64,000 nucleotides of DNA from Crocinitomix sp. (GTDB taxonomy: Bacteria > Bacteroidota > Bacteroidia > Flavobacteriales_D > Crocinitomicaceae): positions 62,001-126,000 of the forward strand of contig WTCE01000005.1 in the NCBI GenBank assembly GCA_013138735.1, given 5' to 3'. How positions within the stretch are numbered: the first letter of the stretch is position 1; each line of letters starts with the position of its first letter. The notes under the pieces are model-generated. The model saw nothing but the letters and a program-made list of their open reading frames with translations. It searched no databases and was not told the DNA's origin. Positions 1-64,000 of this stretch are shown here, one piece after another. A program made the translations under genes and the position numbers.

Positions 1-1481
1 ACTCTGGCGGAGGCGGTGGTTCTTATAATTCAGGAACTGATCAACTTAATACAGCTGCAATTAATGAAGGACATGGTTATGTAATTATCGAACTTCTTTG
101 TAACCCCTTAGAAACTGCAATTCCAGTAATTGGTGTTTGTATTGACGACTTATTGACTCTTGATGCAACATCTGTTACAGGTGGAACCATTACTTGGTCT
201 GGTGGTGTTGACAATGGTGTTCCATTTGCTCCACCTTTGGGCGTTACATCATACGAAGCATATAGTACTAGTGGAGATGATTGTGCTTTCTCTATTGATA
301 TTTACGCTTCTGAAGTACCAACAATAACTGCAAGTTCTAGTGATCCATCTGCCTGTGAAGGTGCTCTGCTTACTGTATGGGGTGAAGGTGGTTTAGGATT
401 TGATGAAGATGATGTTCCTTATACATGGACTGGTACAGGAGATCTTGACCCAACAGATAGTCTTGCTTTCCCTGCTGAAGATGGTACCGTTACATATACT
501 GTAATTGGAACATATTTAGGATGTGAAGGTCCTGCTGCTGAGGTTATTTTGGTTGGCGCACCACAACCGGATGTTTCTGGTGTTGCTGAGCCTGATCAAG
601 TTTGTTTAGGTGATACATATACATTGACTGGTGAAAGTGATTTTGCAACTTCGTATGATTGGGGTGGCGGAACGCCTGATGGTGGAACTATAACACCTGC
701 TTCTGCTGGAACATTCATCCACTTTGTTGTAGGTGTATCTGATGCTGGTTGTACTGATACTGCATTTGTAACTGTAAATGTAAATGAAAATCCAATTGTT
801 GACGGTGGTGATGATGTTACTTTATGTGAAGGTGACGAAATTACTTTAGAAGGTTCTGGTGCAATGGATTATGATTGGGATCCAACTGCAACTGATGGTG
901 TAGCATTTGCTCCACCAGCAGGAATCACAACTTATACTGTAACTGGTAGTGATATTAACGGATGTACTGATGATGATGATGTAGTAGTAACGGTAATTGA
1001 GTTACCTTATGTTGCTAGTGCAATTGTTGTAGATGAGTATTATGGTTATGATGGTTCAATTGATATCACCGCTGCAGGTGGATCAGGTGATTATATCTTC
1101 TCTTGGTCTCACGGACCTCTTACTGAAGATGTAACTGGATTAACTTCTGGTGTAATTTACACAGTTTCAATTGATGATATTACTATCGATCCAGGAATGT
1201 GTACTGCTACTGAATCATATACTTTAGTAAGATTCATTGGATTGGATGGCGAATCAATTTCTCAATTGTCTGCTTATCCTAACCCAACTAACGATCAGTT
1301 AACTGTTACTTATAACGGCGAATTCAACTATGAAGTAACTACTTTATTAGGACAAGTTGTTGCTACTGGTAAGGCTGTTGATCAAGAACAATTATCTATG
1401 AAAAATTTAGCTGACGGTACTTATATCGTGAAAGTAACAGCTGGAAATGACATCAGTTATGTTCAAGTTGTAAAACAATAA
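1..1481 (+). CDS. T9SS-secreted glycine-rich/Ig-like repeat protein, 3' part
   Basis: The reading frame is open from base 3 with no stop before 1479-1481, so the gene begins outside the window. The first visible residues (SGGGGGSYNSGTDQ, then a GHGYVII-like end) match the glycine-rich domain seen in large Bacteroidota surface proteins. Repeated Ig/PKD-like units of about 85 residues follow, with recurrent VCLGD, CEGD and YTVTG motifs. The last ~75 residues are a type A T9SS sorting domain (AYPNPTNDQL, then LADGTYIVKV and a short basic end), which routes the protein through the outer membrane to the cell surface. It is probably an adhesin or matrix protein. An internal TTG at 153 could be mistaken for a start, but the open frame upstream argues against it. 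A strong terminator follows. Confidence 0.9.
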   Translation, partial: SGGGGGSYNSGTDQLNTAAINEGHGYVIIELLCNPLETAIPVIGVCIDDLLTLDATSVTGGTITWSGGVDNGVPFAPPLGVTSYEAYSTSGDDCAFSIDIYASEVPTITASSSDPSACEGALLTVWGEGGLGFDEDDVPYTWTGTGDLDPTDSLAFPAEDGTVTYTVIGTYLGCEGPAAEVILVGAPQPDVSGVAEPDQVCLGDTYTLTGESDFATSYDWGGGTPDGGTITPASAGTFIHFVVGVSDAGCTDTAFVTVNVNENPIVDGGDDVTLCEGDEITLEGSGAMDYDWDPTATDGVAFAPPAGITTYTVTGSDINGCTDDDDVVVTVIELPYVASAIVVDEYYGYDGSIDITAAGGSGDYIFSWSHGPLTEDVTGLTSGVIYTVSIDDITIDPGMCTATESYTLVRFIGLDGESISQLSAYPNPTNDQLTVTYNGEFNYEVTTLLGQVVATGKAVDQEQLSMKNLADGTYIVKVTAGNDISYVQVVKQ

Positions 1482-1514
1482 TTATTAACTCCTTTATTGG
1501 AGCTTAAAATATTA

Positions 1515-1552
1515 AAGGGTCATCCGCATAAAGCGGATGGCTCTTTTTTTTG
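1515..1552 (+). terminator. Rho-independent terminator
   Basis: A perfect 7-bp core stem (CATCCGC/GCGGATG) with a 5-base loop is extended by A-T and G-T pairs on both sides and followed by eight T residues. It lies 34 bases after the stop of the T9SS protein. Confidence 0.9.
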
Positions 1553-1699
1553 TTTATACAATTTCCTGTCACTTAGATACAGCACCGGAAAACAATACCG
1601 AATATTTGCGTAATCGAAGGTTTAGTACCGTCACTCAACCTTTCCATAATTCTTTCCATTATTCCTTTTTATCCGTCGATAAATGTCCTTTTGAATCCT

Positions 1700-1707
1700 T
1701 ATCTTTG
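1700..1707 (+). promoter_or_regulatory. Candidate Bacteroidota -7 element upstream of kbl
   Basis: TATCTTTG matches the Bacteroidota -7 consensus TAnnTTTG and sits 26 bases before the kbl ATG. No convincing TTG/TTTG -33 element is seen at the usual spacing, so this is tentative. Confidence 0.35.
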
Positions 1708-1733
1708 TTTCACTCATTACAAAGAATAATGCT

Positions 1734-2924
1734 ATGATTGGAAAATTAGAAAAACAACTGCAAGACGAACTCGCTGAAATTCGTAACGCTGGACTATATA
1801 AAGAAGAAAGAATTATCATCTCTCCACAAGGAGCAGAAGTAACTGTTGATTCAGGTGATGACGTAATCATCATGTGTGCCAATAATTATTTAGGTTTATC
1901 TTCTCACCCAGCCGTAATTGAAGGAGCTAAAAAGGCATTGGACTCTCATGGCTTTGGAATGTCATCTGTTCGCTTTATTTGTGGAACACAAGACATACAC
2001 AAAACACTAGAACAAAAGATATCCGACTTTTTGGGGATGGAAGACACCATTTTGTATGCCGCTGCATTTGATGCAAACGGAGGTGTTTTCGAACCGCTTT
2101 TCTCAAAGGAGGATGCCATTATATCAGATGAATTAAATCATGCTTCAATTATTGATGGTGTGCGTTTATGCAAAGCCGCGAGGTATCGCTATAAAAATTC
2201 GGACATGGCAGATTTGGAGGCACAATTAATAGCTGCACAAGAACACCGCAACCGTATTATTGTTACTGATGGTGTGTTTTCAATGGACGGCTATATCGCC
2301 AAACTGGATAAAATCTGTGATTTAGCTGAAAAATATGATGCCCTAGTTATGGTGGATGATTGTCACGCAACCGGGTTTATTGGTAAAACTGGCCGCGGAA
2401 CACACGAACATAATGGCGTTATGGGACGTGTAGATATTATTACCGGAACTTTAGGCAAAGCACTTGGCGGAGCAATGGGCGGTTTTACATCTGCCAAAAA
2501 AGAAGTTGTGGACATGTTAAGACAACGTTCTCGTCCTTACTTATTTTCGAATTCATTAGCGCCAAATATTGTTGGTGCTTCTATTGCCGTATTTGATTTA
2601 TTAAGCGGATCTACTGAACTAAGAGACAAACTAGAAGAAAACGCAGCTTACTTCAAAGCAGGAGTTATAAAAGCGGGCTTGGATGTACGTGAAGGTAATT
2701 CGCCAATCGTACCTGTAATGTTATATGATGCTAAAATTGCGCAAGAATTTGCAAGCAAGTTACTGGACGAAGGCATTTATGCAATCGGTTTCTTTTATCC
2801 TGTAGTACCTAAAGACTTAGCGCGAATTCGTGTTCAACTTTCGGCGGCACACACTACTGAACAATTAGACAAGGCCATTGCTGCTTTTGAAAAAGTTGGT
2901 AAGGAATTGGGCGTAATCAAATAA
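1734..2924 (+). CDS. kbl: Glycine C-acetyltransferase (2-amino-3-ketobutyrate CoA ligase)
   Basis: This is a PLP-dependent alpha-oxoamine synthase of 396 aa, the usual KBL length. It cleaves 2-amino-3-ketobutyrate with CoA to glycine and acetyl-CoA, the second step of threonine breakdown. The PLP lysine is K242 in [14 protein letters not shown]. The cofactor-binding D208 and H211 lie in [18 protein letters not shown], and the N-terminal [10 protein letters not shown] block is present. These positions are two residues below the E. coli enzyme. KBL fits better than BioF or serine palmitoyltransferase because of the [11 protein letters not shown] and GRGTHEHN signatures. No threonine dehydrogenase gene is adjacent. 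A lipoprotein gene begins 7 bases downstream and is probably cotranscribed. Confidence 0.95.
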
Positions 2925-2931
2925 TTGACTG

Positions 2932-3978
2932 ATGCGCTTTTTACTAGTTTTTATCTGCTTGTCCCTACTTGTCAGTTGCCAAGGAGATTCTGAAATCAAC
3001 GACGAAGTAACCGGTACTGTAATGGAATTTGAACCGAGCCAATTGGAATTGGATGAAATTGCATTGGATGAACAACCACAAACCGTACAGGACTTTTTTG
3101 CTGTAGATAATGGCTTAATTGGAGAAGATTTTTGTTATAATTATTCTTCAATCAGCCAATTAATTTTATTCGGAAACGACACAACCGAAGAATGGAAAAT
3201 GTTTGAAGTAAGTGATAATTACTTAACGGCTTATCATAAAGAATGTGGTGTGTTATTAGAGTTTATGACCTTTGAATTGGCTGGTGAAAAAAAAGCTTTT
3301 CTAAGTCAAATGACGAAAAACAACCAACAGTTTGACTACCTCAAATGGAATTCAAAAACGGAACGTTGGAATAAAATGAATCGCTATCCACGGCCAGAAA
3401 TGAGTGATTATTTCAATATTTTGGATTCTGAAGGCGCCGAATTAGTGAATGAATACGGGTCGGACATTATTTATATAAACCCAAAATCTAAAAGTGTCAC
3501 TTATGAATTTTCTGAACGGGCTATGTTACTGAGCATGGGCGAAAAACAACAATTAGAGTTCAATGAAAAGCCTGATTATCGTTATGAATTGGAAACTACT
3601 GAAGACCAATTAACTTTAACTCGTATTCCAGTTTATAAAGAGAAGCTATTGAATCAGTCATTTCTTATTGCTTATGGAAATTTGGATAATCCACCCAAAG
3701 CTCTATTGAAGAATAGCGAAACAATAATAGCCGAATTATCCATTGATAATTTACAATTTGAACTGGTTAATTATGATGCAATAAGTAATGAAACAACTAA
3801 TTTTAAAGTTGCTTTAGCTTCAGACACATTAGATTTAAGTGCAATAGAACAAGTCAACCCGGAAGGTGGTTATTGGTTTTATGAGAAAGGAAAGGCCCCG
3901 CTCGTTATATCTCACTACGAATCCTTAGAAATAATTATTCAACGTGCTAAGGCTTATTTCGAAGCAGACGCCGAATAA
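2932..3978 (+). CDS. Hypothetical lipoprotein cotranscribed with kbl
   Basis: The 348-residue product begins with a lipoprotein signal: a short basic start, a leucine-rich core and a lipobox ending LLVSC at residue 16, so it should be lipid-anchored at the outer or inner membrane. The mature protein is acidic and contains no domain I recognise. It starts 7 bases after the kbl stop, which suggests readthrough transcription, but nothing ties its function to threonine metabolism. Confidence 0.75.
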   Translation: MRFLLVFICLSLLVSCQGDSEINDEVTGTVMEFEPSQLELDEIALDEQPQTVQDFFAVDNGLIGEDFCYNYSSISQLILFGNDTTEEWKMFEVSDNYLTAYHKECGVLLEFMTFELAGEKKAFLSQMTKNNQQFDYLKWNSKTERWNKMNRYPRPEMSDYFNILDSEGAELVNEYGSDIIYINPKSKSVTYEFSERAMLLSMGEKQQLEFNEKPDYRYELETTEDQLTLTRIPVYKEKLLNQSFLIAYGNLDNPPKALLKNSETIIAELSIDNLQFELVNYDAISNETTNFKVALASDTLDLSAIEQVNPEGGYWFYEKGKAPLVISHYESLEIIIQRAKAYFEADAE

Positions 3979-4050
3979 GTTCGACTCAATTATTCAGAAC
4001 AAAACATTGCTTTAAATTGTTGTTAAGAAAAAACACGATAAATTAGTAGT

Positions 4051-4482
4051 ATGATAATTTTCATTTTCGTCGTGCTGGCATTTGTTTTTATGGAATTTAT
4101 GGCTTGGTTTACCCATAAATTCATCATGCACGGCTTTTTATGGAACTTACACGAAGATCATCATCAACCGCGCGGTAAGTTTTTTCAAAAAAATGATTTA
4201 TTCTTTTTGATTTTTGCTATTCCATCCTGGTTAAATATCATGTTTGGTTTTATCTATCAAAATGATATTATGATTGGAATTGGCTTTGGCATTGCGGTCT
4301 ATGGATTGGCTTATTTTTTAGTACATGACATTCTAATTCACCGCAGAAAAAAGTGGCTTGACAAAACTGATAATCGTTATTTCAGAGCTGTGCGTAAGGC
4401 ACATAAAGTGCATCACAAAAATCAATATAAAGAAAAGGGTGCTTGTTTTGGAATGTTGTTATTTCCGTTTAAGTATTATTGA
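4051..4482 (+). CDS. crtZ: Beta-carotene hydroxylase (fatty acid hydroxylase superfamily)
   Basis: The 143-residue membrane di-iron enzyme carries the full set of histidine boxes: HKFIMH (22-27), HEDHH (34-38), HDILIH (92-97) and HKVHH (118-122). Hydrophobic segments lie before the first box and around residues 50-91. The family adds hydroxyl groups to the ionone rings of beta-carotene to give zeaxanthin, a common flavobacterial pigment. The length is slightly short of typical CrtZ (~150-175 aa) but no box is missing. No other carotenoid gene (crtB, crtI, crtY) is nearby, so the substrate is inferred from family membership. The stop is TGA. Confidence 0.85.
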   Translation: MIIFIFVVLAFVFMEFMAWFTHKFIMHGFLWNLHEDHHQPRGKFFQKNDLFFLIFAIPSWLNIMFGFIYQNDIMIGIGFGIAVYGLAYFLVHDILIHRRKKWLDKTDNRYFRAVRKAHKVHHKNQYKEKGACFGMLLFPFKYY

Positions 4483-4536
4483 GTATTAGTACTCGGTACT
4501 AACAGCGCAGCGGTCTAAGTACTAAATCCTACAAAT

Positions 4537-5250
4537 CTATTTCTGCTTTTGAGCGAACCCTATTTTGAAGCCAACAATAGGTGTTGGGTAAGTTAAATTG
4601 TGATTATTGCTTAAGTTCCAAACACCACCGCGATCGGTAAAATTGCCACCAGCAGGAATTTCAGAATTACTTCTCACTTGCACGGCTCTTATACTTAATC
4701 CAGCATAAAAATCTAACACTAAACCGCCCTTTTTAATTTTTTGAAACCCAAACTTAAGATCCAAATTGGTGTTTAAGCGATTAAAGAGCATTGGTGTCTC
4801 TTGGAAATAAGCAAAGTCTGTTCCTCCCCATTGCGTTTGAAATGGTTCCATTCCAATTGCAACTTCATCTCTAATAATAATATGTCTCACAGACATCCCA
4901 ACTGCTAAATAACGATTTGTTTTAATAGGCATGTAAAAACGCCCTTCTGCCCTCAACTTATAACCACCCATTCTGTCATAACCGCCAATTTCGTCGTTGG
5001 CCATAAACTGAAAAAAGGTTGGAACAAGACCCACACCTACCTGAACAGCAAATATTTCGTTCACTTTTACTTCAACATCAGTTCCGAATGTTGGTACAGC
5101 AGAAAAAATATCTAATGGACTAAATTTCCAATATTTTTGAGCCGTTTTTAAAGACCAGGGTTCTTCTGGTGTTGAAGTTGTTGAATCTGTCAATTGTGCA
5201 TTTACGGCACAAAAGCAAAAAACAAGAAATGTACTGAGCAAATATCGCAT
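4537..5250 (-). CDS. Putative outer-membrane beta-barrel protein
   Basis: The 237-residue protein has a Sec signal peptide (MRYLLSTFLVFCFCAVNAQ). The remainder alternates hydrophobic and polar residues with aromatic-ended segments and finishes YPTPIVGFKIGFAQKQK, as expected of a small outer-membrane barrel. Its general pattern (KVNEIFAVQVGVG, YKLRAEGRFYMP) resembles DUF3575-like proteins, but I cannot name a family securely. It is convergent with crtZ, and the 54-base gap between them shows no clear hairpin. Confidence 0.7.
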   Translation of the reverse strand: MRYLLSTFLVFCFCAVNAQLTDSTTSTPEEPWSLKTAQKYWKFSPLDIFSAVPTFGTDVEVKVNEIFAVQVGVGLVPTFFQFMANDEIGGYDRMGGYKLRAEGRFYMPIKTNRYLAVGMSVRHIIIRDEVAIGMEPFQTQWGGTDFAYFQETPMLFNRLNTNLDLKFGFQKIKKGGLVLDFYAGLSIRAVQVRSNSEIPAGGNFTDRGGVWNLSNNHNLTYPTPIVGFKIGFAQKQK

Positions 5251-5310
5251 GACAATGGTATGTAAGTTGGAAAAAAAGAGGAGACGACTTGCGCCTCCTC
5301 ATGAATTTTA

Positions 5311-6090
5311 TTATTGTACGCTAATGAATGATCTTTCAACCAATTCAAGCGGATTTGTTGAATCAAACTGGTAAACACCTTGGCGTGTTAATACTACCAA
5401 AAGATTTTCGGCTGCAGGAATGACATCAATCGCCTCAATATCTTCTTTATGCATTACCATTACAACATTTTCTATATCTGAAATGTCATATACTTTTAAT
5501 CCAGCATAGCCATCACATACATAAACTAAGTTTTCGTTTTCTGCAACAAAACCTACACCGTAAGGATTAATTAAATCTTCTGAACGCAATAACATAGGAT
5601 TTTCTAAATCTGAAATGTCAATAATATCCAATTGATTTAAGTTTCCATTGCAAGGCGTTCCACCTCTTAAGGTCGCAACAGCATAATGATCATTTGCTAC
5701 AACAGGATCACAACTTGTTACGTGATCAATTTCAGAAACTGGTTCTGGACTTCTTGGATTTGATACATCATAAATTCGAACGCCATTTTGAGTTCCAATA
5801 AATAAATGATCGTTTTGCGGATAAATCGTTTCAATACCCACACCCAAATTGATGTTTTCTAATAATTCAGGATTCGCTGGATCTGAAATATGGAATACTT
5901 TTAATGATTTATAATCTACCGTATAAAGGTAATTGTCAATTATCGTGAATTGCGCCATTGAACCGCCTAATCCACTTCCAGTAATTTGATTTTTTGTGTC
6001 AAAATCACCGTCGAGCGTATCGCTTTTCTCGCAACTCATAACCGCAGCGCTGCAAAGTGCCGCAAACATATATATTTTTAAATTTTTCAT
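5311..6090 (-). CDS. LVIVD-repeat lipoprotein
   Basis: The 259-residue product has a lipoprotein signal ending VMSC at residue 20. Repeats of the LVIVD type follow: segments such as VFHISDPANPELL, IYDVSNPRSPEPV, IIDISDLENPMLL and VYDISDIENVVMV, each about 42 residues apart, which should build a beta-propeller. The family is exposed at the surface or in the periplasm, and its ligands are unknown. It lies 57 bases downstream of a shorter paralog in the same orientation and is probably in the same transcript. Confidence 0.85.
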   Translation of the reverse strand: MKNLKIYMFAALCSAAVMSCEKSDTLDGDFDTKNQITGSGLGGSMAQFTIIDNYLYTVDYKSLKVFHISDPANPELLENINLGVGIETIYPQNDHLFIGTQNGVRIYDVSNPRSPEPVSEIDHVTSCDPVVANDHYAVATLRGGTPCNGNLNQLDIIDISDLENPMLLRSEDLINPYGVGFVAENENLVYVCDGYAGLKVYDISDIENVVMVMHKEDIEAIDVIPAAENLLVVLTRQGVYQFDSTNPLELVERSFISVQ

Positions 6091-6147
6091 TTGTCTAATT
6101 TTTTATTTTCTACTGTTCTTAAAATTTGATCGATTTTAATTGCAGTA

Positions 6148-6669
6148 TTATTTGAAACATTTAGGATCGGTCAATTCTGTTTTTTCCCATCCAACAACTA
6201 AACCTTTGTCAGGATCAACACATTCGAATGCACCAAATTCATCTGGAAATTGTTGTATTGGAAATACACCTTGAATTCTATTCTTATATTCTGGAACTGC
6301 AGGATTAGAAATATCAATAATGATCATATCTGTTACATTGTCTGCATAAAGCATATCGTTGCTCACAGAAAAATCCATGTTGCCAGGAATAGCGATAAAA
6401 GAAACTTCTACTGGGCTACTTGTATTGCTATTATCGTAAATGTGAATTCCTTTTGCTTGATCATTTACCAAGAGGTAATTTTCGTATAAATAAATCCTTC
6501 CTGGATTCTCTAATGCTTCACTTGGTCTCACATCAATACTTTCCAAATCTTGCGCAGTCGCATAAATTGGTTTGTACCCTTCAACGACTTCTGTGTTCTT
6601 GCTTTTTCCACAAGAAACTGCAAGCAGCACTGAAAAAGCCAAGGCCGTAGTTTTAATTGCTGTTTTCAT
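6148..6669 (-). CDS. Short LVIVD-repeat lipoprotein
   Basis: The 173-residue product has a lipobox ending LAVSC at residue 20 and then two propeller repeats (IHIYDNSNTSSPVEV and IIIDISNPAVPEYKN). It ends with a region containing two cysteines (FECVDPDKG and TDPKCFK). It has fewer blades than the downstream paralog, so it may be a degenerate copy or a partner that completes a propeller. It is the first gene of the pair. Confidence 0.8.
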   Translation of the reverse strand: MKTAIKTTALAFSVLLAVSCGKSKNTEVVEGYKPIYATAQDLESIDVRPSEALENPGRIYLYENYLLVNDQAKGIHIYDNSNTSSPVEVSFIAIPGNMDFSVSNDMLYADNVTDMIIIDISNPAVPEYKNRIQGVFPIQQFPDEFGAFECVDPDKGLVVGWEKTELTDPKCFK

Positions 6670-6935
6670 AATTTTTATAAATTAGATTAATAATATCACG
6701 TGTTTTGTTATAATACAACGCGGAATTTCTCTTTTAATTATCTCATTTCAAAAACAGTTAAAAAGTCGAAATTCATGCTTAAGTCGTGTTGTTTATTCAT
6801 ACCCCCTACTCTGAGGTCAGTTTTGTGTGTGAGTTTTTGGTAAGAGGATGAAAATCGTGCTGAATAAATTGGCTCAATTGTACATGTACGTTGGGAAAAC
6901 TTAAAATTTTGCCAATTCATTAATTGAGAAAATAT

Positions 6936-8978
6936 TTACTCAACCACCAACTTAAATTGCCCACGCTCTACTTCCGTCAACACATCCACAAAATAAACTC
7001 CACGTTCAACAGCTAATTCAATTGCGTGTAGTCCTCCATTTAGGTTGTTCGCAGCATAAACCAAATCACCAGAAATCGAATAAATGTGAATTGAAACGTC
7101 ATGTAATTTACCTAAATCAATATTAAATTGACCATTACTTGGGTTTGGATAAACCCTAACTTGGTTTATAAGCGCGCTTTCGTTAATTCCGACTCCATCA
7201 ATGGCCACACACGCAGAAGTGTCTGTGCAATCATCAATAGTGACTTTAACGGCATAATCGCCATCATCAACAGGTGTATAACTTACACTTGTTTCGCCGC
7301 TAATTTCTGAATATGCATCATTACAATCAAGCCATTGGTAGGTTGCGCCTGCAGCATTGGATGTGATTACGCCTCCTACGGCGGTTGTTGTTATATCAAC
7401 TGGGGTAATGGTTAAATCAAGCGTGACAATGCTATCGCAGCCATCAATATTCAATAAGGTTTGCGTGGCGGAATTGTTGTCTTCATAATAGGTTGTACCG
7501 TTAGACCAAGTGTATGAGATACAGGATGAGATTTCATCAGTTACGGTGTTGGGTGAACAAGCGTTTAGTTTTAGGACGAAGATGTCACGGCTGCCTTCGG
7601 ATTCTAGATTGTATTCAGCGGCGCCTGGGTTAAAGTCGACTGTTTCGTTAAATGTGCCAGAAAGGAGGATGTCATTCTCTATCGAAATAGCTAGTGCCTT
7701 TCCAACATTACTGCCGCTTCCTCCAAAAGCTTTAGCCCATATGAACTCTCCATCTTGATCTAATTTCTGAATAAATATATCTCCAGAACCTACTGACGTC
7801 AAATTGAAAGTACCTGCATTTGGATTAAAATCCACAGTTTCCTGAAAATCACCCGTAATAAATATATTATTTTCTGTATCTATTTCTATTGAATTACCTA
7901 AATCCCCTGAGATTCCACCGGCAGATTTTGCCCACATAAAATTTCCATCAGCATCTAACTTTTGAACATATGTATCAGTAGAGCCATTTGATGTTAAATT
8001 CGAAATTGCAACTCCTGGATCAAAGTCAACCGTATTAATAAAATAACCAGTAGAATAGATATTACCCTCAGAATCCATAATTGTAGAATTAACCCCATCT
8101 TGGCTTGAACCACCAATTTGCGCACCCCAAACAAAATCTCCATCTGAATTTAACTTTTCAATGAATCCATCAAATAAGCCAGAGGAGCTCAATATATAAG
8201 TCTCTAATTCTGGATTTAAATCAATTTCTCCTTCAAATGACCCGGAAATAAAAACATTATAATCTTCGTCAACATTAATTGAAGTAACTTTATCTTCCGA
8301 TTCTCCTCCAACAGATTTTGCCCAAATAAAATTGCCTTCTGAATCCAGTTTTTGAATGAAAACATCCTCTTCTCCCATTGAAGTGATATCAAAAACGTCA
8401 TCTCCCGGGTCAAAATCCACTGTGCCTTGATAACTGCCAGCAGTATAAATATTACCCACGTCATCAACGGTAATTGTCATTCCAATATCAAGTAGAGCAT
8501 CTCCAAATGCTCGCGCCCATATAAAATTTCCATCCATGTCAATTTTCAAAACATAACTATCGCCATCAGTCTCGGCCATTAATTCATAAACATCTGGCCC
8601 CGGATTAAAGTCAACTGTACCGCCAAATCGACCAGTGACATATATAAAACTGTCATCACATTCAATCGAGCCTCCAACGTCACTATTCGGCCCGCCGATA
8701 GAAATACACCATTCAAAGCTCCCAGATTCATTTAGTTTAAGAATGTAAATATCAGAACCGTCAGGTGTTAGTTCATAAAGATCAATGCCAGGGTCAAAAT
8801 CCAATGTATTAGAATAGAATCCGGTTAAATAAGTATTACCATCATTATCTATCGTTATATTACTTACCCTATCAATATCTGGCGATCCAATTGACCCAGC
8901 CCAATCGAATGCCGCTTCTTGCCCAAAAGAAATACTTGTAAAAAATAAAACGACAACAATTGAAAGTATGCTTCTCAT
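6936..8978 (-). CDS. SBBP beta-propeller protein with T9SS sorting domain
   Basis: The 680-residue protein has a Sec signal (MRSILSIVVVLFFTSISFGQ). About nine SBBP-type repeats follow (GNTYLTGFYSNTLDFDPG, GNIYTAGSYQGTVDFDPG and similar, ~50 residues apart), running to about residue 465 and ending in a conserved ILKLNACSP. A cysteine-containing Ig-like region comes next, and a type A T9SS sorting domain (VYPNPSNGQFNIDLG to GQFKLVVE) closes the protein. It is expected to be displayed on or released from the cell surface. It lies 90 bases downstream of the 626-aa cluster gene on the same strand. A close paralog at 32304-34352 sits on the other side of the cluster, and the start regions of the two share the upstream string GGTTAATTACT. 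Confidence 0.9.
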   Translation of the reverse strand: MRSILSIVVVLFFTSISFGQEAAFDWAGSIGSPDIDRVSNITIDNDGNTYLTGFYSNTLDFDPGIDLYELTPDGSDIYILKLNESGSFEWCISIGGPNSDVGGSIECDDSFIYVTGRFGGTVDFNPGPDVYELMAETDGDSYVLKIDMDGNFIWARAFGDALLDIGMTITVDDVGNIYTAGSYQGTVDFDPGDDVFDITSMGEEDVFIQKLDSEGNFIWAKSVGGESEDKVTSINVDEDYNVFISGSFEGEIDLNPELETYILSSSGLFDGFIEKLNSDGDFVWGAQIGGSSQDGVNSTIMDSEGNIYSTGYFINTVDFDPGVAISNLTSNGSTDTYVQKLDADGNFMWAKSAGGISGDLGNSIEIDTENNIFITGDFQETVDFNPNAGTFNLTSVGSGDIFIQKLDQDGEFIWAKAFGGSGSNVGKALAISIENDILLSGTFNETVDFNPGAAEYNLESEGSRDIFVLKLNACSPNTVTDEISSCISYTWSNGTTYYEDNNSATQTLLNIDGCDSIVTLDLTITPVDITTTAVGGVITSNAAGATYQWLDCNDAYSEISGETSVSYTPVDDGDYAVKVTIDDCTDTSACVAIDGVGINESALINQVRVYPNPSNGQFNIDLGKLHDVSIHIYSISGDLVYAANNLNGGLHAIELAVERGVYFVDVLTEVERGQFKLVVE

Positions 8979-9068
8979 ACCAGAAGGTTATTTTCAATAC
9001 CCTGCATTTTAAACTTAAAATGAGTGTATTGGGTTAATTACTATATAACTAAGGTACGAAATAAAAAA

Positions 9069-10949
9069 CTACTTATCCTCAATATTATCAAAAGACAAAT
9101 TACTGCTTCCTTCTCCGCGACCAGTAGTTTTTCTACGCCCCATCCAAGTAACAACGGTTCCATCTTCGGTTCTGGTGCGTTGCCAAGTTCGTTTGACAAT
9201 TGCACCAGCACGTGGCACTTCATCTTCATGAATAAAATATGGGCTCCATATTCCATCAAGGAAATTAGCCTTTAAGAGATTTGTTCTTGGTCGAATTCGT
9301 TCGGCAGGAAAACCTTCTATATAACGTGGTAAGGCTCCTCGTTGCAACTGAATTTGACGACTATCTGGAGTTTCTTCCAATTTTGCTGGAATAAACGGAA
9401 TCCAATTTTCAGGAACAGTATTTGATACTTTATATTTAATTACCGCCTCGTTGTCAGTTGGAGGAGTGTCATCAGGAATAGCTAAGAGCTGTAAGAAATC
9501 AACATGTTTAAGTGCAGTTTCGTAGCCATTAATTCCGCCGCCTAAGCCATTTGGAATTGTTTTTTCTATTCCCCAAACCATATTGGCCATTTCATCTCGA
9601 ATGAAATTCACTTCTTCAACCGGAGCGCTCTCAAATACTTGTTCTGCTACTGGAGGAATGAACAGGCGTGTATCAGCAGTAGCATCTCCTGTTGAGCTTA
9701 ATCCAAAGAAAGACCAGCGGTTCCAATCATCATCAACACCATCTGTTCCATTAGCTGACTCAACTAATGTCCGTTGTCCGAAACAGTCAGTAACGACAAT
9801 TTCTTGTATTTCGCAAATGGTTCCGGCTTCAACCGTGTGTGGAAAAATCATCCAATCGTTACTATAGATCAAACCAAACTCTGAAAATATGATTTTTGCG
9901 GTGTCTGAAGTTGAAGGATTCACATCACCTAAATCTACTTTCCGATCTTCCATTTCCCACCAGCGCGGATTTGGCATTCCAGTAAATTTGACTGGAGCTG
10001 GAATTACTGTAAAGGAAGCCTCTTCAATTAAATCCGGATCAGCAACATCCAAAAATAGATCCGTCTCTTTATCAAAATCAAATGCATACCAATCTAAACT
10101 TCCATGATAATATTCATCTGAAACTAATACATTTGGTAAGTCTCCAACTGAGTGCATTGCTCCTATGGAAAATTGATATTCCAATTGGCTAGAGTTCCAA
10201 GCTGAATTACTAGACGAATTGGGCTGTGCATAATTTCTATTAAACCAATCTATGAATTGAGATTTAGCAGAGGTGATAATAGTCAATACGCTCGTCTCTA
10301 TTACAGGGTCTGCGCTAACTTCAGCAGCTATAAATGCGGCAGGGTCATTTCCAATTTCAGACAACCATAAATAAAACTCATATCCGTCGAAAGCACGACC
10401 ATCCGTATGTGCCGCTGTTGCATGCCATAATTCGGGATTACTGTAAAACGCCGAATTGGATGGGTCCGCATTATCAGGCAAAGTAAAGTTGAGATTTAAA
10501 CCATCTGGACCATCTGTTTTTCGAAATTCATCAATAACTATATCTATGATTATTTGTTGGGCTACTGCTGGCAATGGTATTTCTTTTTTAATTCTTTTAC
10601 TCACCAAACGCTCCCAGTAGCGACTCATTTCCAAGCGCATCAAAAAATCAAATTCAATTATTTCCTTTTCAACATTCGCTTCAAGCGGAATATTAGTCGT
10701 TAAATCATCAATATCGTCTGTTGTTTCAGCAATACCCATTACAATTTTATCCAGCTTACTCTTTTTGATGTTTACTTTTGAGAAAATTGCTGAGCCTGTA
10801 TCTTCAGCTTGAAATTCTCCAAACTGCCATTGGCGTGTCATCATCCATAAAGCATCTCGAACTTCCGCTCGCAATGTGCGATCAAAATCTTCAGTTCTTG
10901 GTCTTGGCTCAAGACGGTTCCATGTAATTATTCCTGGTGTTGTGGCCAT
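9069..10949 (-). CDS. Large cluster protein A (626 aa), unknown function
   Basis: This protein has no signal peptide or transmembrane segment. The N-terminus (ITWNRLEPRPRTEDFDRTL, then LWMMTRQWQFGEFQAEDTG) and the C-terminus (WSPYFIHEDEVPRAG, then WMGRRKTTGRGEGSSNLSFD) are blocks I recall from large unnamed proteins of actinobacteria and others, so this looks like a conserved family; I recall no assigned function. The middle is mixed alpha/beta with aromatic-rich segments. It is the last gene of the cluster running from 31896 down to 9069. A 369-base repeat-containing gap separates it from the 1947-aa gene. A catalytic role cannot be argued from the sequence. Confidence 0.8.
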   Translation of the reverse strand: MATTPGIITWNRLEPRPRTEDFDRTLRAEVRDALWMMTRQWQFGEFQAEDTGSAIFSKVNIKKSKLDKIVMGIAETTDDIDDLTTNIPLEANVEKEIIEFDFLMRLEMSRYWERLVSKRIKKEIPLPAVAQQIIIDIVIDEFRKTDGPDGLNLNFTLPDNADPSNSAFYSNPELWHATAAHTDGRAFDGYEFYLWLSEIGNDPAAFIAAEVSADPVIETSVLTIITSAKSQFIDWFNRNYAQPNSSSNSAWNSSQLEYQFSIGAMHSVGDLPNVLVSDEYYHGSLDWYAFDFDKETDLFLDVADPDLIEEASFTVIPAPVKFTGMPNPRWWEMEDRKVDLGDVNPSTSDTAKIIFSEFGLIYSNDWMIFPHTVEAGTICEIQEIVVTDCFGQRTLVESANGTDGVDDDWNRWSFFGLSSTGDATADTRLFIPPVAEQVFESAPVEEVNFIRDEMANMVWGIEKTIPNGLGGGINGYETALKHVDFLQLLAIPDDTPPTDNEAVIKYKVSNTVPENWIPFIPAKLEETPDSRQIQLQRGALPRYIEGFPAERIRPRTNLLKANFLDGIWSPYFIHEDEVPRAGAIVKRTWQRTRTEDGTVVTWMGRRKTTGRGEGSSNLSFDNIEDK

Positions 10950-11318
10950 AATATTTTCTGTTTTTGGTACTTGGTACTTAGTGAGTAGTACTTAGTACGC
11001 TGTATTTCGTTTTCTTTCCTTTTTAATTCGGCATTTCGAGTGACCTCAATGTCCTCACATCTTGCTTCATATTATCATTTTTAATGATCAATTTCGAAGT
11101 TCTTTAATCCTTAATGCGGTGTTCAATATTCACTATTCTTTTTCTTAAATTTTCACTTCTTAATTCAGCATTCGTTAATCATCATTCGACATTCTATTTC
11201 TTTCAGCATTTTTAACTCTGAATGTTGAATTTCGATCACCTCGTCTTGCAGCGTCCTTCGCAAAGGCTTCTGTCGTCGGAGAAAGCTACGCAAGACGAAT
11301 TTCGAAATTCTTTTTTCT
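10950..11318. repeat. Intergenic region with dispersed-repeat fragments
   Basis: No gene is seen in this 369-base gap. It holds near-duplicates of GTACTTAGT around 10970-10999. A copy of the repeat that flanks the GIY-YIG gene lies at 11029-11064, lacking about 21 internal bases. A 35-base block at 11169-11203 recurs at 20427-20461 with one difference. A 9-bp inverted repeat (TCGTCTTGC at 11241-11249, GCAAGACGA at 11290-11298) could form a long hairpin. The region probably attenuates or separates transcripts within the cluster. Confidence 0.65.
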
Positions 11319-14300
11319 TTATTCTACTGCATAATCAGCCGGAGCAATAAATCCATATTGACCATTATTGGCATCCACAATATTTCTTGCAAAATCTAAT
11401 GACGGCGTTGAATCATTCGGACTAATTGCCGCCAATAAAGCTGGTAGTGTTTGACCCCAAATTTTCTCTTTCAAATGATCAGGTTCAACAGCACGTTTTT
11501 TGGCAAGACTTAAAGTTTCATTCAAAGTATCCATTAAATCATCCCATCTCCAATGACCTGTTACTTTTGGTGTAACTGCCATAATTAATGAATTAGCTGC
11601 TTCGGCATTTGGTTCATTATAATGCACAGCAACTCCAGTATGAACATTTGGATAAGGAATTGTCTCTACCCATTCATCTAACACCATTCCGCAATGATTT
11701 CCTTCTAAATCAATTCCCTCTGGCAATTCTAAAACCAAGGATAAGTTATCTCCTGGCATGTCATAATCCGCAGGTAACGTCATTCCAACCCATCTCATTC
11801 GAGCTAATGCTGCGTCTGTATCTTCGCCATCTTCAAGCGGAAGGAGAGGTAATTGTGTCACCATTAACTCACTTGATTGTGATCCTGTTAGCGAATCTGA
11901 ATAAAGGCGCATTTTTTGGTAATTCGACATGTTTGGTTTGACTTTGGCAATACTTTGTGACCATTCTTCCACAGCCATATCACCAACTTCATCCAGCAAG
12001 TTATGTGCATCACGTGCATATCCAACCTCTTCAGAATTCGTTAATTCAAAATTTGGAAATACTCTGAAAGGTCTTCCAAAAATAGCTTGGCCAGCTTTGT
12101 TCACATTGTCGTTAATGGCCTTAATTGAACCTAAAGTTCCTAGTCCGCCGAGCAGAGTTGTCGCTTTTTCTAAACGGTCACTTAAGACACCTTTTAATCG
12201 GTTGCCGATTGAAACTAAATTATCTTTTTCAACCTCGCTAAAATCAAATACTGCACTTGGGTAAATATTAGAAATACCGTAAAAAGCACCTTTTAATATT
12301 TCGTTACGTAAATCAGCCAAAGGAGCTTCATTTGCAGGATCAACGGGATCCGCAGGGTCAAGAGGATAAATTAGACCATCTACGGTTGTTAGATAATCTT
12401 CAATATTTGCAATGAGACTTATCATGTCATTGTCAAAACCTGCCGTGAGACCTGTTACTTTCTTCAAACGATCACTGGTACCGTTTGAACTTAAATAAGC
12501 CACTAAATCTGGAGTAGTCTGGATTTGTGCATCAGCTGCCAATAGGAAGTCCTCATGATTTAGTGTTCGGCTATTCCCAATGATTGATTTCAACTCTTTG
12601 ACCAAAGGTAAAATTTGAAATAATGACAATTCATGCGTGGCTAGTCCAACAGTATCGGTATAAGAAATACGGATTTTTAAGCCATCTTCTTCGATTTCAT
12701 TTTCTATAATATAATAAGCAATTCGAGTTGATAATTCAGTCGCATCTTGGCTTCCACCTTGATCTCCCATTAAGTAAATAAAATCAATTGGTTCAATGTT
12801 TAAATCATCTAGATTTAGTTGCAATGGATTTACGGTTATTATTTCTTCACCTTCAACATCTATTGCAACCGTATCATACTCAACATTAAAAACAATTGAA
12901 CTAGGTAGTGGCATCTGTTTTGAAAGCCAATCATTTAAGCCAGGTTCACTGAATGAACGTGCAGTTCCTTCAACTGTCCATATTGTTGCAGAATCAGTAG
13001 AAGGATCGAATTGAATTCCAAAACGGTGTGTTAAGGCAGCTCCTTGTCGTGGTGTTTTTATAATTTCAGGTTCTTGCACATAGCCCCCTTCACCTAAAAT
13101 CTTCATCACGGCACCTGATCGTTCAATATTTCCTTTAGCCAATTGATACACGCTTTCAGATAGTAATAGATCTGCTATAGCGTCCATGTCGTTTTGGATT
13201 TGGTCAACAACTAACAATATTGCATCTTTTTCCTCAGTAATTACTGTAATCTCACTTAAAACGGAGTTAAACTCTATTTCATCTTGCTCATAGGTATTCA
13301 ATAAAGCCAATCCATCCAAAACATTTCTTGCTTCTTGATTTTCAACAGGAATATCTTCTTTAGGGAGGACTCCTCCAACCGTTAATGGATAAGCTAAACG
13401 AAAATCAAGGATGTATTGATCCAATTGTGGGACATCAGAATCGTCAACAAATAAGTTTGCTATATCATGCAACTCCCTTTCAAAGCGATACCCTAACATT
13501 GCGGCTAAAGATTGTCCATTTTGCAATCCTTCTAAATAAAACATGGCGCGTCTAATTCGCTGTGAAGTTAAATTCACCGCCATGGCATTATCGTCGCTCA
13601 ACGTGAGTTGATGTGACATATAACCCGCCCTTAAAATAGCCGCAGTAACAGCATGATTAACAGATGGCGTATGAATGTATCCTTGGTTTTGATCATCTAT
13701 TTGAGGCACAACACGTACCTTTCCATTGTCAGTATCTCGCTCTAAAATTATAGCAGGATCACCAATTCCTAAATAGGTAAACGCCTCCGTAACAGCTGGT
13801 GAAGTGTCTAATTCCGCCATGCTTCCATCAACCTCAACCACATGAATTCCAGGATTACTTGTATTCGGTTTTAAGTTTTCTAATATTGCAAAAGCACCTA
13901 AATAAATTCCTTTATCTGCGCTTTGTTGACTTTCTAAACGCTCACTTACCATACCTGTCATCCAGGCGTCTAGTCGATAATTGCATAAATCCAAATGTTC
14001 TGCAAATGCTCTTTCTAATCGGGCAGTTGGCAAGCCTTCTAATTTTTCAAGACTATCTTTTAAATAGTTTAGACTTTCTACTGTTCCATGACTGCCCAAT
14101 AGCAGGCCGTCAATATGTGCCTCCATGGTTAAGGCTCCACTGATAGCACCTATTGGTTTTGTCAAATAATCCCACTTGACAGTATCTGCTTTATATTGAC
14201 CAATTCTATTATTGAATTCGCTAGTAATAGTTTGTTGAATCGTATTTTGTGCTTGTCCTAAAAGTTCTCCTTCACGAGTTCTAATTTGATGCCGTGCAAC

Positions 14301-17162
14301 ATTCTGCATGGTTTGAAATTCAACCTCAACTTGTTGTTTAATTTGCAATGTTGTAGTCAGTGTTACTTCTTCGGTAACAGCTTTTAAAACAATCGCTTTT
14401 TCTTCCTCCGAAAGTCCGGTTGCCGCAACAATTCCTTGCAATTCAATTTCTAATTCAGCTTCTGAACTTGCTTTTCCGGCAGCCACTGCTAAACTTGTAG
14501 AGGTATTTAAATACTCTTGCAAATAAGCATGTCTCAATAAGAGATAAAGCAAAGCTTTTGGTGGTTTTTGATCCAATGCGGCACCAGGAATATTATCAAA
14601 GTTTTCTGCCTTGATTCGAGACATTGAAGTTGTTGGATCGATCAACCAATGAATATAATTCCAACCTGTATCAGGAAAGGATTGAATTCCGCGTTCTTCT
14701 GAATAAGGAAATGCCTTAAAGCCATCAATTACTGGTCCGTTTAACAATCTTTGATCTTCTAGAAAATTGAGTTCAAATATTTTTGCAGGTTCGATTAAAA
14801 GCATACCCAACTCAGAATTATATCTAATAACATGATCTCCTACAAGAACATGATCCATAATTTTAAAGTCAGCCGGAAGATCCACCGGACCAACATCAGG
14901 GTTTGAATCGCGAATAAATCGATATAAATTCCACATTTTATGTGCGCCATTAGCGAAACGTTGGTGAAATTCAACCGAACTTGCGTGCAAGCCCATGATA
15001 TCTAAAAACTCTTTTGAAGGATCGTATGATGGATCGCCTGAAATCGAATGGATATCAACGCGGCTAACATCAGTATTTGCTAGTCCACCCCAAATCATAC
15101 TCATAGGTCTGAACAAGTTATGATTTAAACGCTCGTAAAATGCTTCTTTCTGACCAGGGTTATCGCCATATTCCCAACGAGAAAAGGCTGTGCTTGTTAT
15201 TACGCCATAAGGCTGATTATCTACTCTAAATGCTGGTATTTTCCCTCTACCTAAAACATATTGATTAAAGAAATCACGCGTGCGGTTTCGCTCAGCAGTG
15301 CTGATATGTGGATGGAGCATTTGTTTTATATAATACCCCATTGTAGCTGGCCAAAGTGCACGATTCATGGCAATTGCTTCACAAATATCCGTTCCATTCG
15401 CGTGAAAAACGTTTTGAAGCATTTCTTGATCTAAGCCCATTAAATCTGCGAACCATTGTCCGTCTGATTTGTCTAACAATCCAGTTTCTGTAGAAAAAAG
15501 TGGCCCTTTACCCTCAACATGTAAACTTTCCTTAGCGTCAGACTTTATTTTTTCATAACCCGATTTAAGTCCTTCTGTATTGTTTGTTGGTGTTCCTTGC
15601 GGAATTAATGAAAATCCACCTGTTGTATAATGATGGTTTTCTACCAGCTCTTCAAACAATTTAGTAGCCTCTGTTTTATCTGCTCCTAATTTTAATCCTA
15701 AAACTAAAATACGGTGGATATGAACTTCTTCTTCAGGTTCCAATGCAATACTAATTCCCATTCCAACATTCTTAGCTTCTTTAAAGTCTCTAAGCCATTT
15801 AATTTCTTCTGGAAATTGTACTTCGCCTTCATGTTGATCAAAACTCTCTTCCGACTCGTCTGATGGATCCATTCCAACCTGTAAAGGATCTGGTATATGA
15901 CTTCCAACAATCTCGCGATAATTGGATTCGTCTTTATACAATCTTACTACAAATCGATCGGGAAGTACGTATGACTTTGCTGCTTCCGTCCAAGCACTGT
16001 TTTTAATTTCTAAAACTGGAAATGCAGGTACTGCTGGCAAGGGATCTTCTGTTAAATTTGTCGGTTCGGTTTGTTTTGCGATCCACGCTGCACGTTCAGC
16101 TCCATATGCTCCTGATAATACCCTCCATGCTCCTAATTGAGGATCAATTCCTTCTTCCGGAATTTCAAGTCCCCAATAGGCAATCCAGTAAACGTGACCT
16201 GCATTTTCTTCATCAGCAGCCAGACGTTTTTCATGCGTATGAATGGCAATATCATCTGGAAAAACACGGACCCATAATTCTTTTTTATCAGGAATAGAAA
16301 ATCCCCCTCCAGTATCTCCCTCAATGGTACGACGCACATGTTTGATGTCCATATACCGCGTTTCTACACGAACTGGAAGTAATAAAAACGGTGTATCATC
16401 ATTGAAAGTGTCGACTAAATATCGTGGATCATTCAGCATTGAAATTTCCAGTAGATTCATTTCTAAGGCTTGGGTATTAGAACCCAAACTTTGTGAAAAC
16501 CCACCTATTTCACTAATTTTATTTGTCTTGTCTACACCAATATTTACAATTAATTGTAGTTTGGCATTCTGTTCTTGTTGTTTTGCTTGTTTTTTATTTT
16601 GGAGAGCTGAGCGAATTTCCATTTCTGCATTAAGTGCATCATTATCTACCGGGTCAGCACTTTGTAAATCAGAAATCTTTTGAGCGGATTCCTGCATTTT
16701 GATAGTTATATCAGCCACAAATGCTTGATAAGCTGAATCGTTTAGTTCAAGAATTGCTCTTCGCTCTGTCTTTTCAATTTTCGCTAAGGCCTCATTGGCT
16801 ATTTTTAAATCAGCATTTATTGATCTAATCGTATTTTTTAATGAACTGAATTGGCTTTGAAGCTGCGCGTAATTTTGGATTTCTTGCAAGCCCGTAAAGC
16901 CAGTCATTGCGCCTTCAAGATTTAACAGATAATTATCCAATAAATCCATTTCATCATCCCATTGCCTTAACAATGCATCCTTTTGTTGCTGACCTTGTCC
17001 TTGACTTCCGCCCCCTTGACCTTGTCCTCCAGCACCACCCGTTGCAGGTTGTAATTGTTGCAGCTGTGATTCAAAATCAGCAATTTTTACTCTTGAAGCA
17101 CGAACAAATTCACGTGCATTTTCAATTTGAGCTTGAGTATTTATAATTTGATTATTAGGCAT
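11319..17162 (-). CDS. Giant cluster protein B (1947 aa), unknown function
   Basis: No signal peptide is present. Residues 1-240 are a long coiled-coil region interrupted by a Gly/Gln-rich linker at 42-60. A strongly patterned block follows: LLLPVRVETRY (260-270), ELWVRVFPDDIAIHTHE (295-311) and GAYGAERAAWI (351-361). The C-terminal part has GMVLDEWVETIPYPNVHTGV and LAKKRAVEPDHL. I remember equivalent blocks in very large unnamed proteins from other phyla, so the family seems widespread, but it has no function I can name. No nuclease, protease, ATPase or glycosyltransferase motif was found. The next gene upstream (1036 aa) ends 24 bases before its ATG, implying cotranscription. Its size and coiled coil suggest a scaffold; that is inference. 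Confidence 0.85.
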   Translation of the reverse strand: MPNNQIINTQAQIENAREFVRASRVKIADFESQLQQLQPATGGAGGQGQGGGSQGQGQQQKDALLRQWDDEMDLLDNYLLNLEGAMTGFTGLQEIQNYAQLQSQFSSLKNTIRSINADLKIANEALAKIEKTERRAILELNDSAYQAFVADITIKMQESAQKISDLQSADPVDNDALNAEMEIRSALQNKKQAKQQEQNAKLQLIVNIGVDKTNKISEIGGFSQSLGSNTQALEMNLLEISMLNDPRYLVDTFNDDTPFLLLPVRVETRYMDIKHVRRTIEGDTGGGFSIPDKKELWVRVFPDDIAIHTHEKRLAADEENAGHVYWIAYWGLEIPEEGIDPQLGAWRVLSGAYGAERAAWIAKQTEPTNLTEDPLPAVPAFPVLEIKNSAWTEAAKSYVLPDRFVVRLYKDESNYREIVGSHIPDPLQVGMDPSDESEESFDQHEGEVQFPEEIKWLRDFKEAKNVGMGISIALEPEEEVHIHRILVLGLKLGADKTEATKLFEELVENHHYTTGGFSLIPQGTPTNNTEGLKSGYEKIKSDAKESLHVEGKGPLFSTETGLLDKSDGQWFADLMGLDQEMLQNVFHANGTDICEAIAMNRALWPATMGYYIKQMLHPHISTAERNRTRDFFNQYVLGRGKIPAFRVDNQPYGVITSTAFSRWEYGDNPGQKEAFYERLNHNLFRPMSMIWGGLANTDVSRVDIHSISGDPSYDPSKEFLDIMGLHASSVEFHQRFANGAHKMWNLYRFIRDSNPDVGPVDLPADFKIMDHVLVGDHVIRYNSELGMLLIEPAKIFELNFLEDQRLLNGPVIDGFKAFPYSEERGIQSFPDTGWNYIHWLIDPTTSMSRIKAENFDNIPGAALDQKPPKALLYLLLRHAYLQEYLNTSTSLAVAAGKASSEAELEIELQGIVAATGLSEEEKAIVLKAVTEEVTLTTTLQIKQQVEVEFQTMQNVARHQIRTREGELLGQAQNTIQQTITSEFNNRIGQYKADTVKWDYLTKPIGAISGALTMEAHIDGLLLGSHGTVESLNYLKDSLEKLEGLPTARLERAFAEHLDLCNYRLDAWMTGMVSERLESQQSADKGIYLGAFAILENLKPNTSNPGIHVVEVDGSMAELDTSPAVTEAFTYLGIGDPAIILERDTDNGKVRVVPQIDDQNQGYIHTPSVNHAVTAAILRAGYMSHQLTLSDDNAMAVNLTSQRIRRAMFYLEGLQNGQSLAAMLGYRFERELHDIANLFVDDSDVPQLDQYILDFRLAYPLTVGGVLPKEDIPVENQEARNVLDGLALLNTYEQDEIEFNSVLSEITVITEEKDAILLVVDQIQNDMDAIADLLLSESVYQLAKGNIERSGAVMKILGEGGYVQEPEIIKTPRQGAALTHRFGIQFDPSTDSATIWTVEGTARSFSEPGLNDWLSKQMPLPSSIVFNVEYDTVAIDVEGEEIITVNPLQLNLDDLNIEPIDFIYLMGDQGGSQDATELSTRIAYYIIENEIEEDGLKIRISYTDTVGLATHELSLFQILPLVKELKSIIGNSRTLNHEDFLLAADAQIQTTPDLVAYLSSNGTSDRLKKVTGLTAGFDNDMISLIANIEDYLTTVDGLIYPLDPADPVDPANEAPLADLRNEILKGAFYGISNIYPSAVFDFSEVEKDNLVSIGNRLKGVLSDRLEKATTLLGGLGTLGSIKAINDNVNKAGQAIFGRPFRVFPNFELTNSEEVGYARDAHNLLDEVGDMAVEEWSQSIAKVKPNMSNYQKMRLYSDSLTGSQSSELMVTQLPLLPLEDGEDTDAALARMRWVGMTLPADYDMPGDNLSLVLELPEGIDLEGNHCGMVLDEWVETIPYPNVHTGVAVHYNEPNAEAANSLIMAVTPKVTGHWRWDDLMDTLNETLSLAKKRAVEPDHLKEKIWGQTLPALLAAISPNDSTPSLDFARNIVDANNGQYGFIAPADYAVE

Positions 17163-17186
17163 TTTCTAAAATTAAATTCGTGATAA

Positions 17187-20100
17187 TTATTCTGCTGATT
17201 CCAACATTTCTCTTGCATGGACACATACCATAACTGGGTTTTGATAAAGCACCATTGCCATTTCCGCGGCATTCATATTAGCATCCCACGTGATATCTTC
17301 AGCATCAGCAGGTCCAGCACCTGTAAACTCCGTTAATCCAATCGTTTCTGTGGACGATAGTTTTCCCCAATGCAGATCATTCCAAGAGGCTAAATCAGGA
17401 TCATCTCCGGGATCAACATCTAGTGCAAATCGCGCTTCACCTGGACGTTCTTTCAAAACAAAGAAATAGCCTGGGTCACCAACGCCTAAGCCAGCGACGG
17501 CGATTATCGGGGACGTTCCTGCCTCAATAGCCGCTGCAATTGTGTCATCCACAATTACTTGCAGGGCAGCAGGATCATCTCCTTTAGATTCTGGAATGGT
17601 TAAATCAAATCCAAAAAAGGTAATGTCTGGATCAATTTTCGCATTAAACATAGGATAAACTTCTGTTCCTGTTTTGGGACGTCTAGGCAATGTATATATT
17701 GGGAGACCTGTTCCTTCATCCTCTTGCCATTCTGCTTTAATGGCATAGATAACTGCGTTTGGATATTTCCGTAGCAAATCACCACGAATCAATAAAACAG
17801 GCTTCACAGTTTCACCACCGTCTTTGTGTGTTCCTAAATTGGTGGTTTTTGTCCAAGTATGAATTTTCGTAATATCATAATTTGATTCTTCAAAGAGGTC
17901 AGCCGCCAATCCATCTGAGTTTAGATTATCTGAAGGATTCCAAAACTGTTGGAAATAAGTTCCACGTTGATCAGTAGGATATTCGCGCCATAATAATTCA
18001 CGGCCCATTTCATGATTTAAACCAACCATATATGATTCTATAAACTTCGGATTGGTTTGTAATAAGGAAATTGAATTTGTAGGAACTAAATTTAAATTTG
18101 GAATTAATAATTGATGATCCAAATCTCGTACAGCCTCATACATTGGCTGATTGAAAATTGGATGCGCCATTGCTGGAACAATTCGCTCGAGAGCTTCTCC
18201 CGGTCCATCTGAGATAATTGTTTTATAAACTCTTGACAATTGTGTCTTTCTAGGTTCAATTGCTGCTTTAATTTCAATCGCTTTTTCAATCTCAAATGCC
18301 ACTTTAGCTTCAGGAGTTTCCCAATTGTCAGCATTAAAATATGTCGTATAAGCATCAATAGCTGTGCGGAATGGATTCGCCTCCGTTGTATTATCAATAG
18401 TGAACATTCCCGTGTCTCCAATGCCAGTCAAGTTAAAATTATAGAGCGCTGTTCCAACTCCACTCACAATGCCTCCATCCATAGGTAAAAGCGTGGACAC
18501 GGTTACCCATGTTGCGTGTGGAGCTGCTTTATTGATTGCCGCAGTTACTCCAGCATTGTCTAACCGATTGACTAAATCATGACCCGCTTCTGTTTTATTA
18601 ATCAATTGGCTAGGGTCAATTTTTTTCATTATTGGACCAGCAGGACGCATGATTCTCCGAAACGATTTGTCTTCGACTGCCAGTGGTAATTTACTTTCTT
18701 TTTCTTCTTGGTAATAGGTTTTTCCTGTGTCCACATTTTTTAAGCGCCGTTTCATTTTACCCGTTAAAGCCAATGCTTTTTCATTAGGTTGAGAACTGAT
18801 GTGCTTTTTAAATAATGCGTTTGAGGTTTCTGAAGACAATTGTGCCCAATGTACTTTTTTATTGGTATCAATTACGTCGCCCATTTGTTCCCAAGCTTCG
18901 TGCATAAAAACATCTTGACTTTCTTGGATCACATTTGTTCCAACTGCCGCAATTACCCTATTTCTTGGATCTAGATTTAATTCATGAAACCAATTGGCTG
19001 ATGCTGCATCCGCTTCATCATTATTTATATTCGCCTTTTTCTCTAAAAAATGCCAGCGTCCATAAAGTGGCGGCGTAACAATGGGATCATCATTCAAGAC
19101 ACCGCCACCAAAAACTGCTTCTTCACCTGGAAGAGCATAAATATTATCTGTTAAATCAAGATCTCCTTCAGCTTTTAAATCCTCGTCCATATTCACCAAA
19201 TCTTGCAGTCTTCGTCTAAAGTCTGCTCCATCATTTTCGGGATAAGGATAGGCTTCGCCTTCACTTTCTGGAACTGTTAAAGCTCCTTCTAAGGACAAGG
19301 TTGTTTTAACAACAGTTTCTCCTTCAACAACAATATCTGTTTCATAGTTCAAACCAAAACCTGCATCTTGCAAATCCATTGGTCGACGACCAACTTGGTT
19401 GTCTACTGGTTGCGGTTTTAATAAACGTACCAAATGTTCAAAATCTCCACCTTCACCTGTGTCAAATGACCAATTGTGATAAATAGGAAAACGATTTGGT
19501 TCTGCATCCGCAGCATGTGCTGTGCCCCATGAAGCCGTTTGTGCAGGAATTAAAGCTACAGCCGCAGGGTCAACTCCTAAACCTGCTAATCTTCCTGTTT
19601 CGTAAGTAGGGATGACGAAAGCGTGATAATTTGTATTGGCTTCTAATTTTCGAGGACACATAATTCGGCAGGTTCCCAAATTTGGATTTTCGGCAAGGCG
19701 TGCTTCCATATTGCTCACGGCAACCAAATGATCCTCTGTTTCGGTATCTCCTAATTTATCATTGATATGTACATGTGCCCATGCTGCCAATTCGGTATGC
19801 TTCGGTAAAAAAGTAGCCGTAGCTCCCGCATCTAAAATTGTGATACTTGGCAGTATATTATAAGTTGGATCCTCAAAGGAAAACTCTGATTCTTTCAAAA
19901 CAACCAAAAATAACCAAGGTCTCAATTGCCCATTCGCATTTGCTTTGGCTGGTGTATAACGCCAAGCAAAATCTTCGTCATAGAACTGAATATTTGCCAA
20001 ATAATTCGGCTCAAAATCCGTCGTTTTATCTTTTGGATCATTTTTAACAATAGCGCTAGTATTTACGCCAACAATATCTCCCGGTCCTATTAGATTAATT

Positions 20101-20297
20101 TCTTTATCAATTGGAATCGTTGTTGGACCGCCAGCGCTTTGACCTGTAATATTCAATTTTACATTGATCTTAGCGCGTTCAATAGCTGCGCCAGGTTCGA
20201 CTGGTGCACCACTAGTTTCAGGCTCCTCAATTTTATTCCCCATCCCTTTTTTGAGCCAAGGGAGAAATGTATAATCTGGTAAAATACTATCTGGCAT
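17187..20297 (-). CDS. Large cluster protein C (1036 aa), unknown function
   Basis: The protein lacks a signal peptide. The N-terminus is highly patterned: YTFLPWLKKGMGNKI (9-23), then a beta-rich stretch leading to LIGPGDIVGVNTSAI (69-83), TTDFEPNYLANIQFYD (92-107), FAWRYTPA (110-117) and LRPWLFLVVLKESEF (125-139). The central part contains helical segments, and the C-terminal third has RRPKTGTEVYPMF and FFGFDLTIPESKGDDP. I recall the GPGDVVG/DFEPNY arrangement from unnamed actinobacterial proteins encoded next to relatives of proteins A and B, which supports a conserved multi-gene unit. No catalytic motif was recognised. The 3' end lies 24 bases from the start of the 1947-aa gene. Confidence 0.85.
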   Translation of the reverse strand: MPDSILPDYTFLPWLKKGMGNKIEEPETSGAPVEPGAAIERAKINVKLNITGQSAGGPTTIPIDKEINLIGPGDIVGVNTSAIVKNDPKDKTTDFEPNYLANIQFYDEDFAWRYTPAKANANGQLRPWLFLVVLKESEFSFEDPTYNILPSITILDAGATATFLPKHTELAAWAHVHINDKLGDTETEDHLVAVSNMEARLAENPNLGTCRIMCPRKLEANTNYHAFVIPTYETGRLAGLGVDPAAVALIPAQTASWGTAHAADAEPNRFPIYHNWSFDTGEGGDFEHLVRLLKPQPVDNQVGRRPMDLQDAGFGLNYETDIVVEGETVVKTTLSLEGALTVPESEGEAYPYPENDGADFRRRLQDLVNMDEDLKAEGDLDLTDNIYALPGEEAVFGGGVLNDDPIVTPPLYGRWHFLEKKANINNDEADAASANWFHELNLDPRNRVIAAVGTNVIQESQDVFMHEAWEQMGDVIDTNKKVHWAQLSSETSNALFKKHISSQPNEKALALTGKMKRRLKNVDTGKTYYQEEKESKLPLAVEDKSFRRIMRPAGPIMKKIDPSQLINKTEAGHDLVNRLDNAGVTAAINKAAPHATWVTVSTLLPMDGGIVSGVGTALYNFNLTGIGDTGMFTIDNTTEANPFRTAIDAYTTYFNADNWETPEAKVAFEIEKAIEIKAAIEPRKTQLSRVYKTIISDGPGEALERIVPAMAHPIFNQPMYEAVRDLDHQLLIPNLNLVPTNSISLLQTNPKFIESYMVGLNHEMGRELLWREYPTDQRGTYFQQFWNPSDNLNSDGLAADLFEESNYDITKIHTWTKTTNLGTHKDGGETVKPVLLIRGDLLRKYPNAVIYAIKAEWQEDEGTGLPIYTLPRRPKTGTEVYPMFNAKIDPDITFFGFDLTIPESKGDDPAALQVIVDDTIAAAIEAGTSPIIAVAGLGVGDPGYFFVLKERPGEARFALDVDPGDDPDLASWNDLHWGKLSSTETIGLTEFTGAGPADAEDITWDANMNAAEMAMVLYQNPVMVCVHAREMLESAE

Positions 20298-20649
20298 AAT
20301 GTTTTTTTTTCAACGTGCAATTGTCAATGTGCAATTGTCAATTTTTAGTAGTGTTCAATGTCTTTTTTTTCAATTCTGAATGTCGATTAATGAATTCCGA
20401 AGTGTGTTTTTTACTTCTTCATTCAACATTCGTTAATCATCATTCGACATTCTTTTTCTTTAATCATTTTTCTAAGCAGCATGCTGAATGTCGATCACCT
20501 TGCTTCGCTGGAGTTACGCGAAGGCAAGACGAACTCCGAAGTGTTTTTTTACTTCGATATTCGACATATCGCGTTTCCTCAATATCTTCAATCTTAATTC
20601 TTTATTCTACGGTTTAAACTTCTTGGGTAGTTCAATTAAGAAGTTTGGG
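20298..20649. repeat. Intergenic region with repeats shared with 10950-11318
   Basis: No gene is seen in these 352 bases. A 14-base unit (GTGCAATTGTCAAT) is present twice in tandem at 20315-20342. The block at 20427-20461 matches 11169-11203. A near-palindrome around TGCTTCGC (20501-20508) and GCGAAGGCA follows a TCGATCACC that also occurs in the other gap. The two gaps look like relics of the same dispersed element. Confidence 0.65.
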
Positions 20650-23600
20650 TTATGCTAATTCGTGTTCTAACACCACGTCAATTTGGTCGACTAGTGCAGG
20701 GTTATTAATTAATAGTTTTGCCATAGCTACATGTGCTTCGGCTTGGCTGTCAAAACTTAGTTCTTCATCATCTTCTGTAAAGACAGATAAATCTTCAAGG
20801 TTCGCAATTTTAAACGTTTCTGTAGCCAATTTCAACTTGTTTGGCGTAAAGTTGGATTTGGCTTTGCTTTTCTTTCCTAGTTCTGAGTTGGAGGTATCAT
20901 TATTATTTACGAAAGTTTGGAAATTCTCTGCACTTTCGAATTGAAGTGGAAAGTCAGTTTCTGGAAATTCAGTTGAATCGTAAACAATTTTTTCATAAGC
21001 TAATTGTCTTGTGCGGTAAGCGCTTGTTTTATAGCTGTCTGTGACACTTACTTTGATGCCAGCATCCATTTTTTCAAATGATTTTCTGGCTAATTTTTCA
21101 TTGTCTGACAATTCGATAAAATCGGCGGGGGCAAAAAATTCTTTTGTTGGCGTTGTTTCCATTGCTATGAATGCATCTTCCTCTTCAACTTCAATTGACA
21201 ATGAAAATTGATTATAATCACTAGGAACTTGCTTTCCGAACTTATTAATGGTTGTATGTAAAGGCACTATTTGCTGTGCAAAACGTAAACTTCCGTTTGG
21301 ATGTGATAAGATGATACCCTCAACACCTTCTCCTTGTTCTTTTAAAGAAACCAACGTATTGGATTGTGAAGGCAAAATAGCTTGCCAATTTTTATTTTTA
21401 TCTCCTTCAATTTCAACTAAAGGCATTACTTCAACATCAGGCAGTACCGAGGTGTCTTCCTCTCCAAATGTTTTGTCGAAGTTGGCTTTTAAATTCATTT
21501 TCAAGAAAACAAATTCAGCTTTTCCTTGAACATGCCATGGTTTTGGCCCCTCTAACATTCCGTATAATGAAACAGACAATACTGCTTGATTATTTCGCAC
21601 AACGGCCATCATAGCGTATAATTCAGCGCGCAAATAAAATGGTGAGAATTGAATTAAAACATCAAATCCTAAGGCACCAATAACTTGAATGTTATTGGTG
21701 ATATTATAATAAAAATCAAGCAAAGCACCCATTTGTACCGTGTTGGATGTAATTGCCAAATAAGTTGAAAGTGTTAAACGTGGATTCTCTTCTGCTAAGA
21801 AGTTAATCATCAACCTGTTCATGGTTGGTAAATTCAACGGTGGTGGCGTATAAGCTGGGTGGAATCCTCCAACAGAGAATAAAAAGTTTGGTTCATCTCC
21901 CCATTTCAAACGGAAAGCCATATCACCTGCTAAGGCAAATGTGACAAAGTTTGATTCATAAATAGATGCGTCAAAAGTGATGTATTTTTCTCCAAAATCA
22001 ATGGTTCCTACAAAGTTTACTTGCAGTTTTACAACGTCATTTTTTTCTGTAGGTAAAATTGATTTAATCACCCCTAACACGGCTAATCTAACTGGTTTTG
22101 GAACTTCGAGCATTAGACCAATTTCCATTGTGACTAAACTCTTTGGATTCCCATATTCATCTTCAACACCTTTTAGCGTTCCCCAACCAATTAATCCCAT
22201 AATACCAAAAGTATAGCGGCCTTTTTGAACTGGGAATATTGTTTCTAAATCTGAAACAATTTGTGCAATGTTTTTTACTGGGTCATCTGGGAACATGACA
22301 TTGTCAATGGCATTGTTTTTAACACCATCTCGCAAGGCTTGCAAATTCATTGTTCGGTTAATTGCAACCAAACCTCCAACACCATTTAGCGTAAATCCAA
22401 ATGCGAGGTCTTGTGGTGTGAATTCTGCAGTTACTAATAACAGGATTGAATTCCCTTTCTCTCCACTCGGAAGTTTTGTGGTAATTATCCCAATAACTTT
22501 TAAAGTGACTTTATCTTTAATTCTTAATTCCGCAACGCCAACATAGCGTCCCTTTTCAAAATCTAGAAAAACATATCCACCGCCACTTATATTATCTCCT
22601 TTAACAGCTATTCCTAGGCCTTTTGGCGGGATTAAATTGAACGCCGCATTAAATGGCCCTATATTTCCACCAATTTCATCATCATCTGCAACTTTTGTTA
22701 AAATCACTTCAGCACCTAAACCGTCTACCGTAAAAATGAATTTCTTTTTCAAGTTGAGGCTTGCACCAACTAATTTTACTTTAGTGGAAACGCCATCCTC
22801 AACAGGAACAATCGTTAGATCTATGCCGTCCAATTTAAATAATCCGTCCTCCTTTTTTTGATTGAATGGAATCCGGACTGTGGATTCCTCAAGTTCTGGT
22901 GGACCGTCATTTGATAAGCCTAATTTTAATCCAATCGCCCATTCAAATGTAAGGTCATAATCGAATCCATCACCTTGCGTCCATTTTAATAATTCTGCGA
23001 AAATTGATTTTGGAACAAATTTATTGACAAAAGGAATATCTAGATTGTTGGTTAATTTTCCAGTTAAACCAACGAAGAATTTTTCATTAATACGACCAAG
23101 TTCAAGATCACGAAGTGTAAGTGTGAAAATGTTGTTATCCATGGCTTCAATACCTTGTTCATCTAGCGGAGCAATTTCTGGATATGGATAACTCACATGA
23201 ATTTTGAAACCATTAGTAAAGTCAATGGTCATGTTAAGTGGCTCTTCGAAGGCATCAATATCAATTTTGCCAGTTACTGTACTGGAAACAACTTTGTTTT
23301 TACTGAAGGTTAAAAAGAAATCTTCAATGATAATTTTATTTTCTCCGCCAATACCGAATTCAAGCACACCAAAATCAGGCGGATCCACTAACGCTGTTAC
23401 AACTCCGGCTCCGGTAATGTTAAAATAATTGTTTTCTGCGTCAGCTAGTGATAATCCTTCCTCAGGAATAGTAATTGTGCATTCATCTTCTACAAAACTA
23501 ACAGTGTCATCTTCATCAGTTTCAGGGTCTCCTTCAATTAGAATTGTCCTATTTCCAGAAATAACCATTTCTTTCGTTTCTTCATCAAACGAAAAATCCA

Positions 23601-24819
23601 AATCAACATCAGTTGGCACTAAATTTATATAGGTGCTTTCACCGTCCGCTTGAAGTCCAATTGTACCTGAAAGGCCGCCTTCAGATCCAACTAGTAAATT
23701 ACGAGCAACAATTGTTGCAGTATTTCCATCTTCTGGGCTAAAGAAATTCGGGAAGCTGATAGTAGCTTCACTAATAAACACTCCTTTAAATTCATTTGAC
23801 CTTCCGTCAGCAGTTGCTTCGGGGATGTTTTTGTCGTCTCGTAGGTCTAATTTTAATTCAGTAACACTTAAAATCAATGCTGTGTTACCAATTCGACATA
23901 GAGGTAGACTATAGGTCACGTCATTGAACAAGTCAAAATAAAATCCTTCTCCTGATTTATATGAGATTCCTCCAATATTATCGCAGGTAAGATAGGCTAG
24001 AGAATCGGGTAAATCTTCTCCGAATTCATCCACCGGCTTTAACCAAGTTCCCGGGAATCGAATACCTACACTCGGAAGTTGAAGGTTAAATTGAATTTCA
24101 GGTTGAATAATATCTAGTAAATCATCTGTAACATCATTAAAAATAGTTTTAAATAGGTCCTTAACCCGATCAATTTTTTCGTCTAAATCATCCCCGATAT
24201 TTACGATTACTTCGTAAATTGTTTTAACGAGTTGTTTCCCTTCATTTGTCATTTGCTCAAAGACATCAATGATTTTCATGGCCTCAGTAAAGGTTGGCTC
24301 AGAGGGAATGGTTATATCTGAAGCATATTGAGCGTTAAAACTCCCAACGAATTCATTTAATGCATCAAGTTCTTCGGCAAAAAAAACTTTTAGGACTTTT
24401 TCAAACAAAGTAATTGGAGTATATCCTGAAAGGTCAATCACAATTTCCAACATTTCCTCTAACGAATCGGCGAGAATCTCTAGCGGCGTTGCGTTTTTAA
24501 AATCAAACGAAAATCGATTAACGTACCTCAATAAGGTCCATTTATAGTCGAATGCAACTGATAAATTATCCGCTCCTGGTGGTGCGATTACAAAAGCTAG
24601 GTCTCCATATATAGGCAGATCCAAATCTCTATAAGTATGAAATGACATCCTGTAGGAACCGATTGAATTGTCGTAAGAATGACCCAACTGCAAATCTTTT
24701 AGATAAATTTGTGTTCCTTTTTCAACAACAAAATTTTCTAAAAATTCGAGTTTTTTCGGCAAAAAATCAAGGTTAATGACCTCTGCCAAACTAGGATATA
24801 AATTTGTGATATCTGACAT
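20650..24819 (-). CDS. Giant cluster protein D (1389 aa), DUF6603-like
   Basis: This beta-rich protein has no signal peptide. Residues 1-240 include helical segments, and about 250-700 is repetitive beta-sandwich-like sequence. A well-patterned domain at roughly 720-1120 includes FTLNGVGGLVAINRTM (809-824), VMFPDDPVKNIAQIVSDL (841-858), GLIGWGTL (875-882), FSVGGFHPAYTPP (981-993), NTVQMGALLDFYY (1026-1038) and GPKPWHVQG (1091-1099). From memory this corresponds to the family annotated DUF6603 in actinobacteria and fungi. No enzymatic role is known to me. The alternating Gly/hydrophobic pattern could be an amphipathic sheet that binds lipid or stacks on itself, which is inference. The lipoprotein gene upstream ends 15 bases from its start. 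Confidence 0.85.
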   Translation of the reverse strand: MSDITNLYPSLAEVINLDFLPKKLEFLENFVVEKGTQIYLKDLQLGHSYDNSIGSYRMSFHTYRDLDLPIYGDLAFVIAPPGADNLSVAFDYKWTLLRYVNRFSFDFKNATPLEILADSLEEMLEIVIDLSGYTPITLFEKVLKVFFAEELDALNEFVGSFNAQYASDITIPSEPTFTEAMKIIDVFEQMTNEGKQLVKTIYEVIVNIGDDLDEKIDRVKDLFKTIFNDVTDDLLDIIQPEIQFNLQLPSVGIRFPGTWLKPVDEFGEDLPDSLAYLTCDNIGGISYKSGEGFYFDLFNDVTYSLPLCRIGNTALILSVTELKLDLRDDKNIPEATADGRSNEFKGVFISEATISFPNFFSPEDGNTATIVARNLLVGSEGGLSGTIGLQADGESTYINLVPTDVDLDFSFDEETKEMVISGNRTILIEGDPETDEDDTVSFVEDECTITIPEEGLSLADAENNYFNITGAGVVTALVDPPDFGVLEFGIGGENKIIIEDFFLTFSKNKVVSSTVTGKIDIDAFEEPLNMTIDFTNGFKIHVSYPYPEIAPLDEQGIEAMDNNIFTLTLRDLELGRINEKFFVGLTGKLTNNLDIPFVNKFVPKSIFAELLKWTQGDGFDYDLTFEWAIGLKLGLSNDGPPELEESTVRIPFNQKKEDGLFKLDGIDLTIVPVEDGVSTKVKLVGASLNLKKKFIFTVDGLGAEVILTKVADDDEIGGNIGPFNAAFNLIPPKGLGIAVKGDNISGGGYVFLDFEKGRYVGVAELRIKDKVTLKVIGIITTKLPSGEKGNSILLLVTAEFTPQDLAFGFTLNGVGGLVAINRTMNLQALRDGVKNNAIDNVMFPDDPVKNIAQIVSDLETIFPVQKGRYTFGIMGLIGWGTLKGVEDEYGNPKSLVTMEIGLMLEVPKPVRLAVLGVIKSILPTEKNDVVKLQVNFVGTIDFGEKYITFDASIYESNFVTFALAGDMAFRLKWGDEPNFLFSVGGFHPAYTPPPLNLPTMNRLMINFLAEENPRLTLSTYLAITSNTVQMGALLDFYYNITNNIQVIGALGFDVLIQFSPFYLRAELYAMMAVVRNNQAVLSVSLYGMLEGPKPWHVQGKAEFVFLKMNLKANFDKTFGEEDTSVLPDVEVMPLVEIEGDKNKNWQAILPSQSNTLVSLKEQGEGVEGIILSHPNGSLRFAQQIVPLHTTINKFGKQVPSDYNQFSLSIEVEEEDAFIAMETTPTKEFFAPADFIELSDNEKLARKSFEKMDAGIKVSVTDSYKTSAYRTRQLAYEKIVYDSTEFPETDFPLQFESAENFQTFVNNNDTSNSELGKKSKAKSNFTPNKLKLATETFKIANLEDLSVFTEDDEELSFDSQAEAHVAMAKLLINNPALVDQIDVVLEHELA

Positions 24820-24834
24820 ATAAAAAGTTTTGTT

Positions 24835-26169
24835 TTAATTCTTGTCGTAGTATTCGTAAACGCGCTGTTGAGTGAATATTAAAGCTGGTTCTCCATCTGG
24901 TACATTTAGGTTATACCCTACCATATACATTTTACAGTTTTGCCAATTATTGTATTCGTCAAAATCGTCATATTCCATATTGTATACACTGAACAAGAAT
25001 CGCTTATCTCTCCCATAATAAAAACGCTGTTCGATTATATTCCCATCAGAATCAAAAATCGTTGTGAAAAAATTAGTTGGGCCTTCTAAATCAGGTTTTA
25101 CACTAAACATAGAATCAGGAACAGACCGACTATTGGTATAATAAAATTTGTCATAACCTCCTAATATTCCCAATTCTACATAATGAGAATCCAGTCGATT
25201 AAATACATCATAAACGTATGTGTCTTTTGTGAAAGCTGCTGAATCTCTAAAAGGGTCTGTAACCATACGATCCAAGTTAATTCGATAAAGGCCATTAAAG
25301 TCTTTCGGAGATTCTGTGAAATTAATCTTCTCAACCACAAGCCCTTTTTCATTGTAAAGGTATTCAGTTCGAGTACGATTGGTGCAATCATACGTCGAAT
25401 CAATACTGTTATAGGATGGCGAAATAACCCTACCTGAACTATTTTTGTTCCCTCCTGTTTTAATAAGTTTATGGCTAATTATGTCAAAAATAGTATCGGG
25501 ATAAAAAAATCGATTCAATAAACCGTTTGAATGATATCGGGTCTCTAACTTATCAGTAATTTCATATTTGTAAAGATCAATGGATCCCTGTTCAAAATAG
25601 TAATCCCGCGATAAAATCAAAGCTGAATCTTTTTCAGAAAACGGTTTACTTTCGTTGGTATATGAAACCGGTAAGTACAATGGCGGTGCGAATTGGTGTA
25701 CAGCTAAAAATTTTGGGTACCTCTGCATATTTGGATATCGATTCTTAATTGATTCGAACTGTTTAACATCACTGATATAATGAGATGAGGCAAATCCTCC
25801 TCTTTTTTGCCAAAATTTTAACGAATCTAATGAAAGTCCCAATATTGATGTGTCTCTAACAATTGTCATTGATGTATTTAAACCATTTATATCAAATTCA
25901 AAAAACCAATTTTCAGGAGATCGGTTTGTTGATAGCGAGGGCACTTCTATTCCGCAGGTATTCATTCTCAATCGAGTATTATTGCTAAAGTTTTTAATTC
26001 TTACATTCTTTAAAGGCCCATTAAATGTCATTTTTTGATATCCCATTGTTGGAACATCCCACTTAAAGGCATTCGAGTCTATTAAACTTGTTTGAGATTC
26101 ATTTTCCGCAGAAACATTACAAGCGGTAAAAAATAAAAAACTAATACATAAAACAAATCCAAACTTCAT
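24835..26169 (-). CDS. Lipoprotein inside the giant-protein cluster
   Basis: The 444-residue product has a typical lipoprotein signal ending FFTAC at residue 16. Among the cluster genes it is the only one with an export signal. The mature part has YD/RHS-like phrases (YLYNEKGLVVEKINF, YNMEYDDFDEYNNWQNCKMY) that resemble short beta-hairpin repeats found in many Bacteroidota lipoproteins, but I cannot assign a family. It is tightly packed, 15 bases before protein D and 5 bases after protein E in transcription order, so it belongs to the same operon and may provide a membrane anchor for the rest. Confidence 0.8.
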   Translation of the reverse strand: MKFGFVLCISFLFFTACNVSAENESQTSLIDSNAFKWDVPTMGYQKMTFNGPLKNVRIKNFSNNTRLRMNTCGIEVPSLSTNRSPENWFFEFDINGLNTSMTIVRDTSILGLSLDSLKFWQKRGGFASSHYISDVKQFESIKNRYPNMQRYPKFLAVHQFAPPLYLPVSYTNESKPFSEKDSALILSRDYYFEQGSIDLYKYEITDKLETRYHSNGLLNRFFYPDTIFDIISHKLIKTGGNKNSSGRVISPSYNSIDSTYDCTNRTRTEYLYNEKGLVVEKINFTESPKDFNGLYRINLDRMVTDPFRDSAAFTKDTYVYDVFNRLDSHYVELGILGGYDKFYYTNSRSVPDSMFSVKPDLEGPTNFFTTIFDSDGNIIEQRFYYGRDKRFLFSVYNMEYDDFDEYNNWQNCKMYMVGYNLNVPDGEPALIFTQQRVYEYYDKN

Positions 26170-26174
26170 AATTA

Positions 26175-29100
26175 TTATTCTACGGGGTCAATAAAATTTA
26201 AAAAAATATCTTCAATACCTGCTCCGACTCTATCAATTTCAGCCTTTATATCTTTCATAACATTGACATAGAAGTCTTCAAATCCATCAGGAACAATTCC
26301 ATCTGGATATTGTATTGTCAATTTACCGTCTTCAACGATATCAAATCGCAAAATAAAACCAAGACCGATACGAAACATTAATCTAACCTTGGCTCCTCCA
26401 GCTAAACTTCCAGACCAACCTTTAGTTACTCCTGCGGATGCTTCAACAAAAAGATTCGTTTTTATACTATCCAAGACTTGACTACAGATTTTTAAGATAT
26501 CGGGAACTCCTGTATATCTGTCAAATTTATTGACCAATGCTTGTCCTACTTCTTGTATTTTAGGTGGGTTTAACAATTCATCTATGTGAAATACCATTCC
26601 TACCATATTTACAAAAGCTGCTGCTATTTTGTCAAAAGTAATATCACTAAGATAGGGACGAGATGCATCTTCTAAATATTCCATTGTTTTCGTGAAAAGT
26701 ATATTATTTCGACTCTTTGGGTCTGTGACCTCTTCTCCGTCTTCGTCCGTATAAAAAAGTTCATCTTTTTGCCATTCATTTTGAAGGTTATGTATAATTA
26801 ATATAATTTGGTTTTTAAATTCCGGCGATTTATTAATAAAAAGCATTGCACGTTTGAAATAAAACATAATTGTAGAAAAAATTTCTTCTAAATCAAATTC
26901 TATTTCACCTCCTATGCCCACTCCTAATTCAATTCCTTTTGTTGCAGTGCTATTTTTTTTCAGCAAATTTTTCCTATGTTCAAAGCCGCTTGCATCAATG
27001 TCAATAATATTTTCTGCTATCCTATATGCACTTCCTGTTGCTAACCCTATTGCTGAACTATGTTTAAAACCGACATTTTTAAATAATCCAATGACGAACG
27101 GTATATCTGAAAATTCAAAATCTTCTGCGAAGGTTGTAGTCGATAATTCGAACGTATTTAACGTTAAATAAGATGTACTACCTGGAGTCAAAAAACCTTC
27201 ATAGTCTCCCGTATCAAGATTAAAACGCCATTCGGTTTCAACATTTTTCGAGACATATTTAATATTTCCATTATGTGATTCAATCGAATATCCAGATATA
27301 TCAGGGAAATTCACTAGTATATTATCTAATTCAAATTCAGCCACAGAGCCATTTCTGGTAACGCGATTTACAACTGCAAAGGACACACCCTTGTCAAAAT
27401 TTAATGCACTTAAAAAGTTACCAATCGTACTATTCACTAACAAACGCTGTAAAAAGCCACCCATTGGCCCTACATTTAATTTACCCTTTGCAAAATAATT
27501 GTTTTCAGTTTCAACTTCGCTCGGAACTCTAGCGTCGATAGAATGTACCATTGGTTTATTGTCATACTTTGCTGAATAATTGTAACTATATCCTAGTTCC
27601 AACTCTCCCTCAGCAAGAACACCGATTCCTGAAATTACCTTATCCCATATTGATTCAGACGACATCCACCCTTTACTCACATCATTTCTATCCGAATTAC
27701 CCTTATTTTTGTCATATTTTAATTTTTTATTGCCATCATTAATATCCGAATCGGTATTGGCACCACCTAAAGATCCTGCAGCATAGGCTGCGAAAAACAG
27801 GCTGAACGAATAGTTTGATTTCACTAAATATTGTGCTGGGTCTATATTATACCCCAATAGGTAACTTGCCAAACCAGTTGCAATAGTACCAAATGGACCA
27901 AGACAAGCTCCTAATGCAGCTAACAATGCAGTTTCCTCTGGCCGTATTGGAAATTCATATTGTTCCGACCCATAAAGTTTTATACCCGCTTCAATTCCGG
28001 CGACTGCTTGGGCTCCATTTTTACTTCTCTTGGAACCACCATTAGCGGAATAATATCCATAAGAAACGCCAACTCCAGCATCCAAATACCCCTTAAATTC
28101 ACCACTCTTAAAAAGAACTAGAACCAACTCATCTATATTCGTTACTTTGCGATACATTCTCATGTATACCTCAAAGTCTGTTGCGATTGGAATTCCCCAT
28201 GTAATACCTAGCGCCGCATCTATGTAACCACCAACACCTCGAATCCATGTTCTTGTTAAAGTTTCTATTGCATAATTATATACATCCTTAAAAAACTGCA
28301 CTATACTTCGCCAAACCTCCTTCAACCATGCTTTTGTTTCCTCATACAACTCTACTAATAGATCAATAGCTTCGTCTATTCCAGCCAAAATTCCTTCGAA
28401 AAAACCTTCTTCAACATATGCGTATTTATCAGCTAATTCTTCCAACATTACTTCTGGTCTGAAGTTAATATGATTAAAAAAGGAATCGGCAGATTGCCTA
28501 TTCGGAAGCTTTATGATACTACCAGGCGTTAAAGTGTAAAAAGTTTCTAGTCCTAATGCATCAAAGATCACTTCTGAACCAGGGTTGACAGTTGACTTAT
28601 AATTGATGAAACGTTCTGTGTTAGTAAGAAGTGTTTCAGGGTTGTCAATATCAGGTGCTATACTAAAATTATAAAAGTCGTCCAGCTGTTCCTCAGTCAA
28701 ATGAGACGAAGGCTCCGTAGCTATTCCATTTTCTATAAACGCATCCTCTGATTTAGATACATTATAATAATAAACATAGTTTAAGTAGAATTTAAGTTTT
28801 ACATCTTGATTTCTACTCCCTGGAGAAAACATTGATTGAGCGGGGAAGCTCATGATATAATTACCATCAATATCATTAATTACCAGGTCTTCATCTGAAT
28901 AATATTGATCATTTATGATACTACTAAAAGTATCACCTGGCTGTATCTTGTAATAGACAAAATCTTCCGATTGACCCATTTGCGCATTATCAGCTATCGT
29001 TTCGACATGTTCGCTTGCAATTACTCCAGCAGGTGAGTAAAACTTTATCTCTGGGTCGATATTTGACAGTTCAACTGCAGTTTTATTGTCAATTATGAAT

Positions 29101-29819
29101 ATTTCTTGATCTGGTCCATCATCAAATTCGTCAAACTGCGTTATAACCTGATTGACTTGAATTTTATCCTCCTCGAAACTAATCGTTGTTGTACCGTCTT
29201 CATACACAAGGCCGATATTGTAATCAAATTTACCATCATCATTTTCGACTCCATTTAAATTTAAAAGAACCTCAGATTGATGTCCAATAAATTTAAAATG
29301 CATTGAATCGAACGCGCCATTCGCTAATTTTTGAGCATGTGGTGCGGCATGATATAACCCCTTCAATTTCATGGTAACTAGCTGTTCGTCAAGATGGTAT
29401 AAAAATGGCGCATCAATCGTAGGTTCATCACCGAGGTCAAAGACATCTTTGTATAAAAGCAAAATATCTTCAAAAATAGCATCAAATTTATGTACTGAGG
29501 AAAATTCGTTTAGTTCCTTTTGGTTTGTAAATATATCAGAAAGAACAAACAAGGCAGCATCAGGGTCTTCACTAAAACCAACAATCAACATGGCCGTTTT
29601 TAAAATGCTAAATGCCTCAGCTAATCCAGGGTTATCAATCTTCGTATCAATATTGACTGAAATGTTGCGCTTATTCGCTTTAACATAGAAATCGCATAAA
29701 AGCGTACTGCGTGTTAATAACTCACTATGTAATGCGGAAGAAAAGTGCTCGTTGGCCAAATATTCCGCATTTGACTTTGAAAAGGTTCCAATACTATTTT
29801 TTGATAAAAAAATTGCCAT
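26175..29819 (-). CDS. Giant cluster protein E (1214 aa) with LysM-like segment
   Basis: No signal peptide is present. A LysM-like motif lies at about 287-335 (VYYKIQPGDTFSSIINDQYY), with the YxIQPGDTxxxI core of the family, which usually binds peptidoglycan or chitin. Residues ~470-525 are strongly amphipathic helix. From about 525 on, the protein has several Gly-rich, hydrophobic beta-like stretches (YLDAGVGVSYGYYS, ALLAALGACLGPFGTIATGL, WSGSLAGGAKVRLMFRIG) of a kind seen in membrane-contacting proteins. LysM in a protein with no export signal recalls LysM proteins of phage-tail-like particles, but no tail, sheath or baseplate gene is present, so that remains a guess. It sits 10 bases after gene F and 5 bases before the lipoprotein gene. 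Confidence 0.8.
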   Translation of the reverse strand: MAIFLSKNSIGTFSKSNAEYLANEHFSSALHSELLTRSTLLCDFYVKANKRNISVNIDTKIDNPGLAEAFSILKTAMLIVGFSEDPDAALFVLSDIFTNQKELNEFSSVHKFDAIFEDILLLYKDVFDLGDEPTIDAPFLYHLDEQLVTMKLKGLYHAAPHAQKLANGAFDSMHFKFIGHQSEVLLNLNGVENDDGKFDYNIGLVYEDGTTTISFEEDKIQVNQVITQFDEFDDGPDQEIFIIDNKTAVELSNIDPEIKFYSPAGVIASEHVETIADNAQMGQSEDFVYYKIQPGDTFSSIINDQYYSDEDLVINDIDGNYIMSFPAQSMFSPGSRNQDVKLKFYLNYVYYYNVSKSEDAFIENGIATEPSSHLTEEQLDDFYNFSIAPDIDNPETLLTNTERFINYKSTVNPGSEVIFDALGLETFYTLTPGSIIKLPNRQSADSFFNHINFRPEVMLEELADKYAYVEEGFFEGILAGIDEAIDLLVELYEETKAWLKEVWRSIVQFFKDVYNYAIETLTRTWIRGVGGYIDAALGITWGIPIATDFEVYMRMYRKVTNIDELVLVLFKSGEFKGYLDAGVGVSYGYYSANGGSKRSKNGAQAVAGIEAGIKLYGSEQYEFPIRPEETALLAALGACLGPFGTIATGLASYLLGYNIDPAQYLVKSNYSFSLFFAAYAAGSLGGANTDSDINDGNKKLKYDKNKGNSDRNDVSKGWMSSESIWDKVISGIGVLAEGELELGYSYNYSAKYDNKPMVHSIDARVPSEVETENNYFAKGKLNVGPMGGFLQRLLVNSTIGNFLSALNFDKGVSFAVVNRVTRNGSVAEFELDNILVNFPDISGYSIESHNGNIKYVSKNVETEWRFNLDTGDYEGFLTPGSTSYLTLNTFELSTTTFAEDFEFSDIPFVIGLFKNVGFKHSSAIGLATGSAYRIAENIIDIDASGFEHRKNLLKKNSTATKGIELGVGIGGEIEFDLEEIFSTIMFYFKRAMLFINKSPEFKNQIILIIHNLQNEWQKDELFYTDEDGEEVTDPKSRNNILFTKTMEYLEDASRPYLSDITFDKIAAAFVNMVGMVFHIDELLNPPKIQEVGQALVNKFDRYTGVPDILKICSQVLDSIKTNLFVEASAGVTKGWSGSLAGGAKVRLMFRIGLGFILRFDIVEDGKLTIQYPDGIVPDGFEDFYVNVMKDIKAEIDRVGAGIEDIFLNFIDPVE

Positions 29820-29829
29820 AATAAGTTTT

Positions 29830-31896
29830 TTAGCTAGAATGGACAGCCGCAGAAATTACTATTTCTGATCCGTCAATTAGTTCAACATTAATAGGGTGTC
29901 CCATAAGGGTGATGAATTCTGAGTTCAATTCGCCAGCAACCATTGGCAGGCAAACCCTAATTTTGCTTTGATGTAATAATTGGGTAAATGTCCTGTAACT
30001 TTCAACATCTACTTCACAAACATACATTGGATGAATGGTTAAGTATGCATTGTCTATGATTACCTCCTCAGTAAGCGCAGTCATTGCATCATATTCTTCG
30101 TGGGTAAATGAAATACTATTAAATTCATTCGTTAATTTTTCATACCCCTCAGTCGAGTTCTGGGTAGTAACCATTAAAAAGTTAAAGTCTACGTCTTCAA
30201 TAAATGGGCCTTCTAATTTCTCCGGGGAGATATTATTATTGCTAAATAGTGAGTTTTCATGGTTAAATATTTGTTCTAAAAAACCAACATTTTTTGTCAT
30301 TGGATCATGATCTAGATCATCATCTAGTCCCCAATTATAAGCCATTTCTTGAAGCGATAAATTTGATTTTTGAATAAGATTAGGCCTTGTGCTGAATACC
30401 ACTTCTTCTTTCATTGAAAAATAAGTAACATTGTGCTTATCCAATGCTATGTTGATTGAAGTGGTATAAAAATCACCATTTTGATTGTCATATTGTAATG
30501 GGGCAAAAAGAGAACTAATTTTTCTAATCATAAAGGTGCCATCCTCGATATCCGAATAATCATAAAGCATGTTTACATTTAGTGGAATAAAAGATTTTAA
30601 AAAGTTATTTGACAATGTGAAGTAATCTTTGTCGTCTCTGTTTAATTTTAGAAGAAAATAACTTGATTTTAACTTTCCGCTATCATCCGAAAGTAACTCT
30701 AAGGTTATCGGTTCTGATTTCCTCAAAGAAACTAAACCATCAACTTTTTTCTCGTTCAACAAAAAATGATATTTGGATTTATGACCGCTTTTAGGGCTCC
30801 CATTTTTTGTGTATACACTTAATATATTAGTTGCACTAGGTCTACCCGCAATTATCGGAATTTGAATTTGAATTCCTAAATCATCATCTGGTTCGGTGAT
30901 ATTGTTTAAGACACCGATTGGCCATTTGTCATAGTAGTTCAATTCAGTATAAACTAAATTTCCATCTTCATCAGTTTCAGAAATGCTATAATTTATTTCA
31001 TCATTAGTTTTAAAGTAGTGGTTATAAGAAAACCCCCAATTATCTCGCAGATCAATATAAATCTTGTTCCTATTTATAAATTTATTTAAATAAGTCTCTG
31101 TTAAGTCTTCTTCTTCGAAAAAAGCGATTGAACCATTTTGATTTTCAATACAGCCATAGTAGGCGACAATATCTACGAAACCTAATATTTTTTCCCTATT
31201 TTGACGGTCATTAAATTGATCAATCAATTGTTCTTTATTTGAAAGGTCCTCATCTAATTCAAATTGAGGAAAGGATAAGATACTTGCATTTTTATCTCTA
31301 AAATCAGCAACTGTCAGTTCATGCTGAAACCCGTCAAGCACAACTTCAACTGCGCACTCACTTGCAGAATCAAACATTCCAAGTTCACATCCCTTTGTTA
31401 CAACCAAAGGGGTGAATTTACTGCTATCAATAAAATATGCTTTTAAGTATTCATCTTCAGAAAGTGATTCAAACCCTAAAATATTTTTTTCAGGAGAAAG
31501 GTCAGTCATATCTATTTCGTTGATGGAGTCCATTTGATTTTTTACAACCTGAAGTAGGTTCGGATGTTCAATTTCGCCAGGTTCTTTAATAAAGTCGTCT
31601 GTTAAGACTGAATTTCTTCTTATACCTCTATAAATAAAATACTTTACAGGGATTCCCCACTTTATTGTGTTTTCTAGCGGATACAATGCGATAGTTAATA
31701 AATTCGCATCTTCGCTATCCTCTGAAATTAGGATGAATGCCTTTGTTATCGCAAAAGCTTTCGCATTACTAGAAAATGTAAACCTATTTTCAACAAGGTA
31801 ACGATCATTTAAGCCTTCCGGTGTTATCTCACCATAAGCCATCTCAGAAGATTGTATGTTCAATTTATCTGGTTCTGTAAAGAAAGATATACTCAT
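29830..31896 (-). CDS. Cluster protein F (~688 aa), unknown function; first gene of operon
   Basis: The frame could begin 17 codons earlier, at 31947, but that extension is cysteine-rich and implausible. The ATG at 31896 (MSISFFTEPDKL) follows an A/T-rich leader of the kind used in this phylum. The N-terminal part has a patterned block (LNDRYLVENRFTFSSNAKAF and KWGIPVKYFIYRGIRRNSVL) that I associate with unnamed Bacteroidota proteins. The rest is acidic and beta-rich, with no catalytic signature and no signal peptide. It heads the cluster in transcription order; the next gene begins 10 bases after its stop. The function is unknown. Confidence 0.75.
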   Translation of the reverse strand: MSISFFTEPDKLNIQSSEMAYGEITPEGLNDRYLVENRFTFSSNAKAFAITKAFILISEDSEDANLLTIALYPLENTIKWGIPVKYFIYRGIRRNSVLTDDFIKEPGEIEHPNLLQVVKNQMDSINEIDMTDLSPEKNILGFESLSEDEYLKAYFIDSSKFTPLVVTKGCELGMFDSASECAVEVVLDGFQHELTVADFRDKNASILSFPQFELDEDLSNKEQLIDQFNDRQNREKILGFVDIVAYYGCIENQNGSIAFFEEEDLTETYLNKFINRNKIYIDLRDNWGFSYNHYFKTNDEINYSISETDEDGNLVYTELNYYDKWPIGVLNNITEPDDDLGIQIQIPIIAGRPSATNILSVYTKNGSPKSGHKSKYHFLLNEKKVDGLVSLRKSEPITLELLSDDSGKLKSSYFLLKLNRDDKDYFTLSNNFLKSFIPLNVNMLYDYSDIEDGTFMIRKISSLFAPLQYDNQNGDFYTTSINIALDKHNVTYFSMKEEVVFSTRPNLIQKSNLSLQEMAYNWGLDDDLDHDPMTKNVGFLEQIFNHENSLFSNNNISPEKLEGPFIEDVDFNFLMVTTQNSTEGYEKLTNEFNSISFTHEEYDAMTALTEEVIIDNAYLTIHPMYVCEVDVESYRTFTQLLHQSKIRVCLPMVAGELNSEFITLMGHPINVELIDGSEIVISAAVHSS

Positions 31897-32303
31897 AAAA
31901 TATTTAATAATGTTTAAACAACAAGGGTCATTTTTTGGGCACAACATAGCTAAAGCATGCTGAGGGGGATACCGAGAAAATTTTCAAATAATGGGTGAAA
32001 TAAATTCAGACACTATTAGGTTAACGACTTTGTTATTGTTAGTAACGCAAATAAGATAGAAAGATTACAGCGATTAACAATAAAAAAAATCCGCGATTGG
32101 TGAATTTTATTTTTTGAAATGATAAAAATGCTTATTTAACAGGAGTTTTGAGCGGTGTTAATTTTATGTTAAAAAAGTGTAAAAAATAAATTGATGTGGC
32201 TTTTTTGATTGATTTGGAGTTTTTTAGAAAGTAGTTTTACAACATAAAATGTTCAACAGAATTCATTGAAATTCAACATATTATTTTCAGGAAGAACATT
32301 TTT
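31897..32303. other. Intergenic region upstream of the giant-protein cluster
   Basis: No gene is supported in these 407 bases. The region is A/T-rich and must hold the cluster promoter, but no TAnnTTTG element was found on the minus strand near 31896. No clear terminator follows the SBBP frame that ends at 32304. T-rich tracts lie around 32195-32230. Confidence 0.5.
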
Positions 32304-34352
32304 TTACTCGATCACCAACTTAAATTGGCCGCGATTTTCTGCAGCTATTACATCCACAAAATAAAGGCCATGTTCAACAGCTAATTCAAATGCGTGTAGT
32401 CCTCCATTTAGGTTGTTAGCAGTATAGACCAAATCACCGTTAATCGAATAAATACGCATAGAAATCACCTGCGTTTCTCCTAAATCAATATAAAATTGAC
32501 CATTGCTTGGGTTTGGATAAACCTTTACGTCTAATAGGCCCGAACTTTCATTAATTCCGACTCCATCAATCGCCACGCATTCAGAAGTGTCTGTACAATC
32601 GTCTAGGGTGATTTTAACGGCATAATCACCGTCACCCGTAGGTGTATAACTCGCGCTTGTTTCTCCATCAATTTCTGAATAGTCATCATTACAATCCAAC
32701 CATTGGTAGCTTGCTCCTGTTGCATTGGATGTGATTACGCCACCTAGGGCGGTTGTTGTTATATCAACTTCGTTAATTGTTAAATCAAGTGTAACAACGC
32801 TATCACAACCGTCAATATTAAGTAATGTTTGCGTGGCCGAGTTATTGTCTTCATAATAGGTTATACCGTTAGACCAAGTGTATGAGATGCAAGAGGTGAT
32901 TTCATCAGTTACGTCGTTTGGTGAGCAAGCGTTTAGTTTTAGGATGAAGATGTCTCCACTGCCCTCTGATTCTAGATTAGATTCAGCGTCACCAAAGTTG
33001 AAATCAACAATTTCTTCGAATCTTCCAATAAGATAAATGTCTCCTTCTGAATCAAGTTGAATAGTGGAGCCCTGGTCTGTATCTGTTCCTCCGATTGATT
33101 TCGCCCAAATAAATTCACCTTCAGTATCCAGTTTTTGAATGAAAATATCAGAACTGCCTAAAACAGTCAAATTAAAAATTCCCGCATTTGGGTTAAAATC
33201 GACAGTCTCTTGAAAGTATCCGGTTGTGTAAACGTTATTTAATTCGTCAAGAGCAATTCCAAAACCGATTTCACCTTCATCTCCTCCGAAAGATTTCGCC
33301 CATTGGTAATTACCATCAGTATCCAATTTTTGAACGTAGGAATCATTAGATCCTAATGAAGTTAAAAGATTAGTTCCAATACCTGGATTAAAATCCACTT
33401 CCGACATAAAGAAACCCGTGGAATATACGTTCCCGTCCAGGTCTACAGTCGAAGAATAAACAATGTCTTGATCTGCACCACCAATTTGTATCGCCCACTG
33501 AAAACTTCCATCTGAATTTAACTTTTCAATATAACCGTCAGTCGATCCAGAAGAATTCATTATAAATATCCCAATACCTGGATCCATATCAATCGATCCT
33601 TCGAAGCTTCCTGACAAGTATAAGTTTCCTGTAATATCTGCTGTCAGAGATTCCACATTGTCTTCCGCTTCTCACCCAAATGATCGGGCCCAAATGAAAT
33701 CGCCATCACTATTTAGTTTTTGAATAAAAACATCTTTTTCTCCACTTGCAGTTATATCAAAAATGCTTGGACCAGGATCAAAATCTACTGTACCATTGTA
33801 AAAACCTGAAATATAAACGTTATCTGCATCATCTGTGATGATACTCTTTCCATTATCTTCCAAAGCATCTCCAGTAGTTCTTACCCACAAGAAATTACCG
33901 TCTGTATCTAACTTTAAGGTGAAAGAGTCCTCCCCACCAACGGCGGTCATTTCTTGCACAGCATCACTAGGATCAAAATCAACGGTTCCCTGAAAATAAC
34001 CGGTTATATAGACATAGCCTGCTTCCGTGACAGCAATATTTAATCCCTCTTCATTTCCAACGCTTCCAATTGCCACTGCCCATTCAAAATCTCCGTCATT
34101 ACTGATTTTAGTAATATAACAATCAATTCCACCAACAGGTGCAAGTTCATAAACACTTGGCCCTGGATCAAAATCAATTTCACTAATAAACCAACCGGTT
34201 ATATAGCTGTTGCCTTCGTCATCAACATCCATATCGCGATTACCTTCCACTGTGCTCGAACCGAATGACACCGCCCAATCAAAAGCAGCTTCTTGCGAAA
34301 AAGAGCTTATTATAAAAAAAAGTCCCAGAATTGATGATAAGATACATTTCAT
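32304..34352 (-). pseudogene. SBBP/T9SS protein interrupted by an in-frame TGA
   Basis: Two adjacent frames in the same phase together make one protein of about 682 codons. The 5' part runs from ATG 34352 (MKCILSSILGLFFIISSFSQ, a signal peptide like that of the intact paralog) to a TGA at 33672-33674. The 3' part continues in the same frame to 32304. The intact paralog has GG (WAKSVGGESEDKV) where this copy has G-stop (WARSFG*EAEDNV), so one GGA-to-TGA change explains the break. The 3' part retains SBBP repeats, the cysteine-containing Ig-like region and the T9SS end (VYPNPSNGQFYIDLG). Without readthrough, the product would lack its sorting domain. A sequencing error is the main alternative. 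Confidence 0.8.
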
Positions 34353-34624
34353 ATCAAAAAAAATTTGATTCAATGCGCTAAATATTTGCAAGTAGAGAGC
34401 AACGCATTAGGTTAATTACTCGAACCAAGTTACGAAAACTTATCTACATCTCAATATGTCCTCTCACATTCTCAAAAAAAAGAATCTGCAATAAATCTCC
34501 CCTTCAATCTTAAAATAAAGCAATTCAGAAACCCCATTATCGCCCACTAAACGTCACTACTTTAAATAATCCAAAATATTCACAATTGTCCCTCCCAACT
34601 CATCCCAAATTTCAATAAATTCAT

Positions 34625-34632
34625 TAGTTTTG
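34625..34632 (+). promoter_or_regulatory. Candidate -7 element for the ECF sigma operon
   Basis: TAGTTTTG fits TAnnTTTG and lies 14 bases before the sigma-factor ATG. No good -33 partner is seen at the standard distance, so confidence is low. Confidence 0.3.
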
Positions 34633-34646
34633 ATCACCCGTAGTTA

Positions 34647-35183
34647 ATGACAAAAGAAGCTTACAATAAATTATTTGAAGAATCATACAGTTCGCTGTGT
34701 AATTACGCCTATGCCATAGTTAAGGATTATGATGAGGCGGAAGATATTGTGCAAGGCGTTTTTGTCAACTTTTGGAATAACGAGAAAAAAGCCGAGATAG
34801 AGGAAAAGGCCAAACAATATTTGGTACGTTCAGTAAAGTTTAAGTGCATTGATTATCAGCGCAAGGAAATTGTCAAACGAAAGTATGAGAAAGAAACCTT
34901 GCATGTTCAAGATGCAATTGTGCAAGAACCGTATGATGAAAATGCCGAAACTGGAATGAAAGATGCCTTGATGTTGGCCATTTCAGAATTACCTGAAAAA
35001 ACGCGAGATGTTTTTATGCTCAGCAAATTGGACGGATTGAGTTATAAGGAAATTGCAGCACATTTCGATATTTCTCCGAAAACGGTAGAAAATCAAATGG
35101 GAAGAGCTTTTAGGCACTTACGCGAAAAGCTGCATGTATACAAGGATTTACTTATTTTATTGTTTTTTTTAATAATTGAGTAG
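34647..35183 (+). CDS. ECF RNA polymerase sigma factor (FecI-like)
   Basis: The 178-residue protein has sigma-2 at the N-terminus (YAIVKDYDEAEDIVQGVFVNFW) and sigma-4 near 105-160 (LPEKTRDVFMLSKLDGLSYK, then a helix-turn-helix in EIAAHFDISPKTVENQMGRA). The hydrophobic end LLILLFFLIIE is common in Bacteroidota FecI-type factors. It directs polymerase to the promoters of its cognate uptake operon. It is followed 33 bases later by a FecR anti-sigma gene and then by a TonB receptor with an STN domain, the standard cell-surface signalling arrangement. Confidence 0.93.
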   Translation: MTKEAYNKLFEESYSSLCNYAYAIVKDYDEAEDIVQGVFVNFWNNEKKAEIEEKAKQYLVRSVKFKCIDYQRKEIVKRKYEKETLHVQDAIVQEPYDENAETGMKDALMLAISELPEKTRDVFMLSKLDGLSYKEIAAHFDISPKTVENQMGRAFRHLREKLHVYKDLLILLFFLIIE

Positions 35184-35216
35184 GGGGATATTGCACACTG
35201 TGCGACAATAAGACAA

Positions 35217-36164
35217 ATGAAGGATATAAACGACATATTAGCAAAGCACTTTTCAGGTGAAGCCAATGCGGAAGAAACGCAATTGGCCGAAGAGTGGAAG
35301 TTGCAGTATGCAGAAGAATACGCCGTAATGGCTGAAGCCTGGCAAACTGCCGACAAAAACTTATTAGAAGGGCTTGAATTTAAAACTTTTGACTCTAAAG
35401 CCGCTTGGACAAAAGTGGATGGACAATTAGTTGATGAGAAAGAGATTAAGGTCATTAAAATGACTTTTTATAAGCGTGTTGCTGCGGCTTGTGCTATTTT
35501 ATTAGTAGGCTTTGCAGGGTTTTGGTTACTGAATCAGGGTCCAACATTTAATACGCTTGCCAATGAAGACAATGCGCCAAAAGAAATGTCATTGCCTGAT
35601 GGATCAACTGTTTGGTTGGCCGCCAATTCAACATTAGATTATCAAGAAGATTTTGAAAATGAGAGAAATCTTAAATTAAAAGGTGAGGCATTTTTTGAAG
35701 TAGCACGAGACGAAGCACATCCGTTTATTATTACAACTGAATTTGGAGAAATTGAGGTTTTAGGAACCGCTTTTAACGTTAATGTTACTGAAAAAGGAAC
35801 TGAAGTTGGTGTAGATCATGGACGTGTTGCTGTGCGGAACGAAAATGGTGAAGAAGAATTAACCGTAGGAGAATTTGCCGTGGCAAATACTGAAGGAGTT
35901 TCAGAAATTGCGAATCCTGATGTGAATTATAATTCTTGGAAAACGGGAATTTTTAATTTTGAAAATATGTCCTTAAATAATGTTGTTGCTTTATTGAACA
36001 AACATTATGCAACCAAAGTTGAACTGGTTTCATCAGATAAAGGTGAGAGTGAAGTGCTGAATGGCACATTTGCTGAGGCACCAATCGAGGAAATAATTGA
36101 TTTTATTGAGTTAACTTGTGGTGTTAAAGCTGAATATGGCGACGACCTGATTCGATTAAAATAA
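35217..36164 (+). CDS. FecR family anti-sigma factor with DUF4974
   Basis: The 315-residue inner-membrane regulator has a cytoplasmic N-terminus of about 85 residues that should hold the sigma factor, one membrane helix near 86-104, a periplasmic FecR domain (SLPDGSTVWLAANSTLDY to GHGRVAVRN-like sequence, ~122-220) and a C-terminal DUF4974 segment (GIFNFENMSLNNVVALLNKH onward). It transmits the receptor-occupied signal to the upstream sigma factor. The TonB receptor gene starts 6 bases after its stop. Confidence 0.93.
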   Translation: MKDINDILAKHFSGEANAEETQLAEEWKLQYAEEYAVMAEAWQTADKNLLEGLEFKTFDSKAAWTKVDGQLVDEKEIKVIKMTFYKRVAAACAILLVGFAGFWLLNQGPTFNTLANEDNAPKEMSLPDGSTVWLAANSTLDYQEDFENERNLKLKGEAFFEVARDEAHPFIITTEFGEIEVLGTAFNVNVTEKGTEVGVDHGRVAVRNENGEEELTVGEFAVANTEGVSEIANPDVNYNSWKTGIFNFENMSLNNVVALLNKHYATKVELVSSDKGESEVLNGTFAEAPIEEIIDFIELTCGVKAEYGDDLIRLK

Positions 36165-36170
36165 ACTTCA

Positions 36171-38729
36171 ATGCGTCAACTCCTTCTAGGTTTATGTATT
36201 CTCATATCCCCTTTCCTTCACGGTCAATCGCTGTTGGATAAAGAAGTGACTGTTCAATTTCAAAAAGCAAATTTAGAAAAATGCCTGAATCAACTTGAAA
36301 AAGCTTCGGGCATTTCCTTTTCTTATAACTCCCGTCAAATTCACGCAGTTGACAAAAAAGTAAATCTAAAATTCGAGCAAAAATCTATCGCTCAAATATT
36401 GGATAAACTCCTAGCAGAAACCAAATTACAATACAAAGAAATTGGGGATCAAATAACGGTTTACGCCTTAAATTCTACAAAGGAGGTTGTGGTTATTAGC
36501 GGGCATATTCAAGATAAAAACTCAGGCGAAGAATTGATTGGTGCACGCATTGTTTTTCCTGAACATGGAATAGGATGCATCTCAAATTCTTATGGCTATT
36601 ACGCCATAGAAGTTCCAAAAGGTAGCACTACAATGAAGGTAAGTTCAGTAGGTATGCTTACGCTAATGGATGAAATTACACTTGATAATGAAATCGTTTT
36701 AAACATTGGCTTAGCGGTAGATACGCTTTTGCTGAATGTAGTTGAAGTAGTTTCGAACAAGGTTGATGGCACAAGTGAGATGGTAGATTTTGCTAATTTA
36801 TCCCATACTATAATTACACCCATAGCTATTTCCAAGGTTCCGGCTGCCAGTGGCGAGCGTGATTTGCTGAGACACTTACAACAATTACCGGGCGTACAAC
36901 CTGCCAATGACGGTGGTGCCAATTTTATAGTACGTGGCTCGGGCACAGGCGGAAATCTAATTTTAATGGATGAAATTCCGATTTACCATCCCACACATTT
37001 ATTAGGGATTTACTCTATTGTGAATACAGACGCTTTAAAATCGGCGACACTTTATAAAGATTATATTCCTTTGCAATATGGAGATCGAAGCGCCTCAGTT
37101 TTACAAATTCATAACAAAGAGGGCGATTTAAATAAGCATCATATTTCAGGCGGTTTTAGCGGTTTTATGGCACGGCTGAATCTAGAAGGGCCAATTGTCA
37201 AGAAAAAGGCTTCATTTTACACCTCAGGGCGCGTTTCGACATTCCCAGGGGCCTTGCTTTCTATTTTGGGTAACCGAGACTTGGGTAATCCAACATTTTA
37301 TGACTTGAATGGCAAAGTAAATGTAAAGTTGAATTCAAATAACCGCATTTATTTAACGGGGTATTTTGGTAGAGATGGATTGACTGATTCCACATCATTT
37401 TACCAATGGGGAAATGTAGCGGGTGCATTCCGTTGGAATCATGTGGTCAATACCAAAACGTTTTCCAACTTAAGCATTACACATAGCGAGTTCTCCTATG
37501 GTTTTTCTCGTCTTGATGATTACGAAGCTTTGAGCTTTGGTCAAAAGGTAGTGACCAATAAAGTCAATTACGATTTTACTTATTTTTTGAACAATACGAC
37601 CAAAATTAAATACGGCCTGTCAGCTGCCTTTTTGCGCACCCGTCGCGGAAACTTTAGCGAAGCAGAGGCGAATCTTTTTCTTCAGCGGCAATCTTTAGAA
37701 AATGGTCTTTATGCATCCATTGAGAAAAAATTTAGTCCAAGATTCAACGTTAAAGGGGGTATTCGTCTGCCTTTCACTTTTCATATTGGAACCGGCGATA
37801 CGACCTCATACCTCAACCCTGATTTATCAAAAACACAGGTGATCTATCAAAAAAATAAGTTCTATGACTTTACGTTTTTTGCAGATCCAAGAATTGTGGG
37901 CACGTATAATTTAAACGAGAATAATGAACTGCAATTTGCAGCAATGGTGACTAGTCAAAACACCCATATTATTAATTATATCAACTATTTTTTACCGATT
38001 GAAATTTGGACACCATCTACCGATTATTTAAAGCCAGAACGTAATTTCCAAGCCTCCATAGGTTGGACAAACCGTTGGAATAATTTGCATACATCTGCTA
38101 TTGCTTATCATAAATATGTCGTGAATGTCTTGGATTATGCCTCCCCTATTTTTACTTCCTCTACAGATATTGAGAGCAATTTATTGGCTGGCACATTGCG
38201 GGTAAGTGGTTTAGAATTCATGGCGAATTATAAATTTACAACTTGGTACTCGGCATCTGTTTCCTATGCTTATACTTATACCCGTCAAAAAATAGAAGGA
38301 ATTAACAATGATTTACCTTATGTGGCACCGAGTGATCGTCCCCATTATTTTTCATTTAGCCAATTCTTTAATTTGTCTAAAAAATGGGTAATCACCACAA
38401 ATTTCACCGCACATACAGGGACGGCAATTACATTACCAAATGGGCAATTCGTAATTGACGGAACTGCTTTCCCTCTATATTCTTCCAACAGAAACACGGA
38501 ACGTTTGCCAACATTTAGGCGCGTTGATTTGGCTTTTAAACGAAATTTGGGTGTAAAGAAAAAAAGAGATAATTGGGATTTAACCTTCACTATTACAAAT
38601 TTCTTTGCCCGTGACAATCCATCTGTGGCTTATGTTCAACAATCTCAGTCAGCGCCAGGACAATTAGGTATTACAACGGTAGATTATTCACCAATTATGA
38701 TTTCTTTAAATCTAAATTTTAGGTATTAA
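36171..38729 (+). CDS. STN-type TonB-dependent outer-membrane receptor
   Basis: The 852-residue receptor starts with a signal peptide ending LHGQ. The STN signalling domain (residues ~22-103, LEKCLNQLEKASGISFSYNS) interacts with FecR. A carboxypeptidase-regulatory-like domain (HIQDKNSGEELIGARIVFP) comes next, then the plug (LRHLQQLPGVQPANDGGANF, IVRGSG) and a long barrel ending PIMISLNLNFRY. It imports an unidentified ligand. A DUF4249 lipoprotein follows almost immediately, a combination common in flavobacteria. No clue to substrate was seen. Confidence 0.92.
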   Translation: MRQLLLGLCILISPFLHGQSLLDKEVTVQFQKANLEKCLNQLEKASGISFSYNSRQIHAVDKKVNLKFEQKSIAQILDKLLAETKLQYKEIGDQITVYALNSTKEVVVISGHIQDKNSGEELIGARIVFPEHGIGCISNSYGYYAIEVPKGSTTMKVSSVGMLTLMDEITLDNEIVLNIGLAVDTLLLNVVEVVSNKVDGTSEMVDFANLSHTIITPIAISKVPAASGERDLLRHLQQLPGVQPANDGGANFIVRGSGTGGNLILMDEIPIYHPTHLLGIYSIVNTDALKSATLYKDYIPLQYGDRSASVLQIHNKEGDLNKHHISGGFSGFMARLNLEGPIVKKKASFYTSGRVSTFPGALLSILGNRDLGNPTFYDLNGKVNVKLNSNNRIYLTGYFGRDGLTDSTSFYQWGNVAGAFRWNHVVNTKTFSNLSITHSEFSYGFSRLDDYEALSFGQKVVTNKVNYDFTYFLNNTTKIKYGLSAAFLRTRRGNFSEAEANLFLQRQSLENGLYASIEKKFSPRFNVKGGIRLPFTFHIGTGDTTSYLNPDLSKTQVIYQKNKFYDFTFFADPRIVGTYNLNENNELQFAAMVTSQNTHIINYINYFLPIEIWTPSTDYLKPERNFQASIGWTNRWNNLHTSAIAYHKYVVNVLDYASPIFTSSTDIESNLLAGTLRVSGLEFMANYKFTTWYSASVSYAYTYTRQKIEGINNDLPYVAPSDRPHYFSFSQFFNLSKKWVITTNFTAHTGTAITLPNGQFVIDGTAFPLYSSNRNTERLPTFRRVDLAFKRNLGVKKKRDNWDLTFTITNFFARDNPSVAYVQQSQSAPGQLGITTVDYSPIMISLNLNFRY

Positions 38730-38739
38730 CGTGTATTCT

Positions 38740-39567
38740 ATGACTAAAACAAATAAAATCTATATCGCTTTTGTAGTCATCATAGCTTTTGCTTGTACAA
38801 AGAATTTTATAGGCATTGATTTAACTTCCCATACGGAGCAAAAAATTGTCGGAGAGGGTTATTTCACCGATTCGTTAATGAAACACCAATTTTTATTTAC
38901 GGTCAGCAATAATTTAGGATCAACAGAGTTGAATTATGCCCAAGAGGTAGGTCTTTTAGTAAAAACACCTGAAGGAATTCGATCATTCTCTCAAATAGGA
39001 GATGGATTATTTGAATCAGATGAAGAGTTTAAAGGGACTTATGGCGCTAATTATACCATCCAATTTTCTTATAAAGGAGATGTGCATGAAGTGGAAACAA
39101 TCATGCCAAGTCCAATTTCAATAAATGAAGTTGATTATCAAGTTTTCGATTCATTAAATGGTTATGGTGGACAAGGTGAAATCAGTATGAATATTAGTTC
39201 ACCCATTGATCAATACATGCAATTTAAACTGTTTAGGGGATCAATTGAAGCTTCCTCTGGCGACACACTTTGGAATGAAATAATCCTACCTGTTTATCGC
39301 ATTGCAAAAATTAATGCTGGAGACAATCTTGATATGCGACTACCAATTGAGGATTACGATTCATTCTACCTAACTAGTTCAAGTTTAATTAAAATTAAAA
39401 CATCAATAATTTCAACAGATGTAGGTGAGTACCTCCTAAAGTTAAAAAACTATGTGCAAAATGAACTGATCAACAATCAATCTTATAACGCACCCTTTTA
39501 TTATTCGAATGAGGCTTATGGACTAGGTTATGGAACTATTTTAGATAGTTTAATCCATCAATACTAA
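38740..39567 (+). CDS. DUF4249 family lipoprotein
   Basis: The GTG at 38731 and the ATG at 38740 are both possible starts. ATG is preferred because it gives MTKTNKIYIAFVVIIAFAC, a clean lipoprotein signal with the lipid-bearing cysteine. DUF4249 features are present: an early VGEGYFTDSL block, beta-rich sequence, and a C-terminal SNEAYGLGYGTI corresponding to the usual glycine-rich end. The family accompanies TonB receptors and probably captures ligand at the surface. The protein is shorter (~275 aa) than many relatives. Confidence 0.85.
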   Translation: MTKTNKIYIAFVVIIAFACTKNFIGIDLTSHTEQKIVGEGYFTDSLMKHQFLFTVSNNLGSTELNYAQEVGLLVKTPEGIRSFSQIGDGLFESDEEFKGTYGANYTIQFSYKGDVHEVETIMPSPISINEVDYQVFDSLNGYGGQGEISMNISSPIDQYMQFKLFRGSIEASSGDTLWNEIILPVYRIAKINAGDNLDMRLPIEDYDSFYLTSSSLIKIKTSIISTDVGEYLLKLKNYVQNELINNQSYNAPFYYSNEAYGLGYGTILDSLIHQY

Positions 39568-39580
39568 TCTGCCAACAAAT

Positions 39581-40297
39581 TTATTTCGCTTTCTTTTCAG
39601 AATTGATTACATAGCGCAAACCTGCGCCTAAATATGTGCTCCAATTAATCGTTGTTGCTGGCACTCCAATATACTCTGTTAAGGGATCAATTACATTTGT
39701 AGCACCCATATAAATTGGAACGCCATAATTAGTCGAAATGGAAAAATTTAAAATGAATCCTTTACCTAAAGGGGCGTCCATATTTAAACTTAATCGGGCG
39801 GTGGGTGTAAAATAATGTCGTGTTATTTGAGCGCTTAGTAATTCCTCATTTCCTTGAAAAAAAGGTGCAATACCACTTTCTTCCCAGTCTCCAGCTGGAT
39901 TTAAAATCCAATTTCTATTGGCTCGGTCAGATTGTACATTTTGATATCCCAAATTCAAATCAAAGCCGATAGAAAAAATTGAAATTCCAAGGTTTCTTTC
40001 TAAACCAATGCGCAGGTTAGTAGAGGTTATTTGATTGGAAAAATGACGTGTACTAAAGGTTGAGTCAGTCAATTCATACAAATCATAATTGGGTGATAAA
40101 ACATTTCCAGATCCGCCTTGGGTTACACCTATCTTATAGCGCAGCTTTTCATTAATTGGTTTCCGATATTCAATTCCCAAACGAAATTCTTCGCTAGCGG
40201 TAATTACAATTCCTAAATCCCCAGCAGATTGGGCAAATGAAAAACAATTTGCTCCAGTAAGCAAAATCAATAAAGCAAGTCTTTTAAATTCTATCAT
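39581..40297 (-). CDS. Tandem barrel paralog 3 (238 aa)
   Basis: A signal peptide ends SFAQ. The mature part shares a plan with the next two upstream genes: EFRLGIEYRKPINEKLRYKI near the start, ERNLGISIFSIGFDLNLGYQ in the middle, TPTARLSLNMDAPLGKGFIL, VPIYMGATNVIDPLTEYIG, and LGAGLRYVIN at the end. Alternating hydrophobic residues and aromatic termini indicate a small outer-membrane barrel. No named family was recognised. It is the last of three tandem copies. Confidence 0.75.
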   Translation of the reverse strand: MIEFKRLALLILLTGANCFSFAQSAGDLGIVITASEEFRLGIEYRKPINEKLRYKIGVTQGGSGNVLSPNYDLYELTDSTFSTRHFSNQITSTNLRIGLERNLGISIFSIGFDLNLGYQNVQSDRANRNWILNPAGDWEESGIAPFFQGNEELLSAQITRHYFTPTARLSLNMDAPLGKGFILNFSISTNYGVPIYMGATNVIDPLTEYIGVPATTINWSTYLGAGLRYVINSEKKAK

Positions 40298-40384
40298 ATC
40301 TTCTTAACGTATAATATGCATACGATAAAAGAGTTAGATAGGTTGCGCGGATTCTTTAGTGTCTGATCGGAAATAGACGAAGCA

Positions 40385-41149
40385 CTAATCAACCGGCGGC
40401 TGAACTTTATTTTTGAAAGTACCTAAGATATACCTCAACCCAACGGCTGCTGTAGTGCCAATGTCAAAATTAACTGGCGGCGATCCAATAGCGATTCTAT
40501 TGTGATTAGTAACTTCTGTAGCTCCCATATAAACAGGTACTCCAAAGCGCGTTAAAATAGAACAGTTAAAATAAAATGCATCAGAAATGGGTACGTTTAG
40601 GTTAAAGGTTATCCGCAAACTTGGAACAAAAAAATGCTGTTTGATATTGGCATAATCAGGATCGCCTACAACCAAGACGTTATTGGGTGAATTAGAGGGG
40701 ATTTGTGAAGCATCCGCCACAAAATTACCGCGAATCCAATTTCCGTCCTTGTCCAATAATAAGGGTGAATTATATTGTCTTTTTTCATGTCGTAAATATC
40801 CTAAATTCAAATCTGCCCCAAGAGAAAATAAGGATTCTCCTAATTTTCTTTCACCACCAATTCTTAATTCCCATTGATTGTTGCCACGAAAAACTGTTTG
40901 TTGCACGACTACCGAATCTGATGCGGAAATTATTCCCGTAGAAATCCAACTATTTTGAAACGTGCCATGCGTAACACCAAATTTATAGGTGAGTTGTTCA
41001 CTTTTTGGAAGGCGGAATTCTATTCCATATCGCGACTCATCATTTAGGGATAAAATGAAGCCTAAATCGGCTTTTTCTTGCGCAAATAAATTACCCAGTG
41101 ACATAAGAACTAGGATTGCGGTAAAGTTGAATTTTAAAAATACGCTCAT
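40385..41149 (-). CDS. Tandem barrel paralog 2 (~254 aa)
   Basis: The ATG at 41149 (MSVFLKFNFTAILVLMSLGN, signal peptide ending LFAQ) is preferred to one six codons earlier that would overlap the upstream gene by 8 bases. It shares with its neighbours the SRYGIEFRLPKSEQLTYKFG start, the GESLFSLGADLNLGYLRHEK middle, the VPVYMGATEV block and a GLRYILG end. It is probably an outer-membrane barrel. Ligand and partners are unknown. Confidence 0.75.
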   Translation of the reverse strand: MSVFLKFNFTAILVLMSLGNLFAQEKADLGFILSLNDESRYGIEFRLPKSEQLTYKFGVTHGTFQNSWISTGIISASDSVVVQQTVFRGNNQWELRIGGERKLGESLFSLGADLNLGYLRHEKRQYNSPLLLDKDGNWIRGNFVADASQIPSNSPNNVLVVGDPDYANIKQHFFVPSLRITFNLNVPISDAFYFNCSILTRFGVPVYMGATEVTNHNRIAIGSPPVNFDIGTTAAVGLRYILGTFKNKVQPPVD

Positions 41150-41159
41150 GGTATTCAAT

Positions 41160-41882
41160 TTAGCCACGTTTTTTGTTACGGCTTCCGATTATATAACGTA
41201 AACCAATGCTTGCATTTGTATTAAAATCTAGCCAACGTTGTGGTATGTAATTAAAGAGTCCTAAGGGATCATCCACTTGTGTTGCACCCATATATAAGGG
41301 TACATTGAAGATACCAGATCCAGCCAAATTCAAAATAAAGGAATTCCCAATTGGGATGTTCATATTTAAGCTTAGTCGAACTCCAGGCACCACATAATGA
41401 CGTGAAATTCGCGAATTATTGGGGTCATCACTTGGTTGGAAACCCGGAAATAACGAGTTGCCTGACCAAGTTCCATCATCTCGTAAATAAGTGGAACTAT
41501 ATTGATAGGCAGAATTTGATTGCCAATAGTTCAAACTTAAATCTGTTCCAACAGAAAACATAGAATTACCAAATTGTCGTTCTACACCAAATCGAAGCCC
41601 TGTTCGAAAGCCATTTTTAAGATAATTCCGTTTGGTTATTATGGAATCCGAAACTGAAATTATTTCTCCTTGTTGCTGCCAAAGATAGTAATTCGACTCA
41701 CCGTAGGCGGCGGCTAATCTGAAGTGATATTTCTCCCCAAAAGGTTTTCGATATTCGAGCGTGAATTTATTATATTGTGAAGTTGAAATGGCAAAGCCAA
41801 AGTCTGCTTTTTCTTGCGCATTACTTGGTATAAGAAAAAGAAGACCAATAAGGGTAATAATGATTTTCTTTAAAGGGTGCAT
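41160..41882 (-). CDS. Tandem barrel paralog 1 (240 aa)
   Basis: This is the first of three tandem paralogs. The signal peptide ends PSNAQ, followed by EKADFGFAISTSQYNKFTLE, ERQFGNSMFSVGTDLSLNYW, VPLYMGATQVDDPLGLFNY and a GLRYIIG end, which line up with the two downstream copies. The predicted location is the outer membrane. It starts 178 bases after the VWA gene ends, with no obvious terminator between them. Confidence 0.75.
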   Translation of the reverse strand: MHPLKKIIITLIGLLFLIPSNAQEKADFGFAISTSQYNKFTLEYRKPFGEKYHFRLAAAYGESNYYLWQQQGEIISVSDSIITKRNYLKNGFRTGLRFGVERQFGNSMFSVGTDLSLNYWQSNSAYQYSSTYLRDDGTWSGNSLFPGFQPSDDPNNSRISRHYVVPGVRLSLNMNIPIGNSFILNLAGSGIFNVPLYMGATQVDDPLGLFNYIPQRWLDFNTNASIGLRYIIGSRNKKRG

Positions 41883-42060
41883 TGAGTTTTGTTTTGCTTT
41901 ACAAAACGAATAGAATCAGACTTTAGTATATCTGCTCCTAACTCAATTCACTTTGACCTCATTAAAAACGGTGCCTTTTTGTTTAAAAATCAACACTTTA
42001 AAAGAAAAATAGCTGACAATCCTCTACTCCAAAACACTCTCCATTGCCAGCTAAACTCTT

Positions 42061-43977
42061 TTATTCATAAATGGTCTTGGCGGCATCCACCAATCTTAAA
42101 AATTCTGCACGATAACCATTTTGATCATCTCCTTTACCTTCTTTTGCCAATTTTAAAATGGCATCAAAATTTAAGGTTCCTTTATATTCAGATTCTCTTA
42201 AGAGCATTCCAAAACCAGCAACTGCTGCTGAAAATTTATAATTATCAGATAATTTGCTCCAATCTGTCACCTTGTTCTTCAGATTGCGTTCAAGCAATTT
42301 ACTTTCGTCACCATCTGGTGCTTTATATCTAAACTTAACCGTTAATAATTCATTGCCATATTTACGACTATCGGTTGGGTTATCGTCTTGATAACGCAAA
42401 GGATCAACTGTTGGATTAGTGCCATCTCCCTCTCCTTTCATCACCACTTCATACAAAGCCGTAACGGAGTGACCAGCGCCAATTTCTCCAGCATCTTTTT
42501 TATCGTCATTAAAATCTTCTTCATTCAATAAGCGGTTTTCATAACCGATAAGTCGATACGATTCTACTATCGTAGGATTAAACTCAACCTGAATTTTTAC
42601 ATCCTTTGCTATCGTAACTAAGGTGGCTCCAATTTCAGTAACCAATACTTTTTTCGCTTCTAAAAGGTTGTCGATATAAGCATAATTACCATTTCCTTTA
42701 TCCGCCAATGTTTCCATTTTAGAATCTTGAATGTTTCCTGTTCCGAATCCTAAACAGGTTAAAAACACACCCGTTTTTCGCTTCTCTTCAATCAAATCTT
42801 TCATGGCAGCATCAGAACTCATTCCAATATTAAAGTCGCCATCTGTTGCCAAAATAACGCGGTTATTTCCACCTTGAATAAAATTATCCGTTGCAACTTG
42901 ATAGGCTAATTTAATACCAGCTCCACCGGCAGTTGATCCACCCGCGTTTAATTTTTCAAGTGCAGCCAAAATCTCAGTACTATTATCAGCCGAGGTTGAA
43001 TTTAGAACCACTCCTGCGGCACCTGCGTAAACTACAATTGCAATGCGATCGCGGTCGCCCAATTCATTCACTAACATTTTAAAAGATTTTTTGAGTAATG
43101 GTAACTTATTGGGCTGATCCATTGAGCCAGAAACATCTAATAAGAAAACCAAATTACTCGCGGGTAAATTTCCTTTCTCAATGCGTTCTCCTTGTAAACC
43201 AATATGCACCAACTTATTATTATTCCATGGGCAATCACCTATTTCAGTTGTAATTGAAAATGGTTGTTCATCCGTTGGATTGGGATAATCATAATGGAAA
43301 TAATTAATCAATTCTTCAACGCGAACGGCTCCCTTATCTGGCTTTTGCCCATTCAATAAAAAACGGCGTACGTTAGAATATGAAGCAGCATCAACATCTA
43401 CAGAAAAAGTAGAAAGTGGATTGACATTGGTGAGTTTATACCCATTTTCTTCAATCGAATTATAAGATTCTGTGTTATGATAAACAGGTTCATTACGGTA
43501 ATAACCCGATCCTATGCCACTTCGAAAAGCGCGTCCTGATTTACTTGAAATTCCGAATAATGCAGGCGCATTATCCATAGACTCTTCCGCATCTACAACC
43601 TCTAGTTCATCAACAATCGGTTCAGGTTCAGGCATTAGATTAATTATTTTAGCATTAATCGTTTTCGTTTGACCCAATGTTAACTCTACCCCTGATTTGC
43701 GGTATTTTTTATAGTTGGCCTTGTCAACCTTAAAATAATATGATGCAGTTGGCATATCCTTAAATTCATAATATCCTTTCGTATTGGTTTTAGTTGAACG
43801 ATTCACGTTCGTTTTTTCATCCTTGATGGTGACTTGTGCGTCAACAACAACAAATCCTAAATTGTCCTTTATAATTCCTTTTAAACTAATGCTAGATGTT
43901 TGTGAAAAACCCGTTACAGTAAATAGTAGCAAGGCTAAAACTAGGTTGAATTTTGTCAAAAAATAAGTGCGCTTCAT
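42061..43977 (-). CDS. YfbK-like von Willebrand factor A protein
   Basis: The 638-residue protein has a signal peptide (MKRTYFLTKFNLVLALLLFT onward) and a carboxypeptidase-regulatory-like domain at ~28-115. The conserved FSVDVDAASYSNVRRFL block (191-207) is followed by a VWA domain with the metal-binding MIDAS motif DVSGSMD at 281-287 and DGDFNIG further on, then a DUF3520 C-terminal domain. The architecture matches E. coli YfbK-type proteins with an added N-terminal beta domain. It is predicted to be periplasmic or surface located and to bind a protein through the metal site. A second, different VWA protein is at 59963. Confidence 0.9.
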   Translation of the reverse strand: MKRTYFLTKFNLVLALLLFTVTGFSQTSSISLKGIIKDNLGFVVVDAQVTIKDEKTNVNRSTKTNTKGYYEFKDMPTASYYFKVDKANYKKYRKSGVELTLGQTKTINAKIINLMPEPEPIVDELEVVDAEESMDNAPALFGISSKSGRAFRSGIGSGYYRNEPVYHNTESYNSIEENGYKLTNVNPLSTFSVDVDAASYSNVRRFLLNGQKPDKGAVRVEELINYFHYDYPNPTDEQPFSITTEIGDCPWNNNKLVHIGLQGERIEKGNLPASNLVFLLDVSGSMDQPNKLPLLKKSFKMLVNELGDRDRIAIVVYAGAAGVVLNSTSADNSTEILAALEKLNAGGSTAGGAGIKLAYQVATDNFIQGGNNRVILATDGDFNIGMSSDAAMKDLIEEKRKTGVFLTCLGFGTGNIQDSKMETLADKGNGNYAYIDNLLEAKKVLVTEIGATLVTIAKDVKIQVEFNPTIVESYRLIGYENRLLNEEDFNDDKKDAGEIGAGHSVTALYEVVMKGEGDGTNPTVDPLRYQDDNPTDSRKYGNELLTVKFRYKAPDGDESKLLERNLKNKVTDWSKLSDNYKFSAAVAGFGMLLRESEYKGTLNFDAILKLAKEGKGDDQNGYRAEFLRLVDAAKTIYE

Positions 43978-44098
43978 AATGTATGTTTTGCTCTCTGTAA
44001 AACTGAAGGGTGGAAAGGTTCATTTCACGGGCATTTCTCATTTTGCCTAACTCTCAAGTTGATAATATGCAATGATAAGTTTTTAAAATAGTAAGGAG

Positions 44099-44196
44099 GT
44101 TATTAGAATGCCACCCTAAAGGACGCTGAGGTTAGGTTAGTGAGCCTGTCGAACTATCGAAGTGCGCTTTAGGGTCCTCGAAAAGTTCTTTATTCG
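44099..44196 (+). repeat. Direct repeat copy A next to the GIY-YIG gene
   Basis: The segment from GTTATTAGAATGCCACCC to AAGTTCTTTATTC recurs in imperfect form at 44783-44876. It folds as a hairpin with the arms CCCTAAAG (44114-44121) and CTTTAGGG (44167-44174). The 35-base inverted-repeat arm occupies 44127-44161 inside the loop. Confidence 0.75.
44127..44161 (+). repeat. 35-base inverted repeat, left arm
   Basis: The 35 bases are the exact reverse complement of 44583-44617. The pair encloses the frameshifted GIY-YIG gene, with the right arm beginning 9 bases after that gene's restored stop. Confidence 0.9.
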
Positions 44197-44219
44197 CTAT
44201 AAAAAGGAAAATGTGGCGT

Positions 44220-44258
44220 AAAAAAAGGTCGCTGAGGCTCTCGAAGCGCCCTTTTTTT
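44220..44258. terminator. Bidirectional hairpin terminator
   Basis: A run of seven A, then GG, one mismatch and CGCT pairs with AGCG, CC and seven T around an 11-base loop. The A/T flanks allow it to work in both directions. It lies between the divergently arranged VWA and GIY-YIG genes, 27 bases before the latter. The inner GCTGAGGCTCTCGAAG matches the nearby repeat family. Confidence 0.65.
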
Positions 44259-44284
44259 GCTAGTTTTAATTTTAACCCAAACAG

Positions 44285-44574
44285 ATGGCAAAAGGATATA
44301 TGTACATTCTCTTATGTGCTAATAACACCTATTATACTGGAAGCACCAAGTATTTAGAACTTCGCGTTGACCAACATAATAATGGTGAAGGCGCAAACTA
44401 TACCACTAAACATAGTCCTGTAAAGTTGATTTATTATGAGGAATATCCACGGATAGATTATCATTCAATAGAGAAAAGCAGGTGCAAGGTTGGCGCCGTG
44501 CAAAAAAAGAAGCGCTCATGAATGGAGATGATGAATTATTACCCGAGTTGGCTATTGCTTATCGGGATTTATAA
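44285..44574 (+). pseudogene. GIY-YIG (UPF0213-like) nuclease gene with a frameshift
   Basis: The start (KGYMYILLCANNTYYTGSTK, then LELRVDQHNNGEGANYTTKH and SPVKLIYYEEYP) is a clear GIY-YIG single-domain protein. In the starting frame the sequence degrades after IDYH and stops at 44519-44521. In the neighbouring frame it continues FNREKQVQGWRRAKKEALMN to an intact end ELAIAYRDL and a TAA at 44572-44574. One missing base in the codon after the IDY codons (around 44463) would restore a product of about 96 aa, the usual size for the family. It is inactivated unless the base is lost only in the assembly. The gene sits between exact 35-base inverted repeats. Confidence 0.85.
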
Positions 44575-44582
44575 ACCGGCAT

Positions 44583-44617
44583 TTCGATAGTTCGACAGGC
44601 TCACTAACCTAACCTCA
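44583..44617 (-). repeat. 35-base inverted repeat, right arm
   Basis: This is the exact reverse complement of 44127-44161. It is followed without a gap by a 22-base segment (44612-44633) that recurs with one mismatch at 11043-11064, placing this element and the intergenic repeat of the giant-protein cluster in one family. Confidence 0.9.
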
Positions 44618-44782
44618 ATGTCCTCCCATCTTGGTATTAATCGACAGCCCCAGAGCCTCAGCGACCTTTTATCTAGTGCCTAGTAACCATTCGGGTTAGA
44701 GCCTTAGCTACCTTACGCCCTGGATCTGGTTAACGTTCTAGGCAGATTACATAATAAGTGTTTTTAAAAAAATAGTTTAAAT

Positions 44783-44876
44783 GTTATTAGAATACCAGCC
44801 CAAAGGACACTGAGGCTCTCGAAGTGCCCTTTGGGCTCTCGAAGTGCGCTTTGGGATCCTCGAAATGTTCTTATTC
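44783..44876 (+). repeat. Direct repeat copy B
   Basis: This is an imperfect copy of 44099-44196. Instead of the 35-base arm it contains a tandem duplication of GGCTCTCGAAGTGC followed by CCTTT or GCTTT. Its right end overlaps the stop codon of the 975-aa gene at 44871-44873. Confidence 0.7.
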
Positions 44877-47798
44877 TGGTTTATTCACTCCCTTTATTAT
44901 AACAGCACCAGTTCTGCTATAATCAACGCCATCCATTCCAATCGCCGTCACTTCATACGCGTAGCTACCATTTGCCATTTGATTCCCCGATTTATCCTTA
45001 CCTCTCCATCTAAAATTCGCATCTTCCGATCCAAATATTGATTTGCCATTTTCTTCATAAATTATGATTGCAAAGCTGCTGAGGTTCGCATAAATAGCGC
45101 CAAAAAAATCATTCTTCCCATCACCATTTGGTGTGAAAGCATTTAGAAGTCTCAAGCTTGATGGTTCTATTAAATCAGCTACATTTCCGTTATTAGCTTG
45201 ATTTACGATTATGTCATCATTGAAAACAACAGCTTCATTTAGCAATGGATCTACGGCCTCAGTTTCATCATTCACATCTGCAGAACACTTACAAGGAAAT
45301 ACATAAGGCCGCGCTTTGTTTCGCAAGTTGCGTTTAGCACTGTTTTTATTCTTACGATTCTGATCCTTTTTGGCGTATTCTAAATAATTGAGTTCATCTG
45401 TCATACTATTAATGTTACCCAAGTTTGCTTTAATTTCACCTTCCCATTCGGCTTTGGTTATTGGCGATAATTGAATTGCTGACGTGCCGGGTGCTCCATC
45501 AATATTCTTGTAAAACATTCCATCAGAATTCCAAGCAATGGCAATAACTGAATAGGAAAGTTTATCGTTCAACTTATACTCAAAATTTCCTTTGTTGGAG
45601 GTTAACTTTATATAGGAATTAAACTTGTTTGAGACAGCATAAACGTTAAGGCGATCATAATTGGATGCATCAGCAACAGTAACTGTCATTTTTGAATATT
45701 TCACGGTTGCTGTGCGCCCATTTGCACCTCTAATTTTTGCATTTTCACGTATCGTACTTAAGGACATTAAGCAATCCACATTTTTCCACCCTGTACTACG
45801 AATATTTGTCCGTAAAAATGTACGATTAGGATTGATTGGAGTTGTGGGCCAAGCTGGTGTTTCAATTATTGGATCAGTTGCAATTATTGGCGCAACAGCA
45901 AAATTAGAAGAAGAAGTAGTCGAATTAAAAACAATTGGATTGGTTAAACGCGGTCTTGGCTTGCGCATTCCTAATTGCGCATATACTTCGCGTGTATTAA
46001 ATTCAATTTCTTGTTTGTTCAATCTGCGATTGCTTTCGCTATTTCGATTTCGTGCTTCTTGATCCTTCCGATTCATTTCCGCATTTTGGCGGTTTTCTTC
46101 CGCCCAAAATGCGGCATTTGTTTTAGTGATTGCTCTTTGCAAAGCTTGCTTTTTAAGTGCATAATAGGCGTTTAAACTTTGTTGGGCGCTGGTAGTTACT
46201 GTCACTTGGCCCTGTCCTTTTAAAGCAAAGTTTGAAAAAGCCTTTCGGTTGCTACCACTTAATCTTCTCATAGCCATAGAATCAATAGTGCACAGGTTTT
46301 TATCGAGGTTGTTAACGTATAATTCTAGGATGGAATTATTGCAAGTTTGATGAATGAAGGGCATGCGTGCTTCAAACTCTTTTGTTGCCAAATTGGTGTT
46401 GTTGAATTTACTATTCCAAATAGTTTTTACGGATGCTGGATTCACGCCGCATTCTACGCAATCGATATCTCCAATATCACCCAAGAGGGCATCTGACGCG
46501 TCCAATGTATCAACTTGAAGCACATTACTCATTGCATTTGACTGTGATATCTCAAATCTCTCAATGTATTCAAAAATCCAATCTATGGATTGATTGTCAA
46601 CCGCTTGAGGCGACATTAGAGAAGCATCAAATGATGATATTTCATTTGCATAAGGATCCCCACTCTCAATTGCTGCAGGGCTATTTTTTATAAATGCATA
46701 AAAGTTTTCTTCACTTGAATTGTCAATCCATCTTTTTCTGGAACCCTTAAGCGCAGGCCCTGTCATATCTTTGTCTGGAAAATGGCATGAGGCACAATTC
46801 ATCTCAAATAGTCTTTTTCCCAAAAGATATGCATCATCTACTACAACTTCTTCCAAATAGGTATTACCCTCCCCACACTCATCTGCATAAGAATAGTACA
46901 AACTGTCTTTAAACTGCTTATTCAAATAGCCCCATTTTTCTAGTTGCGGTTCATATCCTTTAGGATAAAAATCCAATTCGGTAATTTCAACTGGCACTAA
47001 AGGTTTTGTAAATGGTTTTGGATTTGTCCACAAGATTTCTCCTGCTTCATTCTCGATTCCATCATACAATTGCATGCCCGTTTTATCTGGATTTGCAGGA
47101 ATATCAACAGTTAATTCTTTCTGCAATGGAACCCGTTCTCCATCTGCAAAGGCATCAAAATAAAACATGCCGCCGGTTTCTAATTCTTCGCCGTCATCAG
47201 TCATAGTGTTTAAGCCTGCATATAAAATATCTGCAGGAGTCAATGCTTCTTGAATTAAGAAATCAACTTGATCATTCTCGGTTTCAAAAGCATTGGCCGG
47301 AATAAAAACGACGATCCCTTCTTCAGATTCAATTACGGTGTCTCTATCGGTTTTTATCTCAAATAATTCTTGATCCAAATAAGCGTTTGCTTCTGAACTT
47401 AAGGTATCGTTTGCGTCAATGACAATTAGTGCAACTTCTTCCACCACATTCTCACTATTTGTTTCAATTGTAGGCTCATTGCTACTTAAAAAACTCCAAG
47501 CGCCTTCTGTGTTCTTTGTATAATAAAAGGCAGCTGCCGCAATCGCAGCAATGATGACAAATGTTATTCCAGTCGCTTTTAAAAAGCGTTGTGTTCTGTA
47601 TTTTTTTCTTGCTTTAATGGTATCACTTTTCAATCCCATTCGTTGGATTCCTTCGACTAAATCCTGTTGGAAATCAACCTCTGATTTTAATCCCGCATCT
47701 GCGGCAATTTTTGCTTCAAAAGCTGTTTTTTCCGATCCACTCAATTTATTCATGAGGAAGTTTTCTATTTGTTCTATTATTTCTAGTTCTTTTCTCAT
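44871..47798 (-). CDS. Composite protein: anti-sigma-like N-terminus, haem motif, T9SS type B end
   Basis: The 975-residue protein starts two bases after an ECF sigma gene. Residues 1-75 are charged and helical, like a Bacteroidota anti-sigma domain (ENFLMNKLSGSEKTAFEAKI), and are followed by a membrane helix at ~76-93. The exported part has a beta-rich region at ~120-300, a haem-binding CASCH motif at 335-339 with TGPAL and later methionines, and a long Arg/Asn/Gln-rich helical stretch around 580-640. The end is a gliding-type CHU_C domain (LLNAFTPNGDGKNDFFG to SYAYEVTAIGMDG), a T9SS type B signal. An inner-membrane helix and a T9SS end on one chain are hard to reconcile unless the chain is cut. 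Proposed role: a regulator sensing something in the envelope. Confidence 0.8.
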   Translation of the reverse strand: MRKELEIIEQIENFLMNKLSGSEKTAFEAKIAADAGLKSEVDFQQDLVEGIQRMGLKSDTIKARKKYRTQRFLKATGITFVIIAAIAAAAFYYTKNTEGAWSFLSSNEPTIETNSENVVEEVALIVIDANDTLSSEANAYLDQELFEIKTDRDTVIESEEGIVVFIPANAFETENDQVDFLIQEALTPADILYAGLNTMTDDGEELETGGMFYFDAFADGERVPLQKELTVDIPANPDKTGMQLYDGIENEAGEILWTNPKPFTKPLVPVEITELDFYPKGYEPQLEKWGYLNKQFKDSLYYSYADECGEGNTYLEEVVVDDAYLLGKRLFEMNCASCHFPDKDMTGPALKGSRKRWIDNSSEENFYAFIKNSPAAIESGDPYANEISSFDASLMSPQAVDNQSIDWIFEYIERFEISQSNAMSNVLQVDTLDASDALLGDIGDIDCVECGVNPASVKTIWNSKFNNTNLATKEFEARMPFIHQTCNNSILELYVNNLDKNLCTIDSMAMRRLSGSNRKAFSNFALKGQGQVTVTTSAQQSLNAYYALKKQALQRAITKTNAAFWAEENRQNAEMNRKDQEARNRNSESNRRLNKQEIEFNTREVYAQLGMRKPRPRLTNPIVFNSTTSSSNFAVAPIIATDPIIETPAWPTTPINPNRTFLRTNIRSTGWKNVDCLMSLSTIRENAKIRGANGRTATVKYSKMTVTVADASNYDRLNVYAVSNKFNSYIKLTSNKGNFEYKLNDKLSYSVIAIAWNSDGMFYKNIDGAPGTSAIQLSPITKAEWEGEIKANLGNINSMTDELNYLEYAKKDQNRKNKNSAKRNLRNKARPYVFPCKCSADVNDETEAVDPLLNEAVVFNDDIIVNQANNGNVADLIEPSSLRLLNAFTPNGDGKNDFFGAIYANLSSFAIIIYEENGKSIFGSEDANFRWRGKDKSGNQMANGSYAYEVTAIGMDGVDYSRTGAVIIKGVNKPE

Positions 47799-47800
47799 GG

Positions 47801-48376
47801 TTAGTCGTTTTTTAGGTTAGATTCAATCGCAAGCGCCCGTGCATGTTCCATACACTTATACTTTTTTGTTTTGGCAGATTGTACCGTTTTGTACCCAAAT
47901 TTTTTGGCTATTTTATCCATGGAAAAGTTCTTATAATAGAACGCCTCCAACATGTTTTTACATTTTTCTCCGAGTTTAGTTAATACGTTATCTATGGTTT
48001 TAAATTTTGCCTCTTTTTCAATCAGCAATTCAATTTCTTCTTGATGTTCATCTGTAAATTGCATAGATGCCACTTCAGACAATCCTTCTTCACCAGAATT
48101 TTTTCGAACTTTCTTTTTTCGCAATTCATTACTCCACAAAAGTTTGCAGGTATTAATTAAAAAACCGTCTACTTTAACAGGAGAATCAGAAGGCATGTCT
48201 TGCACTTTTTTATACAAAACAATCAAGCCGTCTTGAAAAACATCAAGCGCCTCTTCTTTTGATCCTGAGTTAATAAGAATGTGTTTTTCTACTTTAGGGA
48301 AATATTTATACAAACGTGCAAAGGCGCGTTCTTGATTGCCGCCTTGCAATTGTAATATAATTTTTGTGTTGTTCAT
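47801..48376 (-). CDS. ECF-type RNA polymerase sigma factor
   Basis: In the 191-residue protein, sigma-2 is seen in ARLYKYFPKVEKHILINSGS and EALDVFQDGLIVLYKKV, and sigma-4 in KNMLEAFYYKNFSMDKIAKK with the helix-turn-helix GYKTVQSAKTKKYKCMEHAR. It belongs to the divergent Bacteroidota ECF type, with a longer linker between the two regions. It is followed after two bases by the composite protein whose N-terminus looks like an anti-sigma domain, so the two probably form a regulator pair. Confidence 0.88.
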   Translation of the reverse strand: MNNTKIILQLQGGNQERAFARLYKYFPKVEKHILINSGSKEEALDVFQDGLIVLYKKVQDMPSDSPVKVDGFLINTCKLLWSNELRKKKVRKNSGEEGLSEVASMQFTDEHQEEIELLIEKEAKFKTIDNVLTKLGEKCKNMLEAFYYKNFSMDKIAKKFGYKTVQSAKTKKYKCMEHARALAIESNLKND

Positions 48377-48492
48377 TTTCGTTTCTTTCCCTAAGATGTA
48401 GCGAATTTGAAAAGGTAACTTTTTTTGTTTAAATAAAAATGGGAAGAAACGTATTTCCTCTTATATTTAACTGAAAACTAATCCTACAAGAA

Positions 48493-49179
48493 ATGAGCGT
48501 AGCGGAATTCGAACAGATAGTAGCCAAAGATAAATACCTCAACCTATTAATTAATGAGCATAAGTTTGGTGTAATGGCAAACATCAAAAAAACAAGCCAA
48601 ATGACAGACGAATTCATTGATTGGATAAGTCCTAAATATTATGATGCTTTTAAAGCAATTTATGACAAATGTATTGCAGATAAAAAGGGTGTTGTATCCA
48701 CCGTTTTGCGCATGATTTTTTTAGCAAATTCCGAAACAAAAGAAATGATCGGTGAATTTCTTTGTCCCAAACTTGATGAATCAATTGCCGAAGCGCATAA
48801 ACTTGAAAAACATGTGCGTCAAAAAAAATTCAAACCTGAACCTGCAATTGAATACTTAGGAAGAATTTTTAGCCCATTCAATAAAGGAATTTTTAAGCAT
48901 TTAGAAAAAACACCTGCAATTGATGCAAAGAAAAAAGAACTCACCGATTTTATGTTAGGTATTAGTGATCAAATGAAAGATTTGAAAGCTAATCGTGATG
49001 CAGAACAATTTATTGTTTATAGTATGATTGTTACGAATTTGGAAGAGTTTAAACCTCAAGGTGAACAACAAAATCGCTTGGTGCAGCATGAACAAAATGA
49101 GACGAATAAAAATGTTTGGGCAATTATTGTTACCATAGTTATTTTTCTCATCCTCATGTCTCGTTTTTTATTCAGATAA
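48493..49179 (+). CDS. Tail-anchored hypothetical protein, copy 1
   Basis: The 228-residue protein has a soluble, lysine-rich helical body and a single C-terminal membrane helix (VWAIIVTIVIFLILMSRFLF) with only one or two residues beyond it, and it lacks a signal peptide. It therefore looks tail-anchored in the inner membrane with the body in the cytoplasm. It is clearly paralogous to the next gene (LNLLIN, FGV, IKKT, MT-EFI-W-SPKYY-AF, GVV, FLAN). No domain was recognised. Confidence 0.75.
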   Translation: MSVAEFEQIVAKDKYLNLLINEHKFGVMANIKKTSQMTDEFIDWISPKYYDAFKAIYDKCIADKKGVVSTVLRMIFLANSETKEMIGEFLCPKLDESIAEAHKLEKHVRQKKFKPEPAIEYLGRIFSPFNKGIFKHLEKTPAIDAKKKELTDFMLGISDQMKDLKANRDAEQFIVYSMIVTNLEEFKPQGEQQNRLVQHEQNETNKNVWAIIVTIVIFLILMSRFLFR

Positions 49180-49236
49180 GAAAACACTTTTACTTCGCCA
49201 TATATTTAAGATCAGGACGAATCATTTAATCCAATT

Positions 49237-49923
49237 ATGAACTCAGATCAATTTGAGGCATTTGTAGCCAATAATAAAGACCTAAATCTACTCATCAATA
49301 AACAAAATTTTGGTGTTTTATCGTCCATAAAAAAGACGGATGAAATGACAAAAGAATTCATTAATTGGGTTAGTCCAAAATACTATGAGGCGTTTGTAAA
49401 AGTTTATAAAAAGTATTACTTAGACAAAAGAGGTGTGGTATATGCCTTATTTAGGACAAGCTTTTTAGCCAACGAAGCAACACTCGAAAAAATAAGCAAA
49501 ACTATACAACGGCGTTTAGAATACACTTTAGACCGAACGAAAAAATTTCATGAAAGCATAGCTCTTAACCCAAAAAATTGTGTTTCAGCTTTGCCAACTT
49601 TAGATTTTCCTTTTGACCGTGAGGCTACTGCAATTTTTGAGAATTTTAAATCACAAACCATTGCCGAAAAAAGAAATGAATATCGGCAATATTTAATGGC
49701 TATCGCTAAAATTTTAAACCAATTTTCTCCACGGAAAAATGAAGTAGAGCACAGAATTTACATGAGCGTTCGCGCAGAATTGATCCTTATGGATATGACT
49801 CCTGAACAAAAACAGGAATTGGAAAAACAGCAATTAAAGTTTAGTGGAAAAGCCGTATGGTCTATTCTAGGAATTGTGATCATACTCATAATAATAATGT
49901 TACGGTGCGGCGGCGGTTTGTAA
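49237..49923 (+). CDS. Tail-anchored hypothetical protein, copy 2
   Basis: This protein is also 228 residues long and shares with copy 1 the N-terminal NLLIN...FGVLSSIKKTDEMTKEFI block and the SPKYYEAF motif. It ends with a membrane helix (VWSILGIVIILIIIMLRCGG). The two genes are 57 bases apart on the same strand, a recent tandem duplication that has already diverged. Function unknown. Confidence 0.75.
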   Translation: MNSDQFEAFVANNKDLNLLINKQNFGVLSSIKKTDEMTKEFINWVSPKYYEAFVKVYKKYYLDKRGVVYALFRTSFLANEATLEKISKTIQRRLEYTLDRTKKFHESIALNPKNCVSALPTLDFPFDREATAIFENFKSQTIAEKRNEYRQYLMAIAKILNQFSPRKNEVEHRIYMSVRAELILMDMTPEQKQELEKQQLKFSGKAVWSILGIVIILIIIMLRCGGGL

Positions 49924-50451
49924 GATATGAGGTTTACTTCGCACCCAATTTTTGAAATTAGAATTTCTTGTCTTCGTCATTTCTTGCGGTGTTGTTGAAA
50001 GGGCTCTCCATTCCCTAGAAATTGAGTCATCAATGATTATACTTAAGGTAAATTCAGAACACTAGCATTATCAGACTTTTTCCTTTTGTCATTGCAACAA
50101 AAGAAAGAAAAATGCTAGCTGCCAGCGGCTAAATTTTACTGGCATATTTTTTTGATGGCTTTGCTCTCCTACACCGTGAAAAGGTCGGCGATCTCCCAAG
50201 GGAGCTTCCTCACTTTTTAGCACGGTCTAGTTCGCTGCTATTCACCAAAAAAATAAACGCTTATCAAAATATTGCTCCTATTCGAACCAAAACAAAATAG
50301 GTGAGCAAAAGCATGTTTTTGACAAGTTTAATCTCATTTTAAATTTAGGTCAGCTCTCGGTGAAGACAACTGTGCGATACGTTTCTTCGCTAATCGTATT
50401 GGACTAGCTAAGTACAAAAAGGAGCTTGGTAAGTTCCTGATAATAAAAGCC
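49924..50451. other. Structured intergenic region, no gene
   Basis: No coding frame is convincing in these 528 bases. A palindrome-like segment at about 50077-50112 (CCTTTTGT and ACAAAAG arms with flanking T and A runs) could terminate transcription from both sides. A nested hairpin at 50174-50225 pairs CCGTG with CACGG outside and CTCCC with GGGAG inside. It looks like a dispersed repeat of the host genome. Confidence 0.5.
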
Positions 50452-53199
50452 TTACTTCGCCCCTAACTTCTGAAATGAGAATTTCAAGCCTAGCATAAAA
50501 TAGCGCGCTAAGGTTGCCGTACGTTGCTGTTCATAATAATTCAAAAAGTAGTTTTGATTAATGCCTGAGTTTTGATTGAGCAAATCATACACAGCCACAT
50601 AAGCTTGTAATTTTTTAGATTTTAATAAATTTCTGGCAATGGAAGTATTGACAATAATTTGCTCATTATTTGTTTCAAACGAAGGATAAAAATAATGCTT
50701 AGCGTCTGCTTTAAATACCCATTTGTCTTTTAGTTTCAATGTTAAATCTGCTGAATAATTCCAGCTAAAAAAATCACTATTAAGCATTTCATTTTCTGGA
50801 TAGACACTTTTAGAATAGGTCATTTCTACTCCTGCTTTGATATTGATTACCTTTTTTTTGGTGTTTTCAATAATTAACCTTGAATTGTTGTAGAAGGAAG
50901 TATAGGAATTGGGTGCTCCGTTCAACCTCAATTGCCCTTTAGAAATTGTAGCGTTATTGGTAATGCTAAATTTAGTTTTGATTGGACTCAAGTTGGTTCC
51001 AAAAGAAGTATAGGCATTTAAGCGATCCTCATTCCCATTATTATCAGGTGTAAATTGGCGATTAAAATTGGCATCTATCACTTGCGAATAGTTGATTTTA
51101 TTTTCAACATGCTTTGCACCGAGCCGCAACATTAAATTGGTAAAGTTAAATTGATTAAAGAAGTTGTATTCAACATTTAAATCGTGCACATATTCTGGAA
51201 TTAAGTTGACATTTCCTTGCACAATTTCTGCTGGGTTGGTATTATCCGGAATAGCTTGCAATTGTATGATTTGAGGGGCCCGCACATTCGTTCTATAATC
51301 CACTCTAAATTCAGACGATTTGCTAACTTCCAATTGAAGCCTAAAAAATGGTAAGGCGTAATGATATGTGCGATTTGTCTCAAATAAATCGGCACTTAAT
51401 AAGTTCAAGTTTGAATAACCTAAACCTACCGTTGTCTTTAGTTTTTTGGAAAGAAATTTATAGCGAAGCTCTCCATTATTTTCAATAGTTGCATAAGTAG
51501 CATTTCCAGAAAACAGCGGATTCAGAACCAGTTCATCCGCTGTAATTTCATCACTTACAGTCTTATCTCTTAAGAAATTTTTGCGCTTGTGTTCCACTTC
51601 CGCTTGCAATAAATGCTTTTTACTGAGTGGTTCAGAATACATCCAATTACCTGACACATTAGCGTTTTTTTGGCTGTTATTTTGCATTTGAATTGTTTGT
51701 GAAATAACTGGCCCGGGTAGGTATAAAATGTTTTCATAAGTCAAGTTTGTTAGTCCTGTTTTATTACTTAAACCATAGGTGGCACCACCACCCGTATATC
51801 TCCCTTTTTTTGCAAACTTTTTTCGGTAATCAGCAGCCAAATTCATATTATAATCAAAGCTATTTTGATCCAAATTGGTCGTGTAGGTGTTTTTCAAATT
51901 TTGCTCGCTGTCAAAGCTCAAGAGGTCATTGGAATTGCTATATTTTGCATTGGTCCAATTTCCGTTTAAATCTAAATTTAAGAAATGAGTTGAATCAAAT
52001 TCTTGTTTATAATGAATGGTTCCGCGACTATTTAAGGTTGCGCTTTTTTGCAAAACATCCTCTTGCGAAAACACACTTGAATCTTGAAAAAAGGTTGTTC
52101 TATCCACTGATCGGTCAAAGGATTTATCAAACGTATTAAAGAAAAAACTGGATGATAACGTGGCCTTTTGGGACGGCTTATAATTTAAATTAAACCCCGT
52201 TGCATTGGTGCTTAAAAACCCTGTGTTTTGTCCGTCACTAATTGGTAAACCATTATCACCTCCAATGTTAATTGAACCTGACCCATCCATCAAGTTTTGA
52301 ATGCCACCCATAAAAGAGACATAATCGTTGATTGAAAAACCAGTTTCATTCACATTGTTTGAAAGCCCAATTCCAGAAACTTGCCACTTCCCTTTAAAAT
52401 AATGTACATTCCCTTTTAATCTATACCGATTTTGAGCTTCCAGCCCTTCAGCATCTGGATTTAAACCAGCACCAAAGGCCGCTTCTAAATTTCCAAAATA
52501 ACCTTTTTTGCGATCTTCTTTTAGTTTTAGGTTAATGGTGGTTGACTCATTCCCATCAGCCACACCTGTAAAAGCAGCCATGTCAGATGCTTTCTCAAAA
52601 ACCTGTACGCGATCAACTGCATCTGCCGGTAAATTTTTTGTCGCTATGGTCGGGTCGCTTCCAAAAAACTCTTCTCCATCAACTAGAATTTTCTCGACGG
52701 TTTTGCCCCGTACTTTTATACTCCCATCTGGCTGCACCTCAACGCCGGGTAATTGTGCTAATAAATTTTCTACGACATCATGTTCACCTGTTTCAAAAGC
52801 CCGTGAATCATATTCAATTGTATCTCCCTTAAACCGAATTGGAATATACTCGCTTGATACGTTCACCACATCCAACATTAAAGGTTGTAATTTGATGACT
52901 CCAATTGACGTGTCTGAAGAGGCTTCTGTGGTGCTAAACAACAATTCGTAAGGTTGATTTCCGTATGAATTAGCTTTGAACAAATAGGCATTGGATTTTA
53001 CATTTTTCAATACAAAATTGCCTTCATTATCCGTTACCGCAAAGGTTTTTAAAATAGAGTCTTGCTGCCCCATTAACATGACTGTAGCGCCTGGTATTGG
53101 ATTAGCGATTGAATCTGTTACTCTGCCAAAAACATTAATTGATTGAGCATTGACACTTGAAGCAATAAGAAAAATAAGGATAAACAGGATGCGTCTCAT
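50452..53199 (-). CDS. TonB-dependent receptor-like outer-membrane protein
   Basis: The 915-residue protein has a signal peptide ending VNAQ and a carboxypeptidase-regulatory-like domain (NVFGRVTDSIANPIPGATVM, residues ~23-105). A plug follows with LLAQLPGVEVQPDGSIKVRG and KILVDGEEFFGSDPTIATKN, then a barrel of the OMP_b-brl_3 type ending FMLGLKFSFQKLG. No TonB box can be picked out, and many of this family act with GLPGLI proteins. The next gene upstream in transcription order encodes a GLPGLI protein, so the two probably form one outer-membrane unit. Confidence 0.88.
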   Translation of the reverse strand: MRRILFILIFLIASSVNAQSINVFGRVTDSIANPIPGATVMLMGQQDSILKTFAVTDNEGNFVLKNVKSNAYLFKANSYGNQPYELLFSTTEASSDTSIGVIKLQPLMLDVVNVSSEYIPIRFKGDTIEYDSRAFETGEHDVVENLLAQLPGVEVQPDGSIKVRGKTVEKILVDGEEFFGSDPTIATKNLPADAVDRVQVFEKASDMAAFTGVADGNESTTINLKLKEDRKKGYFGNLEAAFGAGLNPDAEGLEAQNRYRLKGNVHYFKGKWQVSGIGLSNNVNETGFSINDYVSFMGGIQNLMDGSGSINIGGDNGLPISDGQNTGFLSTNATGFNLNYKPSQKATLSSSFFFNTFDKSFDRSVDRTTFFQDSSVFSQEDVLQKSATLNSRGTIHYKQEFDSTHFLNLDLNGNWTNAKYSNSNDLLSFDSEQNLKNTYTTNLDQNSFDYNMNLAADYRKKFAKKGRYTGGGATYGLSNKTGLTNLTYENILYLPGPVISQTIQMQNNSQKNANVSGNWMYSEPLSKKHLLQAEVEHKRKNFLRDKTVSDEITADELVLNPLFSGNATYATIENNGELRYKFLSKKLKTTVGLGYSNLNLLSADLFETNRTYHYALPFFRLQLEVSKSSEFRVDYRTNVRAPQIIQLQAIPDNTNPAEIVQGNVNLIPEYVHDLNVEYNFFNQFNFTNLMLRLGAKHVENKINYSQVIDANFNRQFTPDNNGNEDRLNAYTSFGTNLSPIKTKFSITNNATISKGQLRLNGAPNSYTSFYNNSRLIIENTKKKVINIKAGVEMTYSKSVYPENEMLNSDFFSWNYSADLTLKLKDKWVFKADAKHYFYPSFETNNEQIIVNTSIARNLLKSKKLQAYVAVYDLLNQNSGINQNYFLNYYEQQRTATLARYFMLGLKFSFQKLGAK

Positions 53200-53254
53200 G
53201 TGAGAATTTTAGGTTTTAAAAAATGAGTTTGATGCGGTTTTAATGCCTAGTACA

Positions 53255-54004
53255 CTAGTTTGTAATCATAATTACACCACCTTCACCACCACCATATTGC
53301 TCTTGCATTTCCTGCATTTTTTTTCGCTCCAGAGCCTCAAAATCGGCTGCAGTAATTGTCTTACCTTTTGTGGGTGCTTTAATCTCTTTCTTGCCTATTT
53401 CGCGTTTGTCGATATCTGTTGCAGTAATTTGGAAATTTCCGTTATTCATGCTTATATGAACAATTAAACCAGGTAAACCAGCAAAACCTGCTGGCCCAGT
53501 AGAAACAGGAATTTCAGATGTGAACCATGCAGTAATTGTATCCTCTTCAGTAATTAGTTCGGCTTTTTGACATACGAGACCCGAATGTATTTGTTGCTCA
53601 TCTGTTACCCGCCAATCGGCAGGTTCAAGCGTGTCTCTAATCAAAAACATTTTCCCCATTAAATCGCGTTGCTCAACAATAATTCCGTTGGCAATATCTG
53701 TATAGATTTTTTCTTCTGGAGCATCCATTTCAATCTTAATTTGCACATTTCCATCTTGTTCTTCTATTGTCTCATTCGCGTTTTCATCTGATTCATTTGT
53801 GTAAAAGGATTCCGAGTCTGTGAACAAAAGCACATTATTCATTTTTTGAAATTCTGGAATCATTTGTTTAATCATTTCCGAATTTTCATCATCTGGCAAT
53901 TCGGCATGCAAATTAATTTTTGTTGTGTATTTCACCTCTCCATGGTTTTGTGCAAATGCCAAACCCGTGAATAATAAATTGATTAGTATAATTCCTATTT
54001 TCAT
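53255..54004 (-). CDS. GLPGLI family protein
   Basis: The 249-residue protein has a signal peptide ending AFAQ, the diagnostic GLPGLI at 176-181 with TSEIPVSTGPAGF just before it, and a C-terminus rich in Gly/Glu (QYGGGEGGVIMITN). The family is typical of Bacteroidota and is encoded next to large outer-membrane receptor-like proteins, as here, 55 bases before the 915-aa gene. Molecular role unknown. Confidence 0.9.
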   Translation of the reverse strand: MKIGIILINLLFTGLAFAQNHGEVKYTTKINLHAELPDDENSEMIKQMIPEFQKMNNVLLFTDSESFYTNESDENANETIEEQDGNVQIKIEMDAPEEKIYTDIANGIIVEQRDLMGKMFLIRDTLEPADWRVTDEQQIHSGLVCQKAELITEEDTITAWFTSEIPVSTGPAGFAGLPGLIVHISMNNGNFQITATDIDKREIGKKEIKAPTKGKTITAADFEALERKKMQEMQEQYGGGEGGVIMITN

Positions 54005-54302
54005 CTGTATCGCTTTTTTTGTACAAAGATGAATAAACAGATGCCCTGTTGAGGTTAAAGGTGGGTTAATGTGAGGTTAAAAAAGGTTAAGGGGGTGCAG
54101 CAGTAGTTGTGTAATTTAGAGTTGACTTAGGGATTGCAGCAACTGTTTGAGCTCTTTTTGTAAAAAAAGCGAGTGCGGAAAGCCCGACTTGAACGCAAGT
54201 GAGAGGAAGTTCCAAAAAGAGAAACGAATAAAATTCTTTTTTAGATTTATAGTAAAACTGCACTTCTTAAATACACGTTTTTTGCATTTTCTAGCCTCTC
54301 AC

Positions 54303-54713
54303 TTATGGCTTAGTGATTTTACTGATTTCTGCCTTTTGAAAATGAACTTTTTTTGCACTTAAAATGGCACTTCCGTAAAGCGTATTCGTATCAAAATTGA
54401 TAAGTAAAGTAACATAATCGCCTTTGTCAGCTTCATGCCAGGAAACAAAGTGCTCATTACTTTCTGTTATCATATGATTGTAAGGAAATTTTCCAAACCA
54501 TACTTCAGGACTTCTGCCACTTCGGTACTGATAACTGACACCTTCCGCCTCAAATTTAACGGCATATTCATTTCCCTCACTATAGGTATATTGAAGTATT
54601 ACACCCAATAATTTTTCAGGCATTTTTAAGTTCTCGTTTTCTTTGGTTGAATTGCATGAAATAAGAAAAAGACTTATCATGCTCACGAATAAAATTTTGT
54701 ATCTGCTTTTCAT
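54303..54713 (-). CDS. Small lipoprotein
   Basis: The 136-residue product has a lipobox ending FLISC at residue 20. The mature protein of ~115 residues is probably all-beta (VILQYTYSEGNEYAVKFEAE, YVTLLINFDTNTLYGSAILS). No family was recognised. It lies 298 bases upstream of the GLPGLI gene in transcription order; nothing clear was seen in that gap. Confidence 0.65.
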   Translation of the reverse strand: MKSRYKILFVSMISLFLISCNSTKENENLKMPEKLLGVILQYTYSEGNEYAVKFEAEGVSYQYRSGRSPEVWFGKFPYNHMITESNEHFVSWHEADKGDYVTLLINFDTNTLYGSAILSAKKVHFQKAEISKITKP

Positions 54714-54784
54714 AAGTACAAAGGTGAGACTCTTTTAGACCTTAGGAAAGGTGCATGTGATACTAAAAATGGTTAATCTCGTCC

Positions 54785-55672
54785 CTAAACAAATTGTGCT
54801 TTGAATTGACCTGGAGTAAAACCGGTTCTTTTTTTGAAGTATTTAGAAAAGTTGGTGGCATCTTGAAAACCACATTCAATGGCTGTTTCTAAAATAGAAG
54901 CCTTTTTTGTAACAATCAAACGTTTTGCTTCAAGGGTAACAATTTCATCTATATATTCTTTTGCAGTACCCCTAGTTATGCTTTTGCAAATACTGTTCAG
55001 AACTTTGTAGGAAATTGCCAATTTCTCGGCATAAAATAAAGCATTCCTGTTTGAGGCTAAGTGTTGCTGAATTAGCGCGTTAAATTTGACGAAAAGCTGG
55101 CTGTCTCTATATTCAATTGTAGTCGGATCCATCTGCTGTGACGATTCTACAGCTTGTAATAAAAAAAGAAAATTAATTAAATGGTTTGCCAAAATATCTT
55201 CAAAAAAGACTTGCTTTTGATTGTTCCAAATATTTTCAATGGTCGATATTTTGCTGAGTTGAATTTCGTTTAAAGTATATTTTGGAGAGCTAAAGTATAA
55301 TGGTTTTAATAAATGTAAATGCTGTTGCGCAGAAGCGGAGAGATGTTTTAACATGAACTCGTCATTCATCAATATCAAATATCCTTTGTATTTATCACTA
55401 TCACCAAATGAATGAACTTGCCCTTTTACTAAAACCAGCGCGTCATTTTTTTTAATTGAAATTTCTTTAAAATCAACTTTGTGTCGCACTTCTTCGCCTG
55501 TGTTGATCAAAATAGCATTGAAGCCTATTCGGTGGAGTTCAAATGGTGAATGGTCCTTCAATAAATCTTCGCGCAGCATTAATTCTTCTAAAAGAATAAA
55601 GTCGATTGTCTTTGCATTTCCCTTAGGAACAAAAGGAACTTTTGGGATTTTAGTCAAATCGCGCTTAATCAT
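54785..55672 (-). CDS. AraC family transcriptional regulator
   Basis: A TTG nine bases upstream extends the frame, but the ATG at 55672 (MIKRDLTKIPKVPF) is the better start. The N-terminal ~150 residues form a cupin-like ligand domain (DFKEISIKKNDALVLVKGQV). The C-terminal ~100 residues carry the two helix-turn-helix units of AraC proteins, with the signature ILETAIECGFQDATNFSKYF followed by GFTPGQFKAQF. No target can be named; adjacent genes on the same strand encode a transglutaminase-like protein and an acyl-CoA carboxylase. Confidence 0.9.
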   Translation of the reverse strand: MIKRDLTKIPKVPFVPKGNAKTIDFILLEELMLREDLLKDHSPFELHRIGFNAILINTGEEVRHKVDFKEISIKKNDALVLVKGQVHSFGDSDKYKGYLILMNDEFMLKHLSASAQQHLHLLKPLYFSSPKYTLNEIQLSKISTIENIWNNQKQVFFEDILANHLINFLFLLQAVESSQQMDPTTIEYRDSQLFVKFNALIQQHLASNRNALFYAEKLAISYKVLNSICKSITRGTAKEYIDEIVTLEAKRLIVTKKASILETAIECGFQDATNFSKYFKKRTGFTPGQFKAQFV

Positions 55673-55728
55673 AACTATCAAATAAACTTCGAGACTCTAT
55701 TTAGTTGTTGGTCGCATTATAATACGAG

Positions 55729-56295
55729 TTATCTGCTCAACTCAGCAATACATTTTTCGCGTGTTTCCCAAAGACTATTTGGACTCATGCCATTTTCGAA
55801 AGAATAGGCTACCATTTGCGCTCTATGCCAGTTGACTTTATATTCGCCAATTTGGTCTGGTTTGATTTCGACCTCTAACTGCAATGATTTTTCAAAAGAC
55901 TCAGAGCCCTTTTCCAAACCAGTTACATCTCGAATTTCACCATTGATTTTTAGATAGGTATGCGCCTCAGGTATCGATTCTAAATTTGCTTCTTTGAGAA
56001 TTATACCAACCCCAGGATGTGTTTTTTCTGACATTAAAAACATACCGAGAAACAGTTTTACGTTTTCCCAGCCGTTTTCTGCTGCTACGGCTTTTATCAA
56101 TGCGCTTTTTGTGCTGCAGACCCCACATTCTTCATCAAATACGAGTCGATATTCACTGCGATCAGAATTTCTGCTATAGGGCAATTGCTCAACCCATTCA
56201 ATAAAACTTAAAAATGAAATAATGCCACGATCAACACATTCGTTGGATAATGGCCCTTTTTCGGCGGCAATCATTAAATGTGCTAAAGCTGTCAT
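55729..56295 (-). CDS. Transglutaminase-like hypothetical protein
   Basis: The 188-residue protein shows a possible Cys-His-Asp triad in the transglutaminase-like order: C60 in CGVCSTKSALIKAVA, H112 in AHTYLKI and D123 in GEIRDVTG. This pattern suits a papain/transglutaminase fold, but it is inference from spacing only. No signal peptide is present. It starts 11 bases after the acyl-CoA carboxylase gene ends and is likely cotranscribed with it. Confidence 0.65.
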   Translation of the reverse strand: MTALAHLMIAAEKGPLSNECVDRGIISFLSFIEWVEQLPYSRNSDRSEYRLVFDEECGVCSTKSALIKAVAAENGWENVKLFLGMFLMSEKTHPGVGIILKEANLESIPEAHTYLKINGEIRDVTGLEKGSESFEKSLQLEVEIKPDQIGEYKVNWHRAQMVAYSFENGMSPNSLWETREKCIAELSR

Positions 56296-56306
56296 ACAGA
56301 ATTGAA

Positions 56307-57848
56307 CTATAATGGAATATTACCGTGTTTCTTTTTCGGTAAGGTTGCCACTTTATTTTTGAGCATATCAAAGGCTCGAATTAACTTTTTACGCGTTAAG
56401 GCAGGCTCTATTATTTCATCAATAAAGCCATGCGCTGTTGCATTGTATGGATTTGCAAATAATTCAGCATACTCCGCTTCTTTTTCCGCCAGTTTAGCTT
56501 GATGATCGTCAGCTTCCTTAATTTCTTTACGGAAAATGATTTCTGCAGCGCCTTTTGCTCCCATTACTGCAATTTCTGCAGTTGGCCACGCAAAATTCAT
56601 ATCTGCACCAATGTGTTTAGAGTTCATAACGTCATAAGCACCACCGTAGGCCTTACGTGTAATTACCGTTATGCGCGGCACAGTTGCTTCACAAAAGGCA
56701 TATAATAACTTGGCGCCATTGTTAATGATTCCGTTCCATTCTTGCTCGGTTCCAGGTAAAAATCCAGGCACATCTTCTAATACTAATAATGGAATATTAA
56801 ATGCGTCGCAAAAGCGAACAAATCGTCCTGCTTTATTGGAAGAATTGCTATCTAAAACGCCCGCTAAAAATGCAGGTTGATTGGCAACAATTCCGATACT
56901 TTTTCCAGCTAAAAACGCAAATCCTATGACAATATTCTCTGCGTAACTTTCTTGCACTTCATAAAAAGATCCTTTGTCAACCACCTCATGAATAACTTCT
57001 TTAATATCGTATGGTTGATTTGGATTTTCTGGAATGATTGAATTTAAATCAATTCTAGTTTCATCCGTTTTTTCATACGGGTATCTTGGCGATTCCTCTT
57101 CGCAATTTTGGGGCAAATAGGATAATAGTTTTTTAATATCGTTGATGCATTTCAAATCATTTTCTACAGAAAAATGCGCCACACCAGATTTTTGTGAATG
57201 GGTAGAAGCACCACCCAATTCTTCTGCAGTGACTTCTTCATGCGTCACAGTTTTTACAACATTCGGTCCAGTCACGAACATGAATGAAGAATCTTGCACC
57301 ATATAAATAAAATCTGTCAAGGCAGGTGAATAAACCGCACCACCAGCGCAGGGCCCCATAATGGCAGAAATTTGAGGAACAACTCCAGAGGCCATTGTAT
57401 TGCGATAAAAAATATCTGCATAACCGCCCAATGAAACTACACCCTCTTGAATTCTTGCTCCACCCGAATCATTTAAACCAATTAATGGAATTCCATTTTG
57501 AATGGAAAGATCCATAATTCGAACAATTTTTTTAGCATGTATCTCGGCCAATGATCCACCAAAAACAGTAAAATCTTGCGAAAAAACATAAATTGGTTTT
57601 CCATGCACGGTTCCATAACCGGTTACCACGCCATCACCTAAAAACTTTTGTTTTTCTAAACCAAAATTGGTCGAACGGTGTGTTGTTAACATTCCAATTT
57701 CCTCAAAACTATCATCATCTAACAACAATTGAACCCGTTCCCGAGCAGTCAATTTTCCTTTACCGTGTTGCGATTCAATTCGTTTTTCGCCGCCGCCTTT
57801 TACAGCTTCTGCTTTCTTGGAATTTAGTATATCTAGTTTTGATGCCAT
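56307..57848 (-). CDS. Acyl-CoA carboxylase carboxyltransferase beta subunit
   Basis: The 513-residue protein, of the normal family length, is a crotonase-fold carboxyltransferase that moves CO2 from carboxybiotin to an acyl-CoA such as propionyl-CoA. Key blocks are KLTARERVQLLLDDDSFEE near the start, SGGARIQEG (128-136), GPCAGGAVYSPALTDF (165-180) and a C-terminal ITRKAYGGAYDVMNSKHIG. It is closest to PccB-type proteins. The biotin carboxylase alpha subunit is not adjacent, so the exact substrate is uncertain. Confidence 0.93.
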   Translation of the reverse strand: MASKLDILNSKKAEAVKGGGEKRIESQHGKGKLTARERVQLLLDDDSFEEIGMLTTHRSTNFGLEKQKFLGDGVVTGYGTVHGKPIYVFSQDFTVFGGSLAEIHAKKIVRIMDLSIQNGIPLIGLNDSGGARIQEGVVSLGGYADIFYRNTMASGVVPQISAIMGPCAGGAVYSPALTDFIYMVQDSSFMFVTGPNVVKTVTHEEVTAEELGGASTHSQKSGVAHFSVENDLKCINDIKKLLSYLPQNCEEESPRYPYEKTDETRIDLNSIIPENPNQPYDIKEVIHEVVDKGSFYEVQESYAENIVIGFAFLAGKSIGIVANQPAFLAGVLDSNSSNKAGRFVRFCDAFNIPLLVLEDVPGFLPGTEQEWNGIINNGAKLLYAFCEATVPRITVITRKAYGGAYDVMNSKHIGADMNFAWPTAEIAVMGAKGAAEIIFRKEIKEADDHQAKLAEKEAEYAELFANPYNATAHGFIDEIIEPALTRKKLIRAFDMLKNKVATLPKKKHGNIPL

Positions 57849-57938
57849 TTGCCAAATTTTTATGGAAATCTAAGGTAAGGTTATTTTTCTAATCTTTATT
57901 TTTGAAAACTGCTATAATATCGACTACCTTGTGTTTTC

Positions 57939-58910
57939 ATGGGTAAAATAATTGTTCTTTCATTCGTTTGTCTCAGCCTTTTTTCAAGTTGTAAAAAAAA
58001 GAGTATTAATTGTGATCGTGTTTGCACTTATGCTGAGACAAAACTCTTTAATTTTGGTTTTGAGGATGTTGAGTTAATCCAATCAGGAAATTCTGCTGGC
58101 ATAATTGGTCTTGATTCCGGCTATCCAGATTTGAATAATTGGGATAGTTGGCTACAAGGAAAAAACGAATATGGATCGTTAAGTATTCTCTATGAAGATG
58201 GTGATATTAGTGAGCGGATTGCGGAATTAGTAACTGACCCCGAAAATCCAGACAATACAGTTCTACACTTTGATATTAAAAGTCCAAATGTTTATGAGGG
58301 GGATTCGCCTGTAAAAGCGAGAACACAAATGCAATTGCACAATGCAACCTGCATTAAAGAATATTATCAAAAAGTGGATCTCTATTTCCCATCAGAATTG
58401 GCATTATTGTCCAATTATTCTGAACAGATTTATTGGCTATCCATCTTTGAATTGTGGAATAACGCGAATTGGACCAAGGAAAAATATCCTTTTCGGATTA
58501 CGGTAGGTTTGCAAAAAGAAGAAGGTGTTGGAAATCCAATTTATTTTGATGCTGAGGCGCAGTTGGTAACAAAATTTGGAAGCTTCAAAAACGTTTGGTC
58601 AGAAGTGAATACGAATTTTGAAGTGCCCTTTGGGCAATGGATGACATTAGAAATCTACATTCTTGAAGGAAATGAAACAAATGGAAAATTTTATTCGGCG
58701 GTGACTCCCTATGGAGAAAGCAAACAAGTGCTGTTTGAAATTGATAATGCTACGCAACATCCTAAAGAAAAATGCGCTGATGGTTTCACTCACATCCATC
58801 CATTAAAATGGTATACATCTGACAAAATTGTAAATTACATGAAGGATAATGGCGAAAGTTTAGCCGTTTACTGGGACAATTGGGAAGTTTGGGTTAATAA
58901 AGCACCATAA
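57939..58910 (+). CDS. Secreted lipoprotein, possibly jelly-roll fold
   Basis: The 323-residue product has a lipobox ending LFSSC at residue 18. The mature part is beta-rich with many Trp/Tyr (DSWLQGKNEYGSLSILYEDG, YPFRITVGLQKEE, FEVPFGQWMTLEIYILEGNE). This pattern resembles concanavalin-like jelly rolls of heparin lyase/alginate lyase type proteins and glycan-binding surface lipoproteins. No catalytic residues can be assigned, so substrate and activity are unknown. Confidence 0.65.
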   Translation: MGKIIVLSFVCLSLFSSCKKKSINCDRVCTYAETKLFNFGFEDVELIQSGNSAGIIGLDSGYPDLNNWDSWLQGKNEYGSLSILYEDGDISERIAELVTDPENPDNTVLHFDIKSPNVYEGDSPVKARTQMQLHNATCIKEYYQKVDLYFPSELALLSNYSEQIYWLSIFELWNNANWTKEKYPFRITVGLQKEEGVGNPIYFDAEAQLVTKFGSFKNVWSEVNTNFEVPFGQWMTLEIYILEGNETNGKFYSAVTPYGESKQVLFEIDNATQHPKEKCADGFTHIHPLKWYTSDKIVNYMKDNGESLAVYWDNWEVWVNKAP

Positions 58911-58919
58911 GTTCTAAGC

Positions 58920-59849
58920 TTAATAAAACGGCATATTGTTCAGCCCAAAATTATAATAAAATTTAGCTGGTCGAATGGTTTGCGGGTTTTCATCATCATG
59001 CAAATATTGTCCATCATCAATGGTAAACATTGGAAAATGGGCAGGTTCACGTTTTACATACCTATCAGGGAAAAATCGCTGATCATGAATGAATTCGTTT
59101 TGTACAGCGTTGCGAATTTTTTCGCTATTCAAACCTATGTTTAACCCCACCATTTGGTTATAGGGCAACCATTGTTTTACATCCACACTTAAAATTCCAA
59201 GAGATGAATTTCTAGCTTGGCTGGCTTCGTCTTGATAATAACCAAAACGCGCCCAACTCTTCGATTTTTCATTCACAATGACAGCGCAATGGGAATAATC
59301 ATGGGTCCATAACAAGGCATTCAATCCAAATTTTGTGTTGTTATGCCTCATCTCAAAACGGAATGCTCCTGTTCTAAAACGATCCTGTTGATTGATAATG
59401 TTTCCAAAAAGATCATTCTCAGTTATGATATTAAATTTCCAAAAATTTAAATTTAAAATGCCTGTTGATTGACTGGTTCCCAAACGATCCCAATAACGTA
59501 AAAAAGAATAGCCAAAGGAATAATTCTGCAAGGTATTATTATCTGTTAAACCAATAAAATTGTTGGTATCAATGACTGAGTTTCCAAAGCCTAATTGAAA
59601 ACCATTTCCCCATTGAAATTCGATTGATTTTTTCTGCAACCCCAATGATTTAAAATTATAATAAATATTGAGTGCGCTATTGACTTGAACAAAGTCATAA
59701 TTGAGATATGCAGCCGTGCGAATCCCCAAACGATTTGTTTCCGATCCAAAAGAAAATGCCAAACCTACCGTGTATCCATATCTTAGATCTTGCGCATGAG
59801 AAAATGCACTTGAAAAAATTAATAAGAATAAAAGTATCTTTTTGCGCAT
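58920..59849 (-). CDS. Putative outer-membrane barrel protein (309 aa)
   Basis: A signal peptide ends SHAQ. Alternating beta-type sequence with Gly/aromatic residues (YGYTVGLAFSFGSETNRLGI, GNGFQLGFGNSV, MVGLNIGLNSEKIRN) indicates a barrel, although the C-terminus (FYYNFGLNNMPFY) ends in an aromatic strand preceded by a His/Asp-rich loop (FTIDDGQYLHDDENPQ). No family is assigned. It converges with the preceding lipoprotein gene with only 9 bases between them. Confidence 0.65.
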   Translation of the reverse strand: MRKKILLFLLIFSSAFSHAQDLRYGYTVGLAFSFGSETNRLGIRTAAYLNYDFVQVNSALNIYYNFKSLGLQKKSIEFQWGNGFQLGFGNSVIDTNNFIGLTDNNTLQNYSFGYSFLRYWDRLGTSQSTGILNLNFWKFNIITENDLFGNIINQQDRFRTGAFRFEMRHNNTKFGLNALLWTHDYSHCAVIVNEKSKSWARFGYYQDEASQARNSSLGILSVDVKQWLPYNQMVGLNIGLNSEKIRNAVQNEFIHDQRFFPDRYVKREPAHFPMFTIDDGQYLHDDENPQTIRPAKFYYNFGLNNMPFY

Positions 59850-59962
59850 TTTACCGTTTCAAATAATACAGGGTATCAAGAAATTTTTGATGTTAGAAAT
59901 CTACGAATTAATCTTGGTATAATTTCTGTAACCTTTGCTATAATTAGAACTATATTTGACAT

Positions 59963-61438
59963 ATGCGTATTGTATTTAGCCTGCTTTTTTTGCTAACAAC
60001 CTTTTTGGTGAATGGGCAAATTACGGCCGAAAAAAAGGCCCACGACTTTGGTGACCTTTACCCCAATGCGCAAACCTACGTGGACATTAAGTTTACAAAT
60101 CACTCTGAAAAAAAGCATTTTTTATTGACCATAGATAAGCCGCGTGATGTCTACTATATTTTTTCAGGTAAAACATTGTTGCCAGATAGCTCAATTACTA
60201 TTCGTTTAAAAATTAATGATGCTAGAAAAGGGAAGTTTAATGAGGAGATTGATATTTACTTTAGTGATTCCAACGACCCAACTACCATTCGATTAACTGG
60301 AAATGTGAAAGAAGTTGCTTCAAATCCATTAACCGGTTGCCCTGAATTTAGTAATGATCCTCCTAAAAATAACCGAACAGAATTTGCAATCACCATTAAA
60401 GTAATTGACTCTTTAACTCGCGAACCAATTCGACGATCAAGAGTTTATATGGTTCAAAACAACACCTTAATTGGAGAATATTTCACCAATAAAGATGGCA
60501 TTATTCACCGTACTGTTCCAATGGGCTATTATTTTTTAATGGCGGAAAAAGAAGCTTATAAAAACAATTATGCAGAAGGCTACCTCAACTTTCAGCGCAA
60601 CTATATTGAGATTGAATTGCAACAACCGCCGCACACCGAAGAACCGCCAGAACTAATTGCAGATGTACCTGACGAACCGGAGGAACCAGAAGATCCAGAA
60701 ATTTTAATTGATCTAAATGAAGAGCCTGAAATTGTTATCGACTTAAATGATCCACCTGAGGAGGTTGTAGTTGTGGAAGAGACAATTGATACTGTGCCAG
60801 AAGTAGTCATTGAAGAACCAGAAATTATAGACAATAGAACCTTGGCTGAACTGCCTGATTCAATCTTTGATAAAGCGCATTTTAAAGCCAATAATATCAC
60901 CTTTATTTTGGACGTTTCTAGCTCAATGAATTCATCTGGAAAGTTGGATCTATTAAAAGAATCCATGACCGAATTAGTTAGCATCTTACGCCCAGAAGAT
61001 ATCATTTCAGTGATTAAGTACTCTTCAAACGTTGGCGTAATGATTGAGGGATTAAGTGGAGATGATAAAGAAAAGATTAATGAGCGCGTAGCAGAATTGC
61101 GCACGAGTAGTTCAACTGCGGGAGGGGACGCTATTCAAGTTGCTTATCGCATGAGCCGCAAGGTTTACTCGCCTGAACGCAATAATATCGTAATTATGAT
61201 TACAGATGGCGCCTTTAATAAAGGGAGTAAATCTTATTTAGAAACCATTGAACAAAACTATAATGACCGCGGCATCATATTTTCTGTAGTGGGTATTAAA
61301 ACATCAGAATATGTGACCGCGCATATGGATAAAGTGGTTGGCAAAGGTGGAGGAAGTTTCATTCAAGTTAGAAACTCTTTTGATGCTAAGACGAAAATCA
61401 TTCAAGAAATTAAGCGGACTTCTTTTAGAGAACGGTGA
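59963..61438 (+). CDS. Secreted von Willebrand factor A protein with acidic linker
   Basis: The 491-residue protein has a signal peptide ending VNGQ. Residues ~20-115 look like a DUF1573/Ig-type beta domain (KKAHDFGDLYPNAQTYVDIK). Residues ~140-218 are a carboxypeptidase-regulatory-like domain. An extended Pro/Glu/Asp linker covers 221-290. A VWA domain follows with the MIDAS motif DVSSSMN at 317-323, a threonine-bearing STAGGD loop and MITDGAFNKG. It has the same general plan as the YfbK-like protein at 42061 but lacks the DUF3520 part. It is predicted to be an exported metal-dependent binding protein. Confidence 0.87.
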   Translation: MRIVFSLLFLLTTFLVNGQITAEKKAHDFGDLYPNAQTYVDIKFTNHSEKKHFLLTIDKPRDVYYIFSGKTLLPDSSITIRLKINDARKGKFNEEIDIYFSDSNDPTTIRLTGNVKEVASNPLTGCPEFSNDPPKNNRTEFAITIKVIDSLTREPIRRSRVYMVQNNTLIGEYFTNKDGIIHRTVPMGYYFLMAEKEAYKNNYAEGYLNFQRNYIEIELQQPPHTEEPPELIADVPDEPEEPEDPEILIDLNEEPEIVIDLNDPPEEVVVVEETIDTVPEVVIEEPEIIDNRTLAELPDSIFDKAHFKANNITFILDVSSSMNSSGKLDLLKESMTELVSILRPEDIISVIKYSSNVGVMIEGLSGDDKEKINERVAELRTSSSTAGGDAIQVAYRMSRKVYSPERNNIVIMITDGAFNKGSKSYLETIEQNYNDRGIIFSVVGIKTSEYVTAHMDKVVGKGGGSFIQVRNSFDAKTKIIQEIKRTSFRER

Positions 61439-61600
61439 ATTTTTTCTTCGAAAAAACAGAATTGAGTTTTGAGTGTGGGTTTTGAGGTTTTGCTATGTTG
61501 GAACGAAACCCTGATTTTTTTAAAAGTGTTTTCTAATCAGTTGTTTTATTGATTATTTTTATTTTTATAAAAGCATCAAAATTGAAAACACCCAATTGAA

Positions 61601-61681
61601 ATGGACTTTGTTTTAAATGACCCTGATTGGAGTGAATATTTAGAAGATCCAGACTTTAGAGCTATAATGCATCAACATTAA
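61601..61681 (+). CDS. Possible 26-aa small protein
   Basis: ATG to TAA encodes MDFVLNDPDWSEYLEDPDF and seven more residues, ending MHQH. It is highly acidic with two similar DPDW/DPDF phrases and lies 4 bases before the GNAT start, so it could be a leader peptide or translational coupler. Short chance frames are common, and no homology is known to me. Confidence 0.3.
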   Translation: MDFVLNDPDWSEYLEDPDFRAIMHQH

Positions 61682-61685
61682 CTCC

Positions 61686-62210
61686 ATGAGCACAATAATA
61701 GAAACAGATCGCATCATTTTAAGAAGATTCAATCTCAATGATTTTGAAGCCGTGTATGAATTCAACTCTGATCCAAAAGTGATAAAATATACGGGTGATC
61801 TAATTCTCAAAAGTTTGGAAGAAGCAAAAGAACTGATTAAAAATGTGTGGCTTTCGGACTATGAAAAATTTGGATATGGCAGATGGGCAACGATTTATAA
61901 ACCTGACAATAAAATTATTGGATTTGCGGGACTAAAATATTTGCCAGAAATGGTTGAAACGGACCTTGGTTTTCGCTTTTTGCCACAATACTGGAACAAG
62001 GGTTTAGCCACAGAAATTTCGCCAGAAATAATCAGCTACGGTTTCAACACATTAAACTTGAAGCGGATTATTGCTATTGCCGAGCAAGAGAATATTGGTT
62101 CCAACAAAGTCCTTGAAAAAATAGGAATGAAACAGTATAAAGTTGCCGACTATGAAGGAGATGACATTCCATACAATTGGTATAAGGTTGATTTCAGGCA
62201 TTATTTTTGA
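61686..62210 (+). CDS. GNAT family N-acetyltransferase (RimJ/RimL-like)
   Basis: The 174-residue single-domain enzyme is acetyl-CoA dependent. The RIILRRFNLNDFEAVYEF start, the FGYGRWATIYKPDNKIIGFA strand pair, the acetyl-CoA-binding QYWNKGLATEISPEIISYGF segment and the ENIGSNKVLEKIGMKQY end are all characteristic of the RimJ/RimL type. The substrate (a protein N-terminus or a small amine) is not evident. Confidence 0.9.
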   Translation: MSTIIETDRIILRRFNLNDFEAVYEFNSDPKVIKYTGDLILKSLEEAKELIKNVWLSDYEKFGYGRWATIYKPDNKIIGFAGLKYLPEMVETDLGFRFLPQYWNKGLATEISPEIISYGFNTLNLKRIIAIAEQENIGSNKVLEKIGMKQYKVADYEGDDIPYNWYKVDFRHYF

Positions 62211-62223
62211 TGTATTTTGAACC

Positions 62224-62796
62224 ATGCGAAACACAATCTTGCCAATACTAATCTTTGGGCTTTTATTCGTCAGCACGGCGTTTGGGCAAGCTGATTCGAA
62301 CATCATTGTTTGGGGAGAACGCCCTTTAGAATGGAAAGATTTTTCGGGACCAATTGAGCAGGGTTCTGAGCATATTGCTTCAACACGAAGTCAACTTAGA
62401 GCACCCAATTCATGGAATTCTGATTCATTAACAATGACGATTACTGCAGAATTCATTAAAGATAAATCGTGGGTAAACGGCTCTCCGTCTGACAATTTAT
62501 TGCACCATGAGCAGCTCCATTTTGATATAACTGAATATCATGCGCGGCTTTTTAGAAAAACAATGGCCAACCACCGTTTCAAATCGTATGACAATGTTGC
62601 AGCAGAAGTTACGGCATTATTTAATGAACGATTCAAAATATACCAAGCCATGCAAGCTTTGTACGACAATGAAACCAATCACTCTAAAAATTTACAAGCG
62701 CAAGTTGAATGGAATATAAAAGTAGCTGGACTTTTAGAAATCACAAACGATTATAAAGCACATACTTGTAAAGTATATATTGGTTATTTAAAGTAA
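62224..62796 (+). CDS. DUF922-type secreted zinc peptidase-like protein
   Basis: The 190-residue protein has a signal peptide ending AFGQ. A predicted zinc site HEQLH lies at 95-99 inside LLHHEQLHFDITEYHARL, the pattern of DUF922 putative metallopeptidases. An N-terminal RPLEWKDFSGP block typical of the family is present. It starts 13 bases after the GNAT stop and is probably cotranscribed. Peptidase activity is inferred from the HExxH motif only. Confidence 0.82.
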   Translation: MRNTILPILIFGLLFVSTAFGQADSNIIVWGERPLEWKDFSGPIEQGSEHIASTRSQLRAPNSWNSDSLTMTITAEFIKDKSWVNGSPSDNLLHHEQLHFDITEYHARLFRKTMANHRFKSYDNVAAEVTALFNERFKIYQAMQALYDNETNHSKNLQAQVEWNIKVAGLLEITNDYKAHTCKVYIGYLK

Positions 62797-62801
62797 GCGA
62801 A

Positions 62802-62836
62802 AAAACGGCGTACTTATGAAAAAAGTACACCGTTTT
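62802..62836. terminator. Bidirectional terminator between convergent genes
   Basis: The arms AAAACGG-GTACTT and AAGTAC-CCGTTTT pair with a single C/A mismatch around a 7-base loop. A and T flanks allow termination from both the DUF922 gene and the opposing 83-aa gene. Confidence 0.75.
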
Positions 62837-62863
62837 ATTAAATCTTGTATTCTATTCAACTGA

Positions 62864-63115
62864 CTATAATTCCCACTGTAATTTCGCCGATTGGCTCACA
62901 ACCGAATAACTTAATTGTAATGAGTTTGAAGTGATTTGGACGCTAGTTTGTCCTGAATTTAAAGGAGTTGTAGGTGTTTTGCCATTTAACCCGTACATAA
63001 CAGTTGCATTTCCTTGTGGTGAATAAGAAAGAACAACTGTAGCTGGATAACTTGTTGGTGTTACTTGTGCAGATCCTGTTGCACCTGTGTTTAAAATTAA
63101 TGTTGAAATACTCAT
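62864..63115 (-). CDS. Small beta-rich hypothetical protein (83 aa)
   Basis: No signal peptide is present (MSISTLILNTGATGSAQVTP). The protein is almost entirely Ser, Thr, Val, Gln, Leu and Tyr in alternating order with few charged residues, and ends SAKLQWEL. It should be one small all-beta domain that may self-assemble. I know no family. It is convergent with the DUF922 gene over a shared terminator. Confidence 0.55.
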   Translation of the reverse strand: MSISTLILNTGATGSAQVTPTSYPATVVLSYSPQGNATVMYGLNGKTPTTPLNSGQTSVQITSNSLQLSYSVVSQSAKLQWEL

Positions 63116-63306
63116 AGTTTAAAATGTTCGATTAATAAATAGTGTAGTATTTTTTCTACACAACAAATCTCATCAAATCATTTTCTTGCCACAAGGGCTC
63201 AATTACCCGTGTTTGTAAAATAGGTTGATTAACGCAGTCCGTTAATATTCAATAATTATTTAGCTTCATAGCGTCAATAATACCAAACTATCGGCCTTAA
63301 ATTGTA

Positions 63307-63314
63307 TATATTTG
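63307..63314 (+). promoter_or_regulatory. Candidate -7 element for the terminal lipoprotein gene
   Basis: TATATTTG fits TAnnTTTG, 31 bases upstream of the preferred ATG at 63345. No clear -33 element was found. Confidence 0.35.
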
Positions 63315-63344
63315 ATTACTGAATTGTAAAACACAATGTGTGGA

Positions 63345-64000
63345 ATGAAAAAAGGTGTTCAACTCATTTTCATATTACTTGTTATCGTTTCTAGCTGTAG
63401 GAAAGATGACTTGCCTTCTGTGCCCGATACGCATCATCATAGTGGCGGCGGTGTCGTGTATTTTTCGGGTAAAGTATTCGACGTAGGAAGCCTTGAGCCT
63501 GTGCCGAATGTTATTGTGAAACTTTACCCGTCAGGAATTGTTCCAATACCGGATACAACAGATTTTGAAGGTGATTTTCTTACGAAATATACTTATTTGG
63601 GTCATGATTACGGTGAGCCTGATGTTTATCCTGGCAATGTAGAAATTTATGTCTTGAATGATTTAATTTGGGGCTCCACTCCTACAGGGGATTTACCGTA
63701 TCCAAAAAATGGTGATACCATTTTTGCCAACATATTAGTTTACCCAATGGTCCCACTGTTTAATAATTTAGAAATCACAACGACTCCAACTAATACTGAT
63801 ACATGGACAGCCTTAAATAACAGTAGCTTAACAGGTAGCATTACATACGGCGGAGAGGAATGCGAAATTTATGAAACATATTGGAGACTAAAAGACCGAT
63901 TTGGAAATGTTCGCGGTGGTAAGCGTGTAGATCCCTCAATATTATGGAATACAACAGTTTCCGGTATTCACACGATTCAATGCACTGCTCGTGTACGACT
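63345..64000 (+). CDS. Lipoprotein, 5' part (runs off the window)
   Basis: The frame is open from ATG 63345 to the window end (218 codons). An in-frame ATG nine bases earlier is possible but gives a poorer signal. The signal sequence MKKGVQLIFILLVIVSSC carries a lipobox. A histidine and glycine run (THHHSGGG) follows at residues 30-37, then a carboxypeptidase-regulatory-like beta domain (VVYFSGKVFDVGSLEPVPNV). The histidine run could bind metal, but it is only three residues long. The C-terminus is outside the window. Confidence 0.8.
   Translation, partial: MKKGVQLIFILLVIVSSCRKDDLPSVPDTHHHSGGGVVYFSGKVFDVGSLEPVPNVIVKLYPSGIVPIPDTTDFEGDFLTKYTYLGHDYGEPDVYPGNVEIYVLNDLIWGSTPTGDLPYPKNGDTIFANILVYPMVPLFNNLEITTTPTNTDTWTALNNSSLTGSITYGGEECEIYETYWRLKDRFGNVRGGKRVDPSILWNTTVSGIHTIQCTARVR

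What the first reader, a model, noticed from the sequence alone, without database searches (positions are those of the whole stretch)
9069..31896. A ~23-kb operon-like set of giant proteins of unknown function
Seven minus-strand genes, mostly 5-24 bases apart, encode 626-, 1947-, 1036-, 1389-, 1214- and ~688-aa proteins without signal peptides plus one lipoprotein. Seen directly: sizes, spacing, absence of export signals, and highly patterned blocks such as LLPVRVETRY, GPGDIVG...DFEPNY, GGFHPAYTPP and HEDEVPRAG. From memory only: proteins with the same blocks sit together, unnamed, in actinobacteria and other phyla. Inference: the set is one conserved system that builds a large assembly.
Basis: partly seen in the sequence, partly recalled or inferred. 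Interest (0 to 1): 0.85.

Follow-up and report, generated by a model that had tools for sequence, protein, structure and literature searches.

The report
Four-giant-protein chassis with swappable enzymes
Four very large, unstudied proteins are encoded side by side in nearly always the same order in many bacteria and some archaea, next to an enzyme gene that keeps being exchanged for another kind of enzyme, which suggests an unrecognised machine that carries or deploys interchangeable enzymes.

Summary
The genes are real. Four (g4 DUF6603, g3, g2, g1) form a conserved core: of the best 80 loci kept of 300 relatives found with g3, 69 hold all four, none breaks the order, nine of the other eleven are cut by contig ends. 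Hosts span many bacterial phyla and archaea. g5-g7 are not part of the core.

The gene just before g4 is usually an exchangeable enzyme without obvious signal peptide (crude): M64, S8, trypsin-like or M14 peptidase, PhoD, PLD, tyrosinase and others. Its class changes at least 34 times among 69 labelled rows of a g3 tree. S8 and trypsin-like enzymes share a C-terminal domain.

The operon lies in a 28-kb island, absent at this site from two sister genomes; one carries the set elsewhere with another enzyme. g4 is predicted to be a long amphipathic beta-sheet; g3 gave no significant fold match.

Best reading: a soluble chassis carrying a plug-in enzyme, functionally like payload-carrying toxin complexes but unrelated in sequence. 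Assembly and delivery are inferred. The window's payload is unknown.

The parts
20650..24819 (-). g4 / F4: 1389 aa, DUF6603 (PF20248); first gene of the conserved core
   Evidence: Pfam 367 bits against a cut-off of 27; model with about 26 antiparallel strands; amphipathic strands
17187..20297 (-). g3 / F3: 1036 aa, second core gene (GPGDIVG, DFEPNY, ELLWREYPTDQRGTYF blocks)
   Evidence: 300 relatives by genome scan with five aligned members; model pLDDT 84.5, no significant fold match
11319..17162 (-). g2 / F2: 1947 aa, third core gene (LLPVRVETRY block)
   Evidence: alignment of 52 sequences; found downstream of F3 in conserved order
9069..10949 (-). g1 / F1: 626 aa, fourth core gene (RQWQFGEFQAED, HEDEVPRAG blocks)
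   Evidence: alignment of 71 sequences; last gene of the core
24835..26169 (-). g5: 444-aa putative lipoprotein, not part of the conserved core
   Evidence: N-terminal hydrophobic stretch and Cys; no relatives among neighbours held
26175..29819 (-). g6: 1214 aa, near the slot where other loci carry an enzyme; no family found
   Evidence: no Pfam, PHROG or PADLOC hit, one weak NCBIfam motif (0.042), no PDB hit; LysM-like stretch by eye only
29830..31947 (-). g7: 705 aa, first gene of the operon; resembles residues 1485-1790 of the 2706-aa subtilase-bearing protein of the sister operon
   Evidence: blastp 71 bits, E 4e-16 against three sequences, 26% over 319 columns; phmmer --max 56 bits
6811..34606 (.). 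island absent at this site from two sister genomes (junctions approximate): operon plus two flanking SBBP-like genes (label by eye)
   Evidence: interval between orthologous flanking genes 27,977 nt here, 316 nt in G447 and in G445
6936..8978 (-). SBBP-like protein (680 aa, label by eye) just downstream of g1; a homologue also follows F1 in the sister operon at another chromosomal site
   Evidence: 56% identity over 675 aa to the gene after F1 in G443
32304..34391 (-). paralogue of the 6936-8978 gene at the other edge of the island, split into two ORFs of 239 and 450 aa
   Evidence: 83% DNA identity over 687 nt to the downstream copy
11169..11193 (-). 25-bp interspersed repeat in the g2-g1 gap
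20427..20451 (-). 25-bp interspersed repeat in the g4-g3 gap

Best explanation
The four core genes encode a soluble multi-protein chassis that carries and deploys an interchangeable enzyme encoded just upstream. Shown: four families in nearly fixed gene order, a variable enzyme slot directly before the DUF6603 gene, catalytic motifs kept in most of the enzymes checked, one C-terminal domain shared by two unrelated protease families, and presence of the set at different sites in related genomes. Inferred: the four proteins assemble, the amphipathic beta-sheet of DUF6603 lines or coats part of the assembly, the shared C-terminal domain docks the enzyme, and the loaded complex acts outside the producer, since neither core nor most enzymes show an export signal although the enzyme classes are typical of secreted enzymes (recalled). 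In the window the slot holds g7-g6-g5, so its payload would be a new or unrecognised one.
For: Order and co-occurrence: 69 of 80 loci hold all four and none of the 80 breaks the order. F3 was found in 7 of 296 genomes of the window's phylum (own genome included; one match weak) and in 5 of 197 of the phylum of a Streptomyces locus (centre included), and DUF6603 lies beside it in all 12. Of 18 core junctions in six annotated plasmid loci, 6 overlap by 4 nt. Enzyme slot: of 65 upstream proteins scanned at E 0.01, M64 14, PhoD 9, S8 6, PLD 3, tyrosinase 2, galactose-oxidase-like 2, M14 1, beta-lactamase2 1; trypsin-type or Nal1 models match several more. Swapping: at least 34 changes among 69 labelled rows in 11 classes (minimum 10; shuffled mean 42.8, lowest 38). 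Shared C-terminal domain: a model built from 21 group members not matched as S8 finds four S8 proteins at 2e-12 to 2e-18 with no reversed decoy at E 1, and 6 of 9 S8 proteins tested in all. Motifs kept: HExxH 14 of 14 M64, HxKx4D 3 of 3 PLD. Close pair: window and the Crocinitomix genome G443 share the core at 56-71% identity but differ in the slot. Type-B DUF6603 loci carry a metallo-beta-lactamase (2), lipase (1) or DUF4135 (1) gene directly upstream in 4 of 8.
Against: No physical evidence of assembly, cargo binding or export. No sheath, Tc or capsid family hit in g1-g7. Immunity genes were not searched for. No enzyme was recognised in the window's own slot, nor in the L074 and L094 groups and several singletons. 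The shared C-terminal domain is on S1-type and S8 enzymes only, and 3 of 9 S8 proteins lack it, so docking would need other means elsewhere. Two loci lack F4 beside F3, and one Leptolyngbya locus has the order F2, F1, PhoD-like gene, F4. 14 of 75 upstream proteins pass a loose N-terminal hydrophobicity test. F3 has no significant structural match. The F4 fold matches have rmsd of about 10 A or more.
Confidence: 0.45

Rival explanations
1. An intracellular defence or abortive system: the giant proteins sense a threat and unleash the neighbouring enzyme inside the cell.
For: Swappable effectors, trypsin-like proteases and PLD, patchy occurrence (12 of 296 genomes) and island location resemble defence systems.
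Against: No PADLOC hit in any of the seven proteins; no recognised NTPase or nuclease domain in the core; tyrosinase, galactose-oxidase-like and M64 enzymes are not usual defence effectors (recalled).
Confidence: 0.17
2. A protein compartment or cage that stores or shields an otherwise harmful enzyme inside the producer.
For: Proteases, oxidases and hydrolases without obvious signals need control; a conserved set of giant soluble proteins fits a scaffold.
Against: No capsid-type family hit and no significant match for F3; F1 and F2 folds were not predicted.
Confidence: 0.15
3. A lipid- or hydrophobic-particle coat: DUF6603 is an ApoB-like amphipathic beta-belt, and the enzymes work at the particle surface.
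Confidence: 0.12
4. A surface or matrix structure exported by an unknown route, with co-transcribed but functionally separate enzymes.
For: Some members are annotated with lamin-tail (F1 of three haloarchaea), BGTF surface (F2 of two haloarchaea) or VCBS (F3 of Streptomyces longwoodensis) domains.
Against: The enzyme sits in one position and S1-type and S8 enzymes share a domain.
Confidence: 0.08

Closest known systems
DUF6603 (Pfam PF20248)
   Same: g4 is a clear member, 367 bits against a cut-off of 27
   Different: a name without function; no paper in the held library names it. The window's g1, g2 and g3 match no model of Pfam or NCBIfam beyond one weak hit
Tc / ABC toxin complexes
   Same: works alike by hypothesis: a few giant proteins around an enzyme that varies between species (start of the abstract of PMC6868009, seen in the listing)
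   Different: no TcdB_toxin_midN domain in the window's genome and no Pfam hit of that kind in g1-g7; payload is a separate upstream gene; also in archaea
Extracellular contractile injection systems
   Same: injected protein toxins in bacteria and archaea (start of the abstract of PMC11297309, listing)
   Different: no sheath-family match on the window's contig; five matches lie on four other contigs
Polymorphic toxin systems
   Same: conserved carrier with many toxin types moved by recombination (start of abstract and passages of PMC3482391)
   Different: toxin there is the C-terminal module of the carrier; here a free-standing gene upstream; immunity genes were not searched for
Apolipoprotein B-100 beta-sheet / outer-membrane beta-barrels
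   Same: long amphipathic antiparallel beta-sheet
   Different: rmsd about 10 A or more; no sequence relation found; no export signal seen; also found in archaea

Membership tests
DUF6603 (PF20248) | curated Pfam score of the whole protein | tested here: met
   367.4 bits against 27, residues 685-1240 of g4
Type-A DUF6603 core (defined here) | F4-F3-F2-F1 on one strand in this order | tested here: met
   window and 69 of 80 loci; L035 and L055 lack F4 with 9.9 and 5.1 kb upstream held; one Leptolyngbya locus is rearranged
Type-A DUF6603 core (defined here) | enzyme gene directly upstream of F4 | tested here: inconclusive
   in the window the slot holds g7-g6-g5 with no recognised enzyme; g7 resembles part of a subtilase-bearing protein
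Tc / ABC toxin complex | TcB core domain | tested here: not met
   no TcdB_toxin_midN match in the window's genome; none among hits to g1-g7
Contractile injection system | sheath gene in the locus | tested here: not met
   five sheath-family matches in the genome, none on contig C155
Polymorphic toxin system | toxin as C-terminal module of the carrier protein, with immunity gene | tested here: inconclusive
   payload is a separate gene; immunity genes were not searched for
Known anti-phage defence system | match to a PADLOC model | tested here: inconclusive
   no hit for g1-g7; the library holds only described systems
ApoB-type lipid-transfer proteins | beta-sheet fold of the family | tested here: inconclusive
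Phage or viral structural proteins | sequence or structure match | tested here: inconclusive
   PHROGs hits only weak (best 0.015; a tail tape measure family at 0.032 for g4 and a virion family at 0.17 for g1); no viral-contig relative of F4 or F3; F3 model no match in BFVD at E 0.001
Encapsulin / HK97-type compartment | shell protein fold | tested here: inconclusive
   no Pfam hit in g1-g7; F1 and F2 structures were not predicted

The most novel reading that the evidence does not exclude
DUF6603 systems are an unrecognised class of nanomachine, shared by bacteria and archaea and spread horizontally, in which four giant proteins form a carrier built around an amphipathic beta-belt and deploy a plug-in enzyme (protease, phosphatase, phospholipase, copper oxidase and others), in some cases through a common C-terminal docking domain.
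Probability: 0.4. Interest if true: 0.93.

Novelty: categorically new. Interest (0 to 1): 0.8.

Why it matters
Three of the four core proteins of the window match no model of Pfam or NCBIfam beyond one weak hit, yet the set keeps its order from bacteria to archaea. If it carries exchangeable enzymes, it is a new kind of modular protein machine and explains why proteases, tyrosinases and phosphatases without obvious signals sit beside giant unknown genes. The neighbour rule (enzyme directly before DUF6603) makes the function testable locus by locus.

Tried and rejected
Whole set of seven as one system: rejected for g5-g7. Phage origin: weak PHROGs hits only, no viral-contig relatives, no BFVD match at E 0.001. 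Solved relatives: none for F3; one marginal hit for F1 (3kdq, 0.023); best hits of F4 (0.0028) and F2 (0.0018) are to designed or coiled-coil helices and were read as composition. PDB hits for one L074-type and one L094-type upstream protein, g6 and g7: none. Homology among core families: F3-F1 and F2-F3 show none by hhalign. LysM in g6: by eye, not supported by Pfam. Terminators in 8900-28800: 5 found, 13.7 expected; this neither proves nor refutes one transcript. Rfam: none in the window. The first CT-domain test was circular because S8 members were in the model; repeated without them. My regex for S8 motifs failed on most S8 proteins, so S8 labels rest on Pfam for L039, L052, L097, L046, L022 (as G443), G182 and G358; L031 and L041 are inferred from their group and the total of six. 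'Trypsin-like' labels rest on group membership; Pfam supports only part of them, some below the curated cut-off. phmmer missed g7 against the sister protein through its bias filter; blastp and phmmer --max find it. Upstream ORFs of L006 and L012 are probably not real genes; listed, not labelled. I first took G443 and G445 for two genomes; searches show that they are one.
Full report
OBSERVATION. I call them g7 (29830-31947), g6, g5, g4, g3, g2 and g1 (9069-10949) in order of transcription. Gaps are 10, 5, 15, 352, 24 and 369 nt. Only g4 has a known domain: DUF6603, residues 685-1240, E 1.4e-109. NCBIfam, PHROGs and PADLOC give nothing beyond weak hits. Hydropathy finds no membrane-type stretch in g1-g4 and g7 and an N-terminal one only in g5 (crude).

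CONSERVED CORE. tblastn of g3 and of g4 against 72,556 plasmid records hits 13 and 14 records; 13 are in both lists, with the two matches side by side, in Streptomyces, Nocardia, Rhizobium, Paraburkholderia, Gemmatirosa and four haloarchaea. In the eight regions with annotation DUF6603 is followed by proteins of about 860-1700, 1200-3100 and 500-1200 aa, in this order, some split into two or three ORFs. They match g3, g2 and g1. I name the families F4, F3, F2 and F1. A scan of the species-genome collection with five aligned F3 members gave 300 relatives, of which the best 80 were kept; this favours close and complete loci. Of the 80, 69 hold all four on one strand, and no locus breaks the order; 11 lack one or more. 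Nine of these are at contig ends. L035 and L055 lack F4 although 9.9 and 5.1 kb upstream are held. Hosts include Bacteroidota, Actinomycetota, Pseudomonadota, Cyanobacteriota, Chloroflexota, Myxococcota, Nitrospirota, Acidobacteriota, Gemmatimonadota, a Chthoniobacterales bin, Goldiibacteriota and a Nitrososphaerales archaeon. One further Leptolyngbya locus has the order F2, F1, PhoD-like gene (by eye), F4: the partners stay together but the order is not universal.

CO-OCCURRENCE BOTH WAYS. In 296 genomes of the window's phylum (own genome included) DUF6603 passes its cut-off in 12 and F3 is found in 7, one weakly. All 7 have DUF6603 beside it; the six strong ones have all four families. In 197 genomes of the phylum of a Streptomyces locus (centre included) F3 is in 5, again with DUF6603 beside it in all 5. 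So F3 without DUF6603 was seen in 0 of 12 genomes. The converse fails: five DUF6603 genomes lack a type-A F3, and a sixth (G304) has only a weak one. With G005 they give eight loci of a parallel set I call type B: a DUF6603 protein of about 1300-3200 aa, mostly followed by F3-like proteins (weak F3 hits of 8e-7 to 5e-4 at five of the eight loci, none at G195, G246 and G005), and at several a third protein of about 1240-1400 aa. In the order sample 3 of 150 genomes match DUF6603 at all, 2 above the cut-off. The genes are rare and patchy.

THE ENZYME SLOT. The gene directly before F4 differs from locus to locus. Of 65 such proteins from loci L022-L101, Pfam models match at E 0.01 (not the curated cut-off) as follows: Peptidase_M64 14, PhoD 9, Peptidase_S8 6, PLDc_2 3, tyrosinase 2, galactose-oxidase-like 2, M14 1, beta-lactamase2 1; trypsin-type or Nal1 models match others (NAL1_N 5, Trypsin_2 4, Trypsin 3). 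BLAST groups of 75 upstream proteins (10 from plasmid or genome loci added) have sizes 27, 14, 11, 4, 3, 3, 2, 2, 2 and seven singletons. The group of 27 joins S8 and trypsin-like proteins; groups of 4 and 3 (L074, L094 types) and some singletons have no known family. No upstream protein was taken for the 15 of 80 loci where F4 is missing or cut or no ORF of 150 aa lies within 900 nt. By a crude measure 14 of 75 have an N-terminal hydrophobic stretch. Catalytic motifs are mostly kept: HExxH in 14 of 14 M64, HxKx4D in 3 of 3 PLD, GDQxY in 10 of 11 PhoD, a G-x-S/C-G-type motif in 20 of 21 trypsin-like; for S8 my three patterns fit 5, 3 and 4 of 6.

SWAPPING. On a quick tree of 88 F3 proteins (LG+G4; long branches and composition warnings were given) the enzyme class needs at least 34 changes among 69 labelled rows in 11 classes; the minimum is 10, shuffled labels give 42.8 on average and never under 38. 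Labels come; unlabelled rows were not counted. Streptomyces rows L046 (S8) and L064 (trypsin-like) are joined with full support. The class is clustered more than at random but inherited only over short spans.

A SHARED C-TERMINAL DOMAIN. The last 105 or so residues of the trypsin-like enzymes recur on S8 subtilases. A model from 21 group members not matched as S8 finds L097, L052, L039 and L041 at 1.9e-18 to 2.1e-12, no reversed decoy at E 1. Of nine S8 proteins tested, six carry it (those four, G182 and G358); L031, L046 and the 2706-aa protein do not. The domain also stands alone in 138-148-aa proteins next to the protease in L018, L023 and L098, and tandem proteases can each carry it. In 296 genomes it occurs in 3, two of them directly upstream of F4 and one a broken copy in a genome without core matches. 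I read it as a docking or regulatory module; that is inference.

THE WINDOW ITSELF. The closest relative (Crocinitomix bin, G443) shares F4, F3, F2 and F1 at 56-71% identity and an SBBP-like gene after F1, but its slot holds a 2706-aa protein with an S8 domain plus a 295-aa protein instead of g7-g6-g5. g7 resembles residues 1485-1790 of that protein. Handles G443 and G445 are the same genome: the stretches compared are identical. In this genome and in G447 the two genes that flank the operon here (90-96% protein identity) are 316 nt apart, against 27,977 nt in the window. So the Crocinitomix genome has this site empty and carries the set at another site; whether G447 carries it elsewhere was not tested. 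The operon with its two SBBP-like flanking genes is thus a separate insertion; no recombinase was recognised by eye among the larger ORFs.

HOW IT MIGHT WORK. Giant soluble proteins in near-fixed order, an exchangeable enzyme, and no export signals seen fit a carrier loaded with an enzyme. Enzyme classes such as M64, S8, PhoD and tyrosinase are usually secreted (recalled), so action outside the cell seems more likely than inside. At the eight type-B loci the gene directly upstream of DUF6603 is a metallo-beta-lactamase at two, a class 3 lipase at one and a DUF4135 protein at one; a protein with a just sub-threshold S74 domain lies beside one of them, and phage tail collar genes lie about 6 and 16 kb from DUF6603 in two genomes. 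These point the same way, weakly. Rivals are defence, an enzyme-storing compartment, and a lipid-particle coat. No call tests them against each other.

WHAT IS KNOWN. No paper of the held library names DUF6603 or PF20248, and two wider searches found no description. Preprints and most subscription papers are not held, so it may be described elsewhere. The nearest systems in function are Tc complexes, contractile injection systems and polymorphic toxins (listings; start of abstract and passages of PMC3482391). The hallmark families tested are not in the locus.

VERDICT. Assembly, export and the window's own payload remain open.

Noticed in passing
11169-11193 and 20427-20451: The two wide gaps in the operon carry the same exact 25-bp repeat; 9 copies in the genome at up to 3 mismatches, four within about 330 bp on contig C130. 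In the sister operon the matching gaps are 41 and 2 nt.
   Followed up: partly
6936-8978 and 32304-34391: Paralogous SBBP-like genes (label by eye) flank the operon; the upstream copy is split into two ORFs in one frame. They may mark how the island moved.
   Followed up: partly
4537-6669 and G445:C68: Sister genome G445 has the three-gene unit corresponding to 4537-6669 in two tandem copies.
   Followed up: no
L115-L125, L016-L017: Type-B DUF6603 loci: giant DUF6603 protein, F3-like protein and often a third large protein, with metallo-beta-lactamase, class 3 lipase or DUF4135 genes upstream or a Kelch protein downstream; one cluster is followed by a polyketide synthase.
   Followed up: partly
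L116 215-1849 and L122 10363-11007: Three tandem phage tail collar-domain genes about 16 kb, and one about 6 kb, from type-B DUF6603 genes in two genomes.
   Followed up: no
L019 3960-18594: In a genome of the window's family a 1954-aa protein with a sub-threshold DUF6603 hit and a g4-like N-terminus (by eye) sits beside a 2263-aa protein, an M15/PG_binding protein and a just sub-threshold metallo-beta-lactamase-like protein.
   Followed up: partly
L146, L147 (Leptolyngbya PCC 7375): One cyanobacterium holds three DUF6603 loci; in one the order is F2, F1, PhoD-like enzyme (by eye), F4, and another looks type B.
   Followed up: partly
L018 4807-5232, L023 4650-5066, L098 4619-5065: The C-terminal domain of the proteases also occurs as a stand-alone small protein next to them.
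   Followed up: partly
G000 contigs C1, C15, C29, C117: The window's genome has five sheath-family matches away from this locus (three over the cut-off), so a contractile system may exist elsewhere in it.
   Followed up: no
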